Part shown: positions 1-64,000 of the stretch, piece by piece
Layout: each line of letters starts with the position of its first letter
Position numbering within the stretch: the stretch's first letter is position 1
From: Dysidea avara
Lineage: Eukaryota > Porifera > Demospongiae > Dictyoceratida > Dysideidae
Direction of reading: 5' to 3'
DNA: 64,000 nt
NCBI RefSeq assembly: GCF_963678975.1
Contig: NC_089275.1
Location: 21,947,977 to 22,011,976, forward strand
Translations under genes and position numbers: made by a program
Notes under the pieces: generated by a model
Told to the model about the DNA's origin: nothing
The model's database searches: none
The model's input: only the letters and a program-made list of their open reading frames with translations

Positions 1-677
1 TTATCTGCAGGGGCTTAGCTTTTTCAGCACCGGTGCTTATAATTTCTAATCGTTAAACCCTAGTGTTGGAATAGACATCTGGCCACAAAGGACTACAAAG
101 CTCGCTCAGTGAGCTTGCTCTTCGCCAACTGGAAGCATGATCATTGATTAACTGTAACTGTCATTACAGGGTAAGCAGTAAGTGCTGTATCGAGCCCCAT
201 GCTATATAGTAGCTTAACTGAACAGTAGCAAAATTATTAAAAGACAGTTTTTGTACATTCCACTGCCCGTATTCAGTGTTTAATAGTGGACTACAGACTA
301 CCAAACAACCATTAACTGGCGAAACTCAATAAATCCAATCATATAATGTGTAAAAAACAAAATAATATGTCATTCCAGTAGTCTAGTCCAGTAGTCCAGT
401 CCACCGAATAGTAACACCCACTCCTACAGCCTGTTTAAAGTTGTTGCTGACTGATTGATTATGATTAAAGTACCTGGTAATGAAAGGTAGGAGAAAAAAT
501 AAAAAATCCATGACTGGGCCTCGAACCTGCGGCCATGTTTATATTAACTTCACTAAGTATAAGTATAATACATACGTAAGTGTGTTTGATAATATTTGTA
601 TGGTAGTATGAACTGTGTTATGTGTCTTAAGGATTACCTAGTGTGGCCATTCAATTGTTTGTCTTGTCTTATTACAG
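1..677. other. Upstream intron or intergenic DNA, no exon recognised
   Basis: No coding exon could be supported here. The next element to the right is the first recognisable C17orf75 exon at 678, which opens with a split codon, so this stretch is probably intron and the start of the gene lies to the left of the window. Bases 485-540 read on the minus strand contain a tRNA-like B-box (GGTTCGAGGCC) followed by an AT-rich tail, which may be a relic of a tRNA-derived SINE. No matching A-box was found, so I do not call a tRNA. Confidence 0.4.
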
Positions 678-3600
678 TAGTCCAGAGCCATCGTCAATAG
701 ACAAGCCAAATGAGTCATCTCTGGATAACATCAGCCTCAGGTTTGTGATGTGTGGATAGTACAATTTAATACTGTCATATTTTAAAATAGTTTGCACAGA
801 TTGTGAAAAAAGGGCTAGAACATGAACATATGTACATTGTAGAGGCATACATTGGATACTGCCATTGTAAAATGAATCAGAGCATTTTGGTGTTACTTTT
901 TTCACAATGGAAAGCCTTTATAAAAGTAGTGGTATATCTGTTCTAAGTTTACAAAATTTTATTCTTCATTCACTGCTTGTTTAACTGCATACATCTATTC
1001 ACAGCTTGGACCTGTTGCACAGCAGTCTCAGTGTTGATCTGGAGCTGAAGTTTAGGGAGAACCTTGCCACATTTCTGCCCAAAGCTTCCATGTACTCTAA
1101 TGATGGAAAGGTGTCTACTTTAGAAATACTGTGAGTGCCTTGAGTTTGTGACAGAGCGTGTTAGTGTAAGGTGTACACAACATGTACAACAAATCAAATG
1201 CATTCATACTAAATGTATCTGCCTTATGTATCTTGGCAACCATTTTCAATATAATCAGGTCCATTTCTAGCACCAGAAGTAGTTCTTGGTTGTCATCTCA
1301 GCTCACATGTAGGAAGTGTACGGTAATTCCCCAGGGATTCCTCAGAACAACTTTGTACTCCTGTTTGAAAACAAGGGGTTTTACATGATGATGTAATCGT
1401 GTTGTTTTAAAATTGTTGATGTCATCACACAAACAGTGTAAGAACTTATCGATGATTTGAGGTTTAGCCTTAGCGACTGTCTATAATAAATAACACTTAA
1501 AATGGTATAGACCTTTAATGCATTAAAATAACATTCAAAATAAATAAACGATTTACTGTATAAGGAAAAGAGTTTAATGATGTATTCTAGTGTGTAGCAT
1601 ACTCCAGCTAGGGTGTCTGGGGGCATGTGTGCCCAGGAAATTTTTTAGACAAAAGACAGTGTGCCATTCAACCTGTTTCCTGGTGATCATTTGCCACATG
1701 GGTATTATTGTGAGAATGTCCCCTGACAGGTAGACAGACAGACCGACCACGCTGCTATTTTATTTTTTAATTGTAATGTATGCTTTGTACAATGAGCCAC
1801 TTGTTGTGGTTACGCAAGGTAAAAGGTTTATTTGGTGCAGCAAACACTGTCAGATTATAGAGGGATTCTGGATTATTAAGGTGTCGGATTAGAGAGGTTT
1901 GACTGTACTAAAAGTTAGCCATACCCTTGTATTCAGTGTGACTTGATCATACAATTCCCTATATTCTAACTCATAAACACTGTAAGCCTTGCCACCCTTA
2001 TTGGCCTGTGATATATAACACATGATGGTATATTCTGTGTAGATCTAGTCCAGCCATGTACTACTATCAGTTGTTACAATCTGACCACAGTAATGACAAT
2101 GATGATGATGATGATACTGATTACACAAGGTACTTACTTGTCTTTGGGGGCTCCTGAAATGGTTTACTATGTAGTTAGTATTCTCATATTGGGCAAATGT
2201 TTAGTGTGTGATATGATACCTGGATAGTGTTATCATTATGTATGTCGATTTAAGGTTTGTGTTTGCCCATACATCATATCATTAATTTCTGTCATTGAAA
2301 CATACAGTATGGTATGTACGCTACGTATGTGTGTGCTTGTAAAATACACACAGGTACTACGTATTTATTTGTCACACTATGAGTTGCAATGACTAAAGGC
2401 TATTTACATACTTTTATTAAAGCCCAACTTTTTGTTTCATCGTGTTTACTTGAAAAGGTGTAGCCACTAACTGAAACCAGTTGAAGCAGTTCACTAGGGG
2501 CTAGCCTACATGCTATAACAGGTGTATATTGACCGAAAAACAACATAACAGGCCTCGTATGCTACCAGGAGTGGCATATCTTCTTGAGGTAAAATGGGAC
2601 ATATCCCCTTTGTAAGCAAGTAAGAGCAGCCATGAGGCTTTGTGTATATATATGGAAACACGATAGACAAACTATACAACAATTAAGAAGATACTTCACG
2701 CATCATAAGTGAAGTTGTCTTGTCTCATTATTTCTGTAATCATGATGTCAACATAAGTCATCATGTAAATCACTCTTGACTACAATGATTTCAGAACCCT
2801 TTGTATAGCATTAACAGGAAGTGTTAATGGAGGAAATGGTTTTTTAGAATCTTTAGAGAATCCTTAAAGTTTAATCTATAATTAATTTACAATGTACAAT
2901 GTAACACAGAACACTCATTGGTGCTGTAGTTGTAAGGGACTATATAGCTTGTAGTTTCTGGTACTAATACCTCTTGTGAACTTTCAACTTCTCTGCACTG
3001 TAGTGCTCAGGTCTCTTCTCTAATACTCTACACTGTATTACATTGTGTGTATTCAGTACCTGTTATATATGTACATCAAATAAACAAGGGTTCAACCTAG
3101 TTTGAATTTCAGGCTGTGTGGCTCCATAGACACTTTCCTAGACTACAGGTTGAGTTTTGTTGTATGGTACAGTGTGTATGTACTGCATTATGCTGTAACA
3201 AGTACCTGTACTTGTATGTATGTTGTGTGACGTACATACATACATACTGTATTGGTTGTTCATACAGTGGACAATCTGCCAACTACGTTGTGTGCCTAAT
3301 CTGTAACTGTAAACAAGGACTAGAACTATATCCTTTTATGACAAGTGTATGTATGTCTAAATGCTGTGAGCATATTATTGTCTGCCATGTGTGTGTGTGT
3401 GTAGTGTATGTGTGTGTGTGTAGTGTAGTGTATGTGTGTGTGTGTGTGTGTAGTGATTGTATTTCTCTAGCCATTTCCTTGACTAACACACTTTCCGATC
3501 AGAACTGGAGACCTTCTGTGAGCAGCTGAAGCCGCTAATACAAACTAATGTATGTAACTGTTTTTTGTTTCAATCACCCTTTATAGTATCTGTACTTACG

Positions 3601-6600
3601 TAATTCACATACAGTAGTGTATTGTTGAGAACACAGTTACCTGTACAATACCACATAGTGGCATGTGACTTCGTATTCATAAACTATCAGTTTATGCTCC
3701 TTAGTATGAAATACTGTAGTATCCAAATCATTTACACATGCAACAGTAGACTTCATATTTCACATTATTGGCTTGTGTTTCATTTGAAGTTGGCATGCTT
3801 TAGCAGAAAATTTGGTGGACCACCAGGATTTGAAATATCAACTACCTGATAAGTATTGTTTATTTTGTGCTTCCCTAAAATTAAACGCTTTCCTCAGACT
3901 ACACTACTCCCTTTATCACTCAACAGTAACATTACCGCATCGTAACAATGTTTCACTGTAGCCACCTAAAAAGGATCAAATTGTTGGCTCACCACTGAAC
4001 ATGTTATTGAAAGAATGGTACTTCAATCATGTGAGTAACAGTACACAATTGTAATACATATTATTTGAAATGCTGTACAGTCGGAGTTCCTTTATTCCAA
4101 ACACCTTGGGACTGAGATAAGTACATGTACATATCCCTATTAAAAAGAATCCTATTTTAATTCAACTAAATTCAGGACCTGTCTTACATTATGTACATAC
4201 ATGCATACAGTATGTACGTGCAGGTATATTTATGTTATTATAAACATGTACACATATAGCATACCTGCACATACAAGTCTACACATAACTTTGACACAGT
4301 CCAGTATTACACATTCCTCAATGACATTTGGGACTAACCAAGTTCACCTGTCAGGAGCTGGTAATTCAGTTCCCTTAACCAAACATGTCCACATTTAGAC
4401 AAGCCAGTTTTTCTAACATTACCATATTTATAAACAGAAGCCTCAGTCAGGTACATTACCTGCCATGCCTTATTCACCATGAGGGTTTCAAGGTGAATGT
4501 TTTAGTGGTGTTCTTAGAGTGTCATAAGTAATGTATACTGTAGCTTCTGTTTGCTCTGTGGCCAATTGACGATTACAGTGTTTGGACATTCAACCTTCAT
4601 GCTTGGTCACTGTACATCAGTGGATTGTTGACCTGAAGCTGTACATTTGCTAATTGTAGTTGTAAAACTAATCAGTCCTTAGCAGTAGTGCACAGCACAT
4701 ACTTGAGCAGCTGAACTTCAGGTCTAGAAGCCAACTATTAAAGATGTACAGTACTGTATGTAAATAGTGACAGTAGGAGATTTTAAATGAGTCTACGGTT
4801 GCTATATATTCTTTTACCTTGTGACACATCAAATAGTTGTTTACAAATTTTACCTCTGAAACACAGAATAATAGAGTTAAGGATAACATTAAAGCGGATG
4901 AAACCAATTGTCCCATTTTTTTAAAAAGTTCACTGTTTAGTGTACTAGTACAAATCACTGTTCACACATACATACAATATATATATATACGTACAGTATA
5001 CTAAATGAATGCCAGTCAGTATACTACTGTACTTGGTCTGCATTCAATGTTGCTTGTATAGGTGCTGTATTTATCCCGATGTGTTGAGAGATGTTATCCG
5101 GTGCTGCCCGAGCTACTACAAGTTGTGAGTTGATATCGTAGAAGTGTTCAGTGTTTGTGTATGTTGTGTAAACAGTGTAATGAAAATGTTTATCTAGTTC
5201 AGCTACATGTAATAAGAAATTACATCTAACTTCATGAATGCACAGAATATTTTGCATACGTTGCAGCATAGGTGTGTACTGAGTTTTATTAGAGTGTTTG
5301 ATTAAGTGTACACAATGTGCATTATACAGGGCATGTGTCCTACACTGTATGCTGTGGCCATTGTCTTATCACAACTCTATTGATTTTGTTCCAGGCTGTT
5401 AAGGGTAATACTAAGATTACCGGTAATGACAAGCAGTTAATGGCTGACATACAAAGGTACAGAGGGTGAATAATTTTGTACTGGTGACTTTAAACTGTGC
5501 AGTGTATTTGCCTTGTCCCTTGCTACAGTACTCACTACTTCTATGTATGTGTTCTCCTGTAAAATACTGGGTTTTGTTTTCAACTACGTACTGTATGATT
5601 GTTGCTATTCTTGTTTTCAAATATACAGCCATTGCAATTATTTTTCTTCTTGTGTTGATTAAATGGCTAAAGTTTAGCTTTTCAAGCATCTTGTACTATA
5701 CTGTATGAGCAGAAATTTTGGCGAGGGATTAAATTTGGTGAACATGTAATTGCTTGTCTTGTAGCTGATTATTAGTGATTGTAATGTATCATTACTGCTT
5801 TAAACTGCTTATCCCAGAACTGCCATTGTTGGGAATTGAAGTTGTGTACTGCAATTCTAGCATAGGCGTGATTGAGCAGATGACTGATTAGAATTTGTTC
5901 CACTCGCGACTGGTGAGTGTTTATAGCTACATCATTGTAAACAAGAAGCCACATGACTACACAATGTGCCATACTACCACATGGGACTCAACTTTATTAG
6001 ACATGCATTTTGTCAAATTCAACTCTCACCAAATTTAGCAAAACGCCAAATGTTTTCTGTTCACAAAAATTTCTGCTTATACAGTATATGACATGTATGG
6101 TAAATATTCTAATTATGTACATTCAGTATTACCATAACTTTCAACTATTTGCAGGTTTATTGAGTTCAGTACTCTTTCACTGCTCATACAACTTCCAGAG
6201 GTACGTAGGTACAAATGTAGTCATGTTTGCACATGTAGTGAGAACTAATGGTTCATAACTGGTGAACCATTAGTTCAAGCATAGATAATAGACACCCCTA
6301 CCTGGATTGGAAGCACACGCATAGTGCCCATACAAAACTACGGTTCTATCCGTGTTTCGTGCCTGAAGTTTTCAAACACTCCTTTTCATTCAAAGATTCT
6401 GTTTTACTGTCTGGATACAGCTAGGTTGCTTTAACTAGTAAGTTTAGTAGATTGTTTCTTGGGTGGCAATTGGCCTACTACTGGTATAGGCACTTTCCGT
6501 ATAAAAAGTATTTGAACATGTTTGTGAAAATGGCGGGGTGAACAAGTTTAGTTTAAGGCTGATGCTTATTACTAACTAGTACTACGTGTACTGGTATGTG

Positions 6601-9600
6601 TTTCATGGTATATTTGCTCCAGTTTAGTCAAGTTCACAAACCCCGCCTCTCGTATCAACCTTTCGCGCTTGTCAAACTTCTAGCTAATACACATCAGTAC
6701 ACCCACTATGAATAAGCCAAACCTTATATTCCATAGCGGTAGGTTTACTACTCACCAGTAAGCAAAACATGTTCTTATAAAATATACTCCCGGTACTGTG
6801 TACAGTATAAGGGGTGCAAAACTCGGATAGATTAGGTGGCGCTTAGAAGTTTCCAATCCAGTATGGGGTGTCTATTATCTATGGTTCAAGCTTGTGTATT
6901 TACTTTACACTTTATGTGTAACACACGGCTGTTTAGTGAACATGTGTTTCTGTGCAGCACTTAATAGTAGTCAATCATACTCTCTAATGGAGTGTACAGT
7001 TTGTAACAAATACTCTAATTAAACAGTAACTTCCTATTCACGAAGTCCAACATTTGGGTAGTTAACATGGAGAGTGACAGATGCTCCAATGTTTAAATAT
7101 TGTGTTTCCCTCCTTGATACAAGTTATTTAATGAAAGATTGTAATATTATTATAACGGCGTCTGTTTCATGTAGAATGATGAGCTAAAGGAGCAAACAGT
7201 TATAGAGGTCACTGCTGAAGGCTGCACTTTTAGTGACTTTGGTATGTAGTAAATAGCAACAGAAAGTTACCAAATGTGAGGAAGGATGTTACTTTGCAAA
7301 AACGAACCTGCAAAAGCAGGGCATGTGGGTATCCCATCTCAATGACAGGTCACATCTCAGTACTGCCACAGAATATCTGAATTGTGTAACTTATCTTATA
7401 GATGCTAGATAAGTGTGTGACCATAGAGCATGATGACACAAAAAGTTAAGTGATAAAAGTTTTAAATGTTAGCAAAAAAATTTAGGTGGCCACATGCCCT
7501 ATATTTCATTGGCACTTTCTTTTACCACATTTACTCTGTGAATTGTGTAGCTGCTGTACATGTAAATGTGTTCACTCATTACACAATCAATCATGTGATT
7601 GCATTCTGAATGCTACAGTGTAGATGTTAACACTTCTGCTAAAGTTTTGTTCGTTGTTGTAATATGTGTATGTAATTCCGTCACCATATGGGGTAACCAG
7701 GTGTCCTGGGAGCAATTCCCTTCTCTCCCCCTTATTGGCCAATGCCCGTATCAGAATTGAAATACTCCAATAGAACAGTCACATACTGTATTGTATTGTA
7801 TTAATGCTTTACAGTGACCAGCACTGAAGGTGAACTTAAGATGGTTCCACTGTAGAAAAGGCTTTAAAAGGTTCCTAAGATGGAACCTTTTTTAACTTTA
7901 ATAAGCAGGTAACTTTACAGACATGCGAAAATATAAACTTCTCACTTGGGAAGTTATAAGTTGATCACTATTGAGAGATGGCCTTTCTATACAGGACAAT
8001 AAGCAGGGCAAGTTTTACTGTACCTCACCTAAAGGTATTCCCTCACACCCCTCAAAATTGTATCCATGTGTGTTGTACTACTTTGATTGCCAAAGATGCA
8101 CCCTTTGCTGAATGTTTTATACCATTCAATTTTTGATTAGTTAAGTTGCACTTGCTGTATAGGTGTTTGATAGTGGTAGTGCTGGGTGGTATACTGGTAT
8201 ATTTCTCATTTACGATATTAAGCTAATACCGGTATGCATACCAGAATGTCAATCAACATACCGTCGTATCATTGAGTGGTACTGTAATGCTGTGAGCAGA
8301 CACCTCTAAGGGATTAGTAGCATTTTAATTGAGTTTTTGCTGCTTATAAAGTGGTGACCACATGCCCTGCCCTGAATACACTCTGTGGTTGCCTATGTTG
8401 TGTGTCACCCAAAGTACATACAGTAAACAAATTCTGTGGTTAAGATGCAGCTGCTTGTAGCATGTTGTGACTTTATAACCTATTGACCATTCATTAGTAG
8501 CTTTTCCTTGTTGGATGACACCTTACCACCCTTTGTGCTTTTCTTGTCTCTTACTTTTTACTATGAATTTGATGATGTAGTGTAATATCATGATATTTAG
8601 TGTACATGATATAACGTTCTCATTTTTTCAATATTGCCACTAGTGTCTGGTCACAACTACATATTGGACATACGTATGCTGCCACTATAGTGGCAGCATC
8701 AACCAAATTGCAGCTTTTATGATATTTGGCATGTGACAAGCCGCACCAGAGATGCTATGCATGATTAAGTGTCAACTGGGAACTCCCAAGCAAGTTTCTT
8801 CTGTTAGTCAAGTACAGTAGCACAGCCTAGGGCTGCGCCTCTGACCGCCTAGTTGGTTCAAGCTCAAAGCAAGGTTTGAATCCGTCAGTTTATAGGATCA
8901 CCATGACAAAACCCACATGATTCAAACAATAACAGCTAGTATTTGTCAGACCCTTTTATACCAAGTGCCACCAGACTTGTCAAAAAGGGAGCATCATAAA
9001 AGGGTCAGCAGCACCAGACAATCCCTACTCATTGGCCTTCTCCATCTCCCCTGTCCTGGTACATACATTCAATGTGTTTTATACATGTTCTCTGTGTGCC
9101 ATTAACTGGCTCTTTATTTTCAGAGCACAGCAAGTTTTGTTCTGATTGGGCACAAGTCCTTCTCAGCCAGGGAGCTACGAATACTGACCCTTTCTTCCTT
9201 AAACAAGCTATTGAAAATTTTAAACTTAAGGTAAGTTGGTAACAAATACAAGACGTTTTATTATTTTTAAATTCATTTGCAGATCATCCAGGATATAAAT
9301 GCCTTCAAAAGACTGATACAAAAGGCTGAAGCAGATTATTACTCCTTATACAAGTATGGAACATATTCATATGATATTTCTCACTATTGTCATTGTGACA
9401 CAGTGGGGCTTCCACAATATTAGGGAACTACATATATTTGAGTTGGGATCATAGAAATGAAAAGCAATGAAACAACCTGCAGCTATAATTGTGGATATTA
9501 ATTTCTACTTTAGTTATACACAGCCTGTCAATAATATGGCCGTGGTTGAAGTACTGTAGGGATTAAATGTCCACTAGTATAGCTGCAGGTGTAGACGACT

Positions 9601-10813
9601 TTGTGAAAATGTAATTTTTCCTTGTACTTTTCTTTTGTAATACCATATACATACAAATTTTCAAGTGACATGATTTTCATGAATTTCGTGATTGGTTGGC
9701 TTTTCCACAAATTTCATCCTCAATAGACCCTCAGTTATCTAATCCTCGTTTTTCCATAGCTATCTGAAATTAGAAATGACTGTTCTATTAGAGTATTTTG
9801 AGTATAGGTGTATGTTCTATTAGAGTATTTCAACAGAGCTCTGTATATAAATGTATGGGCTTCAGTTATCCGAAAAATTCACTTATCTGAATACTTTTAT
9901 CATTGCCTGAGACACATTGGGGTTCGTATAACCATGGGTTTACTGTATCAGGGTTAGCTCTATGCTTTCTAATACATAGGTTATCTTAGTGAAAAACAAG
10001 TGATCCTTAAAATAAAATTGCAATAAAATCGCAAAAAAGCTGAAATTTGTCAATCTGCAAAAATGTATGTATACATGTACAGTACATAATTGTATGCCAC
10101 ATCAAAGGAAAGAATGGCAAATAAACAAGCATCTTGACTCTTAATTACTGAAACGTGAGATGCATGGCTGTTTCCCTCTGTCTTCAGCTATGCTACACCC
10201 GTTGTATAGCATTACAAAGAAAAAACACTTCTGCAATTACATAATCTTCTCACTATAGAGATTGTAAGTCATAAGAAGCTACTCACAAGTCAAAGTCAGT
10301 GATGCATGCATTTTAGTTGCTGCAGTTGGTAGAAAGGCACACATTGAGTCTAGTTGACATCGAACAGTAAATACACCGTAAATAAGCCCTGTAGTGTTAG
10401 GCTGAATATGTATCAGTTAGTCAGTACATTTTCTTAAAATTCTATAGAAACTTGTTGGAGGTAATGAGGATTATACTCTGAAGGCATAATTATGCCTTAG
10501 CAATACTGTCAAGCTGTCATGTAGGAAAAGTGAGGCAGGTTTTTGCATGATAATTTTGAGCAGAAAACCCCAAACCTTTATGATCCTTATTAAGCAGCAC
10601 TACCATGCTGTATGACATATGTACATGCTCTCTACATTCTATAGGTCATATTTGTTCCTCTGTGTGTGTGGAAATGGTCAATTACTGATAGACTGTGCCA
10701 TCAACGAGGCTAATTCTCTCACTGACTCCTCCTCCAGTTTGGCGGTACTAAAGGTACTGCAAGAATACACAAAAAGGAATGGCTTCCGATCTGTAAAATC
10801 TATGCAGATTTAA
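678..10813 (+). CDS. C17orf75: Njmu-R1 / C17orf75 homologue (WDR11-complex subunit), copy 1, 5'-partial in window
   Basis: Twelve exons were read by eye: 678-740, 1005-1130, 2043-2129, 3112-3147, 3503-3549, 3962-4030, 5395-5456, 6155-6200, 7175-7241, 9124-9230, 9283-9353 and 10645-10813 (stop TAA). All have AG/GT borders. Reading phases agree at every junction except exon 4 to 5, where one small exon or another border is missing. The conceptual protein resembles vertebrate C17orf75 (Njmu-R1) by memory: an ISLSLD stretch near the N-terminus, then FCSDWAQVLLSQGATNTDPF, then an ENFKLKIIQDINAFKRLIQ stretch, and YLFLCVCGNGQLL near the end. In vertebrates this protein joins WDR11 and FAM91A1 in a complex that captures endosome-derived vesicles at the trans-Golgi. 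The vertebrate N-terminal segment was not found, so the first exon is probably beyond base 1. It is convergent with the kinase-kelch gene. Confidence 0.8.
1860..1909. mobile_element. Solo terminus of a TA-flanked pogo/Tc1-like MITE
   Basis: The sequence ends GGATTAGAGAGGTTTGACTG followed by TA. Read on the minus strand this is CAGTCAAACCTCTCTAATCC, a typical end of TA-targeting pogo/Tigger MITEs and the same pattern as the more complete elements at 12016 and 22844. The matching left terminus is not clear, so this is a fragment inside a C17orf75 intron. Confidence 0.45.
2098..2116 (+). repeat. In-frame GAT run encoding an Asp stretch
   Basis: A short ATG/GAT trinucleotide run inside the third recognised C17orf75 exon encodes about five consecutive aspartates (NDNDDDDD). 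It lies in a poorly conserved loop of the protein and is likely to vary in length. Confidence 0.6.
3388..3452 (+). repeat. Interrupted (TG)n microsatellite at the duplication edge
   Basis: TG repeats broken by TAG triplets sit just inside the left edge of the segmental duplication. The second copy (36540-36572) has fewer repeats, so the tract has changed length since duplication. Confidence 0.8.
6242..6276. repeat. Perfect 14-bp inverted repeat with 7-base loop
   Basis: GAACTAATGGTTCA at 6242-6255 and its reverse complement at 6263-6276 are separated by TAACTGG. The right arm runs into the target duplication of the transposon starting at 6280. The same hairpin is kept in copy 2 at about 39341-39375. 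Confidence 0.85.
6280..6883. mobile_element. 604-bp TIR element, 7-bp target duplication (copy 1)
   Basis: The ends are inverted: CATAGATAATAGACACCCC on the left, its complement GGGGTGTCTATTATCTATG on the right. Homology extends inward through a CTGGATTGGAA block. GTTCAAG flanks both ends (6273-6279 and 6884-6890). No coding frame is seen, so it is non-autonomous. It is in both copies of block A (copy 2 at 39379-39956), so it inserted into the C17orf75 intron before the duplication. Confidence 0.8.
8676..8699. repeat. Perfect 24-bp palindrome, copy 1
   Basis: ATGCTGCCACTA followed by TAGTGGCAGCAT reads the same on both strands. It lies in a C17orf75 intron and is unchanged in copy 2 (41729-41752), although a base a few positions downstream differs. 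A protein-binding site or a small foldback relic are both possible. Confidence 0.8.
9724..9945. mobile_element. Pogo/Tc1-like MITE with CTCTAWTAGAG motifs (copy 1)
   Basis: The right end is GGGTTTACTG then TA. The left end (TAGACCCTCAGTTATCTAATCC) is a degraded inverted match. Interior text with TTATCCGA and TTCACTTATCTGAATA resembles the elements at 22844 and 30600. Two copies of TGTTCTATTAGAGTATTT sit at about 9781 and 9813. It is present in copy 2 at about 42775-42984. Confidence 0.6.
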
Positions 10814-12015
10814 CTGAACCTGTATCTGTATCCTGACATAAACTATGTATATGTATCTGTACATTTATTTGTGTGTTTATATGTATGCCTGTGTTATGTG
10901 TACAGTATACATATCTATGATGAAGAGTACATATGTATGTACATACATAAGGTAAAATGATTAGTACTTGGAGTCTAAAATAATATCTTTTAGTTCATGA
11001 TGATAAAATACCTCAATCACTACCAACCTGTCCTCAACCCATAGGTGGTGGAAAGGGGGGGCTGAAGCCCCCCCCTCAGAATGATATCACGCCGAAATTA
11101 TCCTACTTGGAGTGGGGCTAAAAACCGTGATAAAGATCGATATACTCTAATAGAACGCTCAAATACCCTAATAGAACAGTCAAGGCCTTCATAAAAACGT
11201 GTTTCTTAAAGTAGCTTTAAAAAAAAGTTGCCTACAGCAGGTACCTCATACATTAAGAGCTGGTACTGTATCAAGTGTTTCCAGGTGGCTATAGGCTGTT
11301 TATAAATAGCCTGTTTGTACTGCTTATAAATACTTTATGTTCATCAACCCTATAGTCAACAGCTAAAAGCTTTTCCAAAAATATGGCAAATAGCCTGCTT
11401 TAAATAGTTTTGAGGTGTTTCAGTTAATGCTTTAATTTGTACCTATAAAATTGCAATAAATTAATTTTGGTGAACTTTGAGACATTGTGAAAGCTAAAAT
11501 GGCTACAGCTTCTGGGGGCACAGCTCCCCAGACCCCCTGCCCACCCCCCCCCCCCCCCCCTTGTATCAACTACTTCCTCCACCACTGCCTCAACCATGGT
11601 AGGTGATAAGTGATGTAGTATGGATCATGTTTTGCCAAAAGTTTATCAAACACCTGAACAAAAAAAAATCACACATGCATAGCTTTATGGTCTCTTCTCT
11701 GAATTGCATTAATTTTGTAGATTTTGATTGAAATTGCCACCACCCATTCCTGAGATATAAATATTTTAATTCTGTTTTCTTGTTGTGTGTGTATATTATA
11801 AGCTTTCTTTTCACATCAGCAACACAACTCAAAATGCTTGCGTGTGCTGTGCCAACTTTGTTGGCCACATTGCATATACGGCAAGTCTTGAGACAGTCAA
11901 GCTATAGTATGGTCTTCACTAGGTAAAAGGTGAAAATTAAAAGTACAAACAGGTATCCATTCATTTATGGTCCTGTACCTTAACAGGCAAGTTGTGAAAT
12001 GTAAGTTTAATAATA
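10814..12015. other. Intergenic DNA between convergent genes, repeat-rich
   Basis: This lies between the C17orf75 stop and the 3' side of the kinase-kelch gene. It holds AT-rich 3' flank (10814-11030), a hAT-like element (11040-11587) and AT-rich DNA after it. No exon was found on either strand. Confidence 0.6.
11040..11587. mobile_element. hAT-like MITE, family 'CAtaGGCGGCGGAAAG', insertion 1
   Basis: The element begins CATAGGTGGTGGAAAGG and ends CTTCCTCCACCACTG. CCTCAACC is repeated on both sides (11032-11039 and 11588-11595), the 8-bp duplication typical of hAT elements. The interior has a G/C-run hairpin (GCTGAAGCCCCC), a block TGATATCACGCCGAAATTAT shared with the elements at 20705 and 52759, and two CTCTAATAGAA motifs. 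In copy 2 a deletion removed the left end, leaving only the right part near 44220-44290. Confidence 0.75.
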
Positions 12016-12502
12016 CAGTGAAACCTCATTATAGTGGCCAGGTCCAGCAAGTCCAAACGCATTTTCTATTATATTACATTTATTTCATTTTCAGTAATAA
12101 GGCCAGTGGCCACTACTACAGGACCAAACTAGTAAAACTAATACAATGTTCCTTCAATAAAGAGGCCAGCTGAGCAGGCAGTCAAGGTATCACTGCAAAA
12201 TTAAAGTTGCTGCATATTTTAACTACTGGAAGCTGTACCCATTATTCTGGCAATGTACTTCGTGCTTTTCCAACCATTATACTGTATGTCTCAAGTAATG
12301 TTGGAACAATTGGTTCCTACATACATTTCTCTGTGATAAACTCTACATAGCATGTTTAAATCAATTGTAAATTGCTATTGGTTTTGTTGAAAACCTTGCT
12401 GGTAATGCCACTTTGGTTTTATGGCCGCAATAATGAGGTTTTCGGTAATAGCATAGGGTCACTTATGAATCCCATAGGTGGCCCCATTACGAGGTTTCAC
12501 TG
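12016..12502. mobile_element. TA-flanked pogo-like MITE (copy 1)
   Basis: The ends are CAGTGAAACCTCATTATAG and, inverted, CAGTGAAACCTCGTAATGG, each bordered by TA. This is the standard pattern of pogo/Tigger-derived MITEs. It lies 3' of the kinase-kelch gene. The copy-2 element (44727-45145) is 68 bases shorter because of a deletion between direct ATTGGTT repeats. Confidence 0.75.
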
Positions 12503-12682
12503 TAGATTATAACGTACATGTAATAATTGAATGCCATGGCCAAGCAATCCAATATATATGTACATGCAATAAGTTATGAGATTATTCTGTACATATTCAC
12601 CGTAAAATTACCAATTATTATAATTCCTCAGTACAAACTATAGAAGTTACAAAACAACATGATCGTGTACATATATATATAG

Positions 12683-14585
12683 TCACAATTCAAATGACCC
12701 TAACCATACTCTTGAAGTACCAACAAGTCTTCCTTCTTCACATCCTCCAATAACTACCAGACGATGGCTATCATCACACACCACAGCTGTATATGATAAA
12801 GCTTCTGGAATTTTTGCAGATGATATCCATTCGGTGCTTATGGAATTGAGTGTAACAATTTCATCAGAACTCCGACCATTGTTCAATAATAATCCTCCCA
12901 ACACCAATAAGTATTTATTATTCAGAACAACAGCAGATGAACTATTGTGTGGCATATCTGTAAGACAATGCCATTGCAGATTGTGGTCAAATAAAGAGTG
13001 CAATGAAGAAGCATTAATTATATTTTCAAGTTTATCCAACACATAAATCATATTCCCCAGGACAACTGCTTGTGGGTACTCTAGTGGTCGTGGTAGGTCA
13101 TCACATATAAACCACTCACCAGTACTACCATCAAATAGCTCAACAACAGCAAGTGCTTCATCACGATAACCACCAACCACAATCATCATGGAATGGTGGC
13201 TAACAGCTCCAACATAAGATCTTGCAGATGGCATTTCTGTGTAGTCTATCCACTCACCACTCTCCAAGGCAAGTACCTTCTTAGTATACCTGCCATTCCT
13301 ATCACTTCCACCAACAATTAAAAGTTTACTCAACAAGACTACCAGGCAAAATAAGTGATGGGGAGTGTCAATGGTATCCCATTTATTAGTGTCAGAATGG
13401 TAAATGTCCACACAGTATGTTGCCTGTTCTTTTTCAGTAATACCACCACCCACATAAATCGACCCATTAAACATTACTGCACTGTGTATCATTCTGCTTG
13501 ATGGTGCTGGAGGACCTTCTTTCCACTTAATGGTGACTGGTCCAGCAAACAGATTAGGTGTGGTGAATTTTGATTGCTGCTATAGGTGTTTGCATTATAC
13601 ATGGATGACATACTTCACAGATTAAGTAACAAACCTGTATAATATGCCTTGCATCAGATGCTTGTTCAGCCAACCAGGAGATAGGATCCATGCCATCATA
13701 AGTAGTCTCTTTTCTGCATTCCTCTACCATTCTCTTCGTCCTCTCTGAGATATCTATAGCTGAAGGACGCAACTCTGGATCATCTTCTAAACATAACAAA
13801 ACTAATGACTTTAAATTTGCATCACCTCCAGTCATCATGTCAATGTACTGTTGACGTCACTCTACCTCTGATAAACTTTTCCGCTTCCTTGTAACGGGAT
13901 CAATTTGTGACCAAGATTTTGGAATAGGCCATTGTTTACTGGTGATATGAAGGACCACTCCTCCAAAAGAAAACATATCCAATGGTGGACCATATAGTGG
14001 TTTAACGTCTAATGCTTCTGGGGGCATAAACACAGCAGTTCCTGGAGTTTTAGTCAGCGTCTTGCTATTTTGATCCATGATTGCTTTAGCCACACCAAGA
14101 TCAGTAACTTTTGCTTTAAGATGGGAGCCGAGTAAGATATTATTTGAAGAAAGATCACGATGAACAACTGGGGGACTGTGAGCATGAAGATACCTTAATC
14201 CAAGTGATACATCATGTAGTATTGAAAGTTTCACCAACAAAGGGATATTGTCGTGCTTATCTACCAGTGATGTCACACTCTCCTGCATCTTCTCCATCAC
14301 CATAATAGGCAACCCAGACTCGTCACTTGAAGGATAGTGTATCCCCAGAAACGACACAATGTTAGGATGTCGTAACGTGCTCCACAGATAGCATTCGCGT
14401 AAGAAACTATCTCTTATCGTAACTGCTTCTCTGGCATCAGCCAGCTCTAGTAACAAAGAGTGAATTTCTTTAGCAGCACACAATTTTCCGTCATATTCGA
14501 CTTCGGACACTTTTCCATACGCTCCATTTCAGAGATTCTGCTGTCATTCCTGTTGCTGACACACAAGTGCTGATGAAGTCGCCAT
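12683..14585 (-). pseudogene. TKL-like protein kinase fused to kelch propeller, copy 1, kinase half broken
   Basis: Exon 1 is 13635-14585 and exon 2 is 12683-13579, with a 55-bp intron. Exon 1 carries a kinase domain: Lys in CAAKEIH, VVHRDLSSNNILL, DLG in place of DFG, and PPE in place of APE. Exon 2 carries six kelch-type blades (VGGG, IVGGS, VVGGY, YVLDK, VLGGL, VIGGC). Relative to copy 2, a 53-bp deletion removes the glycine-loop region (near 14528) and shifts the frame. A CGA-to-TGA change creates a stop at about 13858-13860, after KSLSEVE. The N-terminal ATG frame also meets an early stop because of a 2-base insertion. The kelch exon is still open from an internal Met (13492). Active relatives would phosphorylate Ser/Thr or Tyr, with the propeller binding partners. 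Confidence 0.85.
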
Positions 14586-14618
14586 TTTAATTTGTTAGTC
14601 TCACTGCCACAAAATTAC

Positions 14619-14880
14619 TATGCTCGTGCCCAGACCCCACCCACTGCGTTGAGGAGGGTCTGGTGACATTTGCAGGAGTTTTGGGCCCTACGCCATTTTT
14701 CTTTTCTGACCAATCGGACGCCTTGATCCAGGTACAACGCGATTTGATAGGCTGGAACTAGGAAAATGGCCGACTATAGCTATGGATACAAATGCGTAAA
14801 CAATATGGCGGCGGGCCCAAAAACATTGCGTAAGTCACCAGACCCTATTAACGCAGTGGGTGGGGTCTGGGCACGAGACT
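14619..14880. mobile_element. MULE-like MITE in the kinase 5' flank, absent from copy 2
   Basis: A perfect 28-bp inverted repeat starts CTCGTGCCCAGACCCCACCC (14623-14650, complement at 14850-14877). ACAAAATTAC occurs on both sides (14609-14618 and 14881-14890) but once in copy 2 near 47305. That empty site makes the insertion direct to see. A 9-10 bp duplication suggests the Mutator superfamily. It lies about 35 bases upstream of the kinase ATG, between start and promoter-like sequence. Confidence 0.82.
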
Positions 14881-14887
14881 ACAAAAT

Positions 14888-14935
14888 TACGTAATACCAG
14901 AAACAAAATAATATCACGTGACGATTGCAACACCG
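14888..14935 (-). promoter_or_regulatory. Possible promoter module with CACGTG E-box
   Basis: Upstream of the kinase-kelch gene lies TTACGTAATACCAGAAAC followed by TCACGTGA. A very similar arrangement, TTACGTAATACAGGAAAC then TCACGTGA, is found at 35345-35386 upstream of the Fringe-like gene, on the same strand. Copy 2 of the kinase has the first half but a deletion of about 28 bases has removed the CACGTG. That it acts as a promoter is inference from position and recurrence. Confidence 0.35.
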
Positions 14936-15279
14936 GTAATTTTTTTCAACAAGTGAAACACAACTTATAAAACAATTAGCAGATATAAACACATGCTAGT
15001 GACCATACTTGCATGGTGTACACAGCATAAGAGGACACATCTGTTTTTATTCTGTTTCTACTGGTCAAGGGATGAGCTACGATGTATCTGACCTGTCACA
15101 GTGGCATCAGACTTGTACATTTCTCACAAGTACAGTGTAAGCTTTTTTTCCCTTCCTCATCCTAAACTGTCTCAAATTACTTAAATTGTGCTGCAGCTCT
15201 TATCAAGACAATGACCAGTAGCTATAAGCACAATATTAATATAGTGCTGTCTGAAATGAGGTACACTTTAGACTTGAGG

Positions 15280-15620
15280 TCATGAAGTACACCTAGCTTT
15301 GCTTAGGATCTACTTGACATGGTCATTATAGCAAGGTGGTCTTATTAATGAGGTTGTGAAGTGTATAGCTTAACTATGTTAGGAACCTACTAGACATGGT
15401 TATTATAACGAGGTGGTCTTAATAATGAGGTCATGAAGTACACCTAGCTTGACTTACTTGACATGGTAAATATAATGAGATGGTCTTATTAATGAGGTCA
15501 TGAGGTATACTTTAACTATGTTAGGGACCTACTTGATATGGTCACTATAATAAGGTGGTCTTATTAATGAGGTCATGAAATACATCTACACTATGTGTGA
15601 GATGTATTTAACATGGCTAG
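15280..15620 (+). repeat. Minisatellite, about 80-bp unit, copy 1
   Basis: Four to five imperfect units contain GACATGGTCATTATA, GAGGTGGTCTTATTAATGAG and GTCATGAAGTACACC. The GGTCATTATAACGAGG phrase resembles the ends of pogo-like MITEs such as the one at 12016, so the array may have grown from a transposon terminus. It is present in copy 2 at 56418-56760. Confidence 0.75.
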
Positions 15621-16616
15621 GGTCCTATTAAGTAAATGGCCATGAATAATTAAGGGTTCAACTTCCCAAGGTTTTACCTTCTAATCATCTTGCTTATTCT
15701 CTCCATTCAATGTATCATCCATGGAGTTCCACATCTTAGCACCCACCCCCATGAACTTTTATTATAATCCTCACTTCAACAAATGAGCAAACACTTTGGC
15801 TAACCAACATAAACAACAAACAGTTCTATACTCTATGTAATGGATACCACATGGCCACATTGATGATTTACTGTCTGTCCTAGACTTCATGCTCCATGTA
15901 TTAATCAGTTTAATAATTAAGTACATGCCCCCCACATTGGTATATACAACCTATACTTTAAGATCTGGTGCCAGCAAATTCTCTGTTGACAATCAGCTTG
16001 GATACTACAAGCAGCCCTTGATGAGTTGTGGTACAGTTATCTACCATTGGCGTCACTGCAGTGATTGAGGCAAACAGCACAAGACTATGACACAGCACAG
16101 TACTCCACCTTGCAATCAACTGCTAGCATCTCTCACCAGGCCACATTCCACTCACAAATGTCACCATTGGCCTCCACAAGGGCCCCTGATAAACAACACT
16201 ACTGTAATGTGACTGATACACTTCACAAGGCCACTGGTATACTATACAATCTAAATAGACAACCCTTCTGAAGGAAAAATAAAATATTTAACCCAAAATT
16301 AAATTTAGTGTCAATATAATTAAATTGATGTGTTTGAACATTCACTACCCTGATCACACAATTCGTTAGTGTGAGTATGGTGGATGGGTGACATATTAGT
16401 TTATATACAACTATACTGGAAGCTTGAAATTGATATACGTGCAACCTAGCATTACAAAGGCAAAGGAAAACAGTCAACACATAGTTTCTAGACTGATGTA
16501 CTTCATGCAATTGTGTTATCAAATCCAAGTAGGATGCATTAAATTTGAGCCTCCAATGAAGTTGCAGTAACATATTATTACAAAGTGCCAGCCATTTTAC
16601 TGAAGTCTTGTGAGCA

Positions 16617-16660
16617 ATGCCGGATCCTTAGTATAATAATGCCGGATCCTTAGTATAATA
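16617..16660 (+). repeat. 22-bp tandem duplication
   Basis: ATGCCGGATCCTTAGTATAA plus TA is repeated twice with no spacer. The copy-2 counterpart is at 57753-57796. Confidence 0.9.
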
Positions 16661-17208
16661 GCAGATGAACGTTTTGGATTATATGTAAGTACAGCTGTTT
16701 TACAAGTGTATACTATGTATGCCCTCAACTCTCAGGCCTGCGGCCCTCAGGCTGTTGAATATACATGCATATCAGGCAAAGCCCTCATTACAACTATTAT
16801 ATGTTTATTATATTATATATTATGTGTTACAACTATAATATGTATGGGTTTGATGTTAACTGCTGTATCCAAGAATTTGTAGCCTTGGATTATCCAAGTG
16901 TTGGCTTGCAGCTGGTTCAGGTTATGTTACTGAAACAGTAGACATATAAGTAGCAGCACATCTTTTGAAGACAACAATGTTTTTCACATTTGATCTTTTC
17001 AAAATATATCTCTTGACAAAAGATATGTAGTGTAGTCTAGGCATCTGTTTGTTCTGCATAGATATACCTATATCATGTTGCATATAGTATTATCATAAAT
17101 AGATTTCTTAAAATGAAGTCTACCACATAATAGTAACATAATCACTGATCGTACAGTAGTTGTATCTGAAGCATCTTTCAGTGTGAGTTAACAGAAGTGA
17201 GTTATAAA

Positions 17209-18354
17209 ATGAAACATCACTTTAGAGCAGTGTTTTTAGTTACCTTATGCACTACAATTTATAGTATGAAAGTAATGAATTTAGAGCAAATGGAGATGAT
17301 AAGTCAGTCAGAGTGTTGTATCTTCAATGAATCTGTTGTAAAGAAAGTTGATGGTCAATTGTTAGATATTATTAATGACACTGAAGATTGGCTGCTATCT
17401 ACTGACGGTATATCTATGTTCATGTGTCGTAAAAATGGATCATACTGTGAGGATGATGACTACAAACCAGACATTGTATTGTATGCTGTACAAACCTCCA
17501 TCTATTGTATTAACTTTCTGTTTGCCAGTTGTACTATTGCTCTACACTTGTACTTCAAAGACCTACGGACTATGTTTGGTGCATTGATTGTTATGTTCTG
17601 TTTCTTCTTGAACTTGGATCATGTGATTGCATTTGTTTACAACAGATATCAATTTACACACAAAATTGATGAGGGTGCAGTCTGTGCCATGTTTGTGTAT
17701 CTCAGAAGAATTATGAGTTTTCTAGACCATTCTATCAAGTGTTCAGTCTTGATCCACTTCACTTACCTAATGTATAATAGTTACAGAGCACGGTCAGTTG
17801 GTCCTAGGCTTAACAAGGTCTTGATGTGCAAGTATGTTATCTTGATCTGTTTGCTGACTACTTTACTTAGCCTGATGGTGATACCATATGATATAGTAGT
17901 GGCCAGGGATGCGTTCAAGACCGAAGGAGGATACTGTGCAGTTGGTTTTGTTAGTGGTACAGCTGCCATAATGTTCATTGTACAACTTGCATTCCTATCA
18001 GTCATGGAGTTAACAACTTTTGGTGCTGGAATGGTGTTTTACCTTTTAGTCAGTAAACGTTGCTGTGAATTCAAGACAAGTGATATTCGAGTATCATCTG
18101 TATTGGTATCCACAGCTGGGATAAACAGGCTATCATTTTTGGCTTGTTATGCATTGAGTAATTCTATTGGTTATGCATTTTTGACAAGCTCTGTGGCAAT
18201 AACACTGGAACAAACAGTTTTGTTTATAATTTTTCTAACATCAAGGAAAGTCAAAGTGCACTCAACAAATATTGATGTACAAACATGTACTTGTTATACT
18301 GTAACATACATTCAGATATTGTATAGCATGTATTATAAATATCCTAAAGTGTAA
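17209..18354 (+). CDS. Orphan seven-transmembrane receptor, copy 1 (381 aa, shifted C-terminus)
   Basis: This is a single-exon frame starting at ATG 17209; the frame extends four codons upstream but without ATG. A hydrophobic N-terminal signal is followed by an extracellular segment with several Cys and Asn-X-Ser/Thr sites (FNES, NDT, NGS). Seven hydrophobic segments then follow. A Cys at the start of TM3 (GAVCAM) and another in loop 2 (GGYCAV) could form the usual receptor disulfide. I see no DRY or NPxxY motif, so family A is unlikely; a lineage-specific or class-B-like family is possible. One A missing at about 18255 relative to copy 2 shifts the last codons, replacing the ending SALNKY with a 32-residue tail rich in Tyr, Thr and Cys. 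Ligand and coupling are unknown. Confidence 0.75.
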   Translation: MKHHFRAVFLVTLCTTIYSMKVMNLEQMEMISQSECCIFNESVVKKVDGQLLDIINDTEDWLLSTDGISMFMCRKNGSYCEDDDYKPDIVLYAVQTSIYCINFLFASCTIALHLYFKDLRTMFGALIVMFCFFLNLDHVIAFVYNRYQFTHKIDEGAVCAMFVYLRRIMSFLDHSIKCSVLIHFTYLMYNSYRARSVGPRLNKVLMCKYVILICLLTTLLSLMVIPYDIVVARDAFKTEGGYCAVGFVSGTAAIMFIVQLAFLSVMELTTFGAGMVFYLLVSKRCCEFKTSDIRVSSVLVSTAGINRLSFLACYALSNSIGYAFLTSSVAITLEQTVLFIIFLTSRKVKVHSTNIDVQTCTCYTVTYIQILYSMYYKYPKV

Positions 18355-18363
18355 TCCTATGCG

Positions 18364-18742
18364 AGGGAGGGGTTCTAGGAACCTCTGTTTGAATTGGCAC
18401 TCTTCTAAATATGGGGTATATCTTTGATTATTTATACTTCATAATATACTTTTACACAATGACAAGTTCTTTTAAAAGAAGTTACAAAACGTACTTGAAT
18501 TATTTATCGTATACATGTAGTACATAACTACAGTTACTGGAGGGACAATTTTGTAAATCAGTACTTTAATTTTACAAAATTGTGGTGTTAATTTATTTAT
18601 CTACGTCAAAATAATGGTCCAATACGGAAATAAGTTTTGTTAGATTTTAGATTTTGCAGTGCAAGTGCTAGAGGCACTTTCCTGCATCTGAGATGAAATT
18701 GCAACACTGGAAATCCCCTTCAGAGATTCCTAGAACCTCCCC
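18364..18742. mobile_element. TIR element at the receptor 3' end (copy 1)
   Basis: GGGAGGGGTTCTAGGAACCT on the left is mirrored on the right by AGAGATTCCTAGAACCTCCC. No clear target duplication was seen and there is no coding frame. It begins about 10 bases after the receptor stop, so it probably supplies 3' UTR or polyadenylation context. Also in copy 2 (59502-59880). Confidence 0.55.
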
Positions 18743-19865
18743 TGTTATCAGTTTACCATTTTAAAGTTTACTTTGCTAACACTTACAATCTATAAACTCC
18801 ACAGTGTGACACATGATCCTTCATCCCACACATACAGTGAAGTTGTGTGGGCACATGTAGATATATCAATAGACAATATTGACTATATGTATGCTGCATA
18901 GCTGACAGATGCATATCCAATTGCAGTGGATCAACTGAGAGTAATAAAGTAGAAAATCGTTCTTACTATTACACTCACCTGTGATGTTTGGCACTAACAT
19001 TTTTATGTTAAAACATCCTTGACCATTTTAGCTACTTGGAATGCTCAATGTTTGTTGAGAATGAGTAAACATGACATACAAATGAAAGCTTTACAGAACT
19101 TTATAAGGCTATACTGATAATAAGCCTAATATACCTAGGCCTACAGTGTGCTATCCTATAATCTGAGAGTAATTTTTGTTATAAGATTATCAGTTGACAA
19201 TTGCAAGTCATGCAACTATATGATGTTCACAACCAAAGCAATAAAGTACCTACTAAATGTATGCAATGAAGCTGTTGGTGGCAATATATTGACAATAATA
19301 ATATTACAGACTCTGTGAAAAATTGGATACCATTAGCCATCACACTATAAACCTTTGGCAGTAGTGATTCTAGACCAGATGTGCTGGGAGGCACAGCATA
19401 AAAGTTTCAATATGGCCTCATGGAAGGCTCAAAGATGTAGCCATAGGGTTTGAGGGAAATTGTAAACCTTTCTGATCCCAGTACTACCATTGTATGATTA
19501 CATTTTAAATGTTGACATGCACACGTACTAGCTACATAGGTGTTTTGATACAGAAATCAGGAACATTTTGGATTTCCAATACATTTTAGAATTAGGAGTG
19601 AGTTCATACATGTACTGAGAATTTTATATACATAGCTCCTTGAAATCTCAGTGAATTTTATATAAGCTTTAATTTGTGGTGAGAAAACATGTTTCATTGA
19701 TGCAAGTACGATGGTGTATACCCATTCACAAGTAGCTCTCTGAAGTGAACGTGTTAAATTATGTATGCCAAATAAAGTTTTGTTGTACTGCTTACTTTGA
19801 AGTTCCTTATTCTTCTAACTTGGTAACATAACAATGTTGTGCCTAGTTTCATCTTCATGCATGGG
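18743..19865. other. AT-rich receptor 3' flank
   Basis: Matched by copy 2 (59881 to about 60980), with scattered small differences. No exon, RNA gene or complete repeat was recognised here. Confidence 0.5.
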
Positions 19866-20221
19866 CAGGGCCGCCCAGAGAAATTAAGGGGCCCAGGGCA
19901 AAGAGTTAAAGTGGGGCCCTTGACCGAAGTTGTAAGGGTGAAGACCAAAAAAAAAAAAAAAAAAAAAAAGGTCACAACCTGCTGGCAATGACAATAACTA
20001 CCCATCACCAACCATATCTCCTTATCTATAAGCTTGCTACACTGCTCCTCTGAAGAATACTGTGACTGCTCTTTAGAGTATTTAGATCTGACTGCTCTAT
20101 TAGAGTATATCGATCTTTTAAACAGGCATTCAGGGGGCCCTTCATGGGGCCTCCTGGGGCCCCTTTCAGGCTGGGGCCCGGGGCAAAATGCCCCAGTTGC
20201 CCCCCCCTGTGGGCGGCCCTG
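19866..20221. mobile_element. hAT-like MITE (CAGGGCCGCCC ends), absent from copy 2
   Basis: The ends CAGGGCCGCCC and GGGCGGCCCTG are exact inverts, flanked by TGCATGGG at 19858-19865 and 20222-20229. Copy 2 has a single TGCATGGG near 60971, so this is a clean insertion. The 8-bp duplication and CAGGG ends fit hAT. Inside are a poly-A tract between GACC and GGTCACAACC (19949-19970) and two CTCTA-type motifs, one reading TGACTGCTCTATTAGAGTAT. Confidence 0.85.
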
Positions 20222-20704
20222 TGCATGGGAGCTCAGATGATTGGACAAACACAAGTTGTAGTTGTGTTGTACTTAAGTTCTATTGTGGAATTGAAAATTT
20301 TCATTGAAAAAATTGGATAGCTACCACAATTCCTATCTGAAGGTATATTTTTGGGCTGGGTGGAGTTGGAATAAGTTGGTGATACTATTCTTTATCAGAA
20401 AAATGCAAACCTTATTCCTACTATAGCATGCATTCAGTATGACATAATATTTAATAACTATAGTTTACACCTATATCTTTAGAATACCTGCAAAAACTTG
20501 ATCATAGCACTGTTGTTTACATAGCATTAACCACAAGTAATGACACTGGAACGTGGGAGCATGTATTAGCGTCGTGCCGAGAAAAATGGTCTGGCCACGT
20601 TTGACTACTACCCCCCATAGTTTCACCAGCCAGCCTGTAATTTTTTTCGTCATTTGGTTGGGAAAAAAGACTGTCTGGTAACATGGCCAATAGTTACTTG
20701 TGCA

Positions 20705-21075
20705 CATAGGCGGCGGAAAGGGGGGGGCTAGGGGGCTAAAGCCCCCCCTCGGTCTGCTGAAGGGGGGCTTAGCCCCCCCTCAGAATGATATCACACCGAA
20801 ATTATCTTTCTTGGAGTGGGGCTGAAAACCGTGATAAAGATCGAGATACTCTAATAGAGCAGTCACTCTAATAAAGTAGTCAGTGTGTAGCGAGCTATGA
20901 AAGGATTTTTATGTAGTTTATCAGCTAGAAATGGTAGCTGGTGAGGTGAAAAGCTCTTGTCAGTTGGTTGTGACCTTTTTTTTTTTTTTTTTTTTTGGTC
21001 TCACTTTACCAAACTATAGAAATAAATCTGGGTCAGCCCAGCCCCCCCTCATATCAACTACTTCCTCCGCCGCTG
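20705..21075. mobile_element. hAT-like MITE, family 'CAtaGGCGGCGGAAAG', insertion 2
   Basis: The element starts CATAGGCGGCGGAAAG and ends CTTCCTCCGCCGCTG, flanked by CTTGTGCA (20697-20704 and 21076-21083). It has CCCCCC/GGGGGG hairpins, the GATACTCTAATAGAGCAGTC motif, and a poly-T bounded by GTTGTGACC and GGTCTCAC. That last module is also found, inverted, in the element at 19866. It lies in a part of block B that has no counterpart in copy 2. Confidence 0.85.
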
Positions 21076-21189
21076 CTTGTGCATGCAGCAGCTTTTAACC
21101 TATGATAATTAAATGACCAGCTAATTGATTATGAATATCATTATTGTACTCTTAGTTATGGTAAAGAGTGTATTCATATGATTGTTTCT

Positions 21190-21450
21190 CCACAGCATTT
21201 GTTAGGTGTGCAGTTGAGCTTGAAAGGTTTAGGGCTAACCAACTCAATTTCTGGTCCATCAAAGATCTGGATTGCTGTACGACTAGCTATTGACTATGTT
21301 ACCAAAGTGTCTTTTCCAACCAAACGACAAAATCAAAAAAAACAAAACAGGCTGGCTGGCAAGACTAGCCCTTCACCCCCCAATTGTGGACAGCTTCCTC
21401 TTCCACTGAGCCCAGCACAATCCGGCCCTATATCATATTCCATCTCCTGA
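21190..21450 (+). CDS. Possible terminal exon, unknown
   Basis: An acceptor-like TTTCTCCACAG ends at 21194, followed by an open frame beginning HLLGVQLSLKGLGLTNS and ending in a Pro/Ser-rich tail at the stop. I do not recognise a family, no upstream exon was found, and the region is absent from copy 2. It may equally be a chance frame. Confidence 0.15.
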   Translation, partial: PQHLLGVQLSLKGLGLTNSISGPSKIWIAVRLAIDYVTKVSFPTKRQNQKKQNRLAGKTSPSPPNCGQLPLPLSPAQSGPISYSIS

Positions 21451-21524
21451 ATCCATGCCACCTGAGCCGGTCTGAAATCCTCAGACTAGTTTATTCAGTA
21501 CTACACAAACTTTTTTTGAAATTT

Positions 21525-21616
21525 CAACTAGAGTAGGGATCATAGCACATCAATAAAAGGTACTGAAACAAGCTGGAGTAGTGCACAGTATTAAATTATA
21601 GTAAAACAATTAGTTA
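21525..21616 (+). mobile_element. Single arm of a foldback element
   Basis: TTCAACTAGAGTAGGGATCA and the 70 bases that follow match one arm of the long palindrome at 54571-54867. Here only one arm is present, so it is a solo arm or a truncated element. Confidence 0.6.
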
Positions 21617-22329
21617 TAGGAAAAAAACAAAAATGGAAAATGGCCACATATAAGAACAGCTCTGGCTTGTTTAATTTGTATGAGAAGAGATAAGTGATGA
21701 ACAGTGTAACTTGAACAAGTTATTGAGTGCAAGTGTTACTACAATGGCACCATAACTCTGTATGTCACCAGTAGGACTAGTTGGAACATTGGTGGAAGTA
21801 AGTGACATTACCTTGCAGACAGTAAGAAGAGCAGCAATGATGAGCGGAGCAGGACAGACCATCAACCTTTCTTATTCTTCAGGGCACAATGATAATGTTG
21901 CAAATACGTAGCAGACACCTTTTCATGCAATTTATGCTTTTTAAAGTGTTTCATGTTTACTAAAGCAAATCCTATCACTTAATAATACGGATACACAAGT
22001 TAGAAATATCATTCATTCTCATCAATCAACTACAACAAAACAAAATGTGAACTTGTTTATCCAGTTCTCAGGTGTACATACATGTATACTCTTTTGCTTC
22101 TGCTTGATTCCTATTTGCCTGATGTCATCAACATCGTATCCTCACCTAATGCTTTCTAACTTGTACAACAATTGAGAACTAACATCACGGGCTTAGAGGA
22201 TGGGAATTGCAGCACTCTCAAGCCAAACATGCAGAGATGATGGAAACAAAAGAAAATGACAAAACGCAAATTTCAGTAAAATCACTCACTCACACATGGA
22301 GATACGTACCTGTGCAGTTGTCTTAAAGC

Positions 22330-22843
22330 TGTCTACATAATATATGCATGCTACCTAGAGTACATGTTAAGAAAGAAGGCCAGGGAGAAATAAACTTATT
22401 CAGCCTGGACATCACCACCATAGTTGGACAGGGAAAGAAGAATATTAAAATACAGTACATGTACAAACAAAGGATGCCTGGTCACCATACAATTTTCCCC
22501 AGACAGCTTTTACAGCATCATGTGCACCTGATTTACCACACTTTTTGATATATATCAATTACACAATATTTAGTCTGCAGACTATATAGTCTACAGAAAA
22601 TAGACTCTAATGAAGTACACATATATTACTTAGTGCTAATAGCAAGCATACTAAATAAGTCACATAAGTGCGTGTGATAGTGCATATAATTGATACAATA
22701 CTCTTACAATTGATTAGCATCACAATACTTGTATTAAATTCTTGTCATTTTCCCATACTTGTATGTTCTGTGGTTTGAATATATAGATGCATTATAGTGG
22801 AGGAGATATCTGCCTATTATAACTGAAATTCTATAGCTATGTA
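22330..22843. other. AT-rich DNA with a repeat shared (inverted) with the right window end
   Basis: Bases about 22360-22510 (AAGAAGGCCAGGGAGAAATA ... CAATTTTCCCCAGACAGC) recur in reverse orientation in 63190-63910. No coding exon was recognised. The rest is simple AT-rich sequence downstream of the Fringe-like gene. Confidence 0.5.
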
Positions 22844-23061
22844 CAGTGCTCCCTCGATTATCCGACCCCTGTGGGACCAAGACATGTTCAGATAATCAAA
22901 AAGTTCGTATAATCAAAGCCCATTCATTTATATAGAGCCCTGTTCAAATACTCTAATAGAACATACATATTAGACAAGATACTCTAATAGAGCAGTCATT
23001 TCTAATGTTTGGATAACCAAGTGTTCAGATAACAGAGGTTTGGAAAATCAAGAGAGCACTG
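22844..23061. mobile_element. 218-bp TA-flanked pogo-like MITE with CTCTAWTAGAG motifs
   Basis: The left end CAGTGCTCCCTCGATTATCC and inverted right end CAGTGCTCTCTTGATTTTCC are both bordered by TA. The interior holds two motifs, AATACTCTAATAGAACA and GATACTCTAATAGAGCAGTC. It lies about 50 bases beyond the Fringe-like stop codon. Confidence 0.85.
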
Positions 23062-23108
23062 TATTATAATATAATTAAATTCATATTATATATGATACAT
23101 CGTTTTGT

Positions 23109-26100
23109 TCATCTTGGACACCATGATACACTTGGATACAGCAGACAATGATAAGCCATAAACCTGTACAAACTGGATAAATCCGAATGACACAAATGAA
23201 ACATCTCTCACCTTGTTATATCTCCTGGAATATTTGACTTTAGAGGTACTGCATTGGTAACTTTATGAGTCTTTGCATTCATTATGTAACTAACAGTGAG
23301 CTGTATGGAGAAATGTCTATGAATTCAAAATTTAAGCAAACACAACTAACAAATTTTGATATCTGTTCTTTGGAGAAATTACCCAATTTGTAAAACTGAT
23401 TATAAATACTATCAACTTCTGTTAGATTACATCCCAGCACTGCCCCTATAGTATTTATACCTTATAACACTGTACACACACACTATAGCAGTGTAGTTAC
23501 CGAAGATAAATCCAACTGTTATGTCATCAAAGTTTCCAGCAAGTTCACAACTTGCGATGAAATTATCTTTACCACTGTAGTGTGTGAAAAACATGTACAA
23601 CTACATACTACGGATCATGTGTATAGCCATTAAGTGTATGCAAGCCACTTGCACAGCATTTATGTATGGCTGCAGCAAATTCAAATCAAATGTCCCTACA
23701 ATTATGCAATCATCATTCATGCATGAAGGAATAAAAATAACTTCAAAACTAATTATTGTTCTACCGTATGTATCATGCAGTCTTCATATTAATAGTATGG
23801 TTTTGTGGCCTGTGGAATCTCTTTCACAGTAATGCCTAGGGAATGTCCATGTACTCATAGATATATAACGCAAACTGGGATCGGAAAAGAAAGTTGTGGT
23901 TACAGGTGCGTATCTATGTTTCACCTGAAGTAATGTTTTACCACATTGTACTATGGTGTACGGTCCAGTACTGTTGTGGTAAGCAGAAAATACATTGTAT
24001 CACATATCAATAACACATGGGAACACAGCAGAAGGTATTACAAGTCACTATGCCTAATTTGTAAATGATTTGTTACTTTGTCTGAGTGACGCATGTACCA
24101 AAGGGAATCCAAAACACACAATGAACAAAATAATTGTTGTTGCTTTGTCTTAAAACATACCAAAATGTAACAGTTTGCCAGTTACAACTGGACTAATAAA
24201 TAAAACACTTCTACAGCTTGTAATAGCATGAAAATGGCCTAACTTGAGCTTCTCTACTTATCTTGGGGTGTTCTCATGCACTTGTATACTTTATTAGTTA
24301 CAAGAGACATGGCCCGATACAACTCCAGTTTCAATTCTGAGTGACAATATTTATACAGATTAATTACTATAGCTATTTCTGTATTCTAGTACCATAATAC
24401 TTTTGCAAAGGTTATGCTGTAAATACTGTATGAAGCAGTCTGTCACATCCAGAAGTGGAGAAGTAAAACACAGATGGTTTCAAAGGAATTTAATTCCCAT
24501 TGTATGGTTTCTATGTAAAATTATCAACTAATGCTTCCAATCCAAGTAATCGTTAATTCTTGTCTCCCCAGTACATGGTCCAGTTTTACAAGTGACAGTT
24601 CTATTAGGGTAACTCAATCAACTACTAAGTGTGTCAACTTGTAAGACAATATAGCCAGAGCAAATTCACGAGTATTCATAATAGTGAAACATGCACAGGT
24701 AGGACAGATTACAAAAGAAGATAGAATTTGTCTGAAACTATCAATGTAACAACTGGCGGTCCCAATCCCCCCCACTCCAAACCAATCAATTAGGACTTGA
24801 TTGCCATCTCCTTGGCATGCATGGGAGTACTTTAAAAATTACACCTATGCACCTTTTGTTTTACAAGTGAAAAACCACAATTATTGTGTATACACATACA
24901 GGTTTGTTGCTTTGCCTTTTCAGGGCATTACTTCATTGATGAAAATCTTGCCTGCTGGTAAGATTAACGTAGCTTATAAAGTGTCATTGTTTTGGAGTGC
25001 ATTCATTATAATTTATGCACTAACCTATTGATACCAATCTACTATCGGCCCAAAGTACAAAATAATGCCGTTATTTACTACTACAAACTACTTAAGTTTC
25101 ATCATTCCATTGCAAACAGTTCAAGTTAAATTTTGATTTTATTTGTACATCTTGCCTTTGTATTTAGTAAGTTGCTTTCTGAGATGCCATTTGTAATTTA
25201 TGGTATTCTGGGCATGTACCTGGAAATTGGTCTACCAATCCACATTTGAAAAATCTTTAGCTACACTATTAGCATTTTTCAGGTACCTAGAGGGACAGTA
25301 TTAGTGGGAGAGTGAACTGTCATTAGGAATGGGATTACAGACAGATTAACTAGATGTACAGACTAACTTTAATAAATGTTCTCCTTTCATAATCAGTGCA
25401 CGACTTGCACAGTAGGTTGCACCAGTTGCATACTGAAAGATATCAGCCATAACTGTCTAAAAACAAAAATAGTGATCATACAAAGACATTCTTTACTGGC
25501 ATACTAAGTTCCTTTTGTGGATGCGGTTCTTTGCCTTTTCGTTAACCTAGAATGTACGCAGGGAATTGTAATCAGTCCATGTAGGAATTAAACAAATCAC
25601 TTACTGGTAGGTAAGGGTGTTTATCATACCGACGACGTAATATCCAAGGGTATCTCCCAATGTAGTATGGTTTACTAGGATCATACTGTTGTAGAACATG
25701 ACTGAGTTGTGGAACATTCACATATATATCATCATCAACATGACAATACCATTGGTATCTATGGAGTGATGACAATACCACACTGTTCATGACATCTAAC
25801 AACCACACCTGTCCTTGTTACCATTGTGTTTCTCTAAGGCTTTGTAGTATGAACTGAACTCCATACCAGTTTTACAGCACAAAGCTTTACTATATAACAA
25901 TAAATGAGTGAAGATTAGCATAGCAGTGAGATTTGTGCACCAGCACAAAGCTTGACATGTAATGATTGCGTCATAAAGATGGGAGCTGTTTTTCAGTCAG
26001 AGGCAGTGAGAGGAAAGGGCTAAAGAATGGGAAGGGGGAGGGGAAGGGGAAGGAAACTATTGCTAATGAAATTGAATGCAACAGCATTCTTGTTGTTTTG

Positions 26101-29100
26101 AGGTGAGAAATTATACAGGTTCTGAGTTTCACTTTGTTGTTGTAAAGTACTAGGTTACACACTTCTTAAAAGGATGAGTGAATATACATGTTTGAGCTTG
26201 ACTGCTCTATAATCTTATAGTGGGCCATTGGGCTCTTGCACCCTTTACACTGCCTAAAATGCTCTTAGCATTTAATACACAAATAATTGCCATTGTCTCA
26301 AGACAGAATCTCTATACAGCTAGTGTCTACAGGTAGGCAAACCCTACCCTTCCCTTTGCATTTACTTCTACTACCTGAGCAAGCACTCCCTTGGATCTAC
26401 CCCTTCTTATGCCTAAAAGTGGAAAACTGCCTTAACATTGAAAATCGAACTTCAGTATTACTGTAAACATTTAAACAATGAAGCCATGTCCATTTTGCTC
26501 TATATAGCTCTCACGTTTATCAATTGCATACCAACTAGACAGTATATTTTGGCATTTTAAATGATATATCAGTAAAATAGCTACAATTTTTGCACATACA
26601 ATTAGCTGGGAGGGTCAGTGGCTCCATATCTGAAAAGACATTTTATACACATAAACTATAGCGTAGGCTGCCAATTATCGCCATCTACTTATTATCGCCA
26701 CTTTTGCATTCTATTATTGCCATGCAAAAATTACATGATTTTACGAAAGCGAACAGGTTGTGCAGTAGCTAAAGAAATCATTTCGAAGGTTATCTGTTTG
26801 AATCACTTCATAAACTTATTTTCACTTCGTTTAAGCGAAGTTACTAACTACGTAAGTAACTCTGTTAATGTTAACTTGCAAATCAGCAAGTTACATGCAC
26901 TCTACTGCACATTTAGAGCGATGCCACAAGGACGGTCACGAATGAGGGCCAATGGACAGAAACGTGTCGTGCTACATGGGCTCCTCCTTGCTTGCAATTG
27001 TCTTAGAAAAGGCTGAAGTGGGACAACACGTCAATGCTTGCCACTATGGAGGAGGTAAAGCAAGGAAACATGAATGTTAAGTGCGCTTCTGTGCAGTATG
27101 GTGTTCAAAGGACCCTTCGAGATCGTCTATCAGGAAGAGTGCAGCATGGAGTCAAGCCTGGCCCCAGACCATACTTAAACGAGGTATAAGAGAGAGATTT
27201 AGCAGGTTTTCATAAGTAATGTCCAGTGTGGGATATGGGAAAAGAAGGAAGTAGATAAAGGCTGTAGGAGAGGTCAAGCTCGAGAAAAGGGGGTATTACG
27301 GAAGGAAAGGATATCAGATGGGTGGTTTAGACATTTTCTTGAAAGACAACAACTTACTTTTCGCAAGGGCGATCGCACAGCTTTCGTTACAATGGATGCC
27401 ATACAGATAATGAAGCTTTGAGTAACTACTTCAGGGAGCTGAAGGACATCCTTGATAAACACCAGTTGCTTGATAAACCAGAGCACAATTACAATGTGGA
27501 TGAAACCCTTGACCACAGAGCCCCTCGTATTATAGCAAAGAAGGGACAAAAGAAAGTGCGATATGCCACATCAGGCAACAAATCTCAGGCCACTGTTGTT
27601 GGATGCATTAATGCAGTAGGGCAAGCTCTGCCACCTTTTGTCATCTTCGATGCTAAGAATCTCAATATGGAGTGGACTGAAAAGGAGGTGCTGGGAACCA
27701 CATATGGCTTAAGTGACAGTGACTGGATGAACATGCAGCTATTCAAACAGTGGTTCATTATTAATAAGCACCTTGTTCATCATGCTAATGCTGCTCAACC
27801 TTTGTTATTGCTGTTAGATGGTCATGGCTTCCATTATAATTTAGAGGTTGTTACCTTTGCAAAGGAAAATGGAATTATTATGTTTACTCTTGTTCCACAT
27901 ACAACCCATGAGACGCAAACACTCCACACTGCAGTGTATGGGCCACTCAAATCCAACTGACAAAGTGTTTGTCATGACTACATTCAGTCACACCCTGGCA
28001 GGATTATCACCAAGTATCAGTACAGTGAGCTGTTTTCAAAAGCCTGGCTGAACACAATTGTTTCAGCAAATATCATCAGTGGCTTCAAACATTGTGGAGT
28101 GTAACCTTTTAATCCAAGAGCAGTTCTTGATCACAATCCTTTCGCTGAAGTTGCCATCATTGATAGCACCGCAGAAATATCACAGGAAGATAACACAGGT
28201 GAAGTTTCACAGTTTGATGATGTCATAGATTCCACCAGCATTCACAGCTGAAGAACTTAAATTTGTTACACAATTTGCTGAAGGCTACAATGAGTGTGAT
28301 CCGAGGTATATAGCTTGGCTTGAGGCTAACCATCCTGAGGAAGATAGCAGTAATTTTTTTCCCTTGGCAGAGTACTTTCCAGATGATATTACACCTGATG
28401 CATTATGTCTTTCAGACCCTAGTCCTGATCTGGATTTATTTTGTCTACAAATGATGCTGACGTGCCTGTTCATCTGCCATCTGACTGTGCTGGAATTACT
28501 AGTCGCAGTGACAATGCTTCAATTCCAGCTAGGCTAAATTTTTCTACCCTTGGTGCAGTCTCAAGTAGTTGAAGTACTTCATCCACCTCAGCTCCAACAC
28601 CCAGTGCAGGTACTCAGTGTGTCAGTGTAATTTCAAAATAGCCTTGTTTAGTATGTACCAGTGGCCACTAGAAAGGATAAAAGCTCATCAACTAGCATAG
28701 AGTCACTGGTTCACGAGTATTAACTAGTGCAGATGGCCTTGTGCTTTGAAGGGAAAAGAAACAGAAAGAGAAAGAAGAAAAAGAGAAAAGAATGAATGAA
28801 TGAATGGACAAGAGAAAGGAAAAGGAAGAGCTGGCCAAGAAGACAGCAGAAGAAAAGGCTAGTAAAGCTGGTAGTAAAGGGCAGAAGAGACCAAATGTAA
28901 GCCTTCCAAAGATCAAGAGAAGCCTTCTACCTCTCAGGATATAGGTACAACCCCATGCAGTAACCGCTACAGCTGTTTCCCTGCCACTGACTGATATGGA
29001 TGATACTACTAAGGATGCTTTAGAACTTGATTATGAGTGTTGTGAGTGTTTAGGGACTTACCAGGAAGACATTGACATGGGGAATGGAGCAAAATGGGTA

Positions 29101-32100
29101 AAAAACGTGGCTGTGGACAATGGATTCACGAGGAGTGTGTGGAGAATGCTGTTACTGATGTGAATGGTGTAGTTAGATGTTGCTCCAACTGTGTTGTGTA
29201 ATTTTTGATTATGTAGTGTGCATGAAACACTGATTGTAGTATTTTATTATCTTTTAGTAATGTTGCACAATCAGTAATGAGTTTAAATTGTCTATAGGGG
29301 AATTTTTATAATCAACTTTATGGCTTCTATGGTTGAGTGGGTGATAGGTGTGAAAGTCAATATGTTAATCGTGAAAGCCAAACAAACACATCATCTGTTA
29401 CGTGGCAAAGTGTGGGTGAGTGGTGATAATTAGTCTACGCAAATATACACAGTGGCAATATATTGTACCGAGTGGCGATAAATGGCAATTGAAGATGCCT
29501 ACTTTAACTGCCATATCTTCATCATGGCTACTAGGATTCTTTCAAATCTTTAGGGAAGGGTAGACTGATAATGAAGGTTGGGATGGGTGAAAACAGAATC
29601 TCAAAAGTTTACGTGGCTCAAGTGTTATGGTGTTTTAAAAAGTTGATAGCGATAATTGGTGGCGTACGCTACAACAGTACAGTACTACCAAATTTCATGC
29701 TTTTATCCAACACTACACAAAATGGCCTTATAAAAACATTCTTACTATGAGTGATCACCTGGACAAGATGAAATAACCACATTAAACCCTGCATAAATAA
29801 GTACACATAGCATAACAAACATAGAGAAAATATTTCCATGTACCTGCTTTCTTAATTCTATCAAGATATGGTTTTCCTGCAGAAGCATTATCACTGGTTA
29901 TTGTTAACTGAATAATAGTGGCAGAATATATTATCAATATAAACATGTATTGTATGTACCTCGTCTTTATCTAAAAGTTGAAACCAAGTCAACATCGAAG
30001 GGAACAGCCTATCTTTGTAATTTTTCCCAGATGATTTCACAGAAAAGTATATATTATGAGTGTAGTTTGCATTAACTTTTTCCAATGGTTTGCCACTAAT
30101 TTTAATGGAAGTAACTTCTGGAGAAGTTTCTTTTTCATTAGTAGAAGTGGACTCTGCTACTTTACCATCAGTTTGTGAAGTAGGACTTGTATGATCAGGT
30201 AAATTGGGTGCTTTCTTTTTATTAACATTTTGATTTTGATTGGTAGAAGTGGGCTTCACTTCTTGTGGTGTGAGGTTAGTGTGATCAGGTTCTTCTTGAT
30301 TGTGATCAAGTTTATCATCAGAAAAACTTCCAAAATTGTTGATTGTGGTGTGCTCAACTACAAGTATGTCCTAAACACAATGAAGTATAAATCAGCAAAA
30401 GTACAATTATATAGGGAGGGGGGTATTAGACTGCTGAAAAGAGGTAGTCATAACTAACAGTTAGAACTCAAATATTATAATACAATTATCTGATATAAGG
30501 TAGACTCAAGGGGAGCCAGTTCTCATCAGTAACTCTTACAGATTGTATCTCTGCTGGAGACACAGACACTACAGCTGGTACAGTTGAATTCAATTATCAA
30601 CTTTAGAATGATAGGAAGTGACTGTTCTATTAGAGTATTTTGTCAAGTGCTCTATTGCAGTAAATGAACAGTGCTCCGTATAACACAAATGAGCTTTATT
30701 TATATGGACAAATTCACTTATCTGAATAGTATTACTGGCACAGTAGCTCATGTAAGGGAGGTCCCACTGTAGCTGGCAGCATCATTTCCAACAAAAACCA
30801 GACGATTCGACTACAATTATACTACATATTTAACCATAACATCACTAATAAAAGCACTTGTGAAGTGCAGATACTCTCCCGCTTTTAGCATGTAGTGTAG
30901 CTTATAGCTTGCATCTCATACAAGTTTTTATGATCACAGGTACTTTAGTAGCAGATTTTTGTGTACACATGAAGACATGCACAGAGTGATGAATCACCCA
31001 AGCCAATACGAGTGCAACCACTGGATATTTTATAGATGCATGCCTAAAATTTCCCTCAATTATGGGTCAGCAGCTAGTATGCTCTGGTTACGTTCGGTTA
31101 TGATGAATGGACAAATCCTAGAGATATAATGGAGAATTTTGGCTATGTGAGTTTAATGTTTTACGTTGACACTATAGCCTATAGCTATGTAGTTCATACC
31201 ACATTACTTAGTCAACTGACCACACTAGCCCTGAAACGATTAGAAATTTTACTATTTAGGAAATCCTGAACAAAATCTTTGCAGATATCGTAAGGATAGT
31301 GACATCATCACTTGTTGCCAATACATTTATTTACACCACCACAGTTGTATGTAACAAAATAACTAGTAAGTAGTATTTTGGTTCAGCCTATTTGGCATGC
31401 TCTGAATTGCCAACAGATTAAAGAGAAAGTTGTCATGCAATCAACCCTGTACGGATGAAGGCAATCGAAAGGTCCAGCAATAATATTTAGATCAGCACAT
31501 TTGACTTGCAAAACTTTCTAAAATTAGCAAGATCGGCATTATTGGTGGGTTTGACCTTGCTAAGAGAGTTTCCAAAGCCACACTACGGATGAATACAACT
31601 AACCATGGATACAGCTAGAGTTTAAAACATCACATTTGATATCCAAAATTTCTTCTACACAGTAAAACTTGGTTGAAAAAGGCATTTTTGGCAGGTTTAA
31701 AGTTCGCAAGAAAAACTGACAAACCAACCCTATGAATGAAGGCAAGAAGTAAACTTGCAGTTTGGCTCACAAAAGTTCCTGCAGTGAGTTTTTCAGATAG
31801 TAATGTTATGTAAAAACAATGTTCTGTGATCTGGAGCACAGCACAACAGCAGGAAATACTACAACATTTACCACAGTGATCACCTCTGAGCCAAGTAGTA
31901 CCTGTGTGCAGAATATGGTGTGGATTGAAGTTTTTTGACCATCTGGCTGAGACTAGATCATCCAATTCAGCTCTCAAGAGACTCAATAAAAACTGTAACC
32001 TCGTGCACATTAGCACCTTTAGCTAGGTGTACTGAATTATGGAAATGATTACTCAGAATGAGTATAAACTTCCAGTAAAAGCTTGATTTGTACCTTTAGG

Positions 32101-34710
32101 GCTGAATAGTGGCTCAACAATACAGAATAGTGATTTTATGGGTAAAGGAACTTTTTATGGCTAAAGAGCTATTGAATCATGCATTATACATAACACAATT
32201 TTCTATCCCTCATGCTATCAAAATTTTAATGGCACACAAAATTATGGTTAAAAAATGATCATTTTTATGGTTGTTGAGTTAGAATTTTGGTGACACTAAA
32301 CTACGAGAAATTACCTTCTCACTGTTCTGTTAACTATCTGACTGCTCTATTAGGGTGCCTCAATCTTGACGATACAATATTATAATATAGAGATTGTCAG
32401 AACAACACATTACAGTTTTGTAACTAGGACTTCCCACTGCTTTTTTGCTCGGTGTAAACAGAATTCTGTCACAGCCATATACTGCATGGAATGTATGCTT
32501 TACCAGTAGTGATAGCTTTGATATTACACATAAACGTAGCTGTTCTATCAAAAGTGACAAATATACTTGAAAGTCATTTTGTTGTAAGCTAACAGTTTCA
32601 TATACATGTTGGATTGATTGAAATCACTGCCAATAGACCTGGTTAAGGTGGTGCTCTTATGGTAAGGCAATCACAGCAGAAAGGTTTATGCTTCATAATT
32701 TGCCACATAGTAAAGTGTTCCAGCTGATGAATAGAATGGTTTTTGGTCATTGAGACCTATTCAGCTATAATTAGCTTACTGGTAATGCTATATGCAATTA
32801 GTGACGTAATCACACATACGTTACTTGTACACATACGTTACTTGTTATTGTTCTATGCCATGGCTACCAATGGAGCATAATAAGACTGATATCTGTAGAA
32901 CCACCTATGTTAAGCCATTACAAAAGCAATTGTGGCAAACCTATGCAGCTCTACAAGATGTTGTAGTTAATTCTACTGGTAAAAAACCATTTGACCTCTC
33001 TATTAAAATTGCATTTGGAATTGTTTGCAAATATTGCAACCTCAAAAATATTTCCCCTTGAAATAGCTATTTAGTAATCTTAGTCTGGCGCAGCCTACAC
33101 TTTTCAGATCACTTAATAATGCACCTATCAATGTATTGCCCCACCCCTCCCCCTCGGGCATATATGGGGCTATAGTGGGGATTTGACACAGCCTAATGTC
33201 AAATGCCCCATAGTAGAGCAAACCTATTGTGTCAAATCCCCACTGTTGGCCCCAGTTGCAACACGGGGATTTTACTCGGGATTTGACATAGCATGGTTGG
33301 AAAGTTACAACAAAAATACTTGGATGCTTAATGAACAATCGTCAAATGCCCTATAGTGGGACAGCAGTTTAGTGTCAATTCCCCCTGTAAAGCCCCACTT
33401 ACGCTCGAGAGGGAAGGGGGGTGGTGGGGCAATACATTGATAAGTGCATAATGCACCTATCAATATTAAGCCCCACTACCCCCCTCCCAGACATACATGG
33501 GGGAATTGATCCAATTAGATCTTAAAAATGGCCCCACTAGTGGGGCATTTGACTGTTCAAAAATTTTAGCACTTGCTTGACCCTTATAAGGCCACTCCAA
33601 ATAAATTCTCTGTTTCCCATCCACCGCCCGCATCTAGTTACTGACAGCTCTAAATATTCCATTATTTCATATTCTTCCATTATTTTCTGGTTATTCTTGC
33701 ATACTGAGAGGCTTAGTAAAAGCCATCTTGAAACAGTGTCAGCTCACGTGCCAGCAGTGCTATCGAGTTGGCACAAACTTCACGTTTGCACCATTTTTGC
33801 AACTTGAAAAGCTGAAGCATGCTTTTATGCAGCTTTTTATGGTTGTGCCAGGCAAATAATGGCTTGAAAAGCTGCCAATCTTATAATGAAATAATGGAAA
33901 TGAACCGCCCGCCCGCATACAAATATGCTTGAGTCTAGGACGGGAAACAAAGAATTTATTTGGAGAGGCCTAAGCTATGCACCTCCTGCAAGAATAACCT
34001 ACTTTCCCAAAGTACGGGATTTGACTACTCATCATGCCCCACAGGTGGGGAATTTGATTTTTGAAAATGTCAAATCCCCACCTTTCCCGGTAAGGCCCCT
34101 ATTCGGTGATTATTAGTTTCTCATCCAGCCTTTCTAATTATCATGATGCAGGCGGGAAGGTATTACCATTATTTTATATTAACACACTGATGTACAGACC
34201 TTGTCCAAATTGTCTTTCTTTCTTACTACAAACATTTCCTTCACCACTTTTCGTGATCGCCAACTGTTTTTCGACAGTCAACTGAAAGCCTGCTTTGATG
34301 AAGTCGATAGAGCACGATTGCAACTAGCACTGCAGCAATTTGCTAAGGAAAACAACAGTTCTCCTGGTGATATATAGCGCATTAATTGTAGCGTTCATCA
34401 ACAAAAATTATAACAGTTTGGTATCACGTGTTCTTCTGAAAAAAATGCTCAGAGTAAATAATGGCTTACCATGCGGTAGCTTAAGAAGGATGCGGGCGGT
34501 GGATGAGAAACTAATAATCACCAAATAGAGGCCTAATAGGTGCCATAATAAGGGTTGGGCGAACTGACCATGTACGTGTGATACACTTACAGAATGAACA
34601 AACACTGATGATGATTCCGGCGACCAGTCATACGTTAGTAATACCGCCACCACTACGCATACCATCCCGGTCATGCATAGTTGTATAGTCCGTAAATATC
34701 TGTCAAACAT
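23109..34710 (-). CDS. Fringe-like beta-1,3-N-acetylglucosaminyltransferase, ten exons, 408 aa
   Basis: Exons on the minus strand: 34591-34710, 29960-30370, 29844-29907, 25809-25884, 25605-25758, 25368-25456, 23501-23574, 23351-23445, 23212-23300 and 23109-23163 (stop TGA). The exons total 1,227 bases and all phases agree. The protein starts with a short cytoplasmic tail and a signal-anchor (CMTGMVCVVVAVLLTY), then an Asn/Lys/Thr-rich stem. The catalytic domain follows: IYFSVKSSGKNYKDRL, LCCKTGMEF, the metal-binding HVDDDIYVN, then YATGATYCASRAL. Near the end are LTVSYIMNAK and HCLLYPSVSWCP, which resemble the C-terminus of vertebrate Fringe. Length is close to vertebrate Fringe proteins. Known Fringes extend O-fucose on Notch EGF repeats in the Golgi; this substrate is inferred. 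Introns range from 48 bases to over 4 kb. The intron before exon 4 holds a pogo-like transposon. Confidence 0.9.
23575..25367 (-). other. Fringe-like intron 6
   Basis: About 1.8 kb of AT-rich intron between exon 6 (25368-25456) and exon 7 (23501-23574). A CTCTAWTAGAG-type motif (GACAGTTCTATTAGGGTAAC) lies at about 24595. No exon or complete repeat was recognised on either strand. Confidence 0.6.
26661..29669 (+). mobile_element. Pogo/Tigger-like DNA transposon, 3.0 kb, decayed
   Basis: TA (26659-26660 and 29670-29671) borders inverted ends: GCGTAGGCTGCCAATTATCG on the left and, inverted, GCGTACGCCACCAATTATCG on the right. Subterminal TTATCGCCACT phrases recur inside. The interior encodes the remains of one transposase-type protein on the plus strand. 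The element sits antisense within the intron between exons 3 and 4 of the Fringe-like gene, where splicing could remove it. Confidence 0.85.
26930..29201 (+). pseudogene. Pogo/Tigger-like transposase remnant with C-terminal PHD-like finger
   Basis: An N-terminal helix-turn-helix/CENP-B-like part is seen around 27050-27190 (TLRDRLSGR, PGPRPYLNE), then stops and frameshifts. The DDE domain is open at 27418-27957. It has NVDETL (Asp 28 of that frame; the family has DETG) and LLLDGHGFHY (Asp 134). The third acidic residue, expected before VxGPLK, is His 170 in TLHTAVYGPLK. A Lys/Glu-rich stretch follows at 28740-28900. Then comes a frameshifted Cys2...Cys-His-Cys...Cys2 finger (ECCECL, GCGQWIHEEC, CCSNC) ending at TAA 29199-29201. 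Such fingers are known at the ends of some animal pogo-like proteins. With these lesions it cannot be active. Confidence 0.85.
30600..30768. mobile_element. Partial pogo-like MITE with motif
   Basis: The right end GGGAGGTCCCACTG followed by TA is a pogo-like terminus, and TTCACTTATCTGAATA is shared with the element at 9724. GTGACTGTTCTATTAGAGTA lies near its left part. The left terminus could not be placed. Confidence 0.5.
33120..33448. mobile_element. TAA-flanked MITE with TGCACYTATCAATG ends
   Basis: TAA is found at 33117-33119 and 33449-33451. The left end TGCACCTATCAATGTATTGC and inverted right end TGCACTTATCAATGTATTGC match closely, followed by a C-rich block. The interior repeats ATTTGACA and AAATCCCCAC phrases in both orientations. 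The 3-bp TAA target suggests PIF/Harbinger, though the ends are not classic. Confidence 0.65.
33590..33970. mobile_element. PIF/Harbinger-like MITE 1 (GGCCACTCCAAATAAATTC ends)
   Basis: TAA is found at 33587-33589 and 33971-33973. The left end GGCCACTCCAAATAAATTCT and the inverted right end GGCCTCTCCAAATAAATTCT continue into TGTTTCCC. An inner block CCACCGCCCGCAT is shared with MITEs at 34094 and 47451. A TWA target and GG-starting ends fit Tourist/Harbinger MITEs. Confidence 0.8.
34094..34533. mobile_element. PIF/Harbinger-like MITE 2 (GGCCCCTATTCGGTGATTA ends)
   Basis: TAA is found at 34091-34093 and 34534-34536. The left end GGCCCCTATTCGGTGATTAT and inverted right end GGCCTCTATTTGGTGATTAT match and continue into TAGTTTCTCATCCA. 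On the right the inner block reads CCACCGCCCGCATCC inverted. No coding frame is recognised. Confidence 0.8.
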
Positions 34711-34968
34711 ACTTCGACCTCCCGGCTGCCACTACAACGCTTGATTAATACTTCCTTTGACTACTCTACCAACTCCCACCATAGATTATCGTACTCCTGT
34801 TGACATAGGGGTCCAACACCAACGTACACAAGGGGAACGAACGTACACAACGTGGAGTCTATGGTTGGGGATTCTGGGAATCAAAGATCCACCACGCAGG
34901 AGGCTTTCCCGAGTCACGTGTATGCATACGAATTAACTTCGGATTTTTTCGTGTAATGAGTAAACAAA
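34711..34968. promoter_or_regulatory. Probable bidirectional promoter region
   Basis: This 258-bp interval separates the Fringe-like ATG (minus, 34710) from an ATG on the plus strand (34969). It contains CACGTG within GAGTCACGTGTATGC at about 34912 and a duplicated ACGTACACAA (about 34822 and 34842). Bidirectional use is inferred from the head-to-head starts only. Confidence 0.35.
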
Positions 34969-36423
34969 ATGGAGCGTTCTACAGTGAGTTCTACAGTTAT
35001 TTTTAAAACCACTAAACAAGCAGTATGTTTTATAGCAGGCACAGAGGCTTTCTGTAGTCTGTGGAGCAACTGATACCGAGGCTAGAGCTTTCTGTAGTCT
35101 GTGGATTTAGTGCAAGTGGAGTCCCGCCTGTCAGCGTAACATGCTGGCTGTGTTACTCTGTTTTTCTTTTGTCTTTTACAGTTGTCCAGCACGTGCCTTT
35201 CTTTGTGCTCCGGGGGGTGGTAGGCAAGGGCAGTCCATCAAGCCCGGGTTAGAAAAAAAAAAGCAATAATACCTAGGCTCGAGAAAATCTGATCGAGTTG
35301 CGAGTATTGTAATGCAATCTCGTTATGTACAGACTTGCTCAACCACAAAGTTACGTAATACAGGAAACTGGTTAATCACGTGATCACCGCACATTGCTGT
35401 TGTGGTCAACCACGTTTTCTCCGTAACAATGACGAGTGAGTGACTTTATAAAGGAGATAAACTGGTGACTGTTATGAATATGGAAAGCACCTTGATGGAA
35501 GGTACGGTAACTCACAACTAAATTTGCAGTGACTTGTGTATGCACACATTCATAGTGATGAGCGAGTGAGTCACTATTAATTTTTGTCTCGAGCTTGTAA
35601 CTTATACTGAACATAATGTATGGCATTGCTATCAGGTGGTTACCAATGCGCCTGACAGTGTCATGCATATTTAAACTGTAAGCTCACTGGTTATGTACAC
35701 GTGGGGCAAGGTCGAGGACAAGGTTGAGATTTGAACTATGATAAGCACGACTGAATCTCTGCTTTGTGCTGTTGCAGTTTCACCGTAAATTCTTACCGGT
35801 GAAACAACATAACCAAATGGTTAGGACAGTGGCTTATATGCCCCACGATGCTGGCCGGTTCATGCTGTTGCAGTTTCTTGCACTACTTACCATGACTATA
35901 ACTGGTTATTATGGAACTTTGAGACAGTTTCTATCCGTGTTAACCTCCTGCAAGTTACTAGTCTTGTCCAAGGTGGATTTGCCCGCACATACTCAAGTGC
36001 TTAGGACACTTTCCCCAGCAGATTCAAGCCTAATAGAGCTCTATATGACATGCTTAATATAATGCTGCAGAAATGTTCATTTGATATCATTTCTCTTGTA
36101 ATGCTGTGTATATACTCCCGGACACTAAACAAGACTATGGGACCGGCCATAATTGACGCAGTAAGATACATGAATTATAGTTTAGCTTTTTTCATTGTAC
36201 CAGTAATAGACATGATGTCATGCACTCATCCAGTATTTTCTATAACACAAACTGAGTACGTATGCAACAAAATTTAATATTTTATCTTCAAATGTTTAGT
36301 AAAACACTTGTTCGTATTCTTCCTATTGTGTTGTGCGTATTGTCCAATCTTATATCAATTGCTTTATTTTACAGATTATTAAAACAAGATGCCACAGAAC
36401 TTGCCAGCTTGAGCAATCTTAGT
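34969..36423 (+). CDS. Unrecognised gene fragment divergent from Fringe-like gene
   Basis: Candidate pieces are ATGGAGCGTTCTACA with a GTGAGT donor at 34984, an exon-like segment 35181-35219, an open segment from 35780 after CTGTTGCAG, and a good small exon 36373-36421 (LLKQDATELASLSNLS, donor GTAAGT). The 35780 segment encodes VAYMPHDAGRFMLLQFLALL and hydrophobic text, suggesting a membrane protein. Phases between pieces do not all agree, and I recognise no family. The next 60 bases enter the C17orf75 duplicate, so this gene is probably cut by the duplication breakpoint. Confidence 0.3.
35345..35388 (-). promoter_or_regulatory. Second copy of the ACGTAATAC ... CACGTGA module
   Basis: AGTTACGTAATACAGGAAAC followed by ATCACGTGATCACC resembles the segment upstream of the kinase-kelch gene (14888-14935). 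It lies about 640 bases from the Fringe-like start on the same strand. It could be a shared promoter element or a relic of a dispersed repeat. Confidence 0.3.
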
Positions 36424-39378
36424 GTAAGTGTATTTTGTTTGTGATCTTACAATAGACCATATGCAATCTTGGGGGCATAACTATATCCTTTTATGACAAG
36501 TGTATGTATGTCTAAATGCTGTGAGCATATTATTGTCTGCCATGTGTGTGTAGTGTGTGTGTGTGTAGTGATTGTATTTCTCTAGCCATTTCCTTGACTA
36601 ACACACTTTCCGATCAGAACTGGAGACCTTCTGTGAGCAGCTGAAGCCGCTAATACAAACTAATGTATGTAACTGTTTTTTGTTTCAATCACCCTTTATA
36701 GTATCTGTACTTACGTAATTCACGTACAGTAGTGTATTGTTGAGAACACAGTTACCTGTACAATACCACATAGTGGCATGTGACTTCGTATGCATAAACT
36801 ATCAGTTTATGCTCCTTAGTATGAAATACTGTAGTATCCAAATCATTTACACATGCAACAGTAGACTTCATATTTCACATTATTGGCTTGTGTTTCATTT
36901 GAAGTTGGCATGCTTTAGCAGAAAATTTGGTGGACCACCAGGATTTGAAATATCAACTACCTGATAAGTATTGTTTATTTTGTGCTTCCCTAAAATTAAA
37001 CGCTTTCCTCAGACTGCACTACTCCCTTTATCACTCAACAGTAACATTACCGCATCGTAACAATGTTTCACTGTAGCCACCTAAAAAGGATCAAATTGTT
37101 GGCTCACCACTGGACTTGTTATTGAAAGAATGGTACTTCAATCATGTGAGTTACAGTACACAATTGTAATACATATTATTTGAAATGCTGTACAGTCGGA
37201 GTTCCTTTATTCCAAACACCTTGGGACTAACATAAGTACATGTACATATCCCTATTAAAAAGAATCCTATTTTAATTCAACTAAATTCAGGACCTGTCTT
37301 ACATTATGTACATACATGCATACAGTATGTACGTGCAGGTATATTTATGTTATTATAAACATATACACTAGCATACCTGCACATACAAGTCTACACGTAA
37401 CTTTGACACAGTCCAGTATTACACATTCCTCAATGACATTTGGGACTAACCAAGTTCACCTGTCAGGAGCTGGTAATTCAGTTCCCTTAACCAAACATGT
37501 CCGCATTTAGACAAGGCTTCAACCCAGTTTTTCTAACATTACCATATTTATAAACAGAAGCCTCGGTCAGGTACATTACCTGCCATGCCTTATTCACCAT
37601 GAGGGTTTCAAGGTGAATGTTTTAGTGGTGTTCTTAGAGTGTCATAAGTAATGTATACTGTAGCTTCTGTTTGCTCTGTGGCCAATTGACGATTACAGTG
37701 TTTGGACATTCAACCTTCATGCTTGGTCACTGTACATCAGTGGATTGTTGACCTGAAGCTGTACATTTGCTAATTGTAGTTGTAAAACTAATCAGTCCTT
37801 AGCAGTAGTGCACAGCACATACTTGAGCAGCTGAACTTCAGGTCTAGAAGCCAACTATTAAAGATGTACAGTACTGTATGTAAATAGTGACAGTAGGAGA
37901 TTTTAAATGAGTCTACGGTTGCTATATATTCTTTTACCTTGTGACACATCAAATAGTTGTTTACAAATTTTACCTCTGAAACACAGAATAATAGAGTTAA
38001 GGATAACATTAAAGCGGATGAAACCAATTGTCCCATTTTTTTAATAAGTTCACTGTTTAGTGTACTAGTACAAATCACTGTTCACACATACATGCAATAT
38101 GTATATACGTACAGTATACTAAATGAATGCCAGTCAGTATACTACTGTACTTGGTCTGCATTCAATGTTGCTTGTATAGGTGCTGTATTTATCCCGATGT
38201 GTTGAGAGATGTTATCCGGTGCTGCCCGAGCTACTACAAGTTGTGAGTTGATATCGTAGAAGTGTTCAGTGTTTGTGTATGTTGTGTAAACAGTATAATG
38301 AAAATGTTTATCTAGTTCAGCTACGTGTAATAAGAAATTACATCTAACTTCATGAATGCACAGAATATTTTGCATACGTTGCAGCATAGGTGTGTACTGA
38401 GTTTTATTAGAGTATTTGATTAAGTGTACACAATGTGCATTGTACAGGGCATGTGTCCTACACTGTATGCTGTGGCCATTGTCTTATCATAACTCTATTG
38501 ATTTTGTTCCAGGCTGTTAAGGGTAATACTAAGATTACCGGTAATGATAAGCAGTTAATGGCTGACATACAAAGGTACAGAGGGTGAATAATTTTGACTT
38601 TAAACTGTGCAGTGTATTTGCCTTGTCCCTTGCTACAGTACTCACTACTTCTATGTATGTGTTCTCCTGTAAAATACTGGGTTTTGTTTTCAACTACGTA
38701 CTGCTATTCTTGTTTTCAAATATACAGCCATTGCAATTATTTTTCTTCTTGTGTTGATTAAATGGCTAAAGTTTAGCTTTTCAAGCATCTTGTACTATAC
38801 TGTATGAGCAGAAATTTTGGCGAGGGATTAAATTTGGTGAACATGTAATTGCTTGTCTTGTAGCTGATTATTAGTGATTGTAATGCATCATTACTGCTTT
38901 AAACTGCTTATCCCAGAACTGCCATTGTTGGGAATTGAAGTTGTGTACTGCAATTCTAGCATAGGCGTGATTGAGCAGATGACTGATTAGAATTTGCTCC
39001 ACTCGAGACTGGTGAGTGTTTATAGCTACATCATTGTAAACAAGAAGCCACATAACTACACAATGTGCCATACTACCACATGGGACTCAACTTTATTAGA
39101 CATGCATTTTGTCAAATTCAACTCTCACCAAATTTAGCAAAACGCCAAATGTTTTCTGTTCACAAAAATTTCTGCTTATACAGTATATGACATGCATGGT
39201 AAATATTCTAATTATGTACATTCAGTATTACCACAACTTTCAACTATTTGCAGGTTTATTGAGTTCAGTACTCTTTCACTGCTCATACAATTTCCAGAGG
39301 TACGTAGGTACAAATGTAATCATGCTTGCACATGTAGTGAGAACTAATGGTTCATAACTGGTGAACCATTAGTTCAAG

Positions 39379-39956
39379 CATAGATAATAGACACCCCTAC
39401 CTGGATTGGAAGCACATGCATAGTGCCCATACAAAACTACAGTTCTATCCGTGTTTCGCGCCTGAAGTTTTCAAACACTCCTTTTCATTCAAAGATTCTG
39501 TTTTACTGTCTGGATAACAGCTAGGTTGTTTCTTGGGTGGCAATTGGCCTACTACTGGTATAGGCGCTTTCCGTATAAAAAGTATTGAACATGTTTGTGA
39601 AAATGGTGGGGTGAACAAGTTTAGTTTAAGGCTGATGCTTATTACTAACTAATGCTACGTGTACTGGTATGTGTTTCATGGTATATTCGCTCCAGTTTAG
39701 TCAAGTTCACAAACCCCGCCTCTCGTATCAACCTTTCGCGCTTGTCAAACTTCTAGCTAATACACATCAGTACACCCACTATGAATAAGCCAAACCTTAT
39801 ATTCCATAGCGGTAGGTTTACTACTCACCAGTAAGCAAAACATGTTCTTATAAAATATACTCCCGGTACTGTGTACAGTATAAGGGGTGCGAAACTCGGA
39901 TAGATTAGGTGGCGCTTAGAAGTTTCCAATCCAGTATGGGGTGTCTATTGTCTATG
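39379..39956. mobile_element. TIR element, 7-bp target duplication (copy 2)
   Basis: Counterpart of 6280-6883 with the same CATAGATAATAGACACCCC ends and GTTCAAG flanks. It is shorter by about 26 bases near 39520, where AGGTTG repeats flank the missing part. Confidence 0.78.
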
Positions 39957-41728
39957 GTTCAAGCTTGTGTATTTACTTTCCACTTTATGTGTAACACACG
40001 GCTGTTTAGTGAACATGTGTTTCTGTGCAGCACTTAATAGTAGTCAATCATACTCTCTAATGGAGTGTACAGTTTGTAACAAATACTCTAATTAAACAGT
40101 AACTTTCTGTTCACAAAGTCCAACATTTGGGTAGTTAACATGGAGAGTGACAGATGCTCCAATGTTTAAATATTGTGTTTCCCTCCTTGATACAAGTTAT
40201 GTAATGAAAGATTGTAATATTATTATAACGGTGTCTGTTTCATGTAGAATGATGAGCTAAAGGAGCAAACAGTTATAGAGGTCACTGCTGAAGGCTGCAC
40301 TTTTAGTGACTTTGGTATGTAGTAAATAGCAACAGAAAGTTAACAAATGTGAGGAAGGATGTTACTTTGCAAAAATGAACCTGCGAAAGCAGGGCATGTG
40401 GGCACAAACTATATCCCATCTCAATGACAGGTCACATCTCAGTACTGCCACAGAATATCTGAGTTGTGTAACTTATCTTATAGGTGCTAGATAAGTGTGT
40501 GACCATAGAGCATGATGACACAAAAAGTTAAATGATAAAAGTTTTAAATGTTAGCAAAAAAATTTAGGTGGCCACATGCCCTATATTTCATTGGCACTTT
40601 CTTTTACCACATTTACTCTGTGAATTGTGTAGCTGCTGTACATGTAAATGTGTTCACTCATTACACAATCAATCATGTGATTGCATTCTGAATGCTACAG
40701 TGTAGATGTTAACACTTCTGCTAAAGTTTTGTTCGTTGTTGTAATATGTGTATGTAATTCCGTCACCATATGGGGTAACCAGGTGTCCTGGGAGCAATTC
40801 CCTTCTCTCCCCCTTATTGGCCAATGCCCGTATCAGAATTGAAATACTGCAATAGAACAGTCACATACTGTGAACTTAAGATGGTTCCACTGTAGAAAAG
40901 GTTTTAAAAGGTTCCTAAGATGGAACCTTTTTTAACTTTAATAAGCAGGTAACTTTACAGACATGCGAAAATATAAACTTCTCACTTGGGAAGTTATAAG
41001 TTGATCACTATTGAGAGATGGCCTTTCTATACAGGACAATATAAGCAGGGCAAGTTTTACTGTACCTCAGAGCTTCTCTCCTAAAGGTATTCCCTCACAC
41101 CCCTCAAAATTGTATCCATGTGTGTTGTACTACTTTGATTGCCAAAGATGCACCCTCTGCCTAATGTTTTATACCATTCAATTTTTGATTAGTTAAGTTG
41201 CACTTGCTGTATAGGTGTCTGGTAGTGGTAGTGCTGGGTGGCGTACTGGTATATTTCTCATTTACAATATTAAGCTAATACTGGTATGCATACCAGAATG
41301 TCAATCAACATACCATCATATCATTGAGTGGTACTGTAATGCTGTGAGCAGACACCTCTAAGGGATTAGTAGCATTTTAATTGAGTTTTTGCTGCTTATA
41401 AAGTGGTGACCACATGCCCTTCCCTGAATACACTCTGTGGTTGCCTATGTTGTGTGTCACCCAAAGTACATACAGTAAACAAATTCTGTGGTTAAGATGC
41501 AGCTGCTTGTAGCATGTTGTGACTTTATAACCTATTGACCATTCATTAGTAGCTTTTCCTTGTTGGATGACACCTTACCACCCCTTTGTGCTTTTCTTGT
41601 CTCTTACTTTTTACTATGAATTTGATGATGTAGTGTAATATCATGATATTTAGTGTACATGATATAACGTTCTCATTTTTTCAATATTGCCACTAGTGTC
41701 TGGTCACAACTACATATTGGACATACGT

Positions 41729-41752
41729 ATGCTGCCACTATAGTGGCAGCAT
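41729..41752. repeat. Perfect 24-bp palindrome, copy 2
   Basis: Same palindrome as at 8676-8699, without change. Confidence 0.8.
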
Positions 41753-42774
41753 CAACCGAATTGCAGCTTTTATGATATTTGGCATGTGACAAGCCGCACC
41801 AGAGATGCTATGCATGGTTAAATGTCAACTGGGAACTCCCAAGCAAGTTTTTTCTGTTAGTCAAGTACAGTAGCACAGCCTAGGGCTGCGCTTCTGACCG
41901 CCTAGTTGGTTCAAGCTCAAAGCAAGGTTTGAATCCGTCAGTTTATAGGATCACCATGACAAAACCCACATGATTCAAACAATAACAGCTAGTATTTGTC
42001 AGACCCTTTTATACCAAGTGCCACCAGACTTGTCAAAAAGGGAGCATCATAAAAGGGTCAGCAGCACCAGACAATCCCTACTCATTGGCCTTCTCCATCT
42101 CCCCTGTCCTGGTACGTACATTCAATGTGTTTTATACATGTTCTCTGTGTGCCATTAACTGGCTCTTTATTTTCAGAGCACAGCAAGTTTTGTTCTGATT
42201 GGGCACAAGTCCTTCTCAGCCAGGGAGCTACGAATACTGACCCTTTCTTCCTTAAACAAGCTATTGAAAATTTTAAACTTAAGGTAAGTTGGTAACAAAT
42301 GCAAGACGTTTTATTATTTTCAAATTCATTTACAGATCATCCAGGATATAAATGCCTTCAAAAGACTGATACAAAAGGCTGAAGCAGATTATTACTCCTT
42401 ATACAAGTATGGAACGTATTCGTATGATATTTCTCACTATTGTTATTGTGACACAGTGGGGCTTCCACAATATTAGGGAACTACATATATTTGAGTTGGG
42501 ATCATAGAAATGAAAAGCAATGAAACAACCTGCAGCTATCATTGTGGATATTAATTTCTACTTTAGTTATACACAGCCTGTCAATAATATGGCCGTGGTT
42601 GAAGTACTGTAGGGATTAAATGTCCACTAGTATAGCTGCAGGTGTAGACGACTTTGTGAAAATGTAATTTTTCCTTGTACTTTTCTTTTGTAATACCATA
42701 TACATACAAATTTTCAAGTGACATGATTTTCGTGATTGGTTGGCTTTTCCACAAATTTCATCCTCAATAGACCC

Positions 42775-42984
42775 TCAGTTATCTAATCCTCATTTATCCA
42801 TAGCTATCTGAAATTGGAAATGACTGTTCTATTAGAGTATTTTGAGTATAGGTGTATGTTCTATTAGAGTATTTCAACAGAGCTCTGTATATAAATGTAT
42901 GGGCTTCAGTTATCCGAAAAATTCACTTATCTGAATACTTTTATCATTGCCTGAGACACATTGGGGTTCATATAACCATGGGTT
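42775..42984. mobile_element. Pogo/Tc1-like MITE with motifs (copy 2)
   Basis: Counterpart of the element at 9724-9945, with both TGTTCTATTAGAGTATTT motifs kept. Confidence 0.55.
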
Positions 42985-44726
42985 TACTGTATCAGGGTTA
43001 GCTCTATGCTTTCTAATACATAGGTTACCTTAGTGAAAAACAAGTGATCCTTAAAAATAAAATCGCGAAAAAGCTGAAATTTGTCAATCTGCAAAAATGT
43101 ATGTATACAGTACATAATTGTATGCCACATCAAAGGAAAGAATGGCAAATAAACAAGCATCTTGACTCTTAATTACTGAAACGTGAGATGCATGGCTGTT
43201 TCCCTCTGTCTTCAGCTATGCTACACCCGTTGTATAGCATTACAAACAAAGAAAAAACACTTTTGCAATTACATAATCTTCTCACTATAGAGATTGTAAG
43301 TCATAAGAAGCTACTCACGAGTCAAAGTCAGTGATGCATGTATTTTAGTTGCTGCAGTTGGTAGAAAGGCACACATTGAGTCTAGTTGACATCGAACAGT
43401 AAATACACCGTAAATAAGCCCTGTAGTGTTAGGCTGAATATGTATCAGTTAGTCAGTACATTTTCTTAAAATTCTATAGAAACCTGTTGGAGGTAATGAG
43501 GATTATACTCTGAAGGCATAATTATGCCTTAGCAATACTGTCAAGCTGTCATGTAGGAAAAGTGAGGCAGGTTTTTGCATGATAATTTTGAGCAGAAAAC
43601 CCCAAACCTTTATGATCCTTATTAAGCAGCACTACCATGCTGTATGACATATGTACATGCTCTCTACGTTCTACAGGTCATATTTGTTCCTCTGTGTGTG
43701 TGGAAATGGTCAATTACTGATAGACTGTGCCATCAACGAGGCTAATTCTCTCACTGACTCCTCCTCCAGTTTGTCGGTACTAAAGGTACTGCAAGAATAC
43801 ACAAAAAGGAATGGCTTCCGATCTGTAAAATCTATGCAGATTTAACTGAACCTGTATCCTGACAAACTATGTATATGTATCTGTACATTTATTTTTGTGT
43901 TTATATGTATGCCTGTGTTATGTGTACAGTATACATATCTATGATGAAGAGTACATATGTATGTACATACGTAAGGTAAAATGATTAGTACTTAGAGTCT
44001 AAAATAATATGCTTATAAATACTTTATGTTCATCAACCCTATAGTCAACAGCTAAAAGCTTTTCCAAAAATATGGCAAATAGCCTGCTTTAAATAGTTTT
44101 GAGGTGTTTCAGTTAATGCTTTAAATTTTACCTATAAAATTGCAATAAATTAATTTTGGTGAACTTTGAGACATTGTGAAAGCTAAAATGGCTACAGCTT
44201 CTGGGGGCACAGACCCCCTGCTGCCAGAGACTCAATGCTCTGGCCACCCCCCCCCCCCCCCTCGTATCAACTACTTCCTCCACCACTGCCTCAACCATGG
44301 TAGGTGATAAGTGATGTAGTATGGATCATGTTTTGCCAAAAGTTTATCAAACACCTGAACAAAAAAAAAAATCACACATGCATAGCTTTATGGTCTCTTC
44401 TCTGAATTGCATTAATTTTGTAGATTTTGATTGAAATTGCCACCACCCATTCCTGAGATATAAATATTTTAATTCTGTTTTCTTGTTGTGTGTGTATATT
44501 ATAAGCTTTCTTTTCACATCAGCAACACAACTCAAAATGCTTGCGTATGTCGATGTGCTGTGCCAACTTTGTTGGCCACATTGCATATACGGCAAGTCTT
44601 GAGACAGTCAAGCTGTAGTATGGTCTTCACTGGGTAAAAGGTGAAAATTAAAAGTACAAACAGGTATCCATTCATTTATGGTCCTGTACCTTAACAGGCA
44701 AGTTTTGAAATGTAATTTTAATAATA

Positions 44727-45145
44727 CAGTGAAACCTCATTATAGTGGCCAGGTCCAGCAAGTCCAAACGCATTTTCTATTATATTACATTTATTTAATT
44801 TTCAGTAATAAGGCCAGTGGCCACTACTACAGGACCAAACTAGTAAAACTAATACAATGTTCCTTCAATAAAGAGGCCAGCTGAGCAGGCAGTCAAGGTA
44901 TCACTGCAAAATTAATGTTGCTGCATATTTTAACTACTGGAAGCTGTACCCATTATTCTGGCAATGTACTTCGTGCTTTTCCAACCATTATACTGTATGT
45001 CTCAAGTAATGTTGGAACAATTGGTTTTGTTGAAAACCTTGCTGGTAATGCCACTTTGGTTTTATGGCCGCAATAATGAGGTTTTCGGTAATAGCATAGG
45101 GTCACTTATGAGTCCCATAGGTGGCCCCATTACGAGGTTTCACTG
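44727..45145. mobile_element. TA-flanked pogo-like MITE (copy 2)
   Basis: Counterpart of 12016-12502 with CAGTGAAACCTC ends and TA borders, with 68 bases lost between ATTGGTT repeats. Confidence 0.72.
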
Positions 45146-45323
45146 TAGATTATAACGTACATGTAATAATTGAATGCCATGGCCAAGCAATCCAATATAT
45201 ATGTACATGCAATAAGTTATGAGATTATTCTGTACATATTCACCGTAAAATTACCAATTATTATAATTCCTCAGTACAAACTATAGAAGTTACAAAACAA
45301 CATGATCGTGTACATGTATATAG

Positions 45324-47280
45324 TCACAATTCAAATGACCCTAACCATACTCTTGAAGTACCAACAAGTGGTCCTTCTTCACATCCTCCAATAACTACCA
45401 GACGATGGCTATCATCACACACCACAGCTGTAAATGATAAAGCTTCTGGAATTTTTGCAGATGATATCCATTCGGTGCTTATGGAATTGAGTGTAACAAT
45501 TTCATCAGAACTCCGACCATTGTTCAATAATAATCCTCCCAACACCAATAAGTATTTATTATTCAGAACAACAGCAGTTGAACTATTGTGTGGCATATCT
45601 ACTTGAAGACAATGCCATTGCAGATTGTGGTCAAATAAAGAGTGCAATGAAGAAGCATTAATTTTATTTTCAAGTTTATCCAACACATAAATCATATTCC
45701 CCAGGACAACTGCTTGTGGGTACTCTAGTGGTCGTGGTAGGTCATCACATATAAACCACTCACCAGTACTACCATCAAATAGCTCAACAACAGCAAGTGC
45801 TTCATCATGATAACCGCCAACCACAATCATCATGGAATGGTGGCTAACAGCTCCAACATAAGATCTTGCAGATGGCATTTCTGTGTAGTCTATCCACTCA
45901 CCACTCTCCAAGGCAAGTACCTTCTTAGTACACCTATCATTCCTGTCTAATCCACCAACAATTAAAAGTTTATTCATTAAGACTACCAGACTTATAAGTT
46001 GATGTGGAGTGTCAATGGTATCCCATTTATTAGTGTCAGAATAGTAAATGTCCACACAGTATATTGCCTGTTCTTTTCCATTACATACAGTGAAACCACC
46101 ACCCACATAAATTGACCCATTAAACATTACCGCATTGTGCATCAGTCTGCTTGATGGTGCTGGAGGACCTTCTTTCCATGCAATGGTGACTGGTCCAGCA
46201 AATAGATCAGGTGTGGTGGATTGCTGCTATAAGTATTTACATTATACATGGATGACATACTTTATAGATAAATTAACAAACCTGTAGATGCCTTGCACTG
46301 GATACTTGTACAGCCAACCAGGAGATAGGATCTATGCCATCAAAAGTGTTCTCTTTTCTACATTCCTCCACCATTCTCTTCATCCTCTGTGAGATATCTA
46401 TAGCTGAAGGACGCAACTCTGGATCATCTTCTAAACATCACAAAACTAATGGCTTTAAATCTGCATCACCTCCAGTCATCATGTCAATGTACTGTTGACG
46501 TCGCTCTACCTCTGATAAGCTTTTCCGTTTCCTTGTGATGGGATCAATTTGTGACCAAGATTTTGGAATAGGCCATTGTTGGCTGGTGATATGAAGGACC
46601 ACTCCTCCAAAAGAAAATATATCCAATGGTGGACCATACAGTGGTTTAATGTCTAATGCTTCTGGGGGCATAAACACAACAGTTCCTGGAGTTTTTGTCA
46701 GCGTCTTGCTATTTTGATCCATGATTGCTTTAGCCACACCAAGATCAGTAACTTTTGCTTCAAGATGGGTGCCAAGTAAGATATTATTTGAAGAAAGATC
46801 ACGATGAACAACTGGGGGACTGTGAGCATGAAGATACCTTAATCCAAGTGATACATCATGCAGTATTGAAAGTTTCACCAACAAAGGGATATTGTCGTGC
46901 TTATCTACCAGTGATGTCACACTCTCCTGCATCTTCTCCATCACCATAATAGGCAACCCAGACTCGTCACTTGAAGGATAGTGTATCCCCAGAAACGACA
47001 CAATGTTAGGATGTCGTAACGTGCTCCACAGATAGCATTCGTGTAAGAAATTATCTCTTATCGTAACTGCTTCTCTGGCATCAGCCAGCTCTAGTAACAA
47101 AGAGTGAATTTCTTTAGCAGCACACAATGTTCCGTCGTATTCGACTTCGGACACTTTTCCATACGCTCCATTTCCTAGTGACACACCCGTAAATGTTACC
47201 CTATCTCTAGGAATCGTGAGATATCGTAGAGATTCTACTGTCATTCCTGCTGCTGACGCAAGTGCTCATGAAGTCGCCAT
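45324..47280 (-). pseudogene. TKL-like kinase fused to kelch propeller, copy 2, premature stop after the kinase
   Basis: Exon 1 is 46282-47280 and exon 2 is 45324-46226, with a 55-bp intron. The first ATG (47280) meets TGA at codon 5. The next ATG (47244) gives a full kinase domain: glycine loop GNGAYG (24-29), Lys 44 in CAAKEI, Glu 69, HRD at 147-149, DLG at 167-169, PPE at 193-195. A TTA-to-TGA change at about 46436-46438 stops it after residue 268, just before the C-lobe end CLEDDPELRPSA. The kelch exon is open from an internal Met (46142) and has six blades. If read, the product would be a nearly complete kinase without the propeller. The lesions differ from those of copy 1, so each was lost independently or assembly errors are present. 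Confidence 0.85.
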
Positions 47281-47450
47281 TTTAATTTGTTAGTCTTACT
47301 GTCACAAAATTACGTAATACCAGAAACAAATAAATTTTTTTCAACAAGTGAAACACAACTCATAAAACAAAACAAAATAAATACGTGCTAGTGACCTCTC
47401 AGTTTTTATCGATAAAGCAAGAGTCATGGAGGAGCTCACCCTCGAGCTTA

Positions 47451-47845
47451 GGCCACTCCAATTGGTAATTATGTTTCTGGTCCACCGCCCGAATCCTTTG
47501 TGAAATTTCAGAAATAGCTACATGGGTAAGATGCCCGCATCAGCTTTTTGAAATACCTGGATTTCAGAAACAAATATTGCCGGGCTGCAACAAGTATGCT
47601 AGATCTAACTATCTAAGTGTCATGATTTGTATTTTATCAGTGAAAACCTGCAAGAAATATATAGGCAGAGTGCATCGTACGGATCGATATACTCTAACAG
47701 TATACTCTAATAGAACAGTCAGTAAATCACAAAAGTACTCTAATTGAGCAGTCACTTCATTGTTGCTTTGTTACTGAATTCCGCCCGCCCGAACCTAGAA
47801 CTGATTTTCAAAGGACCAGAAACATAATTATCAATTGGAGTGGCC
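47451..47845. mobile_element. PIF/Harbinger-like MITE 3 with CTCTAWTAGAG motifs
   Basis: TTA is found at 47448-47450 and 47846-47848. The ends GGCCACTCCAATTGGTAATT and, inverted, GGCCACTCCAATTGATAATT continue into ATGTTTCTGGTCC, with CCACCGCCCGAATCC inside on the left. It carries TATACTCTAATAGAACAGTC and a second variant (TACTCTAATTGAGCAGTC) at 47695-47755. Confidence 0.82.
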
Positions 47846-48712
47846 TTATTAGCGTTTTTTTAAAATTATTATTTATACTGGACAGACAGAATCACTGATA
47901 TGTCTAGGGGACCAGCCCGGAGTAAGTTACAAACATCAATAGTTACAGCAGTAAATTATGTTCCAGTGTATGTGTTTTACTGTGGCCACTACTGAAGATA
48001 GCCTGGCACACATCAGTGGTGCTGATGACCAGCCTCGGTGAGCTCTTCTACAACAAGGAAGGTACAGTGTTCTGTGTTCAAAGCAGATAATAACATAGTC
48101 TTTATAGATATATAGCCTTTCCAAATTTCCAATTTTGGCAATCCCTTTTCACTTGTGTAGCCTATCAAGTTACTGAAATTACACCCAGAAATAGTGCTAT
48201 GTTAGGGGTGTAACATGACCAAATTTCAGCTTATTCATAAGTCAAGTTAGGCCAGGCAAACTTAATTGTTTCTCATCCCCACCCGCATCCCTTTTTACCG
48301 ACTGCCTCTAATTTCATCATTACTGTTATCAATCACATGCAACACTGTTTCATGTTCTAGTTGAATGATAACCAGTTGCAGTTCCATCAGGTGTGTGTAC
48401 GTATATCTGTGTGTATAGTGTGTGTTTAAACAAGCCCTTTATTTGTACCACCTGCATTTAGGAGAACACAAGATATTGCAAGGCATAAGTGTACCACCAC
48501 TTGTCCTCGTCGAAGATAGGAAAGAGTGACCACATCCCTGGATGGCATCATCTCCTGATGGCTGGCTTCAAGTTCGAGTTCAAGTTCGAGTGTGTATAGT
48601 GTGTGTAGGTCTGTACTGTGTGGATATGATTGCACTTTTGTGACCGGATCTGTGAAAAGTAGTCTTATAGCCTTTCCAAATTTCCACTTTTGACAAGTCA
48701 TAGCCCATCATG

Positions 48713-48737
48713 TATTGTATTGTATTGTATTGTATTG
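48713..48737 (+). repeat. (TGTAT)n microsatellite
   Basis: Four consecutive TGTAT/ATTGT pentamers. A similar TATTGTATTGTATTAATGC string is at about 7788-7806 in block A, in both cases followed by GCTTTACAGTGAC. Confidence 0.7.
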
Positions 48738-48909
48738 ATGCTTTACAGTGACGTTTAACCCATTGTCTTAAAATTACATTCAAGTATGTTAGGAGTGTAA
48801 GGTGACCAGATTTCAGGCTGATACCATACACAGTGCACACAGGTCAAATTATGGATTGCTAAGTGCACACAATTGGAAAAGCTAGCCCTTTTCGCAGATC
48901 TGGTCACAT

Positions 48910-48952
48910 TTATTATTATTATTATTAGTAGTAGTAGTAGTAGTAGTAGTGT

Positions 48953-48983
<31 letters not shown>

Positions 48984-49001
48984 GCAGTAGTAGCAGTAGT
49001 A
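48910..49001 (+). repeat. Compound trinucleotide repeat (TTA)n(GTA)n(GCA)n
   Basis: Runs of TTA, then AGT, then AGC, then AGT lie next to one another. The frame through it would encode poly-Ile/Ser/Ala, but nothing indicates translation. Confidence 0.85.
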
Positions 49002-52000
49002 CTTATGGATTATCATTCAGAGCTCAACTGGAGATGCTATACAGAAGAACCTCAAAGGTTGCAAGAAGGAGATAAGAGTCTCTCAGTGATTGAGAATGCT
49101 GTCAGTAACAGCCAAGGGCAGATTTAGGAGGGTGCTTGGGGTGATGAAGCACTCCTCCTCCAAAATTTTACTATGTGCAAGCTAGGAAGCTACTAGAAGA
49201 TGCAGTACAGGTGCAATTGTACCTTATATATGCATACATAAGCAATGAAAAGACAGAAAGACCAAAGAGATTGGATAATCTCCTCTAAGAATTGGCAAGA
49301 AGGATTCTTAATGAGGTATGACTTAAATTAAAGCTGCTGGAAATCGAAATAATCTAATAGAACAGTCAAATACTCTATCAGAGCATCCATCATTAAACTA
49401 TTCTCTAAGACCAGTGTGTGAACTGAAATTGAACTTCATTTTGTTGACCTTTCCTCTGCTATTTCACAACTTGATTGTGCCAAACATCCTGCCACAGTTT
49501 TATATCATTTAATGCACTAAGTTATCAGTAATTCTTCTTGAAAAAGCTATTCTGAACACACCTTCTTTTGTTTAGTACATGGTGTACATTTTCATTTGTA
49601 GCTAAAACTGGATACTTACATTGAAATTCTTCCTCTTGCAATCATAACAGTAATTATTTTAGTGAATTTTTAAGATCTATAAAGTTAACAGGGATACAGC
49701 GTCTGGGAGCTGCACCCTTACTTGATAAGCTCTTTATCAACATAAGCAATGGATAATACACATGCACTATGTACCATTCCTTTAAATTCCAAAGAAGGTG
49801 CTCTGCAATATGCATAACCACATATATATGAATCAAATATTTACCAAAAGTGGTTCTAAAAGCGAAATTACCCTTCCTGGTGGAAATGAATTTTAAAATC
49901 TTTGAAACAGTTGCAACATAAATTCATTGGGCCTGTGGCTATGGTTTAGTATTAGTAAAAGTATCACATATGCAGCTTCTGGAGTTAGCACCCTTCAACT
50001 TTAAACTAAAATAATACTGCAACATTTATACTGTGCTCAGGTGCTAAAAAAAGGGGTTAGTTTTAGCCAAAAACTATAGTTGTATACTGTATATAGAACT
50101 AATAGAAGTGACTTGTAAATGGTGATAGGTTGAAATATATAGCAACCCACACCACAGAACAGTATAGCTATGAAGTCAAAGTTGTGTAGCAACATGTGCA
50201 TTTTAAACCTCTACCATATGACTAAAATGACCTCAAGATCCAATCCTGTGATACCCAAAATTTTCTTACAAATCAAAGTTGTAACTGCATAATTATTATG
50301 CAGAATCTTTATTCCCTTTGACAGTCCACTATATTTTGTACATTGTCTTGAAATCACATAACAAAATGCACTGTATGTAGTTCTGTGTTTCAATTAAAAT
50401 TGCTTCCATCTGACCCAATCTTTTATTAAGAATTCCTTCCAGCTCTCAACCTTTCATCTTTCAGTTCAATAGTTATTTGATTAAAATAGCTTCCAGATTC
50501 AATCTTGTAATAGCTAGCTATTTTTCAAAAATTTCCTAGGGAAGCATACCCCCCAGACCCAACAAATGCATGTATTATGTACTCCACACACTGGTGCATA
50601 CCCCTCCACTGACATTTTTATACCACCCAAGCCTAATCTTCACTATAACTGTTTGGACAGTATAATATTATTAACTATGAGACAACAGAGCACGAGCACA
50701 CTACACTTCAATTGATTAGTATTGCATGATCACGCATGCATGCTCTCCCAATCTTGTTCTTTAAGATGTAAAATAGTTATTTATAGCCACTGGCTGTGCT
50801 TTTTTACAAAAGTAACATTACAATTGCTATATAATTTTGTTATTATTATTATGTTTATGTGGCTCAAAGAAGGTACATATTGTGAGCCACTTATATGGTG
50901 ACATCATTTTTATTATCAAATTCAATCTCAGCAAGTTAAATTTGTAAAATTGTCTTGTGGGGGCATGCCCCCAGACCCCCTAGATGAGCATGTTCCACAT
51001 ACTGAGTGTGCTTTGTACACTGTTCTACAGTTGTACCTATCAACCATTGCCATTTTTCTTAGCTTCACATAATGCCCCTGTTAGCACACTCCTTCTGAAA
51101 TCCTAGATCTGCCTCTGTAACTGTGGTGTTACTTGTTTGATCACACACATGCAGCCTTCCTCAAGGCCAACTATGAGCACTTATGAGGAAACTATCATAA
51201 AAGTGTCAAGCTGTTAATCTCAGCCCCAAGGCCACAATCACTGACTGACGCTGGTCAATGCCTTCCTTTACTATACTTCAACAATCTCGGTTGTCTACAC
51301 TATCACATGGGCAAGTACAGTTTGGTATCTTATTACTTCAGTAAGACTTTCAATGATAATGATTCTGCCCTCAATGACTTCCCACCATAGAAAGGTAGGT
51401 GGGTGGGTGTGTCCCGTGTTCATGTGAGTATATGCTGGTCAACCAACTGCTGCATTCACTTCTTTGTTGGAAGCTGTGCAAGCGTTTTACACTAATCCAC
51501 TCTTGTGTGGAATTCAGTAACTAAAACCAGTGGCTTTCTGTACAAGTTGGAATCATCAACCTTTTTGGTGTCATTTATTATCTTTTTGGAAGTGCTATCT
51601 AATCTAAGTGGGCTGACGTGCAAATTCCAGGTGGAGGCTGTAGATGTATTGTATGCTATATGAGCACAAAAAGATGAAGCCACATTTAAGAATATGAGGA
51701 CATGAGGAGGAATTTGGTGGCTTCAGCTGGCTGAGACTTCAATAGCAGATTACAATAAGGTTGCTGTTATTATGGTTACTGTTACCATGGTAATACCTGC
51801 AGGCACAGATGGACCAAGTGTCATATTGACAAGAAACCTATGGGCTATGTAGTTAGTGTTGTTACATGGATGTAACTTTTAACCTACAGTTGTGAAAGTA
51901 TTTTACACAACCAATTCAAATCTCATGATCACTTCAGTCAACTCACCAATGGTTGTGAACACAGTTACAAAAATTTCTTAAATTTGTTGTATCGTATTGT

Positions 52001-52758
52001 CTTGAATTATGGCCGAGGTGTGTTTATTCCTTTCAAGTGGCTTTTTACCCTGGCCTAGGCAAGTTCGGTGACTATATGTAAATAATTTTCCCAAACCAAC
52101 TTCACATGAACCTACAGCCAGCTGCACACCCACACACAGGCCGGCTGTTAGCATTCATGTTCCAAATGGGAAGGCACAAACAGTGGACTGGACTATTGAA
52201 ACGGACTGGTGGTTTTTGGTTTAAATTTCATTGAACCAGTAATTTATTCTTTAATTATCAGGGTACAGTTAACATATTCCTCAGAAATTCCTATGTACTC
52301 CACCAAAGCACCCTATAGAAGACCACTTGCATAGCATCAGATCTGACTTGCTTTATAAAGTTGAATGTGTACATTGATAGCAAACATTTTAATTCCCATT
52401 TTATTTCCCAAATGCAAACAGTACAAAAATGAGATATTCTACATTTGCACAAAGATAAACATTGGGATTAGATGTTGAAATGATATACATGATCAACTCA
52501 TTACATTGTGCAGTATAGTAGCAAGTTATAATATTGTGCACTGTGTGATGTACCACTACTACAGCCACTATTCAACTACTGTGTTTATGTACACATTAAT
52601 TGGTAGTGTTTGTACCTTCCCGTTCCAAACAGATGATTTCATTATACTAACAGGATTTTTACCTCAGTAGAATAGACTCCAGTGGAAGAGTACCTGCTTG
52701 TCGTGAACACCTGATATGGAGAGGAACCGGCATACTTCATAATAACATCAGTTGCTAT

Positions 52759-53138
52759 CATAGGCGGCGGAAAGGGGGGGGCTAGGGGGCTAAAGCCCCC
52801 CCTAGGTCTGCTGAGGGGGGGCTTAGCCCCCCCTCAGAATGATATCACACCGAAATTATCTTTCTTGGAGTGGGGCTGAAAACCGTGATAAAGATCGAGA
52901 TACTCTAATAGAGCAGTCACACTAATAAAGTAGTCAGTGTGTAGCGAGCTATGTAAGGATTTTTATGTAGTTTATCAGCTAGAAATGGTAGCTGGTGAGG
53001 TGGAAAGCTCTTGTGAGCTGGTTGTGACCTTTTTTTTTTTTTTTTTTTTTTTTTGGTCTCACCTTACCAAACTATAGAAAGAAGTCTGGGTCAGCTAAGC
53101 GAAGCCCCCCCTCATATCAACTACTTCCTCCGCCGCTG
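52759..53138. mobile_element. hAT-like MITE, family 'CAtaGGCGGCGGAAAG', insertion 3
   Basis: The element starts CATAGGCGGCGGAAAG and ends CTTCCTCCGCCGCTG, with GTTGCTAT at 52751-52758 and 53139-53146. It is close to the copy at 20705 through its whole length, including the GATACTCTAATAGAGCAGTC motif and the poly-T between GTTGTGACC and GGTCTCAC, which suggests recent activity. Confidence 0.88.
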
Positions 53139-54570
53139 GTTGCTATAACTAATCTAAACCTGCATTAGATGCCACAAGTAATGCACTACTGGAAACTTTG
53201 AATAGGGTATACCTGAAGATGGACAGGGCCAAGCATGCATATCACCCAAGATATTAACAGAAAGTTTTATTTTTTAATGTTGTAGAAAATGATACAATGT
53301 ATGTAACAACTTAAAACAGTGTAAGTTAATATTCTAGATAGTGGTTAAATCTTATAAAGAATATTTTCAGTGAGTTTGCATTGCCCTCTAAAATCAGAGC
53401 TTCATAAGTCATAGGGTAGTGATGGATATGCTACTACTCAACTCTAATGTTATATGTGACCGAATCTGCAAAAAGGGGTCTTATATACATGTACCCGGCA
53501 CCCATATTTATTTATTTATTTATTGATTAGCAAAACCCATTAAGAGTAAAATGCTAATGTACAAAAATCATGGTAGTAATTTAACAAGAACTGTACAGGT
53601 AAGTTGATCACTTGTTTCTCATCTAAAAAAATTTGGATTTCCATGCCAGTGGGAGGTCATGAAAATGATGAAATACTCCAAATCAAGCTGTCTGTTCCTA
53701 TAAAGGTTAACTAAAGCCTTTTAAGAACTAGTACTTATATTTTGCCACCGTTTCTGAGGTGTATAAGTGACATTTGCTGTGTTGTAAAATGATAGTCAGC
53801 CTTCTTAGCATATAAAAATAAGTAGGGTATACAGCATTATAAAAATAAGTTTGAATAAACGTCGGGTCTCAACTGAACACTTAGTGTAGACATAATTTCT
53901 AACAATTCTGTGTAACATCCTGAACGATGAAGTGAAGAACATTCCATACAGTAAACTACCTTATATGGAGGAACACATCAAGGAGAGTACAACCCTGAAG
54001 TTTATATATAAGAAATATGAACCTGTACAAAAAGGGTGATCTTGTATGTGTGTCTGTCCACACTCACTTGAGCAAAATATTTTGAAACTGAAAGATTTCA
54101 TTCCATGATGGAAGGCACTGGATATATTTAATTATGGCTGATCAATTTTATCAACTATGAACACCAGGAGCTTAGTGGACGATTAAAAAAAAAGTTTATG
54201 GTGCTGTATAAGACTTCCCAAGAGCATTTTAGCCAATTGCGTGAAGTACATAACACAGACATTCAAGTATTTGTTTGTTTTGGGTTGCCTTTACTAGTTG
54301 GTATATTTAGTCATTTTAACCAGTATACCAAGTGAAAATATGATATTATATGACTATTGTTATGGAGCTCTGGAACTGCCAAATGGATCCCTAGATGCAA
54401 CACATACTCACCATGTTTTAGTAAGCTGGAGTTATATCAGGTACTTACTATACTACACCTTACATATGCAAAAGATGTTGAATAACCCTCTGGTGAACAA
54501 AGACCCATTGCCACATATTACCATTTTGAAAACCAATGAAATACTCATGCTATTTCATACTATCATTTAC

Positions 54571-54867
54571 AAGTACACGAAAAAAATTAGAATTTTCAAC
54601 TAGAGTAGGGACCATAGCACATTGATAAAAGGTACTGAAACAAGTTGGAGTAGTCCATGATATTAAATCACAGTAAAACAATAAGAAGTGTTATATCCCT
54701 ACTGTGCTCAAGATACCATAACGGAAAAGCACAGTAGGGATATATAACACTTCTTATTGTTTTACTGTGATTTAATATCATGGACTACTCCAGCTTGTTT
54801 CAGTACTTTTTATCGATGTGCTATGGTCCCTACTCTAGTTGAATATTCCAATTTTTTTCGTGTACTT
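54571..54867. mobile_element. Foldback element with about 138-bp arms
   Basis: The left arm 54571-54708 and right arm 54728-54867 are near-perfect inverts around a 19-base loop. The outer tips are AAGTACACGAAAAAAATT and inner tips CCCTACTGTGCT. No target duplication could be fixed. A solo arm is at 21525. The transcript of either strand would form a long hairpin. Confidence 0.85.
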
Positions 54868-54914
54868 ATTTGTTGACTTTTTTGTAAATAATTTTAGTAT
54901 GACTGGTGAACCCA

Positions 54915-55215
54915 CGCATACCGCATCTGAAATGATGCAGTGCGCCCCAGCTATATCAATTATCGTCTGAAAAGTGAAGTATCCATTATGCTTGGTTGTC
55001 AGCTATGTTCAACCCATTACACAGCATTTTGAATCAAGAACTTTTCCGGAAGCACCTCTACAATCTATGCATACCAAAAGAAATGGTGCAGCACCCCAAT
55101 TTTATTAATTATCATCTGGAAAGTGAAGTATCCATTACGCTTTGCTGTCGGCTATGTTCAACCCATTACACAGCAATACGAATCAAGAACTGTTTGAAAA
55201 GCACCTCTGCAATCA
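54915..55215 (+). repeat. Direct repeat, two units of about 150 bp
   Basis: Units start GCATACC at 54916 and 55070. Shared phrases are AAGTGAAGTATCCATTA, GCTATGTTCAACCCATTACA and GAATCAAGAACT. It adjoins the foldback element. The open frame 54996-55415 runs through it but looks like a by-product of the repeat. Confidence 0.75.
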
Positions 55216-56417
55216 AAATAGCCACTATGCAAAATACATACGATTTCCATTTTGAAGGGAAGCCATCACACGCTCGTGCCAAATCAACACCTTTCCCTGT
55301 CAGCAAAGATGAATGGGACACAAAGGAGGACACTGGTAAGTCCATGAAGAATGCATTGTATGTACTACAGTATGCCAAAAGGCACCTGTCAGGCCAAAGC
55401 GACGTCGAACAGTGAAAAAATCACAAGCCCGTAGCCTTAGCCGTTATCAAGTTATGCTTGTCTGAAGGCATCAGTCAGTTACTTACTTACTTACATACTT
55501 GCTCGGTCAGTAGAAAATTCCGTCGAATAATTTTTTTAAAAATTCCGTAGCAACTTGTTGAAAGCATTTCAGGTCGATCTCAAAGCTTGTTTGGGCTCAG
55601 TTTTACCTCACCAATGCTGCCTCATCATCATCACAGAAAATTGAGACTGATTTTTGGGTGATTTTATTTTGTGGGCCACGCCTACTCCTTTGTGGTCCCT
55701 ACTATACAGTTACCATCGTACTGTATGATTACTATCGTACTGTATGATTAAGGGTCAATACATCCAGCAATAACTTGCAATACTACTATTTACTCTTGGT
55801 GATATGTTCTGCTATAATCACCCACTCTCACCCTTTGATTGTGATTTACTACCATTTATGCTGTGTACAGATGTGTGAACACAACGGTAAACCATCAAAC
55901 ACATTCCATCCACACAGGGTAACAGAATTACTATCTCAAATTGATTATACAGTATGGTGAGGCTCCTGCACATGTAACACCAGATGTCATATACTAGTTA
56001 CAGTGGCTGAGGACAGATGTTATGGAGCAGTGAAGACTGATAAGAACATGTCATCTACTGACACTTGGATTGGCTGGCTAGCTTGTACTCTAATATGACT
56101 AGATACCATTGTTCATAGTTCATATTTGTACAGTGATGCTGGTCTCATCCATAGTTGCATGGTGTACACAGCATAAGAGGACACATCTGTTTTTATTCTG
56201 TTTCTACCGGTCAAGGGATGAGCTACGATGTATCTGACCTGTCACAGTGGCATCAGACATGTACATTTCTCACAAGTACAGCATAAGCTTTTTTTTCCCT
56301 TCCTCATCCTAAACTGTCTCAAATTACTTAAATTGTGCTGTAGCTCTTATCAAGACAATGACCAGTATAAGCACAATATAGTGCTATCTGAAATGAGGTA
56401 CACTTTAGACTTGAGGT

Positions 56418-56760
56418 CATGAAGTACACCTAGCTTTGCTTAGGACCTACTTGTCGACATGGTCATTATAGCAAGGTGGTCTTATTAATGAGGTCGTGAA
56501 GTGTAGCTTAACTATGTTAGGAACCTACTAGACATGGTCATTATAATGAGGTGATCTTAATAATGAGGTCATGAAGTACACCTAGCTTGACTTACTTGAC
56601 ATGGTCAATATAATGAGATGGTCTTATTAATGAGGTCATGAGGTATACCTTAACTATGTTAGGGACCTACTTGATATGGTCACTATAATAAGGTGGTCTT
56701 ATTAATGAGGTCATGAAATACATCTACACTATGTGTGAGATGTATTTAACATGGCTAGGG
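56418..56760 (+). repeat. Minisatellite, about 80-bp unit, copy 2
   Basis: Counterpart of 15280-15620 with the same GAGGTGGTCTTATTAATGAG-type units. Confidence 0.75.
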
Positions 56761-57752
56761 TCCTAATAAGTAAATGGCCATGAATAATTAAGGGTTCAAC
56801 TTCCCAAGGTTTTACCTTCTAATCATCTTGCTTATTCTCTCCATTCAATGTATCATCCATGGAGCTCCACATCTTAGCACCCACCCCCATGAACTTTTAC
56901 TATAATCCTCACTTCAACAAATGAACAAACACTTTGGCTAACCAACATAAACAACAAACAGTTCTACACTATGTAATGGATACCACATGGCCACATTGAT
57001 GATTTACTGTCTGTCCTAGACTTCATGCTCCATGTATTAATCAGTTTAATAATTAAGTACATGCCTCCCCACATTGGTATATACAACCTATACTTTAAGA
57101 TCTGGTGCCAGCAAATGCTCTGTTGACAATCAGCTTGGATACTACAAGCAGCCCTTGATGAGTTGTGGTACAGTTATCTACCATTGGCATCACTGCAGTG
57201 ATTGAGGCAAACAGCACAAGACTATGACACAGCACAGTACTCCACCTTGCAATCAACTGCTAGCATCTCTCACCAGGCCACATTCCACTCACAAATGTCA
57301 CCATTGGCCTCCACAAGGGCCCCTGATAAACAACACTACTGTAATGTGACTGGTACACTTCACAAGGCCACTGGTATACTATACAATCTAAATAGACAAC
57401 CCTTCTGAAGGAAAAATAAAATATTTAACCCAAAATTAAATTTAGTGTCAATATAATTAAATTGATGTGTTTGAACATTCACTACCCTGATCACACAATT
57501 CGTTAGTGTGAGTATGGTGGATGGGTGACATATTAGTTTATATACAACTATACTGGAAGCTTGAAATTGATATACGTGCAACCTAGCATTACAAAGGCAA
57601 AGGAAAACAGTCAACACATGGTTTCTAGACTGATGTACTTCATGCAACTGTGTTATCAAATCCAAGTAGGATGCATTAAATTTGAGCCTCCAATGAAGTT
57701 GCAGTAACATATTATTACAAAGTGCCAGCCATTTTACTGAAGTCTTGTGAGC

Positions 57753-57796
57753 AATGCCGGATCCTTAGTATAATAATGCCGGATCCTTAGTATAAT
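57753..57796 (+). repeat. 22-bp tandem duplication, copy 2
   Basis: Same two-unit repeat as at 16617-16660. Confidence 0.9.
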
Positions 57797-58345
57797 AGCA
57801 GATTAACGTTTTGGATTATATGTAAGTACAGCTGTTTTACAAGTGTATACTATGTATGCCCTCAACTCTCAGGCCTGCGGCCCTCAGGCTGTAGAATATA
57901 CATGCATATCAGGCAAAGCCCTCATTACAACTATTATATGTTTATTATATTATATATTATGTGTTACAACTATAATATGTATGGGTTTGATGTTAACTGC
58001 TGTATCCAAGAATTTGTAGCCTTGGATTATCCAAGTGTTGGCCTGCAGCTGGTTCAGGTTATGTTACTGAAACAGTAGACATATAAGTAGCAGCACATCT
58101 TTTGAAGACAACAATGTTTTTCACATTTGATCTTTTCAAAATATATCTCTTGACAAAAGATATGTAGTGTAGTCTAGGCATCTGTTTGTTCTGCATAGAT
58201 ATACCTATATCATGTTGCATATAGTATTATCATAAATAGATTTCTTAAAATGAAGTCTACCACATAATAGTAACATAATCACTGATCGTACAGTAGTTGT
58301 ATCTGAAGCATCTTTCAGTGTGAGTTAACAGAAGTGAGTTATAAA

Positions 58346-59413
58346 ATGAAACATCACTTTAGAGCAGTGTTTTTAGTTACCTTATGCACTACAATTTATA
58401 GTATGAAAGTAATGAATTTAGAGCAAATGGAGATGATAAGTCAGTCAGAGTGTTGTATCTTCAATGAATCTGTTGTAAAGAAAGTTGATGGTCAATTGTT
58501 AGATATTATTAATGACACTGAAGATTGGCTGCTATCTACTGACGGTATATCTATGTTCATGTGTCGTAAAAATGGATCATACTGTGAGGATGATGACTAC
58601 AAACCAGACATTGTATTGTATGCTGTACAAACCTCCATCTATTGTATTAACTTTCTGTTTGCCAGTTGTACTATTGCTCTACACTTGTACTTCAAAGACC
58701 TACGGACTATGTTTGGTGCATTGATTGTTATGTTCTGTTTCTTCTTGAACTTGGATCATGTGATTGCATTTGTTTACAACAGATATCAATTTACACACAA
58801 AATTGATGAGGGTGCAGTCTGTGCCATGTTTGTGTATCTCAGAAGAATTATGAGTTTTCTAGACCATTCTATCAAGTGTTCAGTCTTGATCCACTTCACT
58901 TACCTAATGTATAATAGTTACAGAGCACGGTCAGTTGGTCCTAGGCTTAACAAGGTCTTGATGTGCAAGTATGTTATCTTGATCTGTTTGCTGACTACTT
59001 TACTTAGCCTGATGGTGATACCATATGATATAGTAGTGGCCAGGGATGCGTTCAAGACCGAAGGAGGATACTGTGCAGTTGGTTTTGTTAGTGGTACAGC
59101 TGCCATAATGTTCATTGTACAACTTGCATTCCTATCAGTCATGGAGTTAACAACTTTTGGTGCTGGAATGGTGTTTTACCTTTTAGTCAGTAAACGTTGC
59201 TGTGAATTCAAGACAAGTGATATTCGAGTATCATCTGTATTGGTATCCACAGCTGGGATAAACAGGCTATCATTTTTGGCTTGTTATGCATTGAGTAATT
59301 CTATTGGTTATGCATTTTTGACAAGCTCTGTGGCAATAACACTGGAACAAACAGTTTTGTTTATAATTTTTCTAACATCAAGGAAAGTCAAAAGTGCACT
59401 CAACAAATATTGA
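58346..59413 (+). CDS. Orphan seven-transmembrane receptor, copy 2 (355 aa)
   Basis: A single-exon frame from ATG 58346. It is the same at nucleotide level as the copy at 17209 from before the start codon until the last TM segment. An extra A at about 59395 (GTCAAAAGTGC) keeps the frame ending VKSALNKY. This short basic tail after TM7 looks more like a normal receptor end than the longer tail of copy 1, so I take this as the ancestral form. Extracellular Cys-rich N-terminus, glycosylation sites, TM3 and loop-2 Cys as in copy 1. Likely a plasma membrane receptor. Two copies 41 kb apart, both open. Confidence 0.78.
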   Translation: MKHHFRAVFLVTLCTTIYSMKVMNLEQMEMISQSECCIFNESVVKKVDGQLLDIINDTEDWLLSTDGISMFMCRKNGSYCEDDDYKPDIVLYAVQTSIYCINFLFASCTIALHLYFKDLRTMFGALIVMFCFFLNLDHVIAFVYNRYQFTHKIDEGAVCAMFVYLRRIMSFLDHSIKCSVLIHFTYLMYNSYRARSVGPRLNKVLMCKYVILICLLTTLLSLMVIPYDIVVARDAFKTEGGYCAVGFVSGTAAIMFIVQLAFLSVMELTTFGAGMVFYLLVSKRCCEFKTSDIRVSSVLVSTAGINRLSFLACYALSNSIGYAFLTSSVAITLEQTVLFIIFLTSRKVKSALNKY

Positions 59414-59501
59414 TGTACAAACATGTACTTGTTATATTGTAACATACATTCAGATATTGTATAGCATGTATTATAAATATCCTAAAGTGTAATCCTATGC
59501 G

Positions 59502-59880
59502 AGGGAGGGGTTCTAGGAACCTCTGTTTGAATTGGCATTCTTCTAAATATGGGGTATATCTTTGATTATTTATACTTCATAATATACTTTTACACAATGA
59601 CAAGTTCTTTTAAAAGAAGTTACAAAACGTACTTGAATTGTTTATCGTATACATGTAGTACATAACTACAGTTACTGGAGGGACAATTTTGTAAATCAGT
59701 ACTTTAATTTTACAAAATTGTGGTGTTAATTTATTTATCTACATCAAAATAATGGTCCAATATGGAAATAAGTTTTGTTAGATTTTAGATTTTGCAGTGC
59801 AAGCGCTAGAGGCACTTTCCTGCATCTGAGATGAAATTGCAACACTGGAAATCCCCTTCAGAGATTCCTAGAACCTCCCC
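59502..59880. mobile_element. TIR element at the receptor 3' end (copy 2)
   Basis: Counterpart of 18364-18742 with GGGAGGGGTTCTAGGAACCT and AGAGATTCCTAGAACCTCCC ends. Confidence 0.5.
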
Positions 59881-61301
59881 TGTTATCAGTTTACCATTTT
59901 AATGTTTACTTTGCTAACACTTACAATCTATAAACTCCACAGTGTGACACATGATCCTTCATCCCACACATACAGTGAAGTTGTGTGGGCACATGTAGAT
60001 ATATCAATAGACAATATTGACTATATGTATGCTGTGTAGTTGACAGATGCATATTCAATTGCAGTGGATCAACTGAGAGTAATAAAGTAGAAAATCGTTC
60101 TTACTATTACACTCGCCTGTGATGTTTGGCGCTAACATTTTTATGTTAAAACATCCTTGACCATTTTAGCTACTTGGAATGCTCAATGTTTGTTGAGAAT
60201 GAGTAAACATGACATACAAATGAAAGCTTTACAGAACTTTATAAGGCTATACTGATAATAAGCCTAATATACCTAGGCCTACAGTGTGCTATCCTATTAT
60301 TTTTAGAGTAATTTTTTGTTATAAGATTATCACTAGTTGACAATTGCAAGTCATGCAACTATATGATGTTCACAACCAAAGCAATAAAGTAGCTACTAAA
60401 TGTGTGCAATGAAGCTGTATATTGACAATAATTACAGACTCTGTGAAAAATTGGATACCATTAGCCATCACAGTATAGACCTTTGGCAGTAGTGATTCTA
60501 GACCAGGTGTACTGGGAGGCACAGCATAAAAGTTTCAATATGGCCTCATGGAAGGCTCAAAGATGTAGCCATAGGGTTTGAGGGAAATTATAAACCTTTC
60601 TGATCCCAGCAGTATGATTACATTTTAAATGGTGACATGCATACGTACTACATAGGTGTTTTGATACAGAAATCAGGTACATTTTTGGATTTCCAATACA
60701 TGTTAGGTGCAATTGAATTAGGAGTGAGTTCGTACATGTACTGAGAATTTTATATATGTAGCTCCTTGAAATCTCAGTGAATTTTATAAGTTTTAATTTG
60801 TGGTGAGCAAACATGTTTCACTGATGCGAGTACAATGGTGTATACCCATTCACAAGTAACTCTCTGAAGTGAACATGTTAAATTATGTATGTCAATTAGT
60901 ACTGCTTACTTTGAAGTGGCTTATTCTTCTAAGTTGCTAACATATAAATGTTGTGCCAAGTTTCATAATGCATGGGAACTCAGATGATGGGACAATCACA
61001 AGTTGTAGCTGTGTTGTACTTAAGTTCTATTGTGGAATTGAAAATTTTCATTGAAAAAATATTTTGGATAGCTACCGCAATTCCTATCTGAAGGCACATT
61101 TTTGGGCTGGGTGGAGTTGGAATAAGTTGGTTGATACTATTTTTTATCAGAAAATGCAAACCTTATTCCTATACTATAGCATGCATTCAGTATGACATAA
61201 TATTTAGTAACTATAGTTTACACCTGTATCTTTAAAAGACCTGCAGAAACTTGATCATAGCACTAGCTATTGTTTACATAGCATTAACCACAAGTAATGA
61301 C

Positions 61302-63189
61302 AATCCCATATTATATTAAAGGGCTGGGTGGCAATGATTATTGGTGACACTAATATCATGGTAGTGTTGTGGATACAATTCAACACTTTAATACAGTAAC
61401 TGACTTAGGTTAAAACATTTGACTGCTAGATGAATTAGTCTTTTCTGCTTTTAGCACCTATTCTGCATTCTCAATGGCATCACATGATGTGATCAATATA
61501 CTAAACTAGAGCAATATCACTGATCCATGTACACTGCATTATAAAATTCCGGCTTAAAGAAGGATTGTCAAAGTTGAAATTATGATACCCATGCAGAGCA
61601 TGCAGTAGTAAGATGACTACATGATTTTAGTCGCAGCACAACATCAACTTGTTTTACCCTTGCAATGTGCAGGAGTTTCATGTTACACACTGTATGGTTT
61701 ACCTATAGCCCTAAGTTTCAAATGATAAATGCATCTGGTCCAGTAAGAAACCAAAGTGGGATTATTGTATGCACATTATTCATTCGAGGACTGGTGCATC
61801 TTACTACAGAATGCACAACAGCCTGTATCAAAGAATTGTATGGCTCCATCCTACCATACACATGAGAGATTATACTGTTATGGTTGAATGCATGCAGAGG
61901 AAATCCTGGATCCCAGACTGTGTGGCTCCTCAGGAACTTGCCTCAGGCTGGACTGCAGACTGTCTATGGATCAAGTCACCACCTGGCTGGGGTTTTTTCT
62001 GCATTCAACAATTTTCAATGTCATATTTCTGGCTCCCTGCTATATAAGTCACTGACCATGAGTGGTACTACAATTGCACCATAACTCTGTATGTAACCAT
62101 ATCTTTGCAATTGACATCATAACAAATCATAAGAAACAAGACAAGGAGAGTTGTACCAATCATGCATACAAATTTACAATACATATCTGAAGTGAAACTG
62201 TGAGGTTTCTTTTAACATTAAATGTGATTCACAACGATTTGTAAATTATGATGCAGCACTGTGGCAATGGATGTATGTACGTAGCAGCACTTCGTGATAG
62301 GCTGTCAGTAATTAGGGCTGATCACGTACACATAACAGCATGGGTAGCTAGTTGGAGCATTGGTAGAAGTATGTAACATTAGCTTGCAGACAGTAAGAGC
62401 AACAATGATGAGCAGAGCAAGACAGACCATCAACCTTTCTTAATCTTACTGTCAGACACCTTTTCATGAAATTCTTTTGTAAGTGTTCCATGTTTTCAAT
62501 CATTTACTACAACAAAGCCTATCACTTATACAGATACACAAGTTAGAAATATCATTCATTCTCATCATCAACAACAAAACAAAATGTGAAGGTGTACATA
62601 CGTGTATACATCCTTTTGCTTCTGCTTGATTTCTATCAGTCTGATGAACACATAATAAGCCATACCATTTTGTAGGTCTGGCCTGATGTCAACATCCCTA
62701 CTTAATGCGCCTTCTAACTTGTGCAGCAAATGAGAACTAACATCACCGGCTTAGAGGATGGGAATTACAGCACTCCCAAGCCAAGACAATAACTAGCTAC
62801 ATGCAGATGAAAGAAACAAAAAAAAATGACAAAACACAAATTTCAGTAAAATCACTCATTCAGATACATATACCTGTGCAATTGTCTCAAAGCTGTCCAC
62901 GTGCTATTTCCCAAACTGTCTATGTGTAATATTTGGCTGTTATGTTTCACATGTACAATAATAGCGAATAAGTAAGTTTAGTTAAACAACAAAAAATTTT
63001 TTACTTTTCAGCTGTATAATTTACTGTTGGATTGAACTGCTCATATTTGTAACTACATATTAATGAGAAATTTGAACTTCTTAAAACTATGTAACAACAC
63101 TACAGTATGTTGCTTGTGGCTGGAGATACCAGTTGTGTCAGGCTCCACATAGTGAGGTGCTTTTCATTCTTAACTTAAGTCATCTATAC
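61302..63189. other. Distal flank, no gene recognised
   Basis: This is AT-rich DNA. The overlapping open frames at 61665-61865, 61769-62047 and 61884-62084 are in different frames and show no motif or splice context. Part of 62065-62895 is homologous to about 21740-22330. Confidence 0.45.
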
Positions 63190-63910
63190 TACATAAAGCT
63201 GTCTGGGGAAAATTGCATGGCAGGGGTGTAGCCAGGATTTTTTGAAGGGGAGTTCCAACAGCAGTACAGAGTTACCAGAAGCAGGGGTCTGGGGGCACAG
63301 CCCCCAGCTGCTGAGAGACTTTCATAATGAAAACTCAGCAAAAAAGTACATTAATTACAATACTTATATATGCACCCCTGGATGATCAGAAGCTATAGTA
63401 CTAGTGCTTACCTATATAGTGGAAACAAACAGCATAACACAAAAAGACACATTATATAGTAATCTGTAAGTGATAGTTATCTCACTGGCATATATAGGAA
63501 CCATGAATCCATGGCCACTGGTACAAATGGAATGACTTACAATCAAAACATTATAACTACAAAATATGCATAGCATGGATTCATTTAAACACTGCACACC
63601 AAATCTATAGCAGTAGCTAATAGGTCATGCTCAGTTTTGTATTTAATGTTAGAATGTCTGATTCCTTAACATGTGGGTTCTTGGCTGCAAACTCAGAAGT
63701 CTAAATTCTCAGAGTGGTTCCTGAATCCCTTGGACCTCTCCCTACGCTCCTGCATGGTGAGTCTGACCATGCATCCTGTGGTTGTACATGTACTGTACAA
63801 AAAATAATATTCTTCTTAGCTAGCCGGTAGTCCAACTGTAGTGGCGATGGCTGAATATCTAAGTTTATTTGTCCCTGGCCTTCTTTCCTAACATCATGCA
63901 TGTACATTAT
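63190..63910 (-). repeat. Inverted relative of 22360-22510
   Basis: On the minus strand, AAGAAGGCCAGGGACAAATA (about 63880) and GTACATGTACAACCACAGGA (about 63780) match 22373-22470. CTGTCTGGGGAAAATTG at about 63200 (plus) is the reverse complement of 22492-22508. Between them is an unrelated segment with GGGGGCACAGCCCCCAG (63291-63307), another dispersed repeat end. Confidence 0.55.
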
Positions 63911-64000
63911 ATTCTAGATATTACTGTTGGTTTGAATTAGGGCTGAAACAAATGCTGCAAGTACTCGGGTACTTCAGTGTTAAGGATTTTGATACTTGGA

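What the first reader, a model, noticed from the sequence alone, without database searches (positions are those of the whole stretch)
7761..52930. One near-palindromic motif recurs inside repeats of different transposon superfamilies
The core CTCTA(A/T)TAGAG, mostly as TGACTG(C/T)TCTATTAGAGTAT or its complement, is seen near 7765, 9780, 9813, 11143, 11165, 20083, 20093, 20850, 22946, 22980, 24598, 30620, 32340, 47697, 47730, 49352 and 52905. It lies inside hAT-like elements (8-bp target duplications), pogo-like MITEs (TA) and a Harbinger-like MITE (TTA), as well as outside any element I could define. Different superfamilies do not share ancestry, so a common interior motif needs another cause. 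It could be a host-protein or chromatin site, a preferred insertion or recombination site, or a small module that spreads by gene conversion. Superfamily labels rest on target duplications and termini only.
Basis: partly seen in the sequence, partly recalled or inferred. Interest (0 to 1): 0.8.

Follow-up and report, generated by a model that had tools for sequence, protein, structure and literature searches.

The report
One motif shared by many transposons
A DNA motif of 20 to 28 bases sits in short direct-repeat arrays inside many unrelated families of small jumping genes in this genome; most likely it is a site for a host DNA-binding protein that the elements carry to their own advantage.

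Summary
TGACTGYTCTATTAGAGTAT has 21 window hits at up to 3 mismatches (0.01 expected) and 45,083 exact copies in the 551-Mb genome (backwards control 0). Family-specific 19- and 20-mers beside it in the largest sampled carrier group have 705 and 318 exact copies.

TIRs and target duplications place arrays in hAT-like (8 bp), pogo-like (TA) and Harbinger-like (TTA) elements; an empty site supports one insertion. 140 sampled arrays fall into 62 flank groups; no flank 9-mer occurs in more than 4. Across 48 distinct right flanks the shared block ends after about 28 bases. Units form direct arrays, mostly 17-39 bp apart. The palindrome is incidental.

Best reading: a host-protein site carried by many non-autonomous transposons, probably under element-level selection. 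Protein and benefit are inferred. Extra conservation after insertion is weak and two transposase-bearing elements lack the motif, so a functionless hitchhiking minisatellite is the main rival. Closest known case: E2F sites amplified by several superfamilies in Brassicaceae.

The parts
9777..9828 (+). Two-unit array (9777-9796 exact, 9809-9828 two mismatches) with flanks like the pogo-like MITE at 22844; duplicated at 42821-42872
22844..23061 (-). Pogo-like MITE, TIR CAGTGCTCCCTCGATTATCC, TA target duplication; holds units 22948-22967 and 22979-22998 (exact)
30619..30638 (+). Exact unit; right flank homologous to the pogo-like MITE group
11040..11587 (-). hAT-like element (candidate), TIR CATAGGTGGTGG, TSD CCTCAACC; holds units 11142-11161 and 11163-11182; its left part with the array is absent from the second copy of the duplication at 44010
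19866..20221 (+). hAT-like MITE, TIR CAGGGCCGCCCA, TSD TGCATGGG, empty site near 60970; holds units at about 20063 (one base short) and 20089-20108 (exact)
20705..21075 (-). hAT-like MITE, TIR CATAGGCGGCGG, TSD CTTGTGCA; holds exact unit 20846-20865 and a weaker unit 17 bp away
52759..53138 (-). Second copy of the same hAT-like MITE family, TSD GTTGCTAT; exact unit 52900-52919
47451..47845 (-). Harbinger-like MITE, TIR GGCCACTCCAATTG, TTA target duplication; holds units 47702-47721 (exact) and 47735-47754
7762..7781 (-). Single unit, one mismatch, no element defined; duplicated at 40844-40863
7010..7029 (-). Weak unit, three mismatches, no element defined; duplicated at 40083-40102
24593..24612 (+). 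Degenerate unit, three mismatches, no element defined
32339..32358 (+). Degenerate unit, three mismatches, no element defined
49349..49368 (-). Unit with one mismatch, weaker unit 21 bp away, no element defined

Best explanation
The unit is the recognition site (about 20 bp of core and a weaker 8-bp tail) of a host DNA-binding protein. Many families of non-autonomous transposons (hAT-, pogo- and Harbinger-like, and at least one large repeat without detected TIRs) each acquired it, perhaps by short template switches during repair, and kept it as a directional array of one to four sites because carrying it helps the element, for instance by keeping it in accessible or insulated chromatin where a transposase can reach it. 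Bursts of these elements multiplied it to over 45,000 exact copies. Shown: copy number; 62 flank groups in the sample; at least three superfamilies by termini and target duplications; a sharply bounded block with free positions inside it; direct arrays with varying spacing and unit number; decay after insertion. Inferred: the protein, the benefit, and the way of capture.
For: 45,083 exact copies, control 0. 140 sampled arrays in 62 flank groups, no flank 9-mer in more than 4 of 62. Information confined to about 28 positions, with loose positions 7 and 21 and an almost fixed position 22 (T in 47 of 48): a graded pattern like a binding site. Several superfamilies. Direct arrays: 33 same-strand and 2 opposite-strand neighbour pairs (second copies of the window duplication included); about 37 different linkers among the 100 listed of 7,020 close pairs, counted by hand. 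One-mismatch to exact ratio 0.73 for the motif against 2.49 for a flank word. Linker 18/175 against last unit 7/440 substitutions in 22 copies.
Against: No protein, occupancy or transposition data. The last unit (7/440) is not clearly better kept than the next 20 bases (14/439); 5 of 40 copies found by a flank word have no unit within 2 mismatches, so there is no strong host-level constraint. A complete hAT element with a transposase frame (L014:780-3099) and the window's pogo-like transposase stretch have no motif. The tail CpG is often TG or CA (exact-listed loci: CG 51, TG 12, CA 9 of 79), so it may be methylated in the germ line. Positions 1-20 were part of the search, so their conservation is ascertained. 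The flank word has subfamily variants that inflate its ratio.
Confidence: 0.48

Rival explanations
1. A functionless hitchhiking minisatellite: the unit existed as a short tandem repeat, was taken up as filler DNA when elements were internally deleted or repaired, and was amplified passively by many element families.
For: Unit number varies within families. In the minisatellite-bearing repeat the array lies between a ~30-bp minisatellite and a 230-bp unit, with short overlaps of sequence at both edges. Weak constraint after insertion.
Against: Linkers and spacings differ between families while the units stay the same; passive capture of one satellite should bring its linkers along. Single-unit arrays are common (48 of 140).
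Confidence: 0.28
2. Common descent: most carriers derive from one old element that held the array, and their flanks have since diverged or been shuffled among non-autonomous elements.
For: One left block (GCTACACTGCTTCTCTGAA) is joined to at least three outer contexts among hAT-like copies; hAT-like groups predominate in the sample.
Against: Pogo-like and Harbinger-like carriers share only the motif with the hAT-like ones in the sample; no other shared 9-mer in more than 4 of 62 groups.
Confidence: 0.12
3. A tiny mobile unit of about 28 bp that inserts by itself, also into transposons.
For: Sharp edges in 48 distinct right flanks.
Against: No clean empty site was found in the sequence held: the only motif-less homologue differs by far more than 28 bp. 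Information grades off inside the block and upstream units often lack the tail. The genome as a whole was not searched for empty sites.
Confidence: 0.06
4. A recombination or gene-conversion site at which elements exchange parts.
For: Some pairs are homologous on one side only, e.g. the arrays at 11182 and 20865 in the window, or L034 and L039 (61 pairs both sides, 20 left only, 14 right only).
Against: Loss across the array (20 of 69 and 15 of 69) is within the range of the control boundaries (10 of 69 and 22 of 69); pairs are not independent.
Confidence: 0.06

Closest known systems
E2F-site amplification by transposons in Brassicaceae (Henaff et al. 2014; seen only through passages of the review PMC12595863)
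   Same: One short motif multiplied inside MITEs of several superfamilies (hAT, PIF/Harbinger, MULE) and Helitrons.
   Different: There the motif is 10 bp and binds a known factor, E2Fa. Here it is 20-28 bp, lies in direct arrays, has 45,083 exact copies, includes a pogo-like carrier, and has no known factor.
Loop-anchor motif in placozoan Mutator TIRs (PMC12221973, passages)
   Same: A sequence motif spread by a DNA transposon and linked to chromatin contacts.
   Different: There it is the TIR of one superfamily. Here it is interior and in several superfamilies; no chromatin data exist here.
Minisatellites riding on MITEs (review PMC9659126, passages)
   Same: Short tandem units of varying number inside non-autonomous elements.
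   Different: The cases in the passages seen each tie a repeat to a given element. Here one unit is in dozens of flank groups with different linkers.

Membership tests
Factor-binding site amplified by several transposon superfamilies (E2F/Brassica type) | Same short motif inside elements of different superfamilies | tested here: met
   hAT-, pogo- and Harbinger-like carriers by TIR and TSD
Factor-binding site amplified by several transposon superfamilies (E2F/Brassica type) | Motif is bound by a host factor | not testable with these tools
   No binding data; inferred only
Factor-binding site amplified by several transposon superfamilies (E2F/Brassica type) | Most copies of the motif lie in transposons | tested here: inconclusive
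   Many arrays gave no convincing termini in the stretches held; no genome-wide repeat annotation
Minisatellite riding on a MITE | Tandem units of varying number inside a MITE family | tested here: met
Minisatellite riding on a MITE | Unit confined to one element family | tested here: not met
   62 flank groups in 140 arrays
hAT-like MITEs (carriers at 19866, 20705, 52759) | TIRs with 8-bp target duplication | tested here: met
   empty site for 19866
hAT-like MITEs (carriers at 19866, 20705, 52759) | Mobilised by a hAT transposase | not tested
   PF05699 search of the genome did not complete
Palindromic or cruciform site | Symmetry preserved across copies | tested here: not met
   Position 7 C 94, T 64 of 158 exact copies; 4 full palindromes in the window
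TIR motif (placozoan Mutator type) | Motif lies in the TIR | tested here: not met
   Motif is interior in the delimited carriers
Known structured RNA (Rfam) | Match at gathering score in the window | tested here: not met
   0 matches

The most novel reading that the evidence does not exclude
A communal cis-element: non-autonomous transposons of unrelated superfamilies have converged on, or traded, arrays of one 20-28 bp site for a lineage-specific host protein. The site works as an access or insulation pass that favours transposition whatever transposase moves the element, and it has seeded the genome with an exact site about every 12 kb, which the host may in turn use as chromatin architecture.
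Probability: 0.3. Interest if true: 0.88.

Novelty: new variant of a known kind. Interest (0 to 1): 0.7.

Why it matters
If the site helps elements of any superfamily, selection among transposons can act on host-factor binding rather than on transposase recognition, and a motif shared across families makes that testable by comparing elements with intact and broken arrays. It would also show how tens of thousands of copies of one long, specific site can be spread by many different carriers at once, which bears on how genomes gain new chromatin-organising sites.

Tried and rejected
Palindrome or cruciform: rejected. Recombination junction at the motif: one-sided homology looked suggestive until control boundaries were added. 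Helical phasing of spacings (peaks at 21 and 31-32): not upheld by the pair list, where 20, 21, 23, 25, 27, 28, 29, 30 and 32 occur (read by hand). Promoter of autonomous elements: the two transposase-bearing elements in hand lack the motif; a wider test did not complete. Strong host-level constraint: not seen. An earlier comparison in seven families gave 7/520 substitutions in the last unit, 45/1133 in the 45 bases before it, 128/1616 and 173/1821 in the flanks, but most of those loci were picked for an exact unit, so I do not lean on it. Known RNA family in the window: none. The exact 20-mer in the viral and the prokaryotic contig collections: 0 (the tool says that records near the own genome may be left out). 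In print: a full-text search for two 12-base pieces listed one paper, on vulture sex ratio, which I did not read; six further searches listed no paper whose title or abstract start reports such a motif. The species is not known to me; the gene content (kelch, kinase and multi-helix proteins) looked sponge-like from recall only.
Full report
WHAT IS THERE. In the 64-kb window the 20-mer TGACTGYTCTATTAGAGTAT has 21 hits with up to three mismatches, against 0.01 expected. A segmental duplication makes four of them second copies, leaving 17. The window lies in a genome of 550.8 Mb in 108 contigs, where the exact 20-mer occurs 22,563 times on one strand and 22,520 on the other, and 0 times read backwards. 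With up to one mismatch the count is 78,070. The 27-mer with the tail, TGACTGYTCTATTAGAGTATNTCGATC, has 23,927 copies. In 20 ten-kb stretches taken at 3.0 and 12.0 Mb of ten contigs, without regard to the motif, there are 28 hits at up to three mismatches, 15 exact, in 12 of 20 stretches. A profile of positions 1-17, built from hits in that same sequence and the window, finds 59 units above a score at which 1 is expected.

WHAT THE UNIT IS. From 90 tail-bearing copies I kept 48 with distinct right flanks. Information is confined to about 28 positions and falls to about zero on both sides, apart from a slight G/C preference just before position 1. Positions 1-20 were part of the search pattern, and 22-25 weakly so; 21 and 26-28 were not. 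Position 7 is C or T, 21 is loose, 22 is T in 47 of 48, and 23-24 are a CpG that is often decayed. The 11-base palindrome is incidental: C 94, T 64 at position 7 in 158 exact copies.

ARRAYS. In the motif-blind stretches plus the window, 33 neighbouring pairs are on the same strand and 2 on opposite strands; spacings are 17-39 bp except three of 50-54 (second copies of the window duplication included). Genome-wide, 7,020 pairs of a TCTATTAGAGTA and a full unit lie within 30 bp; the 100 listed show about 37 different linkers by hand count. Of 140 sampled arrays 48 have one unit, 69 two, 17 three and 6 four. Within one hAT-like group the number is one or two; in the minisatellite-bearing group a 17-bp unit varies in number.

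CARRIERS. Terminal inverted repeats with target duplications delimit hAT-like elements (8 bp) at 19866-20221, 20705-21075 and 52759-53138, a candidate at 11040-11587, a pogo-like MITE (TA) at 22844-23061 and a Harbinger-like MITE (TTA) at 47451-47845; more hAT-like carriers are in L001, L002, L005 and L016, and a Harbinger-like one in L021. For many other arrays the best-scoring termini are no better than chance pairs would be. The second copy of the 19866 locus is an empty site with one TGCATGGG. One carrier is a large repeat with a minisatellite of about 30 bp and no TIR found. Clustering 140 arrays by 80-bp flanks gives 62 groups (18, 16, 7 and 7 the largest; 39 singletons). The 111 arrays with an exact unit fall in 47 groups, Chao1 about 125. 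No flank 9-mer occurs in more than 4 of 62 groups. I left out the 40 loci chosen by a flank word, arrays with best score under 15, and arrays without 80 bp on both sides. Old copies of one family may have been split, and the loci picked for an exact unit all come from the first 2 Mb of one contig, so the group number is uncertain. Still, two words beside the array of the largest group have 705 and 318 exact copies, against 45,083 for the motif.

DECAY. I fetched 40 of the 100 listed copies of the left-flank word. In these 40 the last unit is exact in 25, has one mismatch in 7, two in 3, and no unit within two mismatches is found in 5; the next 20 bases are exact in 15 of 40. In 22 of the 40, chosen for having both units, substitutions are 19/440 in the first unit, 18/175 in the linker, 7/440 in the last unit, 14/439 in the next 20 bases and 102/1290 in the left 60. 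Against both flanks pooled the last unit is better kept (p = 5e-6) and the first is not clearly so (p = 0.08), but part of the left excess sits at a few sites that look like CpG or subfamily differences. So extra constraint after insertion is weak at most. Genome-wide the one-mismatch to exact ratio is 0.73 for the motif and 2.49 for the left-flank word; subfamily variants inflate the second.

HOW IT COULD HAVE BEEN GAINED. In the minisatellite-bearing group, L012 is a relative 71% identical over 2.4 kb without the array at that place. The L017 array begins in TCAGGGTGACT, close to minisatellite units such as ACAGGGTGA, and ends at TCGAT, where homology with motif-less 230-bp units begins. Overlaps at both edges are what template switching at short homologies would leave; but L012 differs by more than the array, so this is suggestive only.

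READING. A recognition site explains why this block, with free positions inside it, persists while linkers and flanks differ, and why arrays are directional. Selection among elements rather than on the host fits the weak constraint after insertion. Protein and benefit are inferred. Against it: a complete hAT element with BED and hAT dimerisation domains in L014 (780-3099, TSD CTCTAAAT) and the window's pogo-like transposase stretch between TIR-like repeats at 26659 and 29671 have no motif, and there are no functional data. A passive minisatellite hitchhiker is the main alternative.

KNOWN KINDS. Nearest is the amplification of E2F sites in Brassicaceae by hAT, PIF/Harbinger and MULE MITEs and Helitrons, seen in passages of a review (PMC12595863). 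Placozoan Mutator TIRs carry a loop-anchor motif (PMC12221973, passages). Repeats born inside MITEs are reviewed in PMC9659126 (passages). This case shares the logic of the first but differs in length, array form, copy number, carriers and the lack of a known factor: a new variant of a known kind.

In mending them I lowered interest from 0.72 to 0.70, because the weak constraint and the narrow origin of the exact-unit loci deserved more weight; no other odds were raised.

Noticed in passing
window 3324-20545 against 36479-47313 and 56149-61302: Segmental duplication (about 92-97% identical blocks) with kelch-repeat, protein-kinase and multi-helix protein frames in both copies.
   Followed up: partly
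L014:780-3099: Complete hAT element with an open transposase frame (BED finger and hAT dimerisation domain), TIR TAGTGTTGCACCGATA and TSD CTCTAAAT: perhaps still active.
   Followed up: partly
window 26659-29671: Pogo-like element with a DDE_1 frame at 27418-27960 between 36-bp inverted repeats 83% alike.
   Followed up: partly
L012:6600-10000 and L017 (array near 2845): Large repeat with a long minisatellite of about 30-bp units followed by 230-bp units; no TIR found, class unknown.
   Followed up: partly
L016:3-5291 and L018:2-3016: Long open frames that look like LTR-retrotransposon polyproteins (label from recall; no family search run).
   Followed up: no
window 19932-19988, 20957-21001 and 53016-53067: A poly-A/T stretch with its edges is shared between the two hAT-like MITE families, a second hint that these elements share interior pieces.
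   Followed up: no
L001, L014 (9446), L017 (305-340), L033, L053, L056: A hAT-like group holds the motif head to head instead of in direct array.
   Followed up: partly
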